Shown here in pieces: positions 1 through 64,000 of a stretch of 64,000 nucleotides of DNA (positions are counted from its first letter, which is position 1; every line of letters starts with the position of its first letter). The DNA comes from Lineus longissimus (lineage: Eukaryota; Nemertea; Pilidiophora; Heteronemertea; Lineidae). The position numbers were made by a program, and so were the translations under genes. The notes under the pieces are model-generated. The model was not told where the DNA came from. It worked only from the letters and a program-made list of their open reading frames with translations, and did no database searches. The stretch is taken from NCBI RefSeq assembly GCF_910592395.1, contig NC_088309.1, positions 17,054,599 to 17,118,598 of the forward strand, in the 5' to 3' direction.

Positions 1-155
1 TTTTTTAATTCTGGCAACATTCTAAAAACCACCTCTTTTTTGGAATTATATGTGAATTCAGTGTTGAAATAAATATGAGCTAAATTGTTCTTAATTCCTT
101 CAATTTGTAGAGTGGCACTCACTTTTCTGATTCAGAATTGACCTTTCATTTTCAG

Positions 156-324
156 GACCAGGAATGGAAGCGTGTCATTCTGGGGTGCACCAATGAGATG
201 CGAGACGCTTCAGGACCTGTGCCGTATGGCATTACGCCGCGTCACACGGTCGCCAGTCATCAGTAAACTTCCATTGCCACTGAGGCTGAAAGAGTTCTTA
301 GAATACAAGAGGTTTCAATTCTGA
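156..324 (+). CDS. 3' terminal coding exon of a WSB1/2-like WD40 and SOCS-box protein
   Basis: The exon follows a pyrimidine-rich acceptor ending TTTTCAG at 155 and runs to TGA at 322-324, giving 55 residues after one base that completes a split codon. It begins TRNGSVSFWGAP, the closing strand of a WD40 blade. Next comes a SOCS box: an elongin-BC box LQDLCRMALRRV and a cullin-box motif KLPLPLRLKEFL, ending EYKRFQF. SOCS-box proteins act as substrate adaptors of elongin/cullin E3 ubiquitin ligases. The order blade, then SOCS box, then a short end in YxxF is that of WSB1 and WSB2 rather than the ankyrin ASB or SPRY SPSB families, as judged from memory of those proteins. The other exons lie left of the window. 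Positions 1-155 are intron. Confidence 0.75.
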
Positions 325-1508
325 AAGATGTTTGAATTCAAAAACTGCAGAATTGAATTTTCCTGGTACTAGCATGGCCATGTCAAAACCACAACACTTT
401 TCATTTCTTACCACTTATGATTTTGATCGAAATTGGTCCTAAAGGAATGATTTTGATCAAAATTGGTCCGATTGTAATGATTTTGATCAAATTTGGTCCT
501 ATTGCAATGATTTTGATATATTTGTCCAATATTGTAATGATTTTGATCAAAATTGGTCCTATTTCACCGGGATAGATTTGGTACTGATTTTATCCTGGTA
601 CTGGGCATAGGTCCTAATGAATTACGACAGGAGCATGGTTTATTTGTTATAATTTGCTCGGCAGGACTGCAGCTGTGTGTCTTAGGCTCTAAACAGCTGA
701 ATATTAGGAGAGTGCCCTTCTCTACTCTAATGCCAGAAGTCCAGGAGTTCTAATCAGTGCTAGCGTACAGTATTATCTACCGTAATATTAAACACCACAT
801 CGAAAAACCCAACAATATTTTTTGTTATAGATCCAAATACAGGATCACCAGCTTGGTTTAATCTAGTCCAAATGTTCTGTAATCACAAGCTATTTTCAAA
901 AAATTGATGTTCTTCAAATTTCCGTCTGTACTCTACTATAATTCTTCAACAGGAAATGGTTTGATTATTGTTGATCGTCTTGGTTGCCATTGTCATCTGT
1001 GAACTTGTTGAAAGTGAACAGTGATGACTGTAAGATCATAACCATGGAAACTGACGATTAGTCCCGAAAATGAAAAGAGGCTTATTCATTTTCGGACTTG
1101 CCGGCCATTAACTGCAATGGGGGCCTACAGCTTTCATATGCCTTTGACGACATCTTGAACAATAGAATTCCCCTGCGAAATTCAGACGGTCGAAAATTTT
1201 TCATAACATTGATGTTTGGAAGTATTGCTTATAACTGTTTGTATGCACAAGTGTATATCAGGTGTGAAATAGCACTTTCGTTTATTGCATTTGATGAATC
1301 TTCACATTCAGGACAAGTTTTCAGAAAGTTTTAAGCTACCTCACTGTTTGAATTGTCGACCAACAACATCACTTTCGTCTTCATTTCCTGGAAATTCTGA
1401 ATCAACTGACTCTGAGGGCATGTTGGTCGAGCAGTTGGATTATGAATTCCTACATTACATATTTTTCATCTTAATCAGCTGCTGCGGTGTAAAATAATGT
1501 TACTTCGT
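325..1508. other. Non-coding stretch after the WSB-like stop
   Basis: The proximal part is presumably 3' UTR. Apart from a 30-bp tandem repeat at 418-565, I see no coding signal. ATTAAA occurs near 785, but nothing shows that it is used. Confidence 0.4.
418..565 (+). repeat. 30-bp tandem repeat, five copies
   Basis: The motif ATGATTTTGATC starts at 418, 448, 478, 508 (one mismatch) and 538, an exact 30-bp period. Each unit carries a form of AAATTGGTCCTATTG. It probably lies in the 3' UTR or just downstream of the WSB-like gene. Confidence 0.85.
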
Positions 1509-1512
1509 TTAA

Positions 1513-2027
1513 CTCTTTCACTGGCACTGCCAATAACGTTTTAAAACGTTATTGAAAATAGGTCTCTAAATTGCCAATAACGTTTCAAAACGTTATCTCA
1601 GTGTTTTCATCTACCCATCAAAAGTAAACCAAACTATTGATTCTACGTTGATTTAAACCTCCCGCCATGTCTTCGGAAGTGTTCTCGGAAGCATTCGGCT
1701 CAATCTCGTCCCCAGGAAGTCGGTATTTCGAGTCAGGTGAAGTGGTGAAGAAAGACCAATTTGAGATCAATTTGCGTGATCAGCCTGATTCTGATGGTGA
1801 TAATGACCAGGCAGTTGGGGGTATAATGATAAAAGTAGTAGTGACAATGACTCAGGTGATGGTGGGCAGGGGGCGCAGCCTGCTGCAGGTGGGAATCAAG
1901 CTGGCCGAGGGCGTGGTCGAGGGCACCAAAGAGGGCCCCCAGCTCCTGCTACAAAAAAGTGGTAAAAATGGCAAAAATGCTGGCAAGATGGGGGAATAAC
2001 TTTAAAATATGGCTGGCAGTGAAAGAG
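1513..2027. mobile_element. Short piggyBac-type DNA transposon remnant (TTAA target duplication)
   Basis: TTAA at 1509-1512 and 2028-2031 flank a 515-bp segment. Its ends are inverted: the left begins CTCTTTCACTGGCA and the right, read inward, CTCTTTCACTGCCA. TTAA duplications and such termini are typical of piggyBac-superfamily elements. Inside the left end are two near-palindromes of AATAACGTTTYAAAACGTTAT (1531-1554 and about 1575-1597). A broken reading frame follows (separate entry). The element is far too short for a full transposase and is non-autonomous. Confidence 0.75.
1667..1999 (+). pseudogene. Frameshifted N-terminal fragment of a transposon protein
   Basis: An ATG in good context (CCCGCCATGTCTTCG) opens a frame with an acidic Ser/Asp-rich start (SDGDNDQAVGG). 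Near 1810-1820 coherent coding shifts by one base, continuing as YNDKSSSDNDSGDGG and a Gly/Arg-rich stretch up to a TAA at 963-965 of the second kilobase. An acidic low-complexity N-terminus is common in piggyBac-type transposases. No DDD catalytic region is present, so this is a decayed fragment in the element at 1513-2027. Any identity beyond transposon remnant is inference. Confidence 0.5.
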
Positions 2028-2031
2028 TTAA

Positions 2032-3366
2032 TATCTGCAGAATTTTTTAGTTTGGATATGCTTCATGTGGTGTGGTTAGATTGTTGCCAGCGTTAGGTTT
2101 CCTTAGGATGAGCTGCAAGCCATAACCCGATGGTTGGAGAGATTTTTGTTGATGTACCATTTGTTCATGTGTTTCAAAGTGGTTATTTTTCGTCTTGAAT
2201 TTAAATCACAAGATCAATTGTTCTAAACAAATATTGTCCCCAACGCTGACATTAAAGGCCTAATTTTGAATTTGTAATTGAATTTTAAAATGTCCAATTG
2301 CGGGAATACATACTAGATATAAATTTCAACATTGCCATTGTGTAGATTGATGTACAGTTAACGTGAAAACAAAGTTTCATCAAATTCGTATTCATAATAA
2401 CTGCACTACGGCATTGTGTATTAGTGGATTTCTATTTAACTGGACCACAAGTCATTACGAACGGTGTACCCCTTTAACTGAAGGAGATAACACCAATTTA
2501 GGTTAACGCCAGCGTGAGTGATAAAACTTGTTTGGTACAGCTGGGACCAGGGGTGAACGTTGGGTTCTATTCAGTAATGCATGCGACCTTAATTTCGCTT
2601 CTGCAACCAAAAAAGTCAATGTCTTCACACACTTGTAGTTGCAACCTGATTTTGGCTTGTGCCACCGAAATTGTTTTTTTCTGAAAGTGAACTTTGTCAC
2701 CTGAAGATGCACGAAGGACTCTCGATTTGTTTTTGCCAACTTTTGGCAGCGGGTTTATTGTGTTTCAGTAACATATATTGTACTTGGAATTAAAGCATGA
2801 GGATACCAGTCCTTCTATGTAAATATTACTTGTGTACAATTTGACATTGGCAGCTAATTTGCATATGCTCTGAGTCTTTCCAGCTCCTTGGGTGTGTAGT
2901 GCTGTACATTCGTATTATTCTGATGCTGCATTTTATGTTGCTTGCCAGAGAGGTATCGATCCCCAAGAAGGGCGATGAAAATCCCATTCTGTGTTCATTA
3001 AGATATTTTACAGAGCTCTGCCTCTGCAGGCAGGTGCCAACAGGCTGCAGCTTCTTCAATCCTCACCACTTTCAGCAATCTGAGAATTGAATTTCAGGGC
3101 ATTGCAGTTGTTATTGTTGAGTATAATCTGCCCAGTGACAGTTTTTATTTCTCTGTTATATCTTCACACTAATCATGAATGTCAGTGTAGTGTTTTTAAA
3201 AGAATATTGCTAAAAGCTGTTAAGCAATTTCGTGGGCTTTTGCAGCGTGGACTCCACTGAATGGAGATTTTGACTGCAGGTCCAGGCCTGCCACATGGAC
3301 AGGAAATAGCACCCTCTGCCTGATAAATCCAGGACACATATGTGCATACCCAGCTTGGTTTTGGGG
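2032..3366. other. Gene-free stretch
   Basis: No reading frame here shows splice signals, a domain or plausible protein composition, and no repeat is evident by eye. Confidence 0.4.
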
Positions 3367-3540
3367 TCACTGGGTGTTGGTGCTGCCATGTCTCATTTGG
3401 GTCTAGGATAACTGGTTCTGAGGCATAGCTAAGCCTAAAGGCTTATCACCACATCAGTCACTGGGTGCCATGTCTAATTTGGGTCTGGGATAACTGGTTC
3501 TGAGGCTTAGCTAAGCCTAAAGGCCTATCACCACATCAGC
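3367..3540. repeat. 82-bp tandem duplication
   Basis: Two adjacent copies share GGATAACTGGTTCTGAGGC at 3406 and 3488, followed by TAGCTAAGCCTAAAGGC and ATCACCACATCAG. They differ at a few bases and by a small indel. Confidence 0.8.
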
Positions 3541-4059
3541 CTTACATGCGGTGTATAGGCACCAGGCTTTTATTAAAGGGCAACATGGGGTGAAATAACA
3601 GTCATGGACATATACGCTGCATGAAACACTTATGTGGAGAAAAGCCTTCAGAGCAGAACCTTCTATTCAGTCATAATATAAGAACTAACATTTTTGTATT
3701 ATAGTATTTCATTGTGAACATGGCTTCTAGACTGATCACATTCCCTTCTATATGTATTATGATGAGGTCAACTATTTGTATATTAATCAACATGGGGCTG
3801 TGAGTTAAAACGAGAAGCTTTTCTCGATCTGCTCATGTGACATATCGGGTATAAAAAAGATGTCGGTTCTCAAAGATGTCGGTTCTCAAAAAGGGTGTAA
3901 TTCATTTGGTTGCCTTTTTTTTTCTTTGATAAAGCCTATTTAGACTCGGAAGCATTCTGAATAAATATATTGTACATGTGCATATATTGTATCTAGTCTA
4001 GTTTAACAGTATGTGCTTGTTCTTGTGCTTAAGTTTTTTTCGTTTTTGGCTCACCGTAG

Positions 4060-4130
4060 GGGAGTCTATACAACACCGCAGTGTCCGTCGTCCGTCGTCG
4101 TCCGTCGTCGTCCGTCGTCGTCGTATCCTG
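4060..4130. repeat. CGTC-rich simple repeat at the edge of a dispersed repeat
   Basis: GGCTCACCGTAGGGGAGTC is followed by tandem TCCGTCG/TCGTCG units at about 4081-4126. It directly abuts the 301-bp tandem array and probably belongs to the same repeat family. Confidence 0.65.
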
Positions 4131-4143
4131 TTTCAAAAACAGT

Positions 4144-5010
4144 GGCACGTTTCTTAACCGCTAAGCCTATGAACTTGTAACTTTGTACACAGGACTCCCT
4201 TGGTCAGATGACCTGTGACACTAAATTTCGGTCCGATCTGATTCTTAATTTGGCCACCAGGGGGCCGAATGTAGATTTCTAAAAAGTGTGATATCTCGCT
4301 TATTAATAACTTGTTTGGAATGAAATTTTTGTGGTAGGTACTCATAGCAAGGGTACATCATATATCGTACGGGTTTTTAATTTGACCTACTTTTCAAGGT
4401 CACAGAGGTCAAATGGCGTAAATTGGCTGTTTCAGTGTAACTATGGCACGTTTTTCAACCTCCACAGCTATGAACTTGAAACTTAGTACATATAACCCCC
4501 TATACCAGATAACCTCTGGTGCTGAATTTCGGTCTGATCTGATTCTCAACTTGGCCACCAGGGGGCCGAATGTGGATACCTAAAAAGTGTGATAATTCGC
4601 TTATCAATAACTTGTTTTCAATAAAACTTTCGTGGTGGGTACTAATAGCAAGGATACATCATATATCGTACGGGTTTTTAATTTGACCTACTTTTCAAGG
4701 TTGCAGAGGTCAAATGGCATAAATTGGCTGTTTCAGTGTAACTATGGCACGTTTCTCAACCGCCACAGCTATGAACTTGAAACTTGGTACATATAACCCC
4801 CTATATCAGATAACGTCTTGTGCTGAATATCGGTCCGATCTGATTCTCAATTTGGCCACCAGGGGGTCGAATGTGGATATCTAAAAAGTGTGATATCTCG
4901 CTTGATGACTTGTTTTCGATAAAACTTTTGTGGTAGGTACTCATAGCAAGGATACATCATATATCATATGGGTTTTTAATTTGACCTACTTGTCAAGGTC
5001 ACAGAGGTCA
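4144..5010. repeat. Three tandem copies of a ~301-bp repeat
   Basis: GGCACGTTT starts at 4144, 4445 and 4746, a period of about 301 bp. Each unit repeats TTTGGCCACCAGGGGG, AAAAAGTGTGATA, ATACATCATATATC and GACCTACTT followed by AAGGT. Copies differ by scattered substitutions, and the third has a short deletion around 4906. All frames contain stops. Confidence 0.85.
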
Positions 5011-5034
5011 CAACGCAGACACAGATATGGCCGA

Positions 5035-5115
5035 AATTGCATGTTTCGTGTTTTTCGTGTTGTGGCAATCCAAAGGTCGTGAGTTCAAACCCCGGTCAAG
5101 GACGGCCAAAAATAT
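5035..5115 (+). mobile_element. Possible tRNA-derived SINE fragment
   Basis: AGGTCGTGAGTTCAAACCCC contains a good match to a pol III B box (GGTTCRANNCC type), followed by an A/T-rich tail. I could not identify an A box upstream with confidence, so this may be a truncated SINE or chance. Confidence 0.3.
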
Positions 5116-5867
5116 TTTTTTTATTTTCGATGATATTTTTATTGCAGGGACTCTTAGCAATCACACGATATTGATCTTGTTGATGTCATAGACAATTATT
5201 GGTTGGATCATAAACTTATATATACTGCCCTGTCTTATTACTTGACATCAATACACATCTAAAAAAAGTCTTCATGCCTGATTGTGTTCACCATATTCAC
5301 CTGTAAACTAAGCATGATCCTGCCTACTAAAAGATGTATACGGTGAGCACAATGGCCCCTGGCCGTTTCATTGCTACACTTTATCATAAACTATGAGTGC
5401 TTCTTGGAAAAGGGGAAATTTCTAGGTTCTTTCTCTTTCCTCGACTAGTATATAAATGTAAATAATATATGCATTAAAAGCAGCTTGTTCATAACCGGTA
5501 AATTGTTTACACTATTAGTTTAAAAATTGAGTAAATATTTATATGAATAATAAATATTCAAGTCATGAAAAAACCTTGGTGTTTTTAGTTAACTTTTGTT
5601 AAAGACCTGCCACGCTAGTACAGGTTGTATATTGACATGTCCTTCGATGGATATGAGCCTGGTGAATAATTAGTCCAGTGGACAAATCATGTCACAGACC
5701 AGCTGTAGAAAGTTTATGAGAGAAGATGAAAAAAATAGTCACATCGCATTGTTCACACATTTGTCATATTATAAGCTTGTACCCCATCCCACTTATGTAA
5801 GGGTAGGTATGGGGTACAGTCCTGTAGCGTACCGTCACAACACAACCGAGTCGAGTGAAGACAATGT
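5116..5867. other. Gene-free stretch
   Basis: AT-rich spacer with no convincing exon or repeat before the minisatellite. Confidence 0.4.
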
Positions 5868-7190
5868 TTGAACTTGACTGGGTGAAGTTTGGCACTGGCA
5901 CAACATGCTCGACCAGGGTGAAGACGATATTAGGACAAGAGTGGCACATGGCTGACCAGGGTGAAGACGTTGTTTGAACTATAACATAAACAGGGTGAAG
6001 TTGGGTACTGTCACAGCATGGCTGACTAGGGTGAGGGCGATTCTAGAAAAAAACGAGATGAAGTTGGGCACTGTCACAACTTTGACGACGGGTGAAGACG
6101 ATGTTAGAACAAAACTGCCATTGTCACATCATGGAGTCGCACTGTCACAACTGGGAGGAAGAAGATGTTTGCACCAGACAGGGTGAAGTTGGGCACTGTC
6201 ACAACATTGACGACTGGGATGAAGACGATGTTTACACCAGACATGGGGGAAGTTGGGCACTGTCACAACATTGATGACTGGGGTGAAGACGATGTTAGAA
6301 CAAAACTGTCACTGTCACATCATGGAGTCACACTGTCCCAACTGGGATGAAGACGATGTTTGGACCAGACGGGGTGAAGTTGGGCACTGTCACAACATTG
6401 ACGACTGGGCTGAAGACGATGTTAGAACAAAACTGTCACTGTCACATCATGGAGTCACACTGTCCCAACTGGGATGAAGACGATGTTTGGACCAGACGGG
6501 GTGAAGTTGGACACTGTCACAACATTGACGACTGGGCTGAAGACGATGTTTTGACGAATGGGACAAAGTTAGTCACTAGCTGTCACAAAATGAATGACAG
6601 GTTAAGATGATGATAGAACAAAGTGGGACGGAGTTGGGAATTGCACAACATGGCTGGCTGGGTTGAAGACGATTATTGAATAAGATGGGATGAAATTGGT
6701 CACTGTCACAACTGACTGGGTGAAGACGATGTTATAACAAGTCAAGATAAATTGGTCACTGTATGTTGAGGTTGAAGACGATTATTGATCAATAAGTGAA
6801 ATAAGGGAAGAAGTACTAGTTGGTACCGGCCGGTCACAACATTGGCTGTTTTGGATAAAGACGATGTAAAAACAAGATGGGCTGAAGTTGGTCCCTATCG
6901 CAACATGATGCGTTTGGGATAAACAAGACAAGATGAAGTTGGCCACTGTGGGGGACAGTAGTAGAGTGCGGCGAAGACGATTTTGAAACAAGACGGGATG
7001 AAGTTGGAAACTATTACAAAATAAACTATTGTGGTGAAGACGACGATAATACAAGACTAGATGAAGTTGGTCACCGTAACAACATGACTGACTTTGAGTG
7101 AAAACAATGATAGAACAAGACGGAATGAAATTAGTCACTGTCACAACATGACTGACTGGGGATAAGACGATACGTTTGAACAAGACGGGT
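5868..7190 (+). repeat. Degenerate minisatellite, units of roughly 60-65 bp
   Basis: Variants of GGGTGAAGACGATGTTAGAA, then GATGAAGTTGGGCACTGTCA, then CAACATTGACGACTGG recur throughout. A 127-bp higher-order duplication is visible: GATGTTAGAACAAAACTGTC occurs at 6291 and 6418 with matching downstream sequence. Open frames inside are repeat read-through in several frames and are not genes. Confidence 0.85.
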
Positions 7191-7610
7191 TAAAATAGGG
7201 GCAATACCATAACGTAGACGAAGACTCGGCCCTCTCATTCAGCAAATTGAAAGGGACCCAATGCTCGAACCAATATTCTAACATGACCCCCTTTCTAGGG
7301 GACTGTCATCTAACTTTTGACCCCCTTTCTTGGGGACTTCTTGCATGAAATTACCCTTTTTAACACATGTATTTCAACTCATTTTCATTAGTTTCTCAGT
7401 TTCTATTCTGAAAACAAGGTAAAATCAGTAAGCTTGTCAAACTTTTTAATGAAAAAGCACCTCTTATGACGAGTTGCAAGACATCTCTCTGAACACGTAC
7501 CACCCTTTTTTTCGTTTTCTCGGGGATTTACACCCTAGTTTTCAAATCAAAATGACCCCCATCCCCTAGAAAATTGGTACGCGAACGCGGCCCCCTAACG
7601 TATCTGACGG
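7191..7610. other. Unique spacer between minisatellite blocks
   Basis: It contains two imperfect copies of GACCCCCTTTCTWGGGGAC (about 7283-7338) and otherwise nothing I can name. Confidence 0.4.
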
Positions 7611-7860
7611 GGGGAGGGTGGGTGGCGGCGGTGAAGACGAAGTTTCAACAAGAGGGGATGAAGTTCGGCACTGTTACAACATAAGCGACGCGGGAGAAGG
7701 CAATATTGGAACAATACGGGATGAAATTGTGCACTGTCACAATATGACTGACTGGGGTGAGGGCATGTTAGAACGATACGGGATGAAATTGTGCACTGTC
7801 ACAATATGACTGACTGGGGTGAGGGCATGTTAGAACAAGACGGGATGAAGTTGGAACATG
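7611..7860 (+). repeat. Second block of the same minisatellite
   Basis: The block continues the 5868-7190 motif: GAACGATACGGGATGAAATT, GTGCACTGTCACAATATGAC and TGACTGGGGTGAGGGCATGT appear in two almost identical tandem copies at about 7740-7830. Confidence 0.8.
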
Positions 7861-9654
7861 GTTGACAACGGGTTCCATATTTTATTCGTGATTCTAAAGA
7901 ATTTAGTTCGACAACAGGCCCGGCCGAAGGAGAAAGAAAAATGAATGTATTTAAAGGCCCCAGATGACTGTAAAAAGTCAATGAGAATCTAAGGTTGCAG
8001 TGAACTCAAATCATTTATGATTTTCAGACCAGAGCCATCTCTGTCAAATCATTATATTATATAAAAAACATTAGATCATATAAAAAAACGTGTATGATGT
8101 CATGTTGTCTCTTTAGAAGTATCCGCGTTCATGAGATATTAACAATATAATAAGATTTCAAAAGATTGCTGCCTTTTCGAATCGCAATGATTTTTTTAAA
8201 GTCAAGTCATGTTGACATATATAAGACATCCGTACGTCAAGTTTCAACTTCCTAGACTTACTGGTGAACAACGACGCCATTGGCGTAGCTGGCGGGCGAT
8301 GACTCACCACCACCACCACCACCATAAAAGTCACCAAAACACATGTTTTGGCCCGTGATTTTGACCGAAAATTTTCAATAAGTGTCAGTTCCCCCCATCC
8401 CCACCCCCCCCCCCCCCCCCCCCGACCAAAAAGCTACCTACGCCCCTGGACGGTGACGACAGATACCGGACAATACCATTTGAATCATTCGTTCCCCGAA
8501 ATTTTAACCTGGGACACCCCTACTCCTGATGTGGTGGTTATACGGTCACACACAAGCCTTCGCTCCACTACCGGTTAACCGCGCTAACTCCCAAACCACT
8601 GTGCGGAAGCGTGGACGTTATCGCGTTGATGTCCGATGTGGGAGTAACCAAATGGAGTGTTTATCTTACCCCGGGGTTGTGGTTTATCCCCAGAGCGAGA
8701 ATATAAGCCTCACTATAAATGTGGTCTCAGAAGACCTTCTCCAAGGCAGATATGATATTCAAGCATGACCGATTCGATCACCACACTCCTTTTACCCTGT
8801 TACTGCGCGGAGTGTGCTCAGAACACCATACCATCAGATACCGGATTCCCGGGGCTGGCCGGTTGAAAAAAAAGAGTATCACTGTCCACCGATTACACAA
8901 CTTAATGGATCACATCCGACAGTCCTGAAAACATCCATTATCCTGTGGACACGAAAAATGTACATTCTGTAAATCAATATTTTCAATAAATGTCAAACTG
9001 TTTTACGCGTCATCCGGGAAAAGATTTTACCATGGCGACAGAGATTCAATAAATCAGTATCAAAGTGCAGGATATGACAAAGTAAACGTAATAGTTTACT
9101 TGTTACCGTGCGCGCAAATTAATCATTCAGTTCATTATTTTGCTTCGGTGGTCAATCTCGCGCAGATGCCAGAGGACACATGCAACATATAGCTTTCGTT
9201 TTCTCCGCTTCACTACAGGCGCGTGGGACGAGCAAGACTGATTCCTTGTATCAACATTATTGATTAATACAACCTGCAATTAGGCATTTGTTTCGTTCAA
9301 TAATCATTCGATAATTCATTACCCGTGAACAAGACTTTTTTTCTGCCGATCAGGCCGGCCCAGATGTTGACAAAAAAGGAAATCAATCCCAGAGGAAGAT
9401 CTGGCCATTTTGTGTCGGATTTGCCAGACAGAATTTTGTAAAAAAATGCGGAGTATCCAGAAACGAGATTGACTTCACTTGACAAAATATGTTATGGATT
9501 TTACTAGGAATGTTATCCAAAGCAATAGCTCCGACCCCTGGCAACCAAACATGCCTGCTGTCGAGTAAGAAACTGAAAACAAGAGAGGTCGGTTTTCTCG
9601 TTTTTGCTGGATGATGAAGGACACATATCGTGACTTTGTAACAACCGGATAAAT
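7861..9654. other. Gene-free stretch upstream of the WBP1-like gene
   Basis: It contains a CAC repeat near 8311 and a C-tract at 8404-8423. An AATAAA lies at 8985-8990. Small open frames around 8529-8928 lack splice sites or recognisable domains. The 5' UTR and promoter of the gene starting at 9655 presumably lie here, but I see no defined promoter element. Confidence 0.4.
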
Positions 9655-9708
9655 ATGTCGGGAGAATTCGCGTTTGCTCTTGGTGTTTTTTTGCAAGCTA
9701 CTATCAGG
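9655..9708 (+). CDS. WBP1-like exon 1 (start codon, signal peptide)
   Basis: ATG at 9655 (context AAATATGTC) gives MSGEFAFALGVFLQATIR, then donor AGG|GTAAGT. The hydrophobic run FALGVFLQATI continues into exon 2 (VAHS), a plausible signal peptide with cleavage near VAHS-K. It ends in phase 0. Confidence 0.6.
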
Positions 9709-12700
9709 GTAAGTTTGACGTGTAGGATATAGTCAGTATCGATATGCTTTCGGTTGGTAATCCTATCGTTTGAGACGCTGGAAGAAAATACCCAACTCGG
9801 CTACTCGAAAAGGAAAACCAAATCGATGACTGCCGCATTATTCGTTATTTTTTTGACGCGCAAAGACCCAGTGCTGGCTTGTCGTCCGAGGTCGGAATTG
9901 AAGTCACCCCGATAGCACGACGCTATCGTCTTTGCCAGTGTAGTCGTACTAGCGGGGTTGATACCAACTCAATGACGTCATGGTGCCGTTCCTCCTTCAG
10001 TTTATGTTTTTATAATGGATACATCCATACTGGTGACTGAGACCATGTATCTATCCAAATTCAAATTCAATTTTTCGCACCATCTGAACAGCCTACAGCG
10101 CGTCGTCAATGCATCGATCCGCACAAAAACGGAGCGCTAATTACTTTGGTCCAGTCGGGATTAAAACTGGCATGGCGCCATAATTCAGTCAGATTTCGAG
10201 CTTTTATCTGTTTTATGTGCAATTTGATGATGCTAGATAATACTGTAGAGTGGAAGGTGACTGGCGAGCCAACAGTTTGGTAACAATGCGTCCTTTAAGA
10301 CCTGACCAGGTGCTCAGCTGCGAGACCCGTATGCCCATGCTTTTGTATTGAGGCCAGAGCTAGTGAAAAAGACCAGAATCTCAGGATGAAGATAACCCCC
10401 GTGATCACATGCATAATAAATTCTTGAAAACATAATTTACGGAAACGCTTCCCTTATTTGGAGTTGTCGCCGAATCGGACTATTTCACCCTTCGCACTAT
10501 ATACATGTACACCCGCACATTCGACAACGCCACTTTGTCCAAGTCAAGTCAGCCGTAGATCGAAAAGTACGAGTTTTTTCCCCTTGAAATTGGTTTGCAT
10601 AAAAAGGGCAACTCGGTGCATGTCATTCTTGCTTTCAACGATGAATACCCAAATTGCTCGGCCCCTCAAACACCAGATGAAAATCTGTAAGAGGTATCGC
10701 ACATTCTTTTCATGAATTGCTGTTCATATTGGACATTCAGCTACATTCTGAAACAGCTATAGCTCAAGTCATACCCGCTAATCAAGCTGCGCCCGGGCGC
10801 CCGATCAAGAAGGAATTATATTTCTTCTTGATCAATGTGACACGTCAGGTTTGCCGCGACTCACTTGCAATTATGTCGGCACTTGATTTCCTTATATGCG
10901 ATGAATATTAGTCTGCCACAATACGTTCATTCCCGGTATTCATAGCAAAGCTATTCATCAGTTCCATGCAACTTAATTGCAAAAGGCCGCAAAGAACGCA
11001 ACTTGGCGAACTGCATGTTCTCAATACATTTTATACTTCGTTTTCCTACCAGAAAATCGATTCTGATCGAACCTAAGTTTATCGTCCCTATTGAAGCGAA
11101 GCGAGCGAATGAGAAATGCTACGTCTATGGTAGGCGGTAGGGGACATGTAAATCAGAAATAAATAGCTGCCGCATAAACCTCCCGCAAAATTAACATCCG
11201 CCGGAATAAAAAAGAGAACATATCGTCCTCTGCTCCTGATTGGCTAAGACGGAATTTTACGACGAGATTTTACGGTAGATTTTTGTGGGAGATTTATGCG
11301 GCATATATTTGACCGGCCGTATATTTCTGATTTATGTCCTCTACCGCCTACAATACGTCCTAGTCCACTATAAGCAAGTGCCCTGTCGCACTATAACTTG
11401 GATGGATGTTATTATGAAGAAATATACGTCCACTTTCGCCAGAAGCCGGAACACCATTTCCAGATCTTGCATGACAGTCCTGAATAAGCTAACTGTAGGC
11501 TAGACAATGGTGAAACTGTAGACACTGAAACTGTAGACGATCTCCAGTTAATTCGAATCCAGTGAACTGGGCCATGTAGAATTAGCGGAATGAGCGGAAT
11601 GAGCGGATTCTGGGCTTAAATCACCTGGAAAAGTCAGTATTTGTCGCGACGATCGTCGCCATGCCTGAACTCTGAAGACGAAAGGAGGTACGCGGGTAAT
11701 ACAGCGCTGCGCACAGCTACCGACTGAACTAAACTGTCCCTGCAGACCTGTTTTCATGCCCTCATTGCGAGTAATGGCTTAACGACTGTAAAACGCCATT
11801 TTCAAATAATCTTTGTGGCGTATTGAACAAATCAAAACTTAATGAATTCATTAAGTTCTATTTTGTATGATATCACATCATATTTTGTATACAGAATCCG
11901 CTGATTCCGCTGATTCCGCTAATTCTACATGTCCAGTGAACTGCATGTTTGATTTGCATAGTCTTATTGTAAAACCGCCTGGATGACTGAACGCATACGC
12001 CAGTATGTCAAAGTTGGGTGGATATCATCATAAACAAATAACTGCATAAAGGTTTCAATAGGAATAAGCAATACTCTTCTCTGTCAGTTCATGCCATGAA
12101 GCGAAGCGAGAGACCATAAGGATTGTACATTCTGGTCCTAATTACAGTGTAGACCGTTGCACTGCCCGAGTAGATATTATAATGTGCCATAAAGAAATAA
12201 CAACTAAAAGGTTTCACTACGATTTCATTGCGGCCTTTTGCAATTTCATATAGCCTATTTATCACTGTCTGTTCATGAAACGAAGCGAGAGACCGAGGAG
12301 TGCTAAATTTTAGGTCTACCTCGTACACATACTTTACAAAAGGTTTCACCAGGGTCTGTAAGGCAATGCCTATCTGTGTAAGTTGATGCTGAAGCGAAGC
12401 AAGCGACTAAGGAACCGTTGAACAGTGTAGACTATTGCGCTACATTGGGTGGATATCATTGTTCTTGTAAATGAATAACACAAAGTATTTAAAGGTTTCA
12501 CTAGCATTTTAAGCAAATAGAAAAATAGCTTTTGAAAAATTCATGAGGTGAAGCGCCGGGGCACTAAGATTGTACATTTTAAAAAGGGATAAAGTATTGC
12601 TGCCAGTGAGATATTGTACACTTGTAATGTTTTTCGGTCAGCCCAGAGTAACCAGCAGGTCACCCATCCACCAATTTATGTTGCCGAACGCGGAAATGTC

Positions 12701-15700
12701 TCCAACCTGTTGTTTGGACGACTCTACACCACGGATAATGATACAACATGTATAACTGGTTCGTCAAATGTCAAAAACATCAATATGAAAAGGAAATCGG
12801 TCGTTTAAAATTTGATAGAAAATAAGATTGCTTTTCCCACATAGTTGCGGTCTGTCAATTCGTACCACGTTAGAACATGGCGCAAAATATTCAATATCAA
12901 ATGATAGTACTCTTCTTGATGTTTGGCGTCCACAGCTACACAAAACAAAAACAAAATGACTGAACAAAGTGGTTGGTTCTTACGTAATTGAGATGAAGAA
13001 CAACACATTATTCGTATTTATTCACTCACTGCATATATTATTCATCATATAATTCATAGGTCGCCCACAGCAAGGTTTGTACCTATGAGATGGTGAGAAA
13101 TGGAGAAAGCTTTACAAATCAATTCAGGTAAGCATTAGGAATGGAAAAGGCCGCGTTTTATTAGATCGCGGAATGGAGTTCGCAGTATGTTGCCAAGAAC
13201 AAAATAGGTTGTCACTCGACCACTCTCAATAATTCAGTGATTTAAGCTCCAACTCTGGTTTAGAATACCACGGATCTATAGCTACATGTACGTGTGGATC
13301 CGCGCTATAGACTCGTGATAATGCCAAAATCGTTCCATTAGAAATATTCTGATCATTCTGACCATAGGACTTTAAACTATTTTTAAGAGGGTTTTCCTTT
13401 CTAAGTTTCTTTATATCATCTCCGCTCCGCCCTTTAGTCTTCTAAGTGTAAGGGTCGCCGAAAAATTTTTTCCACCGTATACTTATTTGCCATCGATACG
13501 ATCATTTGATTTCGACGACCTGCCAAGTAAAGAATGTATCCAGGTCCCCAGCATCGCAAACTGTTCCAGGGTCATCCCCTTTACACCTTTTCCCTGTATC
13601 CTCCCTGTCGAAGCCTACCATACCTCAGGTGACACTGGACATCGGTTTTCTCATTTATCCCCGAACTAGCTCCACCGTCGACGGAGTAGTTTTATACCAA
13701 ATGGCTCGTCGTTTGCTCTCTTCTCTGGCCCTTGTTGTGACTCGACCAGGCGACCGTCTTAGAATACTTTACCATGTTCTTCTTTTCAGTTGTTATGATC
13801 AGTTTAAGTGTTGTGGTGCATACTGCTGTTACGACTACGGAGACAAGAACACAAGTACTCCTCTATATGATCTCTGGTATTTCTGGTAGGTATTCAATGA
13901 CATATTCATAAATTATATATATGTCTGTTGGAAAGATCAGCTTAGTCATATTGGACGACCGCACAGGGCGTTACTACTTCTGGTACGAGGGTTACCAGTC
14001 AAAACGTCCTCACGTCATGCTTTATACTCAGAACGTCCTCACTTAAGGAATTGAACCCGAGGCGGAGGACCTTGGTTGAGTTACCAAGACACTCGAGGGT
14101 GGAGCTAAAATACAGTCCAAACCCGAGCCGACAGGCGAGGGTTTGGACGAAATTTTAGCTCCACCCGAGAGTGTCTTGGTAACTCAACCAAGGTCCGAAG
14201 CCGAGGGTTCAATTTCTATTCTAAAATACCTCAAACTTAAAAAGATAGGCCACGAAATAACTTGAATATGTGCGAATTTGGCAAATTCCATCCATCGCCT
14301 GCCCGGAGCGCCGGTAGCGCCGTTGTTTACATTATGTTACGGCAGCGCGTAAAGGAAGTCCGGATCGGCTCGCTCAAGTGACGCTAAAATCCGCGCAAAT
14401 GGGCTATTTGGAGCGTTTTTCTCAGCAAATATGTGTAGTGCTCATTAAAAAACTTAGGGTGGTTGATGCTTCCTTGGCTGATTTGTGTTTGAAGCAGTGT
14501 TTTGAGAGCCTCAAACTTCTGAAGTGAGCTGTGTGCATGGTTCCACATTTTAGTGCAACCCGAGGGAACTTTGGTAGAGCATCTTGGTTGCGTGTCCAAA
14601 ACACTCCACTCTCAGAACGAGGCTTATGCATTTTCCATTTAAAAGTTGACTTTACGGTACCAAGGTATTTTAGAATTAAGATTCAAAACCGCCTCCTTCT
14701 TTAAGAAAACTCAAAACGTCCTCACTGTTAGGTTCACTACAACATAAAGTCAATACCATCAAACATCTGTTTCGACATTTTTTAGATATTTTTTGTTCCT
14801 TTCTCTGAACTCCCATATGAGAAAGGCTGTAGTGTAAATTGCAAGTAAGTGCAAGCAAAAGTAAAAGTGGTGCCGAAAACACATGTGGAACATATGCGGA
14901 ACAACCAGGGACTTTTATTCGACAGTTTTTAAAGGAGAAACTAGAGTGACTCCATTTTGCCAATCTAAGAAACACGAGAACTCATCCAAAAGCTACAAAA
15001 TGGTAAACGTATTACTCGGCGCGCATTGTCGCCTTTTGTCTGTTGGTCCTCCGAACGACATCTTGTCCGATTCTCAGTGTTTGAAAGTGTTCTGGTGTTC
15101 CTAAGATTGGCAAAACGGAGTCACTATAGTTTCACCTTAATTAACGAATATGAGTCGGGCGTTATTATCGTAATCTTTAATGAAGGGGGTTTAAAGATGA
15201 AATACATCAGTAGCCTGCATTTTCGCACGCGAAGAATCATCCCTGGTCGTGGAGAGACCATTGCACCACTTTTCGTGGAGATGATACGATAAATCATATC
15301 TTTTTCCAGGCTAGGTCTTCTCATCTTCATCCTGATCATAGTATTAGCTGGCGCGGGATGGTACCGGAAACGGAACAGGACAAACGTCATCCAGGTCAAT
15401 AATAACAACAACAACAACAACAGGCTTCACAGAAGACAAGCAGTTCAAACAATAGCTCAGACACGTGTGTACAACTGTAATACTTTTCCATTGTAACTTT
15501 GAAAGAGCGGGGTATATAAGGAATCATCTCAAAATAGGTTGCATAAGAATGGCAGAATCATGATTCCTCAAAGCAAGTGCAAATGCTATTTTAAAGAATA
15601 AGAAAAAGAGGAAGAAGTTGAGGAAGAAGTTATCTTCTTCAGTCCAGCATCAGTTGTCAATTTCAGATCATCCGCTCGTCAATACTATAGTAGTCCATTA

Positions 15701-16407
15701 CTCATCGAATCAAGTTGATATCAAGTCAAACAGGAGTCACCCTTTTTCTTTCAGTTCCGCCACCATACCCCGGATATGGACCCCCTCCAGGGTATAACAC
15801 AATCATAGAACCACCTCCTTCCTACACACAGGTCATCTCTGGCCAGATGACCACCACACATACCGGTACAGTCGCTCACATTGAGATGACACCTGTTGGC
15901 CAAGGTATCACGAGGCCGATGGTGCCAGCTTATCCTGCGCTGCCCCCGCCACCGATGTACAGCTCGGTGGTGGGGAACTCGGAGGATATACCAGGGTTAC
16001 GGGGACGGGAGTCCGCACACCAGCACAACAATTTGCCGGCTCCTGTAGCGAGAGAAAATCGAGGCGAATCGGGGAACGGTGATGGGAGTCGTGCTTGTCC
16101 GAATCATGGCGAGAACAGTCGGAGTGGGAACAGGAGAGGCAGAGCTATCAGTAGCTTGAGACGACCGGATAAAGTAACTTCAACTATTGACAGGGGCGGG
16201 GGCGAGAACTTCACGCCGTCGATTGTTGGCCATGGAGCACAATCAGCCGGTCTCGGGAGAAGAGGTGCCTCCGACGACCAACCGAGCAGTACAATCAGCC
16301 CGACAGATGGCGCGCCGGCGATCCATGGTTCGAATCATCGTCAGAGTGGGATGGTAGCCAGAATACAGGGACAATCGGACAACGGGGTTGCTCCAGTGTC
16401 ATCATAG
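9655..16407 (+). CDS. WBP1/VOPP1-like single-pass membrane protein with PPxY motifs (five exons)
   Basis: Joining 9655-9708, 13060-13127, 13790-13885, 15310-15464 and 15755-16407 gives a continuous ~341-residue protein, with every junction in phase (0, 2, 2, 1). In order it has an N-terminal signal peptide (residues about 1-22), a short Cys-containing ectodomain ending CYDQFKCCGAYCCYDY, an aromatic stretch (LYDLWYF), one membrane segment (LGLLIFILIIVLAGAG, about 76-91), a basic stop-transfer WYRKRNR and an Asn run. A Pro-rich cytoplasmic tail carries PPPSY and PPxY-like motifs. CC-x(3)-CC, then WxFW-type aromatics, a membrane helix and PPxY is the plan of the WBP1/WBP1L and VOPP1 families, whose PPxY motifs bind WW domains such as those of NEDD4 ligases. 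Which family it is cannot be settled by eye. The distal tail (about residues 200-341) is low-complexity Gly/Arg/Ser-rich. Confidence 0.7.
11121..11358. mobile_element. Foldback (MITE-like) element with ~90-bp arms
   Basis: The left arm contains GGTAGGCGGTAGGGGACAT, AATCAGAAATA and GCCGCATAAACCTCCC. The right arm holds the inverted counterparts GGGAGATTTATGCGGC, TATTTCTGATT and ATGTCCTCTACCGCCTACA. The centre is about 60-70 bp and codes for nothing. Confidence 0.75.
11570..11932. mobile_element. 363-bp inverted-repeat element flanked by an 11-bp duplication
   Basis: CCAGTGAACTG occurs at 11559-11569 and again at 11933-11943, directly flanking the element. Its termini are CATGTAGAATTAGCGGAAT on the left and the inverse on the right, with the subterminal triplet GAGCGGAAT repeated. 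A second, truncated copy in opposite orientation lies at 32279-32593. A 9-11-bp duplication is typical of Mutator-like elements, but assignment is inference. Confidence 0.75.
11980..12580. repeat. Diverged tandem repeat, about 150 bp, four copies
   Basis: AAAGGTTTCA starts near 12051, 12209, 12341 and 12492. Each is followed about 60-90 bp later by GAAGCGAAGCGAGAGACC or a variant. A further lone copy of the GAAGCGAAGCGAGCG motif is at 11096. Confidence 0.65.
13060..13127 (+). CDS. WBP1-like exon 2
   Basis: The acceptor is ATTCATAG|GTCGCC and the donor TTCAG|GTAAGC. It encodes VAHSKVCTYEMVRNGESF then TNQF, plus two bases (AG) that join exon 3's first T to make Ser. It enters in phase 0 and leaves in phase 2, exactly bridging exons 1 and 3. 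Its acceptor has a poor pyrimidine tract, so this is the least certain junction. Confidence 0.55.
13790..13885 (+). CDS. WBP1-like exon 3 (Cys-rich CC-x(3)-CC)
   Basis: Acceptor TTCTTCTTTTCAG, donor TTCTG|GTAGGT. It encodes CYDQFKCCGAYCCYDYGD and then a segment ending LYDLWYF, just before the membrane helix. The paired-Cys cluster and aromatic juxtamembrane segment are the strongest family marks. A competing start at ATG 13698 reads into the exon through the acceptor and is less likely. Confidence 0.75.
14051..14212. repeat. Large near-perfect palindrome (foldback element), ~75-bp arms
   Basis: Left arm TTGAACCCGAGGCGGAGGAC, CTTGGTTGAGTTACCAAGAC and GGGTGGAGCTAAAAT is mirrored on the right by ATTTTAGCTCCACCC, GTCTTGGTAACTCAACCAAG and CCGAGGGTTCAA, with a spacer of about 10 bp. 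It lies in intron 3 of the WBP1-like gene and could form a long hairpin. Confidence 0.85.
14932..15138. mobile_element. Foldback element with 44-bp inverted ends
   Basis: AAACTAGAGTGACTCCATTT followed by TGCCAATCTAAGAAACAC (14932-14975) pairs with the inverse at 15095-15138 with about five mismatches. The 119-bp centre is unrelated. It is intronic. Confidence 0.75.
15310..15464 (+). CDS. WBP1-like exon 4 (membrane segment, Asn run)
   Basis: Acceptor CTTTTTCCAG; the first G completes Trp with exon 3. It encodes LGLLIFILIIVLAGAG, then WYRKRNRTNVIQV, eight Asn and RLHRRQAVQTIAQT. The donor is ACAC|GTGTGT (phase 1), weaker than consensus. The Asn run is an AAC repeat and may be length-polymorphic. 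Confidence 0.7.
15755..16407 (+). CDS. WBP1-like exon 5 (Pro-rich tail with PPxY, stop)
   Basis: After acceptor TTTTTCTTTCAG it opens LPPPYPGYGPPPGYNTI and EPPPSYTQV, then a Thr-rich stretch and LPPPPMYSSV. PPPY and PPSY are direct PPxY matches. The rest is Gly/Arg/Ser-rich, with RGRES, NRRGRA and GRRGAS stretches, and ends VAPVSS with TAG at 16405-16407. No AATAAA is seen close downstream. Confidence 0.7.
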
Positions 16408-17063
16408 TAAGATGGACATTTTGCGGGTCTTGGTGAAAATTGCAGTATGAGGAATTTTACAATGGCTAAATTGTTTTTTAAAATGTTGATGAATCTATAG
16501 GGGAAATCTGTCTTGTATCTTTTTGGATGATTGTCCTTTTGATGCAAGACAGACATCTGTGGGATGTTCATATTACTGACGGCCAGACGGTCAGTCTATT
16601 TCTGCGGCGGACATGACGGACGTCCGTCGTAGACCCTTACCTGTGATATCGTTCATGGATTTCCTGTTTCTGCAGACGAGAAACACATGCACGCTTTTTG
16701 TGTTCTTGATAGATACAAATTATCGAGCTTCTGTGATGAAACGTGAACGTCAATTCAGTCCTGTTAGTCCTTCGCCCGGTCCATAATATCTTCCTCCAAA
16801 GCAGGTCTTTGAATCGTTTCTAAAATAGCCAAGACCTGCACTCACTTTGATTTGAGTGTATTTGAGGACCGATACAAAGGTATGCTGTAGGAGGATGCAG
16901 AACACTGAAATAGTAGGCCTACGCATGTCATTTATAGGATTACGGGGCAACTCGGCCTATTACCAACTCGGCCCACCAACTCGGCCTGGGTTATAAATCA
17001 TCGGTTTATTGGCATAAGTTTTCCTTATATTGTTTTTTGTTGTTGCTATATTGGCCTACTATT

Positions 17064-17247
17064 TATTCATTCCTGGTGGAAATTTGAAGAGAATTCATCA
17101 AGATTTGGAGAAGAAATCCATGAAATCACAGTCATGAATGTGCATTTGGAGTGCTACCGCGACTTTTCCACACTCGCCGCCGTTATTTCATGGATTTCTC
17201 CTTCAAATCCCAATGAATTTTCTTCAAATTTCCAACGGGAATGAATA
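17064..17247. repeat. Foldback repeat nested in the 1.6-kb element
   Basis: A left arm (17064-17126) containing GGAAATTTGAAGAGAATTCA and AGAAATCCATGAAAT pairs with a right arm (17185-17247) containing ATTTCATGGATTTCTCC and TTCAAATTTCC. Arms are about 63 bp and the loop about 58 bp. Confidence 0.75.
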
Positions 17248-17582
17248 CATAGTAACTCACACAACGTAGTGAGTGTAATGGTTACGTGTATGTATATAAA
17301 GTGTAAACAAAATTCATATATCCATCATGTCCATCGAATCTGAAAAAATTTGTGCAGACCCATGACAGTTCCGGTTCCGGTACAGTTTGTTGCATTCCAT
17401 ACGGGCCGCGCTTGCCGATCCTGCTTTCACGACGCACCGCAACCACAGTTACCATGATTCCCATTGTTTCCTTCCTCGTGACGCAATTATTTCATGACGT
17501 CATGAGCCATTGACCATTCACGCAAGTAGATTTATTCACACCGGCGCCACTGTCCTGAAGTGCGGGTGTGGGACATCATGTA

Positions 17583-18110
17583 TCTAAAAATCGTCTGCTA
17601 GAACATACAGGACAACAACGTCGGCGGAGACAGTTGTGACATTTCATTGCAGACGAAGTAAACGTCCTCTTCTTCTCGATTTACGTACTTTACTTCAAAA
17701 AGGTCAGTTTTAACACTACTGCACAAATATAGAGTGGTCATAATGTTCCATTTGGATAGAGATTTGGAAATTCATTCCAACCATGGCCATGCAACTGTTT
17801 CAGAAATGAGAAAAAGCTCCAGGGTGTCATGACATACATGATGTGTCTTGCCTCTGCATGCATTTTCGTACTCGAGGGTTTTCAACTTTCATATCATTGA
17901 AGAAATAATTCATTCCAATCTACAAGTATATCAATCACATCATTTATTTAAAAATCGTCTGCTAGGACATACAGGACAACGTCGGTGGAGACAGTTGTGA
18001 CATTTCAATTTTCATTGCATAGAGATTTGACGGACCGATTTGGAAATTCATTCCAACCATGCAACTGTTTCAGAAATAAGAAAAAGCTCCTGGGTTTCAT
18101 GACATGCATT
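17583..18110. repeat. Diverged direct duplication inside the 1.6-kb element
   Basis: AAAATCGTCTGCTAG, ACATACAGGACAAC and GGAGACAGTTGTGACATTTC occur at 17587 and 17951. GATTTGGAAATTCATTCCAA and CTGTTTCAGAAAT then follow in both copies, at different spacing because of an indel. Confidence 0.7.
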
Positions 18111-18239
18111 CAATTATTATTTCACCACAAAGAGCTGCTTCTGTCAGCAGATATGAGACAGCTACCGGGGCGGGGACTATTTCTTTATGGGGCCTTAATG
18201 TTCAGCGTCTCCAAGGAATTCTATTTTTAGAGTCCAATG

Positions 18240-18400
18240 GGGCAATGGGGGGGGGGGGGGTTGGGGGGGGCCTTCCCCCAATGTACTGACTAAAACCTGT
18301 CACTTTCAGAGAACGGGGGAGGGGGTTTGGGGGACTCATCCCCCAATGTACTGGCTACATATGTCAGAAGGACGGGGGTTTGGGGGGCTCCCCCATGTCA
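18240..18400. repeat. G-rich repeats
   Basis: G-tracts are interspersed with CCCCCAATGTACTGRCT and ATGTCAGAAGG in two to three imperfect copies. The G-runs could form G-quadruplexes on this strand. Confidence 0.6.
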
Positions 18401-18573
18401 AACAGTTGTGTGAGTTCACTATAGATTGCTCTTTACATATTAGGCCTATATATACCAACAAAAACAAAAAAATATAAGAAAAACTTATGCCAATAAACCA
18501 ATGATTTATAACCCAGGCCGAGTTGGTAGGCCGAGTTGGTAATAGGCCGAGTTGGTCATACACCATTTATAGG

Positions 18574-19599
18574 CATGGTGGCCTCTGAGGAAATCATGGG
18601 TTAATGTTCGCTTCTCTGGCTCTCACACGCTCTTTGCGTGAGAACCGGATAAGTGAGCATTAAACACGCCCCTTACATGTACTCTGTCCAGGAACTTCAC
18701 CCAGGGTGTTGTGATTCTGGGGTGTGAAAGACTCACGAGATGGCCCTCGTGTAGATTACTGTTTAGTGTCAGCATTCTTCGAGAGTCATGAGAAAAGCAT
18801 CCTGACTCTCATGCGTTTGCGTCACCACTATCGAGACCCACAATGGGTGAGTGATTTAGCGATCTCAAAACATGAAGCAAAGAGGTGATACACATGTGTC
18901 GTTCTGAAAAATGTATTACAAAGCAGCCTAAGTGACCTTTATTCTGTGATATTGTACATTTCATATATTTTGTGATATCATTCTGCTGAGTTTGAGCATT
19001 GAAAATAAAAAAATCTATTTAAAACAAATTACTTTTAAGTTATTTTATACCGGTATACATGTCATAGTATCTGTGTGCGAGTGTTCTCCACACAACAGAC
19101 CAGAGAGGTATCGAATGTGTGTAGTTCGGTTAGAGGTCGCCTTGTCCGTGAATAGGGGAGCCGAAGGGGAAACACTGCCAAATGGGAAACAGCGATAGAT
19201 GTTGCAACGGTATTGGAAATCTTAGAAAGGGTCACGGTGGCAAAGATATCGGTTCACCTGGAAGAAATTCTGTTGGTTACCCACAGGCACGTGAAACTAT
19301 TAAAGAGCTCAGTGTACATGGTTACCTAACAGATGTATGATTTCATAGCAGACTCATCTTCAAAGGGAACTTGTGCCCTTTCAATGAATAAAATGGGAAT
19401 AATCGGCTTTAGAACGAAAGATCAGCGCGCATTTCAGCACGTAATCTTTGACTTTACAAAGGGCAGACGGGTGTCATTTACATTTTAAGTCGAAATTACT
19501 TCTGAAATCTAATGTTAAGGGGCCAAATGATATCTTTACTATGTTCAGTATCTACATGATATACCAAATGCACAAACATTACCGACTGTGCGTATTGAA
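18574..19599. other. Gene-free stretch
   Basis: No supported exon. AATAAA occurs near 19006 but without an assignable transcript. Confidence 0.4.
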
Positions 19600-19825
19600 A
19601 AAGGCCTTTCTGCGGGAATATGTAGGTTGCAGCTTTTCTTGAGTATGGGATAGTTTGCGGCCTTTTTGCGGTATAGGCGTGTTTGGTTGTCGCTTTTCTG
19701 TATGGGATATATAGGTTGCAGCCTTTCAGCGTAATAGGTGTGGTAGCTTGTCGCTTTTCTGCAATATGGGATAGGTTACGGCCTTTCAGCGGAATAGGTG
19801 TGGTAGCATTTTGCTTTTCTGTGTA
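19600..19825. repeat. 61-bp tandem repeat, about four copies
   Basis: CGCTTTTCTG recurs at 19691, 19752 and (TGCTTTTCTG) 19813, with GCAGCTTTTCTT near 19629. Between them are ATGGGATAGGTT and GCGGCCTTTCAGCGGAATAG variants. Confidence 0.8.
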
Positions 19826-22611
19826 CATGCTACACAACACAGCCCGTGCAATAATCGTCACAATGGCAGATATGGTAAAAATAAGCGCAATTTTTACACT
19901 AAATTTGGCATAGGACTACAAAACACCCGGACTTCTCTACCTTTTCAGGACATATACATTAATAAAAACCTACGAACAGATGTGTTCAAGTTATCATCTA
20001 CAAATACCAACCAAGTATTATGTCTAATCAAGTATATTGTTATCGTCTGCTAGCGCTTTGGTAACCATAGTGGACAGTGCCTTGCTGACACTGTCCAAAT
20101 CCCCGCACTGATTACGCAGGGTCTTTCATGCGATGACGCATAGTTGCGAGTATAGGCACATTATTCTCCTGGTCACCTTAAAGGGGGAATATAGGCAGGA
20201 ACAGAGGGGCTAATTTGGCCATCTTCAGGTGACTAATACACAGAGACAGGGCTCTGGGTTATGTCAGATTCAGCACTAAATATATTCCTCATACAAACAC
20301 TGATCATTTCGAGGTACTGTGAGATGTGAGAGACCCCTATTTGCGACTACATGTAACTATATATTGCCTGGGTAACTGCTGCCTATATTGTCGCTTTAAT
20401 CCACGCTCAAGTTCAAAACTGCATTAAATAAAGTCAAAACATGAATAATTTGCTGCTTAAAGTTTATTTGTTCGTTGTTCTCGCATCATCCTAACCAGAC
20501 TGTCCAGTCATCTGGTCATTCATACATTGCATTACGAGGACAGTTTCGAAAATAACGAAGATAGTTAAAATTGGTCGATAGAGATTTTGAATAAAATTAA
20601 AATTTCTTCGCTCGATGCACACACACAAGAATCAAAGTTTCAAGTTAATTGAATAACTAAGATTTGTTAAACATAACATATCGGCCAATTCGACCAGAAA
20701 CCCTTATGGCTATTTAGTTTTAGGTTACAGTAGTTGCATTGTATTATAATGTGATGGTCAGACCCAGTACCGACTTGCTTTTGAGGCAACTCCTGGCATA
20801 TACCTGGTATAACTGGAAATGTAATGTTTCAGGTCACTGCAAAACAATGGACCTACTCCCATTGGGCTGGCTATTATGCCCTTATATGTATTGCCAAGAA
20901 TTGATAAAGTCTTTATTACTATATTAGTTTTTGGAATTGTGGAAGCAATAGACCCGAATCTATACGTATAACAGCCTTTGTTTCAGAGCAACCGGATTAG
21001 AACGGGACAGCGTCGAAACGAAAGTACATGTTTGGTTAGTTTCGTTGCATTCATGTCATTCCGCAAGCACGATATCTTAGACTTCCTGTCCATATTGACG
21101 AATCAGAAGCCTCCGATGCTAATTCTTGCGTCATACAAGCTTGATAGAGGGCTCCTGATTGACTAATAATACGCACATGATTTCTTAAAATCATTTTTGA
21201 GGAACGCCGTGAGACGAATGAACCATTAAAATCATATGTATCGGTGATTGTTTTGCGTGACACAAACGAATGATCTCTCAAAGTGACAAAGAATGAGTTT
21301 TCTCCTTCTTGAAACGAAGGCGTCGACATCCCTACTTCCCGTGTGCTTATACAAATATTGTCTTACGGCGAATGAAGTAATACAAAACACTGGGAACCTG
21401 GATAGGGTTTCTCTAGCATATCGATTTCGCGAGAGGCAGCCACTAGGTTCCTTTCATTGTAAGGCAAATAAAAGGCAATTTCCAGTAAAGTGGTGTGATA
21501 CAAACATACATATACATGTACTGCTTTCTTTCAGTGATGTGGTATAAAGTCTAACTCCACATCGTATTTTGTGGCCTGTTTTTATATACATGAGTAAATG
21601 TCGAGAATTAATAAAGACTAATAATGCGGAAGCAATGCTACAGCAGGTTTTCTAGCAACAGGCTCCACATTCTGATAATAGGGGGCTTTTACAAGTTATA
21701 AACCTGTTTCCATGTATTGTTCCCTTACTGGCTGATTTTCACTTGATCTTTGTCACATAATACAAGCCTTATTTAAACTTTAATTAATTTAGTAGCGCTA
21801 TTAAGCCAATTTAATGAGGTCCTAAAACCCTTGCGCGAGTCCCAGAATCTGTGCGCTCATATGAACGAGAGAATTTCAAACTTTCGACAAAATGCCCCAT
21901 ATTTTCTTTATCATTGTGTGACATCATATAGCTTATTTCATCATCAATTTGTTTGTTTTGATTTTACCTGTGAATTATTGTAATATAGAAAACTGTATGC
22001 AGGAAGACAATATTAACAACATCAAAGATATCGCGCACTAAATGTCTTGTCGAAATTCCACGAGATAATTTTGGATTCTTGCGGTAATGCATCAAGCGTC
22101 CGTAGCCGTAGTCCTTTTATAGTTTCCGTTGGTCGTTTTCTCTGGTAAGATCCTAGTGGCCTTTGGACATCTTTTTCTTGAAGCTATTTCCTACAAATGC
22201 AAAGAAAATGAATCTACTATAGGTGAATTTCTGTTCTTGCCATACATTATCCTCTTTAAAACTAGGGTTGCACAGAATTGCTTTTGCGTTTTAGAGCACC
22301 CGGCCGAGAAGGAACAAAAGGTGCTTTGCTTGTGACCCCCAGGGTGCCATAACTTCTAAAAGGTAGTGGTGTATATAGCCTGAGACAATAATGTAACAAT
22401 AATAAAGATGTCAAGCTGCATAGTAAAATACAATGAAACCTGTTTTTGTACAAGTATAATTTCATTACGCTTGAATTTTAGTAACATCTTTTTACATGTA
22501 CGGCGATGATAAAAAAAATCAAGTTTCGTAGGCGGGCCGTGATCTACAGATAAATCAGTTTTATTCTCAAACACCATAACCCTCAGCTCCCCCTCCCCTA
22601 TTACGAACGCA
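19826..22611. other. Spacer between the WBP1-like gene and the large minus-strand gene
   Basis: No reading frame has both splice signals and coherent composition. The right end (about 22540-22611) is the probable 3' UTR of the large gene. Confidence 0.4.
22560..22565 (-). terminator. Polyadenylation signal AATAAA of the large minus-strand gene
   Basis: AATAAA on the minus strand (GAGAATAAAACTG) lies about 47 nt beyond the predicted stop at 22612-22614, the first such hexamer after the last exon. Confidence 0.5.
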
Positions 22612-22670
22612 CTAGATAAATTGGCTCTTACCAAGAATAATCCTGGCACGTACGAGTCTCTTGTTGCAGG
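22612..22670 (-). CDS. Large gene exon 41 (terminal): CNKRLVRARIILGKSQFI, stop
   Basis: The acceptor TTTTCCAGCCTTTGTAG precedes CC TGC AAC AAG. Reading on reaches TAG at 22612-22614. An alternative is that GGTAAGAG at 22631 acts as a donor (exon 22632-22670, 39 nt, also phase 1-1) and more exons follow. I favour the terminal reading because AATAAA lies close by and no further exon was found. Confidence 0.55.
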
Positions 22671-25600
22671 CTACAAAGGCTGGAAAACGGAAAGCGAAAC
22701 AATTAATATTAAAAAGTACATGTAGATATCGTTGAATGACGTTAAGGAATCATTACTTATGTTTTTGAAAAGTGCCTCAATTTTACACAAAGTGCAATAT
22801 ATGTTCCTAAATCAATAAATAATTAATAAACCATGACCATCATGCGCATTACGAATAACAGCGACTTATATCACGGATCCTTGTACGTATTACGGATAAA
22901 ACTACATGTATTAGAAAAAGGACTAAATTTGAGTGCATTTCGATCCGTATAAGGATTCGAGATAAGTTACTAATCTCAACCTCCCTATTCAACCATGGGG
23001 ATCGAGGCCTATAAATATTTGGATCTGTCATAGGCCTGCGTCCTTTTCATCCTGAATTTCGGGCCAACACTCAGCACTATCGACCGTGTGCGAGGGAAGA
23101 TACGACTGACTCTGGTTTTTCGAAGATGGCCGCTCTTTATGCCTTCTCAAATCTCAAAATTTCAACTCTCCATGTGACTGAATTTGTTGTTGGGGGACTG
23201 GTCTTTTGAATCAGTCAAATAGGACATATGCCCTTATTGTTCTTTTATCCATGTCCTTGCTCTGCTTAGTTGAATCTAAATTTGATCTTCTGAAGAATAT
23301 ACTTACAGCTGGTCGATATCAGCTTCTTTTTCTTCGCCGTCCTAATAGTCGATTTGAAGCTGCTTATGCAGGAAACTGTAAGGACGAATACAAGAATTGA
23401 TGAAAAATAGAGTGTCAGATAGGGAAGAAAGCGAACTGTGACTGAGTAACGGCACTTTTATTGCAATTGGGATTCATCTGTACGGAGTAAATTCAGGATC
23501 TGTTGAGTGTTTCTTTGACAACTGTAATAAAAGCTTCCGAGAAATCTGTACCAACGACAATGATAATCTTTCTTTGCTCAAAACTGGTGAGTACACTCTT
23601 TTTCATCTCTTTCAATCTGCGTTGAAGTGCCGTGATGGTTTGGTGAACGGTGCCGCTCGAGTCAGGATCTGGCAGCGTTTCAAACGATCATCATCGCCAT
23701 CAGCGTCCATGATTTGTTCAAATTTTGCTGGTTTATATGAGAAATATCGTCAATCATTTCTCCCCCTTGGATTGTTTTTGCTCGCCAATTATTCAAAGCA
23801 CTCAAGAAAGGTGCATAGAATAATGTACTTATTTCGGGGCGAAATGTTGCTTTTGGAGCATTCTGCATAACGGCACCTTAAAAAAGTCATTTGCCCCAAA
23901 TGAAAAACGTACACATTCTGATCACATATTTCGAGCTTGTCGAAGAATTGGCAAGCAAAAACAATACGGGAGTGACATCACAGAAAACAAAATGGTGTCC
24001 ATTTTAACCAGGCTCGACGTCAATCGTTTCATGAAAAATTTAAACTACCTACCAACACGCTTCCTGGTCCTGCGAATCGTTGAGATGATCTTCCTGTAGG
24101 GACCTTGAATAATGAAGAATATTGAATATCTATATTCTTTTGGACGTGAAACGCAAGTGTGTTCCTTCGACATTGTATAAACATTTACAACTCAAACTTT
24201 TTGCCACTGGACACAGACTACATGTATCACAGTGGGTAAAGGTATAGTGGAAGAGCGTCCGACTCCACGGTGGGTAAAGGTATTGGTTTACCTTGTAACA
24301 CTATAGAAACAAGGCCCTCCCACTACAGTGTTGGAGGGGTACAATCGGATGAAAATAATAACTGCGGGCCTTAACGCCCCTAAAAAAAACTAATCCTTTG
24401 TCTGTTTCCTTTGTGTCGTCATTTCCCATCCCGGTAAGTATGTATTTTTCTTTGGCAAACCGATACCCTTATCCACCGTGTTTCACATTTGCTAATAGAT
24501 TTTTGCTACAAATGGCTCAAGAGATTTTCAACGGTAAAAACCTGACTGCATGGCGGAGATGACAGGTAATCATATTAGGAATTCATAATGAAGTTCTGCT
24601 CACCTTCCTTTACGACATATTTGACTGAAACGAAAAAAACAAGATAAGATTATTTAACTGCAAGTCAAATTTTAGGTGAGTGTATGCAATTGCATGTAAA
24701 AAGACATGATTCCTGTAACAATGACAACATATTCGTCAATTTAGCATGCGCCATGCCATTGTAATGGGTTCAATAACTCTTCGTCCCAAAGATATCGCAG
24801 CTGACGAACCTATTGGGATTGTCAACATAAGGATTGCGGAGAGTTATTCATTACTCCGCGCAGTGATGAGAACATGGAGTGATGAGAATACATGCATGTC
24901 TGATTGTTATGTCTGTATGGAGATTGGGTGCAATCATGAGGAGTAATTCCAAGTAATTCGTATTTACATGTATAAGCGTAAACGAATGAATGGGCGATAT
25001 CAAAAATTGAGGCGAACGATAAATAATTCAAATTCAAACTCAAATGTTTTTACTGAAAGCTTCATGAACATTTACGCAAGGCCTTTCTTTACAAAACTGA
25101 AGTAAATACATTCACTAGTCTTTTTTCATGCCGCGCCAGTTATGTAATTCCAACCGCTCCATTTTCTAAAATTTTTTACTTACTCTTGGTCTTGAGTAGC
25201 TTATCGACCTTGACCTTCGTGCTGCTGTAAGATGATTCTTGAAACAAAAAGAAAACATCTTTTATTGTCACATCTACTTCAATGCAAATCCCGCATGAAA
25301 TATACCTGTGAAATTTAGGTGTAATTTTGTTCTGATACTTCTTGTTAAAAAAAGAGTTTATTTTCCTGGAGGATAATGGATACATGCAGTGGAGTCGTCT
25401 AATCCACTGGTTATCGGGTGGCAAATAATATTTTCCGAACTGTTTGCTATTTCAAAACTTTTGTTTTCAGGAGCTGAAAAACACTCTTTCTTGTATTCCC
25501 GTCAACAACAGGTCAATAATTTACTTGTCTTGTTGGGATTTCGCGACATTTTTTTTTATCGCAGCCTTGGCAGCAGGAACTGATCTCAATTTTCAAGGTG

Positions 25601-28600
25601 AATGAATTTGAACGTTGATGACCCTAAAGTTGTTGGTACATTCTAAAAGATGATTTCACAGCGCAGAGAATAGTAGTAATAAAATGCCCACATCATTTGC
25701 TGAGGACAATCCTTACAGATGATGTCATGTATAAGAACAGTAACATCCTAGTCTATCAGATAATGTCTATAGAAACCATTAAGCCAATATTCCTCACGTC
25801 TATTTCCTCTCAAAGCAAACAAACCCACCATTGTGAAATGAACTTTTAAACCCCAATTTGTAAAACCACTTCTTGATACACCATGTACACTGAATCACTT
25901 ACGGATGGATTTCTTTAGAGCGCCTGCACTAGCACTGAGTCCCGCTGTTGGAAATGAGAAAAAAACAACAAAATTAATCTATGACAACTCAGTCTGACTA
26001 TTTCCACTTGTTTGCTATTTTGTTAAAGCAATTGCTGAAAACATCGTGGTCGGTATCGCTGGCGTGACAATATGACACTATTGGATGATTGTGTAGTAAT
26101 AATTTTTTTTACAAATTATTTGCAAAATGTGATAATTCTAACCGAACTCTTTTCCATTCACAACTTCTCTCTAGCAACTTTCAAAAGAATTCTGGCCAAT
26201 TAAAAGCCCTTTCTTATGCTTCATTGCTATTGTCTTTCAGAATTGAACCAATCACAAGAGTGTATTTACACGTGATCAATATTCGGTAAATTTGATAATT
26301 GTTGGAGGAAATTGGAATGGGACAGTTTAGAAATCAGAGGGCAATATAACAGGTATTGTCATTGCCTGCTGTACGAAAACATCAATAGTGCACCATACAA
26401 TTTACACAATACAGAAAACCCCACGTAATTCTCCCCATCAATTTCAGAGACAACCATGAATTTCACAACGTGTGTATTAAGCAACAGGCTTGTAGAGCCA
26501 GGCGGCAGGTTCAGGAGAATCAGTGATGTAGACCAGGCTATTGCCATTCTCAGGCCGAGGTTGCCTGTCGCCCTTGATGTTGATTTCGCCCTTGCTTACC
26601 ATTGGTGACTGCCTTCTTTAAGATCCTCATACTTTTCTGGATGCCATTAATGGATCGGCCTGAAATGACACAGACATATTTTAGTTAAGTTGTACTTGCT
26701 TAGAGGTGCATCGTTTGTATATATTCTCGAATTCACGTCATGTTTTGTGCAACATAGTAAGTTATAGACAGGTATGCGAAGTTTCATCGTGCTGAGTTGT
26801 GCAAAAGCTAACATACTCATAAAGAATCATAGACAGGTATGCGAAGTTTCATCGTGCTGAGTTGTGCAAAAGCTAACATACTCATAAAGAATCAGTCAAG
26901 CCAAAAGTGTACGTAATCAATTCCTGTGATGTGAATTAGGTGATACCAGCAGTGTATTAGAGTAATGTAGGCTGCACTTTAAAGAAATAAAGATTTTTGA
27001 CCCTCTGAAAAAACAATCAAAGGGTTTTTGACTAGACAAGTATGCATCCCATAGAGGTTTTTGGTAAAATGCAAAACCTTTATGATTTTTGAGATTGAGA
27101 TTTTTTTATCGTTGATAAACCTCTATTTATTTGTGTTGGTCTAATTTTTTTAAAGCTAAAAAACCTAAGAGTGTGTTCAATAGCTTACCGATCTTCTCGA
27201 GTCTCAGTTTCCGGCAGACGATTTTCATCTTGGCCTTCGTCATGACTGGAGAGAAACAATTGATTATTCAGAGACGATTTCAAATAACCCGAACTATGTA
27301 AATCTAGCAAATTACACACGATTTTCATGAATATTTAAAAATATTCTCTCCTCACTTTTTTTCCGCCCAGGTTTTAGTCATTCTAGTGATTTGGACATAA
27401 ACGTAAGATAAAATATCTGAACAGGTAACATCAATCACTACCCTAACAGACAAACAATTCTTCTAAATGGTTGACTTACTTGTGATACTCTTGCCTTTTG
27501 TTTTGATGGTGCTCTTGGTCACAGTTTTGGCGCCGATTGCTGAAAAAGGACGTTTATGATGAAACAGCAAAAACAACGAGAAGGATCTTCTAACACCATC
27601 GTAACAGTGAAGGGAGTGTCACCTACGGGATATCAACTGTTCGTAAATGTTATTGTACCGCGGGCATGTGAAGTTCATCATTGTAGATAGGATAGACCCC
27701 GATATTATGAAAAGTTCTCGTTCCTTTTCCGCAAAGATTACCACTGCCTTCTTCCAGGCTACGTGGGGTTACCACGATTTAATGACAAGGACGTAGTCAA
27801 AACCGAAACATTTCTAAAGCTTTCTCCAATCTAACTGTTTATTCACGCAAAGGCATCAGTATTAAATACAAATCCTAACTGCATGCAATTACAAAATTAT
27901 AAATCTATTCGCATGCTATGAATTAGCAATTTGCCATGATCGGACAATTTGGACAGCAAATATCTTCCCTAACCCCATTAAAATGATAGTTAACAACGGA
28001 ACAAACAAAACGTTTAAATCGACTGCTTCACAATAGACAGTCTTTAGGCACGAAATCGCGCATCCCCGACAAAAGTATTTCCGCTGAATGATACTAAATC
28101 ATTCGATACACCACGTTAACAATATACATGTAATAACTAATTCAGTTATTATCCAATTACAAAGATTGCTGTCCAATAGTCCGATATCGCAGCATGCAGA
28201 AATAAGATCAAACTCGAAGAAATTAAAGGGCCGATATTTTCTATATCCCGGGGGTATACTTTACAATTATAAATATGACAAAGCAGACTAAGTAGTTGGA
28301 CGGCATCTTTACTGTACTTACTTTCCAGTGAGGCCTTTTTATTGTTTGCTACCTTTTGCTCTTCAATGTCCATCTTTCCAACAGCTGAAAAAGGTAAAAC
28401 CGCATTTATTTGAATGATAGGTACTCTCTAGCGTTAATATTAGCTTTTGGATTGTTTCTAAAACACCCTCATGCACAGCTTGTCATCGAGTGTATTTTAG
28501 GAACGATACAAAGTCCTGCTATGAGAGGAAAGATGTTGATAAGGTTTATGCCTGTTTCGCCTATTCCTGTTTCGCCTATTCCTGTTTCGCCTACAAAATT

Positions 28601-31600
28601 CCTGTTTCGCCTATTCCTGATTCGCCTATTCCTGTTCCGCCTATTCCTGTTCCACCTATTCCTTTTTCGCCTATTTCCTGTTTGGCCTATTTCCTGTTTG
28701 GCCTATTTCCTGATTCGCCTATTCCTGTTTCGCCTACTTTCCAGTACCCCTACAATTAATCGACTCTCCCACGGGGAACCTTAGGGATGCATGTCCATTT
28801 TATGGCGAAAATGTGAGGGGACAATTGGATGATGTTAACGATGTGATGACAATTTGACTAATCAAATGCCATCAACTTTGTTAACAAACCATGCCATGAC
28901 CGTTTTGAAAGAGTCACCTTGAAAGCGGGGACAGTCCGGGACTTATTTGACCATAGGACCATAGGACCATACTGACACACAGTAAAAATTAATAGATTAA
29001 GTAGAGTAAAGCAGTCGTTTATTTTATGAAAACTGAATTCATGAGTTTTTGATAAAAATACATAATATTGTACATTCTCATAATTATTTGATCGAAATCA
29101 GCTGTAAAACCCATGTCATAATATACATGTAGGTACAGCACATATAAAGTCAAACAAGGTGGAAAATACATATCATGATATTATGTCAGACAAGGTAACT
29201 GATGGCATCAACGTAACTCATTATGTCCCTCTCTCCATTGACGTATTGTTCTTTGAGGCGTAACATGCGTTCGTCAATGCGTACATATGTGGCTCTCCTC
29301 GGGTTTGGTCGGTCAGTAAGGGACGGTTCATATTCCTACGTCTGTGGGGAGGTTAGCAATACATTTGAATAGGCGAAACAGGAATAGGCTAAACAGGAAT
29401 TAGGCGAAACAGGAATAGGCGAAACAGGAATTAGGCGAAACAGGAATAGGCGAAACAGGAATTAGGCGAAACAGGAATTAGGCGAAACAGGAATAGGCGA
29501 AACAGGAATAGGCGGAACAGGAATAGGCGAAACAGGAATACAGGAATACACCGTTGATAATGCGTGTGCTCAGTTTGAGGGTAGGTAGGTAGGTATTTCA
29601 AACTGTTTTCTCCACTTTGACTATTCAATAGTACCCATGGGCCAATACCAAGCTTGGTGAAGATCGGTTTATTAGTTTGACGGTAATTGGCCCATGCATG
29701 GAGGTTGGACCATATGACCTTGCGATTTGACCTTTTTGACCTTGACTTTTGACCTTTCAGTGACGAACTTTTCGATCGATTGGAAAAATGAGCTTCAGTT
29801 TCCAGACAACGCTAAAACGGGGGCAATACCGCTGGAAGTTCAGTATAATAAATAATAGATGTCAGAAAGTTGACTCTGAATAACTCAATATGTGTAAATG
29901 GAAAGCGGTACCTACCCATGCAATTTCCGTCAATCATCTTTTCATTGGGACCGCATCCTAAAGTGAAAACATAAAAAAGTAGTTTAAACTCCTCGAAATT
30001 TGTGATGATTTTATCACTCAAGTATCATTATAATTGTCCCGAAATCATAAGGGTGATTCTGGAAGCTTTTAACCTTCTAACATTAAAAAATTGACCCTGG
30101 TGGAAGCATCGTTGCCACCTGGCCACCAACCAGCAAGAAATAAGAATGATTTAACATATTTTTAAATCCCACTCACCAGTTGGTACACAATAAATGGTGC
30201 CATCAGGTGCTGAAACCTTCATCTGCCCGCGGGGACAGGCTGGAAAAATAATAGAAACTCTAAAGCTCACAGTCGTACTAAAATACCTAAAATTTGTAAC
30301 AGCATTGCTAAGTGTATGCATGGTGATTCAGTTACGACACGCTTTCTCTTCGCGATTAACAAATGAGTTTGTATTTGAATGGTGATTTCCATTATGTAAA
30401 TAGACCTCCTTTGAAAGTTTCAAATGTTTACTGCTAATGTATACAATAATTTCACCAATTGCTGGTCCAGGACTGACGTTTTTTCGGGTCCGATTTCTAA
30501 CCACACGTGAGCAACATCAGTTGTGAGGACAACATCAGTCGTGAGGAAGCCATTGTCGACAGCGGTCATGAAACTGCATCAGTTACATTCTGAGATCAGG
30601 ATTTTTTACTCCTACCTCATATACAAAATATCGACCGGCAAAGTATATTGAAAACCACTGGTTATGCCAGGATGTAGCCGCTAACACAGATTGAACTTCC
30701 AAGCGTTTTTTCATCAAACCGCCGGGATAAAAAGCATACGCCGCTCTGCGTGTCGCATTTGAGTCCGGCATTTTACTACAATCACAGGTAACTATGCTTC
30801 CATTTGTGAGCAGCTATCTTTCAATAGCTATGACTTGAGCAAGTCATTTCTTCATGTATTGAATTCTAACTATGATGTCCTACGTTGGGTGGAATCTCGG
30901 CGAAACTGACGTCTTACAACGCCCGTCAGCGGAATTATACAGTCTACTGTTTCATTACGAGCACCAAAATCAAATTTCTTCCGTATAATATCACGATATT
31001 GGTGAAGATTAGAAACTTCTCAATCTTTTCTACAATTTTCGCTTTGACTGTTGAGCCCTATTTGTTTGTGATCTACTCAGCACATAAGAAGTTTTGACTC
31101 GATAACTAAAGTTAATAATTAATTTCATTCATTATGACCTGACGACTTACTCTTCTTCTTGCAATAGAGCCGCCCCCTCCTGTCCTTGTTCATAGTGGAG
31201 CCTTTGCGGCACTTGTAGACTGTAAAATATATCATATTTACAATCAATATTAACAATATTTTATTTATATCTTACACCAGGAAAAGTATATCGTGGATTC
31301 CTCCACAACAAATACCATAATCGGCTGTCCCGGAATTCGTGCATTTTGTGGCTGCAGCCGGATTAGTGTCAACTTTTTTGCGAGAATTCGGATTTGGCAC
31401 GATATAGAACGGCGCGCTATTGAGTGGCGCTGCAGCCGAGCCTTGTCCTTAAGTGCGTATATTTCATTATATATTTTTACAAACGCAACGATTAAATCGA
31501 ACAACCTTATTCATACGTACGAACACATTTGCTGCCTTTTACACGGTATCCCCACCTGCACACTGAAATAATAACAAAATCGCCTTAACACTCACGCGAA

Positions 31601-34600
31601 CCTTTTCTCAATTCCGAATCCGTCCAACAAACTACTACATTTCACAGTTGTCCTCAGTTCTGTCTGACGAGCATTGTCTACAAAAATTCTGATTGAAATT
31701 TTTGAATCAGTCGCAAGATGAGTGTCTGTCCTCATCATATATATTTGTATCAACTTAAATGTTGAAGAAAATTGCCTGAATTTCTCGTTAGCAGTATGGT
31801 GAGCGTGAAAATCCGCCACCCATTGTAAACACCATGATTGAAAGGTCATCCTTACCAATCTGTACACACAGGTAACTCCCTTTGCGTTTGACTCTCTTGT
31901 AACCTCTCCTACATTCTGCAAAAAAGGATACTCTCATCCTGTTACATTCTGCCTAGTTGGAAAAGTTTTGTATATGGCGGATTAACGACTTATGACAACC
32001 CTTTTTGGAAACAAAAGAATTAACCTATCTACAGAAACGGACCAGGTTGCACCCAAATAACATATTTAATTGAACATGTGTAAGCATATTACAAGTCCAT
32101 AACTATAGTCTTTTTATAGAATTTACGTTAATAAAATCAATTTTGATAAAAATGCAGATACAACTAGTTAACCCTGAGCCCAGGCGTTGTCTATTTTCAT
32201 AGCAAATCCACGTTTCTCAGTATCAGCCCTTCGTCCCTCTATGTGAAGACCGAGGAAGAAGTGGATGCAGTTTAAGCCGGCCATGTAGAATTAGCGGAAT
32301 GAGCGGAATGAGTGGATTCTGTACAAAATATGATATAATTTCATACAAAATGGAACTTAATGAATTCATTAAGTTTTAATTTGTTCGATACGCCACAAAG
32401 ATTATTTGAAAATCGCTTTTTACAGTCGTTAAGCCATGACTCGCAATGATGGCATGAAAACTGGTCTGCAGGGACAGTTAAGTTCAGTCGGTAGCTGTGC
32501 GCAGCGCTGTATTACCGTACCTCCTTTCGTCTTCAGAGTTCAGGCATGGCGACGATCATCGCGAAATACTGGCTTTTCCAGGTGATTGAAGCCCTTTAAA
32601 CCTATACTTACGGACTTTCACGCAGTATCTTGTCTTCTTTTTCTTGAACATATTAAACCCTCTTGGACAGCCGTACCCTTGGAAAACAAAATAAACCAAT
32701 CATCAAAATATGAATCACAGTAATCCTGCGTTATACCTGCGGTCAATCCTGCCCTCATCGGCCAAATCGAGTGTGATATGAAATTCTACAACACCTAAAT
32801 TTAAAATGAACCGCAGTTCACCGTGTAAATGCGCTATACGGCACCTCGTTTTGAATTAAGCGGTTACTGCTTGAGTTGGTGCAAAATATGGAAGCAGTCA
32901 AAAAGCATCCTTAAACCACATTATTCGTTATCTAATTTGAGAAACAGATACCTCACTGTCGGTATTGATTGTCTCACCAAAACCGCTTGGGTGGAGCTAA
33001 TATTTTGGCCAAAACCTCGGTTACCCCTCGCTTTTTGTCCACATTTTAGCATCCTCGCGGATTTGGTGAGACAACCAACACCTCAAGTTCGGCATCAATT
33101 CCTTAAACGAAAATATCTGTTCCGGAAGTTCCAATCATAAGGACATTTGTCTCATTTTTACAATAATGATCATGCAAAGATGTGGACGCACGCTCAAATT
33201 TTAGCATGCGAGTGTAACCAGGTATGAAAGTGGTGAAGTTTGTTACTTACAAACACATTTCATGGAATTGGGCCTCCTGCGATATCCACAAGCACATTCT
33301 GAAAAAGAATAACGGATACGATGACATAAGTATATACACGTACATGCACATGTTTAATCAACAGATGAGTACTAGTATCACAAACATATTTTACCGGCCT
33401 CGTAACCGACATAATAAAAGCGGCACAACATAGATTATTAATGATTTTTGCATCAATTTCGCAGGGCGAGCGCCATTCAGACAATGAATAAAACTGGCAA
33501 GTTTCTTAATGTCCAGCCTTGGTTAAATGGTACCTATATGCTGCTCTTCGAAATGACGGAAAACACACAGAGGTGTCCGAAATATGTCATTAAAAACCGT
33601 TAAACGTCTTTTTTTTAAAACTTACTTGATACGCAATGATATCGCTTTCCGACTTTGACGGTTGCCATTCGATTTGGACATTTTCTGACTGAAAAATAAA
33701 GCAACACGTGATGCAATAAGAAATTTCTAACATGAAGAACATAATACTTAAATATCGTCGAGGCGAATCTTCCTCACGTCTGTTTGAACACAATAAGGAT
33801 AGGTGCTTCCATCGTTTCCTTTCAGTAAATTCCAGCAAACAAAATGGCGAAGGTTCGAACGGTAGTAACACCCCTGCACTGATCTAAAGGTTCATAAATT
33901 AGACAATATTTCTTCTGCGTAGTATACTTACACAGGTTTTTAAAAAGAAAAAAAAATTAAAAAGAAAAGGTATACTTACACAGGCATCCCCTCTTGGAGT
34001 TAAAGCGATAGCCAAGCGGACACGCTGAAACGATGGAAAAAGGTGGTTAACACGACTGACAGGACAGAAAATAAAAAAATCTGATAGGTATCCCCGAAAG
34101 GCACCAAAGTCTTTCCACACAATTTGCTATGTCTTGTTTCCATAAGCAGAACGTTAAAAAGAACAAAAATAGAGGAGTTTAAGAGTCAACATTTGGATAG
34201 GTTTTCCTCCAATAGGAGACAACTACATTGTTGCATGACTGATAGGAGAGAAAATAGAAAATCTGATAGGTATCCCCAACAAAAGCACCAAATGCTTTCC
34301 ACACAATTTGCTATGTCTAGTTTCCGTATGCAGAACATTTAAAAAACGAAAATAAAGGAGTTTAAGAGTCAACATTTGGACAGGTTTTCCTCCAATAGGA
34401 GACAACTACATTGTTGCATACTCACTGACTCTGACGCAGTAAGGTCTACCCTTCCTACTCTTCCTCATGCTGTAGAATCGAGGACATCCTGAAACAATCA
34501 ACATATCTGTCAGATTTTGGCAAACGGTGGCACAAGTACAATGTATTGTATACTTGTCATGCAAATTCTGACACTCCTTCTTTTCCGACCATTTCTGACT

Positions 34601-37600
34601 GCATCTGCTTGTCATGTAGGTTTTCCAATTTTTTGAGTTCTCATGCACTCTGGAGGATTTGAAACAAGCAACAGCTCATTGAAAGGTTGTACAAACAGAA
34701 TCCTCAAAAAGATACGACCACACAACAGGACCCTCAATAATGATGTAGTTACATGTTAGTTTGAAATTCAATTTTAAAAAGATTAGACATTTAAATGACT
34801 GCCGAGAAATGAATGCGACTTACTGAATTTGACGCACAGCCATCTGCCTTTCATTTTCTTTCTGACGAAGGGATAGTAACATCCTGTAAACAATTGATTT
34901 TTAGGTATAGGCAATTTCATAAAATGGATTACAATACTAGTGCTGACGTTTGTTTTGTAGACAAAATACATATACTATGGCCTATCATGTTGTAACTGCT
35001 TTCCTTTTTGGGGCGAATGTCCACCATATGAAACCAACTTGCTCCATGATCTGCTTAGACATAAGGACTATCATGCCGACTTATCGGCGGTGAATATCAG
35101 TCCTAAAGTCTCCTCCTATGAAGGGTGAAGGATGGATATACGCACAACGACGGTGGATTGGCATGAAGGACTATTGACTCACTGCCTCGTCACGAAACTA
35201 ACTTGTGCCAGGATTACTGCCTCATTTCCCCGTTAAGATACCGACTCGTGTCACGTAACGATTTTTGTCCAACAATTATTTCCTCGTTTCCTCGCTATGA
35301 TACCAACTTGCGTCACGATCTGCTCAGACATAAAAACAATGCCACTTTTTCCCAGTAGTTTTTAACGACTGGACCAGAAGCAAAAAGCACTTATTGAGGA
35401 TTGGAAAAACTTACTTGGCATTTTAATACACTGTTTATTGTTTCCTTTTCCTACTCTGTAGTAAAGGCGTGGACATCCGCGATCTGTTGTTTAAATAAAC
35501 TATTGTTATTACGTTAAACTTAAAAGGTTCGGCATGAGTGATTTTTCAACTCAAACCTACTAAACGCACTTCAGCATCCCAGAGTGACTTGGATGATGTA
35601 AATATGGCAAAGGAGCATAAGAAGAAAGTTTCAAACTCTCAGTTAAATGCAAAGTGCATGTTATTCAGTAGATTTTTTTCTTAGATGGAAATCGACCCAA
35701 GTCAGTGAACCCATCATCCCCATTTACTAGCTTAGTTTCCATTACATCACTACAGCGGATTCTGCAGCAAATGCTGGAAACTTTGTGGCTTTCACAGTAG
35801 CCGTTGGATTTATCTCCTAGCTGACCACAACGCCTGTGAGAGTGACAAAACGATGACTTCCCGCCGTAGTTCAAAGGGAAGGTACTTTCAACACCTTTAA
35901 GTTGAAATAAACTGCTTAAAATATTGCAGGCATGTGTAAAGTTACGATCCTGTCCGGGTTAGAACATACAAGAGAAAATAAAGCTACTTTACTCACAGGC
36001 ACAACGCTTCTTGCCTCTCTTCGCAACAGGCCAATATCCAACGGGGCATTCTGGAACAAATTGCAACTGGATGGTCAGAACATCAATAGGTTACGGCAAA
36101 ATATTAAAGTTAGACAACAGCTATAACAACAGATATAATGTACGAGTAATCTTTTATTTTTAATTCAAGTATGCATGGTCGCTTCGCAAATTCCAGCTAT
36201 CTGAGTGTAAAATCATCCTTTTTTTACTCGCCGGAAATCGTCGAACTTGAAAGTACCCACGTTTCCAGGCCTTGCTCAGAGATGATCAGATATATCATAC
36301 AAAATGTTTTTCAAAATTGTCTCAATTGATTTTTTTAGTTCCAATGTCGTCTAAATCGACCAGCATTCGCAGGCGGTTGAATGAAATCCGACTGGTTGGA
36401 ATCTGCGCCCTTCCTGAATATAGTTACCAATATTTGTAAGAAACCACAGATGAATATGTCAGTTGCTTTTAAAACTAATGCGGCTGTCACCTGTAGTGAC
36501 GTGGGCAGGCACGTGGGGGAAAAATTGTTTCTCATAAAGTGTTTTTCCTGAAGGATATTATCGTATAAATCGTATGAACTTCTTACGTCGTTTTAGAGTT
36601 GTCTGGTAATTGTATACTTTGAGTAAAGAAACATCAGATAAGGTGATTTAACTTATGTTTCTTTCATATTGAGTAACTAATCTTTAGATTAGTCTTTCTA
36701 AAAAAACAAACTTGAAGTAGTGACGGGTTATGAAGTCTATACCTCAATCAATTCTGAAGCTACTGAGATGTGTCATACTATCACATCATTTTAAGGGTAA
36801 AGTACATAATTTAAAGGGTAATGAGTGAGGGTAATGTTGGGTACACTCAGCCCATGTTGACAACTCAATATCTCTCTTAGACCAATAATGCCTAATTTTG
36901 CCATGTTTTTATCTTTTCCTTTACGTGATGGATATACGCACTGACTTGCCTGATAGCCGAGGAATTCGGAGGTGGTACTTGAAGGGGTCGCTGGCAATAC
37001 AACAAGTCTTATGCATTAACCATATGACGGAGGTTGTTTTGCAGTCACCCCTACACCTTGAATATACAATATGCAGTCTAATTCTAGTATCCACATTTAT
37101 ATACTTACTGACGCATTTGTTTTGTTTGTTGAGCAGACGACCATTCGGACATGCTGAAAACGAAGAACAAATATATGCAAATCACCAAATTCTGATTGAA
37201 ATCAAACCATAAAATGATGATTTTAATCTAGTACTGGTACCAGTGATGCAAAATTTATTACATGTAGTTTTCATTGGGCAGCGCCACTGTAGTCACAGTC
37301 GTCGTTGGATTGATTTCGTAGCTGATCACAACGCCTGTGAAAGTGACAAAACGGTGGCGTCCCCCCCGCGAGATTTTTAAGAATTGTGAACACCAACTTT
37401 TGTGCTGCTACCATAAAAGAAGGGAACCTGCAGAAGTGCAACAACTACAGGATAATAAGAATGGTACATTGTAAGCCGTCTCGTTAAGATCCCATTGAAG
37501 ATCCTGAAACGTTTGCAACTTGAAGCCAATGCCATTCTGTCTGAGGACCAAGCCAGACTCCGCGAGGGTAAATCCACACCGACAGCAGATCAACCTCAGG

Positions 37601-40600
37601 TTGCTGTGCAGGAAGTCAGGCAACTTGACAAAACCGGTCAGCCACAACTTCGTAGACTTCAAGAAATGCTTTGACCTGGCAGAAAGGTTCACGGACAGTT
37701 CTGAGGAAGTTTTATTAAATCAGTCCTGGCATCATCGAAAGGGAGCATGAGAACAGCGACTTCTCACGGATCCTTATACGTATACGGATAATACTCTGTT
37801 GCAGAAGGACTAATTTCTGTACATTGCGATCCGTATGCGTATACGAATCCGTGATAAGTCATTCATCTCAACCTCCCTACTAACACTGTGATGTCGCACG
37901 AAAGCCTCAAAAGGGTAAAGAGGCCTATGGGTTACAAAACTTCGGCCAGAAACAGAGTGGTAGGCTAAGTGTCATGCACTGCAGCATGTACACGACACTT
38001 GACTGGATTGTTTTCTACTCACTTTTCTTTACACAGTACACTCGCTTCCAAACCCTCAGTGGCGTCTTTCCGTGAGGGCACTTTACGACTGTAAACAACA
38101 AGCAGGACCGAGTTATTAAAGTGAATTTAATCGGTGTGATTGTGACATACATTTATTATGATACCGAGATAATCCCGCCGGACCGACAGACGATATCACT
38201 TCGCAATTCTTAACGCATATTAAATGTCTTGCTTTTTCTAAGCGTATGGTATTTGCGAGATAAATCCTGAATGAGGATTCACGGTGACATTGACGCAAAT
38301 TCGGACTACTCAAAAATAATGGGTGTATTGTTCGGAACCGATATGATATGCGGAGAAATTAGTACAGAACGTGTTTGCAATTTCCTCACAATGTGCTCAT
38401 TGGTGTTTTGCGTGAATAAAACAACTGTGATGATGCACAGTCCACTTACATTTACATCGTCCCTTGACAACCTTGTGGCCGACAGGACAAGCTGAAAAAA
38501 TTAATGTGCAATTTATAAACTTAAAAAGGGGAACGCCGTTCGTAATAGGTAGATAGATGAACGCGCAGAAAGCATTTAAAATTTGTGCACACCTAAGATT
38601 AATTAATATAAATACAAATATGAATGATATAAATTTCAGCGCGGTGGCTGTTGTACGTTTCACAAAGCCATGAACTTGTAAGACGTGCCAAAAATGTCCA
38701 TATTTTTTATACAAAAGCAGGCATGCCATATCAATAACTTTATCGACGCACAGTGTTTATCTTGATTTATTTTTAATGGTCTTTTTCATAAGAAGTTATT
38801 GGTTACAAAAAAGGCGTTTATGACTCAATATTATTGCTAACCTCTGATTGGTTATCGCTGTAATGACGTCATCATTCCAAAATTGTCCATTGATAACAGT
38901 GTTTAGTACTCAAAAAGAATTCGACAGTCATAAAAATGTATATTTGTATGTATGTTACAAAAATGGTAAATCACTGATACTGTGATTTTCGATGCGTCCT
39001 ACAAAGGTCCTCATTTAAAACTAGTCACGTAACCAAAGAGCTGAAATTAACGCGAGATATGTAAATGTACAACACGTCATGAGAGATGTGTATAAACTTT
39101 GGAATGGTTTTGTCCGTCCACGTCCTGTAGAACTTTCAAAAAGGTTTTTTTTCTGAATAACCCGATGTATACAATCATGATTCATGATATTCAAGTGAGA
39201 AAACAGAAAGCAAATATTTTAACTTACATATTTTCACACAGAGAATCTTCCCCTGTTTGGTCGTGTATTTCCGATATCCAACCTTGCACGCTGGAAGTCA
39301 AGAAAAGAAGAGTATATCAATAATTTCGGTCACGCCCAGTGGCTATATATATATGATATACTCTAGATCAATAGCAAGGATTAGCACAATTCCGACTCCC
39401 ACTCCAACTGAAACTCCGAGAGCGAATAGTAGCCACCTATGGATACTTGTGATTTGAATTATTTGATGGACGCTAGCCATTGATGAAACACTATCATAAT
39501 GCGAGAAAGGATTTAGCGTCTTAAATCGATTGCCTGCATAAACCGCGAATATCGAAGTCGTGTTCCTATTCGTGCCGATTTCTTACGAATAGGAATACGA
39601 CTTCAATATTCATGATATAAGAGCAAAATAGATTAAAGACACTGAGTCTTTTTTCAACGTGCGATGGTTTTCCAGGAGTGGAAACCATCCATCAAATCAT
39701 TTAAATCGCGGTTGTCCATTGATCGCCGCTATTCGCTCGGTTTATGCCTGTTTCGCCCATTCCTGTTCCGCCTATTCCTGTTTCACCTATTCCTTTTTGG
39801 CCTATTTCCTGTTTGGCCTATTTCCTGTTTCGCCTATTCCTGTTTCGCCTACTTCCTGTTTCGCCTACTTTCCAGTACCCCTACAATAAATCGACTATCC
39901 CACGGGGAACCTTAGGGATGCATGTCCATTTTATGGGGAAAATGTGAGGGGACAATTGGATGATGTTAACGATGTGATGACTATTTGACTAATCAAATGC
40001 CATCAACTTTGTTAACAAACCATGCCATGACCGTTTTGAAAGAGTCACCTTGAAAGCGGGGACAGTCCGGGACTTATTTGACCATAGGACCATAGGACCA
40101 TACTGACACACAGTAAAAACTAATAGATTAAGTAGAGTAAAGCAGTCGTTTATTTTATAAAAACAGGAAACCTTTCTCAAATCTAATGATAGGGTAAAAC
40201 TTTCTTACTATTTTATATCTTGCCTTTTAAAATAAGCTAAAACATGAGCCTATGTAAGCTATGTATAATTTTCCAAAGTTATTCCGAATAATACTAAAAT
40301 TATTGAAATCTCGCTAAATCCATTATTTCAGACTTTATTCTTAATGATAGCCTTTAACACTATAGTAAGGGACGGTTCATATTCCTACGTCTGTGGGGAG
40401 GTTAGCAATACATTTGAATAGGCGAAACAGGAATAGGCGAAACAGGAATTAGGCGAAACAGGAATAGGCGAAACAGGAATTAGGCGAAACAGGAATTAGG
40501 CGAAACAGGAATAGGCGGAACAGGAATAGGCGGAACAGGAATAGGCGAAACAGGAATACACCATTCGCTCTCGGAGTTCAGTCAAAGTGGCAGTCAGAAT

Positions 40601-43600
40601 GGTGCTAATCCTCGCTATCATAATAATTTCTTCAAACCTGGCCTAAAAAATGAACCACCATTATCTCAATGATACCAAGCTTAACAGCAATTCAATTTTG
40701 TCAGATACCAACAATTTCAGTTTACTGTGACTTACTCTTTTTAATGCAATAACTGTTCTTTCTGCCCTTCTTCCTTGAGTATCCTCGTGGGCATTTATAG
40801 ACTGGAAAAAAAGACGAAGAGAATGTTGGCAGTCATCGAAATATAATGGATTCATAACTTTAACGATATACTAAGGTATATCACATGTAGACGCCGCATT
40901 TAAACCTTTTATGCAAATTTTGTCTGCGGAGGGTTAAGATAATTTTCGCAAAGTGGTCTTGTTACCAGCAATTTGAATTGCTTGCTGCGGTCGACACACG
41001 TCGGCTATTGTTTTTGGGTTCATCCTGATTTAGAGGGGGAGTATAGTCATGAACTAGGGGGTCAAAATGATCGTCTTCGGGAGGCTTATAATGCACATTA
41101 GGGATTGGTTGTGTTTGACTCAGTGATAAATATATTTCGCGTACGAACGTGAATAGTTTCGATGCACTGTATGTTTGCAGAGACCCCCATTATGTAACTT
41201 AATCTGGCCCACCTCGCTCGGTTCCTGCCTAAAGAGTATCTCCAAATAATAACTTACAAGCGCAGTTTCCCATTTTGTCCAACTTGTAACCTCGAGCGCA
41301 TACTAAAACACAAAAAGGATAAGGTTATGTCGTTGGGTCACATTAAAGGGCCAACTTAGGCAAAAGATATGTTTGTTTTCCATACAAAAACAGCTTCCAG
41401 CAGGACCGCAACTTCTCCAAACAGGATCATTGAAAAATCATTAATTTGCAATAAACAATGCACAAGAACGGGGTGTAACGATAGGCCTGCCTGAAATTCA
41501 CATACCATGTCCAATACTGCCTCACAACACTGGCGAAAAACATTATCAGAGGTCAGCATCAGTTTGATACTACTCGTGGCGGCGCATGGTGTCAAGCAGA
41601 GGCATTATCCTCCTAGCTAGGTAAATCCCACGGCCAAGTTGTCCCTTTAAAAATGCACGTCCTTTGAAAAAACACATTTGGGCTAACGGTTTCTTAAGTC
41701 CGAATTACGTAGACAGAAATAACTCTAAACCGAGTGGTCTGTCCTATCACATTCAGTTTTTCAGCTAACTCGGCCAGAAGGCATCCTCGGTCCCCACTCC
41801 GGTGTTAAGTACAGCTTCATCGCTTATTGGCTTAAGGGGTTTTGATTTTTTTTCAAAGTTTTTTTATGACTGAGTGTCGTCGCATAACTGGGTATTTTCT
41901 CATTTGTGTTTTCGTACTTAGTTTTTGATGGACATAACAAGGTGATTCTTTTTGCGATGAAGGGCTTTTGTCAATAATTTGGCAAAATTACTTAGACGTA
42001 AACTTAGTAGTTTTCATTTGAGCAACGGACAGGATTTTATATCTGTATTGTTGAGTTTAATTTACCTTTCCTCACGCAGACGGGTCCCTTCTTTGTGATC
42101 AATTTCGTGTATCCGAGTTTGCACTTCTTGGCTGGGAAAGAAATTGTTTCAGTTATTTCATTATTTGGCGCAGCAGAGAGTCTGAATTATGCTCATTTAG
42201 GTTTTTTTATTCGTAACTTGCCCCTGGGGCCTCATAATTCGAATAAAATAATCATTCTATCCTCTATTCTGTACTCGAATTCCGTCAAAAGGTATTTTCG
42301 TGTGTCACTTCTGGAACAAAATGTGCAAAGAGTAAAAAATGACGAAAGTCAAATGAGAAATCATGATTATATACCCGTCATCAGCCAGGCATTTCGCTTG
42401 TAAAATTAAGAACTACTCACCCACACATTTGTTCTTGACTCGCTTGTAACCTTTTGGGCATGCTAAAATGAATCAACACATTTTTGTTCACATTTGCTTT
42501 TATTGGAAAACAAACGAGAGAAAATAACAATTTAAAATTCAAGGGCGTGTCTGGTCTTACAGGTGGACATTTATGTGCAGTGCGTAGACAAGTTAAAGGT
42601 AACTGTGTCAGGCATTAAGTGGAGAACAGAAAGCATATCACAATGACTACAAGAACTAAAGGTTACTTAAGATATGTACCTATAGTCAGTCATTCATCGG
42701 CAATACCAATTACACGTACTTCGTGTTTCTTTTCGGTATTTCTCTGTACCCAAATCTATCGCCACTTATAAAAATGTGTTTTATTTGTAGTTAGGGCTAC
42801 TAATGCCTAATTGGCCATAGACCAATCTTGTAATGTTATTCGAGTTGAATAAACAACTATATGATAAAGTGAGCATATCAGATACGGAAAAAAAATTCAT
42901 AGTACTTGGGGTTTATTATTCGTCTGAGCCAGAGATCACATTGACAAATAGATATCATATATTGATGAAGAGAACTACACACTTCAGTGAAATTAACTCA
43001 GAGGTTACTTACATATCTTGATGCATGTTCCCTTGCCTTTGACCCTGAAGAAGCCCTTAGGACAACCTGCAAACAAATAAGTGGAATGAATGAATGCATG
43101 AATCATATATAATTGAAAATGAATGATCCCCCCCCCCCCCCCACCACCACCACCACCACCACCACCACCACTAAAAGGAAAACATCAGATTTGAACATCT
43201 TGATGAAGAGTCTATAGGTCTTAGCAAAGGGTTATCAGGGCAAATATTAATGATATCGACCCCGAGAAATAGCATCCACGGGGGTCGATTGGCATCCAGG
43301 CAACAGCAAGGCCAAATAATGTTTTAGATACCAGAATCAGCCGGCCTCATACACACCTGCACGTATCAATATGGCAACACTAAAGTGCTGTGAAAATAAG
43401 CAATTTTTGTAGCTGCGACCCGTGATTATAATCGCTGCTGTATGCGACGATTTCGAAGGAAAATAACTGACTACGTACGTTTCTTGACGCAGAACACTTT
43501 CTTCATTCGAATTTGGATTTTGTAGCCTCTTGGACAGCTCACTGAAATGGATGAAAGTCATATCATCATCATCATCGTCAAATAGTTATAATTGTAATGA

Positions 43601-46600
43601 AATTATTTGAGACCAACTCGCCCCCCCCCCCGCCAAAATCCTGAGTTGAGTTTCATACAATCAAATTTGTAAGCTTTTTTTTTTTTAAAAGAAAGTCAAT
43701 GATCGGATACCAGTTGCGGATGGTGCTGATTCCTCTTAACTATAAACGACCTCTATCGATGGCAAACTTCGCAAATGAGGTACACCTATATGCCGTTACT
43801 TGGATATTTCATTCAAATGTCCAGGAACTGAATACACATGTCATAAGCTAACTACATCAATTCCTGAAGAAACGTACCTCGACGGCAGTTAGGTCCATAA
43901 CGCTTGTAACCAAGTTGGCAGGCTGAAGATATACATTATGTTTATTACACACTGATATATATACGCATATTCATTTCATGGTGCCATTTTGTTACAGTCT
44001 ATCTCATAAAGTCAAAATGTACATGTAGTTCTGGTGGAAATGAAAAATTGCCTAGATTTGGCATATGGAGAAATCATTCTAAAAACAATAGAATGTAACA
44101 GGGCAACTTCTCCAAGGAGGACTAACTTTACCTTCACACCGGTCCGTCATTTAGTATGAATACAAATATTTTAGTGGATTTTAAAAAATCAACAAAAAAT
44201 CAAAGTGGGGAAAAAAGTGTGTGGAGTTTACTTACGTCGCCTACAGTACCACTTTCCTTTGTAAAAATAACGTTTGTAAGGACGTTTGCAGCCTGAAAAA
44301 TAATTTCAGAATCTGTATCTGTTTCACCTTTATTTGACCACTTTTACTTTACCTTTTACTTTATCAAAGTGTAAAAGTTGAGTTTACTTGTAGTTAACGT
44401 CTGGTTAACTTTACTTTTTGAGAGGTGGATAAAACTTGTAGTAATAGTAAAAGTAAACTATACCATTACCATTACTGCTTGACCTCACCCAATGCAAACT
44501 TACGTTTTACGCAGCGGTTTTTTCCCCTGCTCTTGGTCAGGTAATATCCCGGTGGACAGGAATGCTCTGAAAAGCAGAGTTCTCTTATGTATCAAACGCC
44601 AACAAACATAGATTTCGCAAGACCCGGTAAAAATTATATTGGGCGGATACGTTTATTCATTCCTAAATTACTTGTATCGAGAAGCAGTTTCCGGCGGTTT
44701 CAAGAACCGAATACATGTACATGCCATAAGTCAACAAAGGCACTTCAAGGCGGCTGTTATAAAACGCGGATTCCGCGGAAATCCGCGGAATCCGCGCGTA
44801 CCTGGTTCAGCTGGCCACCGTCAGATGTAGTGGTAGTCAGATGTAATGATAACTGTGTTTCGATCAATCGCTAGGCCGAGAGCTCCAACATACAATAATC
44901 AATGCCAGCCAACTGTAATTATATCATGTGCTAATATGCTTTTTACTACATTGTTCTACAGAGATGGCTAGTGTAAATGTATTGTATACATGAAGTTTAA
45001 AGTAAAAACTTTTCCTCGTATTTTATGAATATTAGCCATTGGCAGGCACCCTTCTGGAACATTCTTAGACTCTCGATGGTAGGTCTAGCTACTCGGACCG
45101 AAGATCGCCCAGCGTAGTGTGTGATTCAGTTTACGTTTAATCCGACATGAAATGATAACCAGGCTTATTTAAATGTCCTTGTCAATTAACCATTCGCATG
45201 GTGGTATTTTATTTAATGAATATACAAAAATGCGGTGGGGACTATAGGCAGCAGCAGTGGGGCTAATTTAGCCATCTTTAGCCATCTTCAGGCGACGATT
45301 CATCCTTGGTAAAAAAATATCAAAAACCCGTTGTACAATGTATATGTGATTAATAGAATAACAGTCCTGTCTGTATTTCAGTCCACAGTGTCTGTTTATA
45401 GTACTTACCTTCCCTCAAAATAATGTAATGAAATACAGTTATTACGGAACGATTTAGTTCTCTAAATTCGTGCTGCGTGCAGTGACCGTGCAGAGAGCGT
45501 GTGAACGACTACCACTACATCTGACGGTAGCCAGCGGAACCAGGTACGCGCGGATTCCGCGGATTTCCGCGTTTTATAACAGCCGCTTCAAAGAGCGAGA
45601 GCGAAGGCGCCATTAGTCCGCCGAGGCTGACGAAATGAGCTGACATTTACTTGTAGGGCCAGCGCCGGTCTAAGGCACCATAGATGGTGCAGATGCAGTC
45701 AAATTTTGTTTTGTGGCACCACACACCGGTGGCACCTCAGACTGGTGGTACGAACCTCGTCCGGACATGGGAGTATTTATATCATAAAGTCATAAATATT
45801 TAGACACTTCTGTGAACGCTGACGTCGAGAACTTTGTAATTTGCACAACTTGCGAAAACGACTCTGTTTGTATATTAACAGGGTGTTTATGTGAACAAAA
45901 GCCGAAAAAAATGCACATCTATTCTGAACCATTGATATACTTACTTTTCTTGCAGCAGCCTGGGTATATAAAAGAGAAAAAAAATAAGCTTTTTTAGTTC
46001 GAACGTGTATAGCAAGCTAAAGAACGTGTATACCAATTTAAAGAATTTTGAACAAAAATCTACGTCCCTCCATTGTGGCACTGTATGCTGTCTTGACGAA
46101 TGTAAACGTTATATTCCTATGAATTGCAGTGCCTATTTCGACTGATAGAAGGTAATACAGTCCTGGAATTAAGGCTTGCATTTTCTGCTTTCCATTGAGC
46201 GAAATTACCCACCATGATCAGATGATGTATTTATAGTAACCATGGTGCTAATGGGATTGGGTAGCGTGTGCTACATGTAAATGGAGTTATAGGCAACTGC
46301 AATGTACTATGATAATACAAAAAGCTATCGAAGATTTACGGTTCTTTGAAAGTGTAATCGAGGACCATAGCACATTTTGAATAGGCCTTTTCGAAGAAGA
46401 CGAATCATAGCCATATTATTAACAAATTAAATGCGCACCGTCAGAACACGTCAGACGACCTGCGCCTACTTCGGACAATGCCATAAGCCACGGTGACCCT
46501 TTTTTCCAGGCGAAACGCATGATTAGTCAGCGCCCAAACAAACTTCTTCGAAAAGGTCCATACATTTTGGATAAGTTACTTACGATTGTTGAAACCTAAA

Positions 46601-49600
46601 AAAAGAGAAAATCCATCATTATGAAATAGTTATGCTTAATTTTATTTCATTTCAGGTGATTTCATTGCGTTGAAGGAAACTTGCCCGTGTCTGTATTGTC
46701 GAAGTAAGCTTATATAATCGACCGAAACTTAAATTTTAATGTAAATTGCTTTCGACTTGTTCATTGAAGATGTGTTTGGCTAATTCGGTAAACCGTACTC
46801 GGCGTCATTATACTCCCAGAGTCTTTCAATACTAAGTACTTACAGCATCGATGACAGCAGTCTGAAGAAAGAATAGTATTTGCCATAAACAGAAAGAAGC
46901 CATTTATGACAAGTTCCCCATTGACCAAATCGTTGACCTAATCATGATTGCGATTTTTCATGATAAAGACCAAGCGGAAGCATGTGCTGCAGTGTACGCG
47001 GTATTTCTATCACCCTGGTACTCTCTTAAAATAAGGAGCTTTGAGGTTTTAAACACCTTTCAGGGTTTTCAGCCAACACAAATATGCACCCCTGGATTTG
47101 TTTTAGGGAAATGAATATGTTTTTGTGGGTTTTCACAAGCTAAAAACTTTCTCTGAAAAACCACTACGGCTGCATATATAAAAAATGTGTTGGCCGAAAA
47201 ATCCTTAAATGTTTTTCAAAACCTCAAAAACCCTTATTTTTAAGAATGCAGCCACTCTGAACACATTACCACAATATGCATGGAACCGATGAGTTACAAC
47301 TCCCTAGTTCACTGGCTGATCGTATTCATGCGGTAAATATCATTAGTTTGGAGATTATCTCATTTACATCTAAATGACTGGATAAAAATGTTGACCCATC
47401 TAACTCGATCTATTTCATACCAGCTCACACTACAAAAAACATCCGTTTTATCACAATTTATCGTTCCTTTAGACCGTTCACCCCCCCCCCCCCCCCCCCC
47501 CCAACCCTTACAAGCTTTTTCGGTTGAACACATCTGAGGAGGTATACTTACGGCAATGCTTCATTGCTTTCAGAAGGTCTGCAAAAATAGATTAGAGACA
47601 CGTCATTAAAATCGTCTGCACAGTTTGGGCACTACTTTAGCAGTACCGATATTTTACCTCCTGTCATTTGCTACTCATAACCTCTCGATCGTTCTTCTTT
47701 CGCAGTCTAAAAAAATGTCCTGAATTAACTCGATCGATCTTGATCGACATCGGTTTATCAAGAAAATTATCTCAGGCATTCGACTTGTTTACCTCGGGCG
47801 TTAGAGTAAGGAGGTTAAGATTTTCGATCCGAGAACGAAAACGAGGTGGTATTTTGACGATAGATACCGTATTGCCTGTTGTCAGAAATGAAATGAAACA
47901 GTGTGCTTATAATGCCTTGTGTGCCTAGAAACAATAATACAAAACAATCAGTTTGACTTGATGACGTCAACCAGAGTAGAAACCCACCTCGTTCTCGTTC
48001 TCGGATCAAAATCTTAACCTCTCTCATTATCTCGATTGCCCGAGATATTATCCCCATCGATCGAGGTCATAAGTGAATCGATCGAGATATTTCGAAATAA
48101 TAAGTTTATCGGTCGAGATATTTTGATACAGTCGAAAAAATCATCTGATGTCCTTTCCTTGGCACTGTAGAACACAAGGTGGCACTGTAGGAAGTGGATA
48201 GTTAAGCAGAATTATTTGATTTTATGTACATCACTTGACGTGAAGATAGTAATAAATTTGTGTGTTAACTCAGGAGACAGCAGAAATCAAACTTGTGGAA
48301 TACTGAAAGCTGTCACATAAAAAATCGTACTCTCGACTTTGGTTTTGCCTTCGATTATGAAAGTAAATAAAACACAGTCATATGGACACTAGATTGGAAA
48401 TCGAATTCGAGGGTGTCACCTGCACAGCGCTTAGATTTTCTTCCAACTCTGCTTCTTCCCGACTTTGGTCTCTTCTTCCGGGGCTTAAGGATAGTCCTGA
48501 TACCTGCGATTTAAAAAGGGTGTAAAAATAAGGCATCAATATGTTTGTTAATAAAAAACACAGCCTGCAAACAGTTCACTAAAAAACAAGATTTTAACTG
48601 AGAAAAAATGGAAAAACAAAGTAGCTTAATAAAGGTTCAAACTGTTGTGTGGCTTTTGCCTGGCAGGTGTCCCAAGTTACACCTGCCAATCATTTAAAAG
48701 TGTCATGGAGGACCTGAATCGTTTTCTGTTCCTTTTTGTCAGGTGAAGTCATAGTCCCATCAGTTGGTGCATGGAAGAAGATGCTTAGGGTAGTATGACA
48801 ATAGGACGGTGGGCGAATTGATCACTTAGTGTAATTTGCCAAGGTATGACTCTCAAACAACGATTTTAACATTTTGACTGGCATTTCTTTTATTCGGCAT
48901 CACTTGAACACCCATGATCATATCAAAATGGAATTTTCACACACTGTCGGAGAAATGTGGATTAAGAAATGCGTTAATTCTTATTGGGATAGGTTGGGAG
49001 GCTTTTGAGATACAGCGCTCTGAATTTTGGGGTAAGACTTTCTAATTGAGAGAATTGTTTTGATACTTAGACACAGCATAATTTGACACAACTTTTCAAA
49101 TATACCATAACTAAAATTATCTAGCAAAATTTAGAATAAAGTAAAACAAAATCACCAAACAATTCACCAAACCTCTTTGCCATAGGCAGGATAGATAACT
49201 TATTACATATAGTTACTGGTATCAACCCTTAAATTTCGGCGCGTTTTTTTAAACCACCCGATATAAACATTTGTTACAGAATTACTTACCTCTGGTGATA
49301 ATCTTTTTCAACAGTGCATATCTCCTTAACAGACGTCTCCTCGTACGACGACCCAATCTCCCGAACAGACGATTGATGTTACGCGCGATTCTCTTCTTCC
49401 GTCGAACTAACTTCTTCAGGGTCCGTGAAATCTTAGAGTTTGGTCGGAATGACCTAGTTTTGCTTCGCCTATTGACATATGTCTGTTTAGCAGTGGTGCG
49501 CTTGAACCTCCGAAGCTGCCGCAAGATCCTTCTGATAATCAGATCAACACGAATTTTCCGGCGGATGCGCCTTACCAGCCTCATCCTGTGCCTGGTGATG

Positions 49601-52600
49601 GCGTATCGGCTACGTCTCTTCCTCCTTCTCTGGACACGGGCCTTTCGAATCAGCCTTCTGGCCTTTCGTCTCAACTTGTTGTCAAAACGTCTGACAGATC
49701 GTGTTTTTACCAGTATCATCTTGATCTTACGGACGAATCGGACTCCGTACCTGTAATACCGTACCCTCCGTCTCATATTTTTCACCTTCTTGACTGCCTT
49801 GACGCGTTTCAAGGCTTTCTTAACGCGATGCAATATCAGTATCTCCCTCTTATGAAGCCGCTTGATGAATCGCAGTAGAGTGTCTCTGAGAGATAGTACG
49901 TTGCGTTTACTGTTACGACGTGTTGATTCGGCTATCTTCAATTTCTTTACAAGAGTTACTACCAAAATCTTTTCACGGCGCAAAAGCGCCAGCTTATTAA
50001 TCAACTTAGATCGATTTATGACAAATTTCCTGTCCATTGTTTTCATTAATGTCGATATTTCCTTGTTAATTATTTGAACCTGTCTCTGAAGGTCGTTCTG
50101 GACTTTCCCGAAGGATTTACACGAGTCAATAATCAACTTTAGATAATCGACATAGTGAATAACATCCATATAGAACTGAATCTCAAAGGTAAACCTTTCG
50201 ATCTCATTTAAATTTTTCCCTTTTTCCTCATTAACCTTTTTCTGGAGTTTTCTTACTTGTTTTCCAGAGTCAACTCGGACTTCCTTTAGGTACTGACCAG
50301 TGACTGTCCGAATGAGCACTTTTTCGTATGCAGAGACAGGTCGAGATCGTACATCATCAAGAATGTATTTGATTTTCAAGATTCTTGTTTTCCGCCTCTG
50401 GTATGAAAAAAGCCTTGCAACATAGTACGGACGTTTCTTCTTTGGAACTTTCTGGATTCGGCTTCTGATCTTTTTGATTCTTCGCCTACATTTACTGAGA
50501 AGCCGCTTCACAAATTGCCTCATAGAATAAATAGTCTTCCTTTTTAATATGACTCTTCGAATCCATTTCAATCTTCTCAATTCCAGCTGATATAAAGATT
50601 TCTGCCGAAGGTTATTCAACTTTTGAGCTGGAGATTTCTTTATCAATGTCTGAATCTTCTTTAGACCCCTGACAATTACTCGAACATTCTTCCGAATAAC
50701 CACAATAATCTTTCTCTTGATAGCAGAAAGTTTAGGCTTGCTTCCTTTTCTCTTTCTTGTCTTCACTCGTTGGTAAATGGTTGTAATTCGGCGAAGGATC
50801 ATACCAAGAACTCTGCTCACACGAGTCAGCCTGCTAATGCGCCTTTTCAGCTTTGGTTTATTCTTTTTAGTGGTTTTCCTAAGCTTCTTTTTCAAGTTCC
50901 GAGTATTTTCAATTGTCCTTTTAATAGTTTTCTTCACAACCATCCTCATACTGTGAACAGAACTGATCTTTACAAGTGTTGCTGAAACATATTTAACCTG
51001 TTTTCTAATATATGAAATCGTCTTGAGTTTTCTTCTTATCACCTGTAATCTCCTTTTCTTTCTTTTTGGTATTCTTCTTCGTCTCTTGTTCAGCAAAGTT
51101 ATCTTCTTTTGGTACCGTTTTAGGAATTTCTTGCAAAATCTTATAACACCACGCTCAACCAGTTTCAATGTATTCGATTTTGGCTTTGGTCTAGTCACTT
51201 TTGATTTCCACACTTTTGTCTTTTTCCCTTTTTTCTGTTTTCTTCTTGGCTTGTTTCTCTTCCTATAAATATGGATGACGCTGTGGTAAATAGTTTTGAT
51301 TATTTTGTTCACCTTACAATACCTCTTATACCTGCGCATTGTCACAGGATTCTTCTTCTTCGGGTTCTTTCTAAGTTGCATCTTTAATTCCTGTTTAATT
51401 TTGTGTATCTTACGTACAGTAATCGTGACATATTTTCTGATGCCACGTAGACTAGTTTTCTTTATTACAACTCGCCGAATGACTTTGACTTGCTTGATGA
51501 TTTTGGAGCATACTTTGATCCTACTCCGAAGTGGTTTCCTCTTTGGTTTCGTTGCCTTTTTTAGAATCTTGACCAGCTTTCGCTTTCTGCGAATATATTT
51601 CTTAATAATATTCTTCAAGATTTTCACCACTTTCCTTTTAGCCTTCTTCACTTTCTTTGGTCTTGAACCTCTTTTGGGTTTTTTCTTGTTTCTCCTTGGT
51701 CGCTTGTTTGGACGACGAGTGACACGTCTGATTTTGCTGACAATTTTCTTTACTAATTTTCTGCGAATATATTTCTTAATAATATCCTTCAAGATTTTCA
51801 CCACTTTCCTTTTTGTCTTCTTCACTTTCTTTGGCCTTAAAACTATCTTGGGTTTTTTCTTATTTCTCCTTGGTCGCTTGTTTGGACGACGAGTGACACG
51901 TCTGATTTTGCTGACAATTTTCTTTACTACTTTTCTCATCCTACGGATTATCCTACACTTGGTTTTCAGCTTTGGCCTCTTTCCCACTGGCAGTTTCTTG
52001 ATTTTCCTCTTTAGCCTCTTGTACTTCCTTGATGTCTTCCTTACAATGTGTTGTGTATAGTTCATAATTCTATGCACTCTAGTACTCTTGATTATTGTAT
52101 GCTCTATAATGACAATTTGCCAGATGACAGTGGTAAATATTTGGATCTTTTTACGTAGAATTTTCCTCTGCGATTTTTTTGCCTTTCTTAGAGTCATGAT
52201 CAATTTTTTCTTTCCCTCAACATACTTCCTAATAATTCTCTTCAGGAAATTTATAACTTTTCGTTTAAGCTTCTTCAATTTTTCTGGTCTCGAAACTCTC
52301 TTGGGTTTTTTCTTATTTCTCCTTGGTCGCTTGTTTGGACGACGAGTGACACGTCTGATTTTGCTGACAATTTTCTTTAATACTTTTCTCACCCTACGGA
52401 GTATCTTACACTTGGTTTTCAGCTTTGGTTTCTTTTGCTTTGGCGTTCTCTTGACTTTCCTCTTTAGCTTCTTGTACTGCTTACATGCCTTGCGTACGAT
52501 TTTCTTGACACATTTTCGGATGCGATGCGCACTAGTTTTCTTGATTACAACTCGCCGAATGACTTTGACCTGCTTGATGATTTTGGTGCATACTATGATC

Positions 52601-55600
52601 CTTCTCCGAAGTGGTTTCCTCTTTCCTTTCATTACTTTTCTTAGAACCTTGATCAGCGTTTTCTTTCTGCGAATATATTTCTTAATCATTTTCTTCAAGA
52701 TTTTCGCCACTTTCTTTTTAGCCTTCTTCACTTTCTTTGGTCTTGAAACTCTCTTGGGTTTTTTCTTATTTCTCCTTGGTCGCTTGTTTGGACGACGAGT
52801 GACACGTCTGATTTTGCTGACAATTTTCTTTAATACTTTTCTCACCCTACGGAGTATCTTACACTTGGTTTTCAGCTTTGGTTTCTTTTGCTTTGGCGTT
52901 CTCTTGACTTTCCTCTTTAGCTTCTTGTACTGCTTACGTGCCTTGCGTACGATTTTCTTGACACATTTTCGGATGCGATGCACACTAGTTTTCTTGATTA
53001 CAACTCGCCGAATGACTTTGACTTGCTTGATGATTTTGGTGCATACTATGATCCTTCTCCGAAGTGGTTTCCTCTTTCCTTTTTTTATTTTTCTTAGAAC
53101 CTTGATCAGCGTTTTCTTTCTGCGAATATATTTCTTAATCATTTTCTTCAAGATTTTCGCCACTTTCTTTTTAGCCTTCTTCACTTTCTTTGGTCTTGAA
53201 ACTCTCTTGGGTTTTTTCTTATTTCTCCTTGGTCGCTTGTTTGGACGACGAGTGACACGTCTGATTTTGCTGACAATTTTCTTTAATACTTTTCTCACCC
53301 TACGGAGTATCTTACACTTGGTTTTCAGCTTTGGTTTCTTTTGCTTTGGCGTTCTCTTGACTTTCCTCTTTAGCTTCTTGTACTGCTTACGTGCCTTGCG
53401 TACGATTTTCTTGACACATTTTCGGATGCGATGCACACTAGTTTTCTTGATTACAACTCGCCGAATGACTTTGACTTGCTTGATGATTTTGGTGCATACT
53501 TTGATCCTTCTCCGAAGTGGTTTCCTCTTTCCTTTTTTTACTTTTCTTAGAACCTTGATCAGCGTTTTCTTTCTGCGAATATATTTCTTAATCATTTTCT
53601 TCAAGATTTTCGCCACTTTCTTTTTAGCCTTCTTCACTTTCTTTGGTCTTGAAACTCTCTTGGGTTTTTTCTTGTTTCTCCTTGGTCGCTTGTTTGGACG
53701 ACGAGTGACACGTCTGATATTGCTGACAATTTTCTTTAATACTTTTCTCACCCTACGGAGTATCTTACACTTGGTTTTCAGCTTTGGTTTCTTTTGCTTT
53801 GGCGTTCTCTTGACTTTCCTCTTTAGCTTCTTGTACTGCTTACGTGCCTTGCGTACGATTTTCTTGACACATTTTCGGATGCGATGCACACTAGTTTTCT
53901 TGATTACAACTTGCCGAATGACTTTGACTTGCTTGATGATTTTGGTGCATACTTTGATCCTTCGCCGAAGTGGTTTTCTCTTTCCTTTCTTTACTTTTCT
54001 TAGAACCTTGATCAGCGTTTTCTTTCTGCGAATATATTTCTTAATCATTTTCTTCAAGATTTTCGCCACTTTCTTTTTAGCCTTCTTCACTTTCTTTGGT
54101 CTTGAAACTCTCTTGGGTTTTTTCTTATTTCTCCTTGGTCGCTTGTTTGGACGACGAGTGACACGTCTGATTTTGCTGACAATTTTCTTTACTACTTTTC
54201 TCACCCTACGGATTATCGTACACTTGGTTTTCAGCTTTGGCCTCTTTCTCTCCGGCAGTTTCTTGATTTTCCTCTTTAGCCTCTTGTACTTCCTTGATGT
54301 CTTCCTTACAATGTGTTGTGTATAGTTCATAATTCTATGCACTCTAGTACTCTTGATTATTGTATGCTCTATAATGACAACTTGCCAGATGACAGTGGTG
54401 AATATTTTGATCTTTTTACGTAGAATTTTCCTCTGCGTTTTTTTGGCCTTTTTTAGAGTCTTGATCAATTTTTTCTTTCTCTGAACATACTTCTTAATAA
54501 TTCTCTTCAGGCAATTTACCACTTTTCGTTTAACCTTCTTCACTTTCTTTGGTCTTGAAACTCTCTTGGGTTTTTTCTTATTTCTCCTTGGTCGCTTGTT
54601 TGGACGACGAGTGACACGTCTGATTTTGCTGACAATTTTCTTTAATACTTTTCTCACCCTACGGAGTATCTTACACTTGGTTTTCAGCTTTGGTTTCTTT
54701 TGCTTTGGCGTTCTCTTGACTTTCCTCTTTAGCTTCTTGTACTGCTTACGTGCCTTGCGTACGACTTTCTTGACACATTTTCGGATGCGATGCACACTAG
54801 TTTTCTTCATTACAACTCGCCGAATGACTTTGACTTGCTTGATGATTTTTGTGCATACTTTGATCCTTCTCCGAAGTGGTTTCCTCTTTCCTTTTTTTAC
54901 TTTTCTTAGAACCTTGATCAGCGTTTTCTTTCTGCGAATATATTTCTTAATCATTTTCTTCAAGATTTTCGCCACTTTCTTTTTAGCCTTCTTCACTTTC
55001 TTTGGTCTTGAAACTCTCTTGGGTTTTTTCTTATTTCTCCTTGGTCGCTTGTTTGGACGACGAGTGACACGTCTGATTTTGCTGACAATTTCCTTTAATA
55101 CTTTTCTCACCCTGCGGAATATCCTACACTTGGTTTTCAGCTTTGGTTTCTTTTTCTTTGGCGTTCTCTTGACTTTCCTCTTTAGCTTCTTGTACTGCTT
55201 ACGTGCCTTGCGTACGATTTTCTTGACACATTTTCGGATGCGATGCACACTAGTTTTCTTGATTACAACTCGCCGAATGACTTTCACTTGCTTGATGATT
55301 TTGGTGCATACTTTGATCCTTCTCCGAAGTGGTTTCCTCTTTCCTTTCTTTACTTTTCTTAGAACCTTGATCAGCGTTTTCTTTCTGCGAATATATTTCT
55401 TAATCATTTTCTTCAAGATTTTCGCCACTTTCTTTTTAGCCTTCTTCACTTTCTTTGGTCTTGAAACTCTCTTGGGTTTTTTCTTATTTCTCCTTGGTCG
55501 CTTGTTTGGACGACGAGTGACACGTCTGATTTTGCTGACAATTTTCTTTACTACTTTTCTCACCCTACGGAATATCCTACACTTGGTTTTCAGCTTTGGT

Positions 55601-58600
55601 TTCTTTTTCTTTGGCGTTCTCTTGACTTTCCTCTTTAGCTTCTTGTACTGCTTACGTGCCTTGCGTACGATTTTCTTGACACATTTTCGGATGCGATGCA
55701 CACTAGTTTTCTTGATTACAACTCGCCGAATGACTTTCACTTGCTTGATGATTTTGGTGCATACTTTGATCCTTCTCCGAAGTGGTTTCCTCTTTCCTTT
55801 CTTTACTTTTCTTAGAACCTTGATCAGCGTTTTCTTTCTGCGAATATATTTCTTAATCATTTTCTTCAAGATTTTCGCCACTTTCTTTTTAGCCTTCTTC
55901 ACTTTCTTTGGTCTTGAAACTCTCTTGGGTTTTTTCTTATTTCTCCTTGGTCGCTTGTTTGGACGACGAGTGTCACGTCTGATTTTGCTGACAATTTTCT
56001 TTAATACTTTTCTCACCCTACGGAGTATCTTACACTTGGTTTTCAGCTTTGGTTTCTTTTGCTTTGGCGTTCTCTTGACTTTCCTCTTTAGCTTCTTGTA
56101 CTGCTTACGTGCCTTGCGTACGATTTTCTTGACACATTTTCGGATGCGATGCACACTAGTTTTCTTGATTACAACTCGCCGAATGACTTTGACTTGCTTG
56201 ATGATTTTGGTGCATACTTTGATCCTTCTCCGAAGTGGTTTCCTCTTTCCTTTTTTTATTTTTCTTAGAACCTTGATCAGCGTTTTCTTTCTGCGAATAT
56301 ATTTCTTAATCATTTTCTTCAAGATTTTCGCCACTTTCTTTTTAGCCTTCTTCACTTTCTTTGGTCTTGAAACTCTCTTGGGTTTTTTCTTATTTCTCCT
56401 TGGTCGCTTGTTTGGACGACGAGTGACACGTCTGATATTGCTGACAATTTTCTTTAATACTTTTCTCACCCTACGGAGTATCTTACACTTGGTTTTCAGC
56501 TTTGGTTTCTGTTGCTTTGGCGTTCTCTTGACTTTCCTCTTTAGCTTCTTGTACTGCTTACGTGCCTTGCGTACGATTTTCTTGACACATTTTCGGATGC
56601 GATGCACACTAGTTTTCTTGATTACAACTCGCCGAATGACTTTGACTTGCTTGATGATTTTGGTGCATACTATGATCCTTCTCCGAAGTGGTTTCCTCTT
56701 TCCTTTCTTTACTTTTCTTAGAACCTTGATCAGCGTTTTCTTTCTGCGAATATATTTCTTAATCATTTTCTTCAAGATTTTCGCCACTTTCTTTTTAGCC
56801 TTCTTCACTTTCTTTGGTCTTGAAACTCTCTTGGGTTTTTTCTTATTTCTCCTTGGTCGCTTGTTTGGACGACGAGTGACACGTCTGATTTTGCTGACAA
56901 TTTTCTTTAATACTTTTCTCACCCTACGGAGTATCTTACACTTGGTTTTCAGCTTTGGTTTCTTTTGCTTTGGCGTTCTCTTGACTTTCTTCTTTAGCTT
57001 CTTGTACTGCTTACGTGCCTTGCGTACGATTTTCTTGACACATTTTCGGATGCGATGCACACTAGTTTTCTTGATTACAACTTGCCGAATGACTTTGACT
57101 TGCTTGATGATTTTGGTGCATACTTTGATCCTTCTCCGAAGTGGTTTTCTCTTTCCTTTCTTTACTTTTCTTAGAACCTTGATCAGCGTTTTCTTTCTGC
57201 GAATATATTTCTTAATCATTTTCTTCAAGATTTTCGCCACTTTCTTTTTAGCCTTCTTCACTTTCTTTGGTCTTGAAACTCTCTTGGGTTTTTTCTTATT
57301 TCTCCTTGGTCGCTTGTTTGGACGACGAGTGACACGTCTGATTTTGCTGACAATTTCCTTTAATACTTTTCTCACCCTATGGAATATCCTACACTTGGTT
57401 TTCAGCTTTGGTTTCTTTTTCTTTGGCGTTCTCTTGACTTTCCTCTTTAGCTTCTTGTACTGCTTACGTGCCTTGCGTACGATTTTCTTGACACATTTTC
57501 GGATGCGATGCACACTAGTTTTCTTGATTACAACTCGCCGAATGACTTTGACTTGCTTGATGATTTTGGTGCATACTTTGATCCTTCTCCGAAGTGGTTT
57601 TCTCTTTCCTTTCTTTACTTTTCTTAGAACCTTGATCAGCGTTTTCTTTCTGCGAATATATTTCTTAATCATTTTCTTCAAGATTTTCGCCACTTTCTTT
57701 TTAGCCTTCTTCACTTTCTTTGGTCTTGAAACTCTCTTGGGTTTTTTCTTATTTCTCCTTGGTCGCTTGTTTGGACGACGAGTGACACGTCTGATTTTGC
57801 TGACAATTTCCTTTAATACTTTTCTCACCCTATGGAATATCCTACACTTGGTTTTCAGCTTTGGTTTCTTTTTCTTTGGCGTTCTCTTGACTTTCCTCTT
57901 TAGCTTCTTGTACTGCTTACGTGCCTTGCGTACGATTTTCTTGACACATTTTCGGATGCGATGCACACTAGTTTTCTTGATTACAACTCGCCGAATGACT
58001 TTGACTTGCTTGATGATTTTGGTGCATACTTTGATCCTTCTCCGAAGTGGTTTCCTCTTTCCTTTCTTTACTTTTCTTAGAACCTTGATCAGCGTTTTCT
58101 TTCTGCGAATATATTTCTTAATCATTTTCTTCAAGATTTTTGCCACTTTCTTTTTAGCCTTCTTCACTTTCTTTGGTCTTGAAACTCTCTTGGGTTTTTT
58201 CTTATTTCTCCTTGGTCGCTTGTTTGGACGACGAGTGACACGTCTGATTTTGCTGACAATTTTCTTTAATACTTTTCTCACCCTACGGAGTATCTTACAC
58301 TTGGTTTTCAGCTTTGGTTTCTGTTGCTTTGGCGTTCTCTTGACTTTCCTCTTTAGCTTCTTGTACTGCTTACGTGCCTTGCGTACGATTTTCTTGACAC
58401 ATTTTCGGATGCGATGCACACTAGTTTTCTTGATTACAACTCGCCGAATGACTTTGACTTGCTTGATGATTTTGGTGCATACTATGATCCTTCTCCGAAG
58501 TGGTTTCCTCTTTCCTTTCTTTACTTTTCTTAGAACCTTGATCAGCGTTTTCTTTCTGCGAATATATTTCTTAATCATTTTCTTCAAGATTTTCGCCACT

Positions 58601-61600
58601 TTCTTTTTAGCCTTCTTCACTTTCTTTGGTCTTGAAACTCTCTTGGGTTTTTTCTTATTTCTCCTTGGTCGCTTGTTTGGACGACGAGTGACACGTCTGA
58701 TTTTGCTGACAATTTTCTTTAATACTTTTCTCACCCTACGGAGTATCTTACACTTGGTTTTCAGCTTTGGTTTCTTTTGCTTTGGCGTTCTCTTGACTTT
58801 CCTCTTTAGCTTCTTGTACTGCTTACGTGCCTTGCGTACGATTTTCTTGACACATTTTCGGATGCGATGCACACTAGTTTTCTTGATTACAACTTGCCGA
58901 ATGACTTTGACTTGCTTGATGATTTTGGTGCATACTTTGATCCTTCTCCGAAGTGGTTTTCTCTTTCCTTTCTTTACTTTTCTTAGAACCTTGATCAGCG
59001 TTTTCTTTCTGCGAATATATTTCTTAATCATTTTCTTCAAGATTTTCGCCACTTTCTTTTTAGCCTTCTTCACTTTCTTTGGTCTTGAAACTCTCTTGGG
59101 TTTTTTCTTATTTCTCCTTGGTCGCTTGTTTGGACGACGAGTGACACGTCTGATTTTGCTGACAATGTCCTTTAATACTTTTCTCACCCTATGGAATATC
59201 CTACACTTGGTTTTCAGCTTTGGTTTCTTTTTCTTTGGCGTTCTCTTGACTTTCCTCTTTAGCTTCTTGTACTGCTTACGTGCCTTGCGTACGATTTTCT
59301 TGACACATTTTCGGATGCGATGCACACTAGTTTTCTTGATTGCAACTCGCCGAATGACTTTGACTTGCTTGATGATTTTGGTGCATACTTTGATCCTTCT
59401 CCGAAGTGGTTTCCTCTTTCCTTTCTTTACTTTTCTTAGAACCTTGATCAGCGTTTTCTTTCTGCGAATATATTTCTTAATCATTTTCTTCAAGATTTTT
59501 GCCACTTTCTTTTTAGCCTTCTTCACTTTCTTTGGTCTTGAAACTCTCTTGGGTTTTTTCTTATTTCTCCTTGGTCGCTTGTTTGGACGACGAGTGACAC
59601 GTCTGATTTTGCTGACAATTTTCTTTAATACTTTTCTCACCCTACGGAGTATCTTACACTTGGTTTTCAGCTTTGGTTTCTTTTGCTTTGGCGTTCTCTT
59701 GACTTTCCTCTTTAGCTTCTTGTACTGCTTACGTGCCTTGCGTACGATTTTCTTGACACATTTTCGGATGCGATGCACACTAGTTTTCTTGATTACAACT
59801 CGCCGAATGACTTTGACTTGCTTGATGATTTTGGTGCATACTTTGATCCTTCTCCGAAGTGGTTTCCTCTTTCCTTTTTTTACTTTTCTTAGAACCTTGA
59901 TCAGCGTTTTCTTTCTGCGAATATATTTCTTAATCATTTTCTTCAAGATTTTCGCCACTTTCTTTTTAGCCTTCTTCACTTTCTTTGGTCTTGAAACTCT
60001 CTTGGGTTTTTTCTTATTTCTCCTTGGTCGCTTGTTTGGACGACGAGTGACACGTCTGATATTGCTGACAATTTTCTTTAATACTTTTCTCACCCTACGG
60101 AGTATCTTACACTTGGTTTTCAGCTTTGGTTTCTGTTGCTTTGGCGTTCTCTTGACTTTCCTCTTTAGCTTCTTGTACTGCTTACGTGCCTTGCGTACGA
60201 TTTTCTTGACACATTTTCGGATGCGATGCACACTAGTTTTCTTGATTACAACTCGCCGAATGACTTTGACTTGCTTGATGATTTTGGTGCATACTATGAT
60301 CCTTCTCCGAAGTGGTTTCCTCTTTCCTTTCTTTACTTTTCTTAGAACCTTGATCAGCGTTTTCTTTCTGCGAATATATTTCTTAATCATTTTCTTCAAG
60401 ATTTTCGCCACTTTCTTTTTAGCCTTCTTCACTTTCTTTGGTCTTGAAACTCTCTTGGGTTTTTTCTTATTTCTCCTTGGTCGCTTGTTTGGACGACGAG
60501 TGACACGTCTGATTTTGCTGACAATTTTCTTTAATACTTTTCTCACCCTACGGAGTATCTTACACTTGGTTTTCAGCTTTGGTTTCTTTTGCTTTGGCGT
60601 TCTCTTGACTTTCCTCTTTAGCTTCTTGTACTGCTTACGTGCCTTGCGTACGATTTTCTTGACACATTTTCGGATGCGATGCACACTAGTTTTCTTGATT
60701 ACAACTTGCCGAATGACTTTGACTTGCTTGATGATTTTGGTGCATACTTTGATCCTTCTCCGAAGTGGTTTTCTCTTTCCTTTCTTTACTTTTCTTAGAA
60801 CCTTGATCAGCGTTTTCTTTCTGCGAATATATTTCTTAATCATTTTCTTCAAGATTTTCGCCACTTTCTTTTTAGCCTTCTTCACTTTCTTTGGTCTTGA
60901 AACTCTCTTGGGTTTTTTCTTATTTCTCCTTGGTCGCTTGTTTGGACGACGAGTGACACGTCTGATTTTGCTGACAATTTCCTTTAATACTTTTCTCACC
61001 CTATGGAATATCCTACACTTGGTTTTCAGCTTTGGTTTCTTTTTCTTTGGCGTTCTCTTGACTTTCCTCTTTAGCTTCTTGTACTGCTTACGTGCCTTGC
61101 GTACGATTTTCTTGACACATTTTCGGATGCGATGCACACTAGTTTTCTTGATTACAACTCGCCGAATGACTTTGACTTGCTTGATGATTTTGGTGCATAC
61201 TTTGATCCTTCTCCGAAGTGGTTTCCTCTTTCCTTTCTTTACTTTTCTTAGAACCTTGATCAGCGTTTTCTTTCTGCGAATATATTTCTTAATCATTTTC
61301 TTCAAGATTTTTGCCACTTTCTTTTTAGCCTTCTTCACTTTCTTTGGTCTTGAAACTCTCTTGGGTTTTTTCTTATTTCTCCTTGGTCGCTTGTTTGGAC
61401 GACGAGTGACACGTCTGATTTTGCTGACAATTTTCTTTAATACTTTTCTCACCCTACGGAGTATCTTACACTTGGTTTTCAACTTTGGTTTCTTTTGCTT
61501 TGGCGTTCTCTTGACTTTCCTCTTTAGCTTCTTGTACTGCTTACGTGCCTTGCGTACGATTTTCTTGACACATTTTCGGATGCGATGCACACTAGTTTTC

Positions 61601-64000
61601 TTGATTACAACTCGCCGAATGACTTTGACTTGCTTGATGATTTTGGTGCATACTTTGATCCTTCTCCGAAGTGGTTTCCTCTTTCCTTTTTTTACTTTTC
61701 TTAGAACCTTGATCAGCGTTTTCTTTCTGCGAATATATTTCTTAATCATTTTCTTCAAGATTTTCGCCACTTTCTTTTTAGCCTTCTTCACTTTCTTTGG
61801 TCTTGAAACTCTCTTGGGTTTTTTCTTATTTCTCCTTGGTCGCTTGTTTGGACGACGAGTGACACGTCTGATATTGCTGACAATTTTCTTTAATACTTTT
61901 CTCACCCTACGGAGTATCTTACACTTGGTTTTCAGCTTTGGTTTCTGTTGCTTTGGCGTTCTCTTGACTTTCCTCTTTAGCTTCTTGTACTGCTTAAGTG
62001 CCTTGCGTACGATTTTCTTGACACATTTTCGGATGCGATGCACACTAGTTTTCTTGATTACAACTCGCCGAATGACTTTGACTTGCTTGATGATTTTGGT
62101 GCATACTATGATCCTTCTCCGAAGTGGTTTCCTCTTTCCTTTCTTTACTTTTCTTAGAACCTTGATCAGCGTTTTCTTTCTGCGAATATATTTCTTAATC
62201 ATTTTCTTCAAGATTTTCGCCACTTTCTTTTTAGCCTTCTTCACTTTCTTTGGTCTTGAAACTCTCTTGGGTTTTTTCTTATTTCTCCTTGGTCGCTTGT
62301 TTGGACGACGAGTGACACGTCTGATTTTGCTGACAATTTTCTTTAATACTTTTCTCACCCTACGGAGTATCTTACACTTGGTTTTCAGCTTTGGTTTCTT
62401 TTGCTTTGGCGTTCTCTTGACTTTCCTCTTTAGCTTCTTGTACTGCTTACATGCCTTGCGTACGATTTTCTTGACACATTTTCGGATGCGATGCACACTA
62501 GTTTTCTTGATTACAACTCGCCGAATGACTTTGACTTGCTTGATGATTTTGGTGCATACTTTGATCCTTCTCCGAAGTGGTTTCCTCTTTCCTTTTTTTA
62601 CTTTTCTTAGAACCTTGATCAGCGTTTTCTTTCTGCGAATATATTTCTTAATCATTTTCTTCAAGATTTTCGCCACTTTCTTTTTAGCCTTCTTCACTTT
62701 CTTTGGTCTTGAAACTCTCTTGGGTTTTTTCTTGTTTCTCCTTGGTCGCTTGTTTGGACGACGAGTGACACGTCTGATATTGCTGACAATTTTCTTTAAT
62801 ACTTTTCTCACCCTACGGAGTATCTTACACTTGGTTTTCAGCTTTGGTTTCTTTTGCTTTGGCGTTCTCTTGACTTTCCTCTTTAGCTTCTTGTACTGCT
62901 TACGTGCCTTGCGTACGATTTTCTTGACACATTTTCGGATGCGATGCACACTAGTTTTCTTGATTACAACTTGCCGAATGACTTTGACTTGCTTGATGAT
63001 TTTGGTGCATACTTTGATCCTTCGCCGAAGTGGTTTTCTCTTTCCTTTCTTTACTTTTCTTAGAACCTTGATCAGCGTTTTCTTTCTGCGAATATATTTC
63101 TTAATCATTTTCTTCAAGATTTTCGCCACTTTCTTTTTAGCCTTCTTCACTTTCTTTGGTCTTGAAACTCTCTTGGGTTTTTTCTTATTTCTCCTTGGTC
63201 GCTTGTTTGGACGACGAGTGACACGTCTGATTTTGCTGACAATTTTCTTTACTACTTTTCTCACCCTACGGATTATCTTACACTTGGTTTTCAGCTTTGG
63301 CCTCTTTCTCTCCGGCAGTTTCTTGATTTTCCTCTTAAGCCTCTTGTACTTCCTTGATGTCTTCCTTACAATGTGTTGTGTATAGTTCATAATTCTATGC
63401 ACTCTAGTACTCTTGATTATTGTATGCTCTATAATGACAACTTGCCAGATGACAGTGGTGAATATTTTGATCTTTTTACGTAGAATTTTCCTCTGCGTTT
63501 TTTTGGCCTTTTTTAGAGTCTTGATCAATTTTTTCTTTCTCTGAACATACTTCTTAATAATTCTCTTCAGGCAATTTACCACTTTTCGTTTAACCTTCTT
63601 CACTTTCTTTGGTCTTGAAACTCTCTTGGGTTTTTTCTTATTTCTCCTTGGTCGCTTGTTTGGACGACGAGTGACACGTCTGATTTTGCTGACAATTTTC
63701 TTTAATACTTTTCTCACCCTACGGAGTATCTTACACTTGGTTTTCAGCTTTGGTTTCTTTTGCTTTGGCGTTCTCTTGACTTTCCTCTTTAGCTTCTTGT
63801 ACTGCTTACGTGCCTTGCGTACGACTTTCTTGACACATTTTCGGATGCGATGCACACTAGTTTTCTTGATTACAAGTCGCCGAATGACTTTGACTTGCTT
63901 GATGATTTTTGTGCATACTTTGATCCTTCTCCGAAGTGGTTTCCTCTTTCCTTTTTTTACTTTTCTTAGAACCTTGATCAGCGTTTTCTTTCTGCGAATA
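22612..64000 (-). CDS. Giant polycationic repeat protein with a 40-exon symmetric tail (5' end outside window)
   Basis: No family match is recognised. Exon 1 of this window is at least 14.7 kb long and open to the right edge. Forty small exons follow, of 12 to 84 nt. Every internal one is a multiple of three, starts with two bases completing a codon and ends with one base of the next (phase 1-1). Splicing all of them gives no stop and ~694 residues after ~4,900 from the large exon. Regions in order: 151-residue Lys/Arg repeats; diverged repeats; a basic helical region; a Lys/Arg and Cys/His microexon stretch; 26 two-Cys modules; a Cys-poor Lys-rich tail; stop. The N-terminus is not visible, so whether there is a signal peptide is unknown. 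Cys modules argue for an extracellular disulfide-bonded protein, while the Lys/Arg content also suits nucleic-acid binding. Exons were called from splice consensus, phase and module similarity, not transcripts. Confidence 0.75.
22858..22989. mobile_element. Foldback element, copy 1 of a two-copy family
   Basis: AACAGCGACTT, CACGGATCCTT and a palindromic ACGTATTACGGAT arm are mirrored by ATCCGTATAAGGATTCG. The end ATCTCAACCTCCCTA is shared with the copy at 37753-37880. It lies in the last intron of the large gene. Confidence 0.7.
24053..24103 (-). CDS. Large gene exon 40: PYRKIISTIRRTRKRV
   Basis: 51 nt; acceptor CTTCATTATTCAAG, donor GTTG|GTAGGT. An acceptor ten bases further in (CTACAG) would break the phase, so the upstream one is chosen. 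Lys/Arg-rich with no Cys. Confidence 0.6.
24266..24480. mobile_element. Foldback element with 27-bp inverted ends
   Basis: CACGGTGGGTAAAGGTATTG at the left is mirrored by CCGATACCCTTATCCACCGTG at the right with a few mismatches. Another copy of the GTGGGTAAAGGTAT motif stands just outside at about 24232. Confidence 0.65.
24604..24624 (-). CDS. Large gene exon 39: 21-nt microexon (IKYVVKE)
   Basis: A very strong acceptor (TTGTTTTTTTCGTTTCAG) and donor GAAG|GTGAGC enclose 21 nt. The first codon is completed by the A of exon 38. Confidence 0.65.
25184..25237 (-). CDS. Large gene exon 38: SSYSSTKVKVDKLLKTK
   Basis: 54 nt; acceptor TTTTTGTTTCAAG, donor AAGA|GTAAGT. A CAG 13 nt further in would give a 41-nt exon and break the frame. 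Ser/Lys-rich. Confidence 0.65.
25903..25944 (-). CDS. Large gene exon 37: GLSASAGALKKSI
   Basis: 42 nt; acceptor CATTTCCAACAG, donor ATCC|GTAAGT. It is Ala/Ser/Gly-rich, unlike the modules upstream. Confidence 0.65.
26600..26659 (-). CDS. Large gene exon 36: RSINGIQKSMRILKKAVTN
   Basis: 60 nt; acceptor TGTCATTTCAG, donor AATG|GTAAGC. Lys-rich with alternating hydrophobics, probably helical; no Cys. Confidence 0.7.
26764..26893. repeat. 65-bp perfect tandem duplication in an intron
   Basis: ATAGACAGGTATGCGAAGTT through ACTCATAAAGAATC occurs twice, starting at 26764 and 26829, with no difference seen. It is therefore recent. Confidence 0.9.
27189..27245 (-). CDS. Large gene exon 35: MTKAKMKIVCRKLRLEKI
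   Basis: 57 nt; acceptor TTTCTCTCCAG, donor ATCG|GTAAGC. It has one lone Cys. Confidence 0.7.
27480..27539 (-). CDS. Large gene exon 34: IGAKTVTKSTIKTKGKSIT
   Basis: 60 nt; acceptor CCTTTTTCAG, donor ACAA|GTAAGT. Thr/Lys-rich, no Cys. The pattern K-x-T-x-x-K is repeated within it. Confidence 0.7.
28322..28384 (-). CDS. Large gene exon 33: first Cys-free exon of the tail
   Basis: 63 nt; acceptor ACCTTTTTCAG, donor GAAA|GTAAGT. It reads VGKMDIEEQKVANNKKASLE after the split Ala, with an unusual acidic patch (DIEE). Confidence 0.7.
28543..29552. mobile_element. DNA transposon copy 1 with inverted 15-bp-array termini and 8-bp target duplication
   Basis: GTTGATAA flanks both ends (28535-28542 and 29553-29560). 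The element starts GGTTTATGCCTGTTTCGCC and ends with the inverse of GGTGTATTCCTGTTTCGCC. About 200 bp at each end are tandem CCTGTTTCGCCTATT units, inverted relative to each other. The centre (CCCACGGGGAACCTTAGGG, GATGTTAACGATGTGATGAC, GAAAGCGGGGACAGTCCGGG) is almost identical to copy 2 at 39739-40562. No transposase is present. Superfamilies with 8-bp duplications include hAT, P and Merlin; the assignment is open. Confidence 0.85.
29700..29765. repeat. Clustered TGACCT direct repeats
   Basis: ATGACCTTGCGATTTGACCTTTTTGACCTTGACTTTTGACCT holds five TGACCT cores within about 45 bp (written here only to mark the cores; the stretch spans 29715-29757). Similar strings occur in the repeat at 4380-5000, so a dispersed repeat is the likeliest source. 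Confidence 0.5.
29916..29957 (-). CDS. Large gene exon 32: two-Cys module CGPNEKMIDGNC
   Basis: 42 nt; acceptor GTTTTCACTTTAG, donor ATGG|GTAGGT. It is the last of the 26 modules, a short type, and the only near-neutral one. Confidence 0.7.
30177..30239 (-). CDS. Large gene exon 31: two-Cys module CPRGQMKVSAPDGTIYC
   Basis: 63 nt; acceptor TTATTTTTCCAG, donor ACTG|GTGAGT. Long type, followed by VPT; less basic than its neighbours. Confidence 0.75.
31151..31219 (-). CDS. Large gene exon 30: two-Cys module CRKGSTMNKDRRGRLYC
   Basis: 69 nt, among the longest of the set; acceptor TATTTTACAG, donor AAGA|GTAAGT. The module is led by LYK and followed by KKK. Confidence 0.75.
31521..31562 (-). CDS. 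Large gene exon 29: two-Cys module CRWGYRVKGSKC
   Basis: 42 nt; acceptor TTATTATTTCAG, donor GTTC|GTACGT. Short type; Trp replaces the usual Pro-x before Gly-Tyr. Confidence 0.75.
31856..31915 (-). CDS. Large gene exon 28: two-Cys module CRRGYKRVKRKGSYLC
   Basis: 60 nt; acceptor CCTTTTTTGCAG, donor ATTG|GTAAGG. Long type, ending VQI. Confidence 0.75.
32279..32593. mobile_element. Truncated second copy of the 363-bp element, inverted
   Basis: GGCCATGTAGAATTAGCGG at the left end and the interior (TTAATGAATTCATTAAGTTT, GCGCAGCGCTGTATTAC, CCTTTCGTCTTCAGAGTTCA) match 11570-11932 in reverse. The copy stops at CCAGGTGATTGAAGCC, about 45 bp short of the other terminus and 18 bp from exon 27's donor. 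Confidence 0.8.
32612..32677 (-). CDS. Large gene exon 27: two-Cys module CPRGFNMFKKKKTRYC
   Basis: 66 nt; acceptor TTTGTTTTCCAAG, donor GTCC|GTAAGT. Long type, led by WYG. The truncated mobile element at 32279-32593 lies only 18 bp beyond its donor. Confidence 0.75.
33251..33298 (-). CDS. Large gene exon 26: two-Cys module CACGYRRRPNSMKC
   Basis: 48 nt; acceptor TTCTTTTTCAG, donor GTTT|GTAAGT. It has an extra Cys (C-A-C), the only three-Cys module. Confidence 0.75.
33626..33688 (-). CDS. Large gene exon 25: two-Cys module CPNRMATVKVGKRYHC
   Basis: 63 nt; acceptor GCTTTATTTTTCAG, donor TCAA|GTAAGT. Long type led by FRK; the Gly-Tyr pair is lost. Confidence 0.75.
33980..34024 (-). CDS. Large gene exon 24: two-Cys module CPLGYRFNSKRGC
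   Basis: 45 nt; acceptor CATCGTTTCAG, donor CTGT|GTAAGT. Short type. The string CCTGTGTAAGTATAC containing this donor is duplicated about 48 nt downstream in the intron (see findings). Confidence 0.75.
34053..34418. repeat. 182-bp tandem duplication next to exon 23
   Basis: GATAGGTATCCCC starts at 34083 and 34265, followed in both by TTTCCACACAATTTGCTATG, GAGTTTAAGAGTCAACATTT and TTTTCCTCCAATAGGAGACA. The second copy ends 8 bp from the donor of exon 23. Confidence 0.85.
34426..34488 (-). CDS. Large gene exon 23: two-Cys module CPRFYSMRKSRKGRPYC
   Basis: 63 nt; acceptor TTGATTGTTTCAG, donor GTCA|GTGAGT. Long type followed by VRV. Confidence 0.75.
34824..34883 (-). CDS. Large gene exon 22: two-Cys module CYYPFVRKKMKGRWLC
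   Basis: 60 nt; acceptor CAATTGTTTACAG, donor TTCA|GTAAGT. Long type; CYYPF replaces CPxGY. Confidence 0.75.
35415..35483 (-). CDS. Large gene exon 21: two-Cys module CPRLYYRVGKGNNKQC
   Basis: 69 nt; acceptor TTTAAACAACAG, donor CCAA|GTAAGT. Long type led by YRG, followed by IKMP. Confidence 0.7.
35791..35869. repeat. Diverged ~78-bp repeat, copy A
   Basis: CACAACGCCTGTGAGAGTGA and CCGTTGGATTTAT match the segment at 37293-37370 at about 80 percent by eye. Read on the minus strand, copy B is open but copy A has an in-frame TAG, so this looks like a decayed fragment of something once coding. Confidence 0.6.
35997..36050 (-). CDS. Large gene exon 20: two-Cys module CPVGYWPVAKRGKKRC
   Basis: 54 nt; acceptor TTTGTTCCAG, donor GCCT|GTGAGT. 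Intermediate length. Confidence 0.75.
37109..37153 (-). CDS. Large gene exon 19: two-Cys module CPNGRLLNKQNKC
   Basis: 45 nt; acceptor GTTCTTCGTTTTCAG, donor GTCA|GTAAGT. Short type. The next intron (36051-37108) holds no exon or repeat I can recognise. Confidence 0.75.
37293..37370. repeat. Diverged ~78-bp repeat, copy B
   Basis: Partner of 35791-35869. On the minus strand it reads HRFVTFTGVVISYEINPTTT with no stop. It lies directly before the retrotransposon fragment at 37398. Confidence 0.6.
37398..37700 (+). pseudogene. Decayed non-LTR retrotransposon reverse transcriptase fragment
   Basis: Across frames one reads KEGNLQKCNNYRIIRM, then ILKRLQLEANAILSEDQARL, then HNFVDFKKCFDLAER. This order resembles the RT core of LINE-type elements: the N-Y-R-x-I region, the E-Q-A-G-F/R region and motif A (FVDFKKAFD-like). 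At least two frameshifts and a stop break it, and the YADD box is not seen. Confidence 0.65.
37753..37880. mobile_element. Foldback element, copy 2 of the family at 22858
   Basis: AACAGCGACTTCTCACGGATCC and its inverse ATCCGTGATAAGTC enclose TATACGTATACGGAT / ATCCGTATGCGTATACG arms. It shares ATCTCAACCTCCCTA at the end with copy 1. Confidence 0.7.
38023..38088 (-). CDS. Large gene exon 18: two-Cys module CPHGKTPLRVWKRVYC
   Basis: 66 nt; acceptor GTTGTTTACAG, donor AAAA|GTGAGT. Long type led by FVK, followed by VKK. Confidence 0.75.
38450..38491 (-). CDS. Large gene exon 17: two-Cys module CPVGHKVVKGRC
   Basis: 42 nt; acceptor CATTAATTTTTTCAG, donor AAAT|GTAAGT. Short type. Confidence 0.75.
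39228..39290 (-). CDS. Large gene exon 16: two-Cys module CKVGYRKYTTKQGKILC
   Basis: 63 nt; acceptor TTTCTTGACTTCCAG, donor ATAT|GTAAGT. Long type followed by VKI. Confidence 0.75.
39548..39610. repeat. Short palindrome, 26-bp arms
   Basis: AATATCGAAGTCGTGTTCCT followed by ATTCGT is mirrored by ACGAATAGGAATACGACTTC followed by AATATT. It is the inner hairpin of the older foldback element. Confidence 0.8.
39739..40562. mobile_element. DNA transposon copy 2 (15-bp-array termini, 8-bp target duplication)
   Basis: ATTCGCTC flanks both ends (39731-39738 and 40563-40570). Termini are GGTTTATGCCTGTTTCGCC and the inverse of GGTGTATTCCTGTTTCGCC, identical to copy 1. The interior matches copy 1 closely, but this copy has fewer array units and a different segment at about 40166-40365. 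Confidence 0.85.
40736..40801 (-). CDS. Large gene exon 15: two-Cys module CPRGYSRKKGRKNSYC
   Basis: 66 nt; acceptor TCTTTTTTTCCAG, donor AAGA|GTAAGT. Long type led by FYK, followed by IKK. Confidence 0.78.
41258..41302 (-). CDS. Large gene exon 14: two-Cys module CARGYKLDKMGNC
   Basis: 45 nt; acceptor CCTTTTTGTGTTTTAG, donor GCTT|GTAAGT. Short type. Confidence 0.75.
42066..42131 (-). CDS. Large gene exon 13: two-Cys module CKLGYTKLITKKGPVC
   Basis: 66 nt; acceptor CAATTTCTTTCCCAG, donor AAAG|GTAAAT. Long type led by AKK, followed by VRK. Confidence 0.75.
42421..42462 (-). CDS. Large gene exon 12: two-Cys module CPKGYKRVKNKC
   Basis: 42 nt; acceptor GTTGATTCATTTTAG, donor GTGG|GTGAGT. The cleanest short-type module; I use it as the reference for the motif. 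Confidence 0.8.
43013..43066 (-). CDS. Large gene exon 11: two-Cys module CPKGFFRVKGKGTC
   Basis: 54 nt; acceptor CACTTATTTGTTTGCAG, donor ATAT|GTAAGT. Followed by IKI. Confidence 0.78.
43128..43171. repeat. Poly-C and (CCA)n simple repeat
   Basis: Fifteen C followed by about nine ACC/CCA triplets in an intron. Other C-tracts lie at 43621-43632 and 47481-47502. Confidence 0.9.
43479..43541 (-). CDS. Large gene exon 10: two-Cys module CPRGYKIQIRMKKVFC
   Basis: 63 nt; acceptor ACTTTCATCCATTTCAG, donor AAAC|GTACGT. Long type led by VS, followed by VKK. Confidence 0.78.
43878..43922 (-). CDS. Large gene exon 9: two-Cys module CQLGYKRYGPNC
   Basis: 45 nt; acceptor AATGTATATCTTCAG, donor CGAG|GTACGT. 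Short type followed by RR. Confidence 0.75.
44236..44292 (-). CDS. Large gene exon 8: two-Cys module CKRPYKRYFYKGKWYC
   Basis: 57 nt; acceptor TGAAATTATTTTTCAG, donor CGAC|GTAAGT. Rich in Tyr and Trp as well as Lys/Arg, unlike the others. Confidence 0.78.
44504..44566 (-). CDS. Large gene exon 7: first two-Cys module, CPPGYYLTKSRGKNRC
   Basis: 63 nt; acceptor CTCTGCTTTTCAG, donor AAAC|GTAAGT. Led by KHS and followed by VK. Confidence 0.78.
44750..45586. mobile_element. 837-bp element with ~90-bp CG-rich inverted termini
   Basis: The left terminus GCGGCTGTTATAAAACGCGG, then the palindromic ATTCCGCGGAAATCCGCGG, CGCGCGTACCTGGTTC and CCGTCAGATGTAGTGGTAGT are mirrored at the right end. TTCAAG outside the left end and TTCAAAG outside the right may be an imperfect target duplication. 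No transposase is evident. It fills most of the intron between exons 6 and 7. Confidence 0.75.
45945..45959 (-). CDS. Large gene exon 6: 15-nt microexon (RCCKK)
   Basis: Acceptor TTTTTCTCTTTTATATACCCAG, donor AAAA|GTAAGT. Arg is completed by the C of exon 5. Confidence 0.65.
46584..46595 (-). CDS. Large gene exon 5: 12-nt microexon (CFNN)
   Basis: The smallest exon: GTTTCAACAATC between acceptor TTTTCTCTTTTTTTAG and donor GTAAGT. Cys is completed by the T of exon 4. Confidence 0.65.
46844..46861 (-). CDS. Large gene exon 4: 18-nt microexon (HCCHRC)
   Basis: Acceptor ACTATTCTTTCTTCAG, donor ATGCT|GTAAGT. Every residue but one is Cys or His, so metal binding is conceivable. Confidence 0.68.
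47020..47262. mobile_element. Foldback element, ~80-bp arms
   Basis: TTAAAATAAGGAGCTTTGAG, GTTTTCAGCCAACACA and ATATGCA are mirrored by TGCATATATA, TGTGTTGGCCGAAAA and CTCAAAAACCCTTATTTTTA. It is in the intron between exons 3 and 4. Confidence 0.7.
47552..47578 (-). CDS. Large gene exon 3: 27-nt microexon (DLLKAMKHC)
   Basis: Acceptor TAATCTATTTTTGCAG, donor TGCC|GTAAGT. Asp is completed by the G of exon 2. Confidence 0.68.
47722..48110. mobile_element. Foldback element, ~120-bp arms rich in TCGATC
   Basis: CTCGGGCGTTAGAGTAAGG, AGGTTAAGATTTTCGATCCG and AGAACGAAAACGAGGTGG are mirrored by CCACCTCGTTCTCGTTCTCG, GATCAAAATCTTAACCTCTC and GATTGCCCGAG. Outer parts carry several TCGATCGA variants. 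Confidence 0.7.
48420..48503 (-). CDS. Large gene exon 2: Lys/Arg-rich linker ending in Cys
   Basis: 84 nt; acceptor TTTTTAAATCGCAG, donor GCAG|GTGACA (the weakest donor of the set). It reads GIRTILKPRKKRPKSGRS, then RVGRKSKRCA. It continues the basic character of the large exon and introduces the Cys region. Confidence 0.7.
48504..49289. other. Intron between the giant exon and exon 2
   Basis: 786 bp without recognisable repeat or exon. Confidence 0.6.
49290..64000 (-). CDS. Giant repeat-coding exon of the large gene (5' partial)
   Basis: A single frame is open from the right window edge to donor ACCAGAG|GTAAGT at 49290, about 4,903 residues; its true start is outside. From 64000 to about 51453 it consists of near-identical 151-residue units (for example VHRIRKCVKKIVRKARKQYK at the unit start). 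Prolines break each unit into predicted amphipathic helical stretches around a very basic linker (NKRPRRNKKKPKR). Units at about 50520-51452 are strongly diverged. From about 50400 to 49290 the sequence is no longer repetitive: it has the first acidic patches (NEEKGKNLNEIERF), a coiled-coil-like stretch and a final Arg-rich part (RRTRRRLLRRYALLKK). Lys/Arg total near half of all residues, so net charge in the window exceeds +2,000 (estimate). No known domain is recognised. Confidence 0.85.
51453..64000 (-). repeat. Coding tandem array, 453-bp (151-residue) unit, about 27 units
   Basis: The unit-start string ATGCACACTAG (plus strand) recurs every 453 bp, for example at 52978 and 53431. I counted 79 Lys/Arg, 3 Cys and 0 Asp/Glu in a typical unit. 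Subtypes are told apart by KQKK, KQQK and KKKK near residue 31. The KQQK codon change (CTGTTGC on the plus strand) lies at 56509, 58321, 60133 and 61945, exactly 1812 bp (four units) apart. Confidence 0.9.

Follow-up and report, generated by a model that had tools for sequence, protein, structure and literature searches.

Balbiani ring proteins are built from charged, cysteine-bearing repeats in which the positions of the cysteines are conserved in every repeat. Their genes in Chironomus come in two layouts: BR1, BR2.1, BR2.2 and BR6 are ~40 kb long, with four introns and a repetitive centre of ~35 kb, and the related gene BR3 is 11 kb long with 38 introns (PMC4192438). Among cement proteins, Pc1, Pc2, Pc4 and Pc5 of the sandcastle worm are polybasic, their charge being balanced by sulfated or phosphorylated polyanions, and CP52k and CP100k of barnacles have a high content of Arg, Lys and aliphatic residues; a long helical unit like the one reported here has no mention in the text examined (PMC11277488). 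Schistosome micro-exon genes encode secreted or exposed proteins from many short symmetric exons, those of 6–36 bp making up about 80% of the coding region (PMC5825161).

The locus described here lies on the minus strand of a window of 64,000 nt from Lineus longissimus (contig NC_088309.1, positions 17,054,599 to 17,118,598). By analogy, Balbiani ring genes appear to be the closest layout found in print, and polybasic or cationic cement proteins the closest chemistry. As in Balbiani ring genes, a very large tandem-repeat core sits in few exons, here at least 14.7 kb built on 453-bp units in one exon, and the locus would unite both Balbiani ring layouts by combining a giant repeat exon with a cysteine-bearing part that has many introns. 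The proteins differ, as compared by description, in that the unit here is 151 residues long, about half basic, almost acid-free and predicted to form four helices. The likeness to the cement proteins of the sandcastle worm and barnacles, which are cationic and secreted, is likewise one of description. Many short symmetric exons are a trait in common with schistosome micro-exon genes, but the small exons here are longer (21–84 nt) and encode 674 of 5,577 residues, so that most of the coding region lies outside them. A literature search over titles and the beginnings of abstracts, with most subscription journals outside its coverage, returned no protein of this kind.

The existence of a giant, basic, tandem-repeat coding frame in one very long exon, as proposed in the initial annotation, is confirmed. 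Open reading frame analysis of the whole window showed a minus-strand frame (63999..49282) of 4,905 open codons plus a stop (49284-49282), still open at the window edge. Lys (1,510) and Arg (873) together account for 48.6% of its 4,906 letters (30.8% and 17.8%, respectively), compared with 40 acidic residues (Asp plus Glu); Ala makes up 1.9%, Ser 2.5%, Pro 4.2% and Val, Ile and Leu together 26.7%. Lys is spelled with both codons (AAA 0.47 in the array) and Arg with all six, so basicity looks to be kept at the amino-acid level. Directly before the frame stop lies a consensus donor in phase 1, CACCAGAG/GTAAGT, with 49290 as the last exon base, and the stop is therefore probably not the end of the protein. 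Of the gene extent originally given, 49290..64000, the exon end at 49290 stands, whereas the model continues to 22153 through micro-exons that had been overlooked (Table 1).

Table 1. Positions within the window of the giant exon, its repeat units and the modelled downstream exons.
Feature	Position	Strand	Remarks
Giant exon	49290..64000	-	4,903 codons + 1 base, counted from 63999; phase 1 end at AG/GTAAGT; 5′ end beyond window
Tandem array, 151-residue (453 bp) units	51811..64000	-	26 complete + partial one at window edge; partly four-unit periodicity, 20-unit duplication
Truncated unit, 58 residues	51637..51810	-	alignment coordinates; 174-bp tandem duplication
Diverged unit C1, 54% identical to main unit	51169..51636	-	z 22.1 vs shuffles
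Diverged unit C2, 35% identical to main unit	50722..51168	-	z 11.8 vs shuffles
Diverged unit C3, 23% identical to main unit	50329..50721	-	z 6.9 vs shuffles
C4, helical and more acidic; doubtful as an ancient unit	49879..50328	-	marginal z 3.0
C5, Arg-rich segment, doubtful ancient unit	49291..49878	-	marginal z 4.1
Small exon, K/R-rich, phase 1-1, 84 nt	48420..48503	-	splice-flanked scan
2-Cys micro-exon 1 HSCPPGYYLTKSRGKNRCVK	44504..44566	-	splice-flanked scan, joined model
2-Cys micro-exon 2 CKRPYKRYFYKGKWYCRR	44236..44292	-	splice-flanked scan, joined model
2-Cys micro-exon 3 CQLGYKRYGPNCRR	43878..43922	-	splice-flanked scan, joined model
2-Cys micro-exon 4 SCPRGYKIQIRMKKVFCVKK	43479..43541	-	splice-flanked scan, joined model
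2-Cys micro-exon 5 CPKGFFRVKGKGTCIKI	43013..43066	-	splice-flanked scan, joined model
2-Cys micro-exon 6 CPKGYKRVKNKCV	42421..42462	-	splice-flanked scan, joined model
2-Cys micro-exon 7 KKCKLGYTKLITKKGPVCVRK	42066..42131	-	splice-flanked scan, joined model
2-Cys micro-exon 8 CARGYKLDKMGNCA	41258..41302	-	splice-flanked scan, joined model
2-Cys micro-exon 9 YKCPRGYSRKKGRKNSYCIKK	40736..40801	-	splice-flanked scan, joined model
2-Cys micro-exon 10 CKVGYRKYTTKQGKILCVKI	39228..39290	-	splice-flanked scan, joined model
2-Cys micro-exon 11 CPVGHKVVKGRCK	38450..38491	-	splice-flanked scan, joined model
2-Cys micro-exon 12 VKCPHGKTPLRVWKRVYCVKK	38023..38088	-	splice-flanked scan, joined model
2-Cys micro-exon 13 CPNGRLLNKQNKCV	37109..37153	-	splice-flanked scan, joined model
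2-Cys micro-exon 14 CPVGYWPVAKRGKKRCA	35997..36050	-	splice-flanked scan, joined model
2-Cys micro-exon 15 RGCPRLYYRVGKGNNKQCIKMP	35415..35483	-	splice-flanked scan, joined model
2-Cys micro-exon 16 CYYPFVRKKMKGRWLCVKF	34824..34883	-	weak acceptor, -1.9
2-Cys micro-exon 17 CPRFYSMRKSRKGRPYCVRV	34426..34488	-	splice-flanked scan, joined model
2-Cys micro-exon 18 CPLGYRFNSKRGCL	33980..34024	-	splice-flanked scan, joined model
2-Cys micro-exon 19 RKCPNRMATVKVGKRYHCVS	33626..33688	-	splice-flanked scan, joined model
Three-Cys micro-exon 20 CACGYRRRPNSMKCV	33251..33298	-	splice-flanked scan, joined model
2-Cys micro-exon 21 YGCPRGFNMFKKKKTRYCVKV	32612..32677	-	splice-flanked scan, joined model
2-Cys micro-exon 22 CRRGYKRVKRKGSYLCVQI	31856..31915	-	splice-flanked scan, joined model
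2-Cys micro-exon 23 YKCRKGSTMNKDRRGRLYCKKK	31151..31219	-	splice-flanked scan, joined model
2-Cys micro-exon 24 CPRGQMKVSAPDGTIYCVPT	30177..30239	-	splice-flanked scan, joined model
2-Cys micro-exon 25 CGPNEKMIDGNCM	29916..29957	-	splice-flanked scan, joined model
Small Lys-rich phase 1-1 exon, 63 nt	28322..28384	-	splice-flanked scan
Small Lys-rich phase 1-1 exon, 60 nt	27480..27539	-	splice-flanked scan
Small Lys-rich phase 1-1 exon, 57 nt	27189..27245	-	splice-flanked scan
Small phase 1-1 exon, 60 nt	26600..26659	-	splice-flanked scan
Small Lys-rich phase 1-1 exon, 54 nt	25184..25237	-	splice-flanked scan
Tentative 21-nt exon	24604..24624	-	acceptor 7.9, donor 6.8
Tentative 51-nt Arg-rich exon	24053..24103	-	picked by eye; acceptor -0.2, donor 2.7
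Small Lys-rich phase 1-1 exon, 69 nt	23307..23375	-	splice-flanked scan
Tentative 48-nt exon	22632..22679	-	splice-flanked scan
Tentative terminal exon NSFKKKMSKGH-stop	22153..22190	-	splice-flanked scan, joined model

Tandem Repeats Finder (TRF), run on the window, reported a period of 453, 27.0 copies and 94% matches over 51758-64000. When the 26 complete units were excised in the 151-residue register, 23 proved near-identical and three (u0, u20 and u25) formed a second subtype, with 99, 99 and 111 differences from the main type, respectively, over the 453 bases. Judged by nearest-neighbour distances between units, the middle of the array is ordered partly in fours; there is also a 20-unit duplication, in which units 0, 1 and 2 differ from units 20, 21 and 22 by 2, 0 and 1 bases. 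That near-identical units lie 4 and 20 apart suggests recent unequal exchange; repeat number seems to change in this way among recent copies, with the core pattern and the charge held over longer time. The 151-residue array recognised earlier holds only as far as about 51811, where tandem order ends, the last ~840 codons consisting of a truncated unit and increasingly diverged units. The ‘regularly placed’ cysteines are likewise a feature of the main unit: one of its three Cys columns is common to u0 and u25 and one to C1, and the remaining 12/15 cells (u0, u25, C1–C3) hold F, Y, I, V or L. The unit cysteines therefore look like core residues rather than a cross-linking pattern, unlike the per-repeat conservation of Balbiani ring proteins.

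The 840 codons 3′ of the array (49291-51810) contained 0 stops in the sense frame and 19–77 in each of the other five, where a first-order Markov null gave a mean of 51.1 and a minimum of 27 (2,000 runs). The array itself shows strong strand asymmetry, and the antisense frame, nearly open across it (5 stops), has at least 19 stops in 49291-51810. An open frame across every unit had been the argument for a maintained gene, and for the 23 recent copies that argument is weak: their 37 distinct variants comprised 12 synonymous, 25 non-synonymous and 0 stop changes, against a neutral expectation of 10.6, 24.4 and 1.5 (P = 0.36 for synonymous changes, 0.18 for stops), and no purifying selection was detectable among them from variant classes, at low power. 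A dN/dS near 1 between units, which the initial annotation had listed as evidence against such a gene, is thus what the recent copies display, with that same low power. Between distant units, dN/dS did fall below 1 (main unit versus u0, 0.51; u25, 0.62; C1, 0.71). Against C2, pS was 0.81 and pN 0.44, compared with 0.46–0.73 and 0.46–0.55 in the other five frames; against C3 the values were 0.77 and 0.54, compared with 0.57–0.73 and 0.54–0.59. Only the comparison with C2 sets the sense frame clearly apart in this way; those with u0 and C3 do so more weakly, and for u25 and C1 the sense frame resembles the others. Moreover, dS is saturated in the oldest units, and protein conservation is clearest for C2. 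Our reading is that the array is recent and drifting, with the constraint signal in the older units. It is distant-unit dN/dS, the open C-terminus behind the array and the splice structure, rather than the open frames of recent copies, that argue for a maintained gene.

Structure prediction for the unit returned four helices (mean pLDDT 87.5, pTM 0.70) from an alignment of 8 rows, all of them from this one gene and five of them close or subtype copies; the C2 row begins with M where the gene has L (TTG read as start). The 151-residue unit is thereby predicted to comprise four amphipathic helices and a basic linker, modelled as a four-helix bead of ~124 residues (net +61) followed by 27 linker residues (+17). 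Lys-rich sequence is easily predicted to be helical; against shuffles of the same residues, helix amphipathicity gave p = 0.0015, 0.0425, <0.0005 (0/2,000) and 0.004, compared with 0.66 for the linker. Of the 113 helical positions in the main unit, 45 are hydrophobic, with Lys or Arg at 56 of the remaining 68, and the hydrophobic helix positions are still hydrophobic at 34/45 in C2 and 37/44 in C3, despite identities of 35% and 23%. The comparison with protamines and H1 tails made at the outset misses this predicted folding. Fold searches with the unit returned generic helical hairpins; abalone lysin and histones were absent among the 50 matches listed in either search, which does not speak against them. 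Since structural matches spanning >100 residues had rmsd values of 4.1 or more, how the two hairpins pack is uncertain. A single-sequence model of C4–C5 was poor (pLDDT 56), C4 being modelled as helical at low confidence.

Past the giant exon, on the same strand, the gene model contains 35 small phase 1-1 exons (21–84 nt) and a terminal exon with its stop at 22153-22155. The giant exon ends in phase with these exons, and the joined model, which has no internal stop, encodes in its seen part 5,577 residues (4,903 of them in the giant exon), with 46.4% Lys plus Arg, 54 acidic residues and a computed charge of about +2,535. The micro-exons are modelled, from genomic sequence, as belonging to the giant-exon gene. 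Splice-flanked exon scans required phase 1 and a length divisible by three; both features are therefore partly present by construction, and phase 1-1 counts as an independent finding only through the phase and strand controls. A stricter splice score yielded only three micro-exons, and thresholds were then relaxed. Under uniform criteria, 21/29 exon candidates, some overlapping, were K/R-rich (≥25%) in minus phase 1, compared with 1/16 and 3/19 in the other minus phases and 1/8, 2/8 and 0/6 on the plus strand. From 49288 to 20001, the paired-Cys pattern, taken from the analysed sequence itself and applied identically to the controls, had 25 occurrences in minus phase 1, compared with 0 and 1 in the other minus phases and 1, 0 and 0 on the plus strand; across 40 randomised sequences the mean was 0.2 and the maximum 2. 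Scanning for the motif with no splice requirement recovered 18 paired-Cys stretches on the minus strand, 14 of which are in the model, against 2 on the plus strand. Some candidates that were weaker or overlapped others were dropped by hand (for example 42981-42940, 31948-31904, 47578-47552, 46861-46844 and 21575-21510), and the exons left of 25184 are tentative, except 23375-23307.

Each of 25 micro-exons encodes one short loop between cysteines, of which there are two in 24 cases and three in one, with 10–15 residues between the outer pair. A C-P start was seen in 15 modules, C-P-x-G in 12, C-x-x-G-Y in 12 and the full C-P-x-G-Y in 6; Lys or Arg accounts for 138/448 residues. The module resembles the last loop of EGF-like domains (C-P-x-G-Y), although such domains have six cysteines each and the modules here are Lys-rich, encoded one per exon; no Pfam EGF match was found in the 593-residue tail. 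Arrays of phase 1-1 exons with paired cysteines are typical of extracellular metazoan proteins; the splicing itself speaks for a eukaryote, and the style of the exons for an animal.

For the collections covered, searches for relatives agreed with the original view that the protein belongs to no recognised family. No Pfam family lay above its curated cut-offs in 49282-52500, 55000-57000, 49879-51168, one unit or a 593-residue version of the tail, or in eleven other open-reading-frame readings of the window. Matches below cut-off, such as those to LBD_receptor (E 0.008, array) and IP_trans (E 0.0068, 31595-31933), were treated as chance. Against a set of 5.8 billion proteins, no match was obtained with giant-exon residues 3780-4905 at E 0.001 (2,298 candidates), with the spliced tail at E 1 (621-residue version, 1,811 candidates) or with 49291-51636 at E 1 (best 7,991 candidates). 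The PDB, searched by sequence, returned no match at E 1 or E 10, Rfam (at gathering scores) and tRNA searches returned none, and the 47 viral and 301 prokaryote contig stretches that matched the pattern of one unit included none that was confirmed. As the metazoan share of these collections is uncertain, none of them being dedicated to metazoans, the missing relatives say little.

Because paired cysteines in small phase-1 exons accompany basic helical beads, a secreted polyelectrolyte pairing with polyanions fits best. There is, in our estimation, about an even chance that the locus is a metazoan gene for a giant extracellular polycation, a chain of helical beads with cysteine loops that binds polyanions. 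The product of its repeat exon would be a chain in which 26 or more complete beads follow in tandem, together with older ones (C1–C3), each with four helices bearing hydrophobic faces, Lys and Arg on the outside and then a basic linker, and the chain would continue into 25 two-cysteine loops, one per micro-exon, and a Lys-rich C-terminus. So supercharged a chain could bind and condense polyanions (sulfated or phosphorylated polysaccharides and proteins), with the cysteine loops cross-linking or anchoring it, in a complex-coacervate glue, an egg or tube coat, or the packing of secretory granules. Most likely the protein acts as an extracellular polyelectrolyte, structural, adhesive or packaging; secretion, disulfides and polyanion binding, like partner, tissue and material role, are what we infer for it, and any signal peptide would be encoded beyond the window edge. 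It is possible, though rather doubtful, that folded, supercharged four-helix beads (+61 on 124 residues) fused to an array of Lys-rich two-cysteine loops represent an undescribed class of natural polymer, in which folding may need a polyanion partner; polyanion contact would then be the trigger for assembly.

Counting against an intact extracellular polymer, furin-type proteases on the normal secretory route could cut the 44 R-x-K/R-R sites of the model, 41 of which are in the giant exon. Those same sites would suit a host-defence polyprotein from which basic-site proteases release the cationic amphipathic helices as membrane-active peptides, with the micro-exons supplying hairpin-like two-cysteine peptides, their loops resembling beta-hairpin peptides, but such a product seems quite unlikely given helices predicted to pack together, conserved hydrophobic positions and no Pfam family above cut-off in the pieces scanned. 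A giant nuclear protein packing DNA or RNA, its basic beads neutralising nucleic acid in the manner of a sperm nuclear basic protein or H1, is also unlikely. Protamine-like proteins occupy a similar range of Lys plus Arg, and this extreme content, with the scarcity of acidic residues, is the feature in common; H1 tails, however, are rich in Ala, Pro and Ser and protamines in Arg, unlike the low Ala and Ser and high Val, Ile and Leu seen here. The amphipathic helices are moreover predicted to pack, no Pfam match above cut-off to linker histones, with their winged-helix domain, occurred in the pieces scanned (5′ exons lying beyond the window), and the paired-Cys micro-exon array better suits an extracellular protein.

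The same paired-Cys modules point to an oxidising compartment and, with no Pfam repeat family above cut-off in the pieces scanned, make an intracellular giant protein of the cytoskeleton improbable, even though long helical repeats and basic charge, both present here, occur in microtubule-binding proteins and C4 is more acidic and tentatively helical. The least probable of these alternatives, and a very improbable one, is a neutral satellite open by chance, or a decaying gene. Near-neutral variants in the 23 recent copies (12/25/0 versus 10.6/24.4/1.5), the strand asymmetry of the array and its nearly open antisense frame would all be in keeping with it, yet 840 open codons lie behind the array, old units keep their hydrophobic positions, and an in-phase donor is followed by in-phase small exons on the same strand. 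Returning to the extracellular polycation, the protein would, if expressed, combine extreme natural charge with a predicted fold. Nature would here have tested the limit of surface charge that a fold tolerates, and the protein would be a genetically encoded candidate polycation for use in wet adhesives or in packing polyanions. The locus would also illustrate repeat turnover within one coding exon, with drift among recent copies and a core preserved in old units, and a gene layout, a giant exon and then a run of 21–84 nt exons, that is easily missed by gene finders.

Several other elements were detected in the window. Two copies of a dispersed element of ~1 kb (28547-29540 and 39743-40558) lie in introns of the gene model; their ends consist of a 15-bp minisatellite in inverted arrays (TATTCCTGTTTCGCC / GAATAGGCGAAACAG) and two inner stretches are 96–97% identical. 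Another dispersed element is represented by an inverted pair of about 335 bp (11612-11946 and 32265-32594, 91% identical). Two open stretches on the plus strand (15694-16407 and 8508-8768), one Pro-rich and one giving the impression of an extracellular protein, had no Pfam match and are possibly exons of a neighbouring gene. Complex tandem repeats with periods of 62–64, 127 and 191 bp occupy 5857-7853, and a 301-bp unit is present at 4128-5010 in about three head-to-tail copies, about 87% alike.
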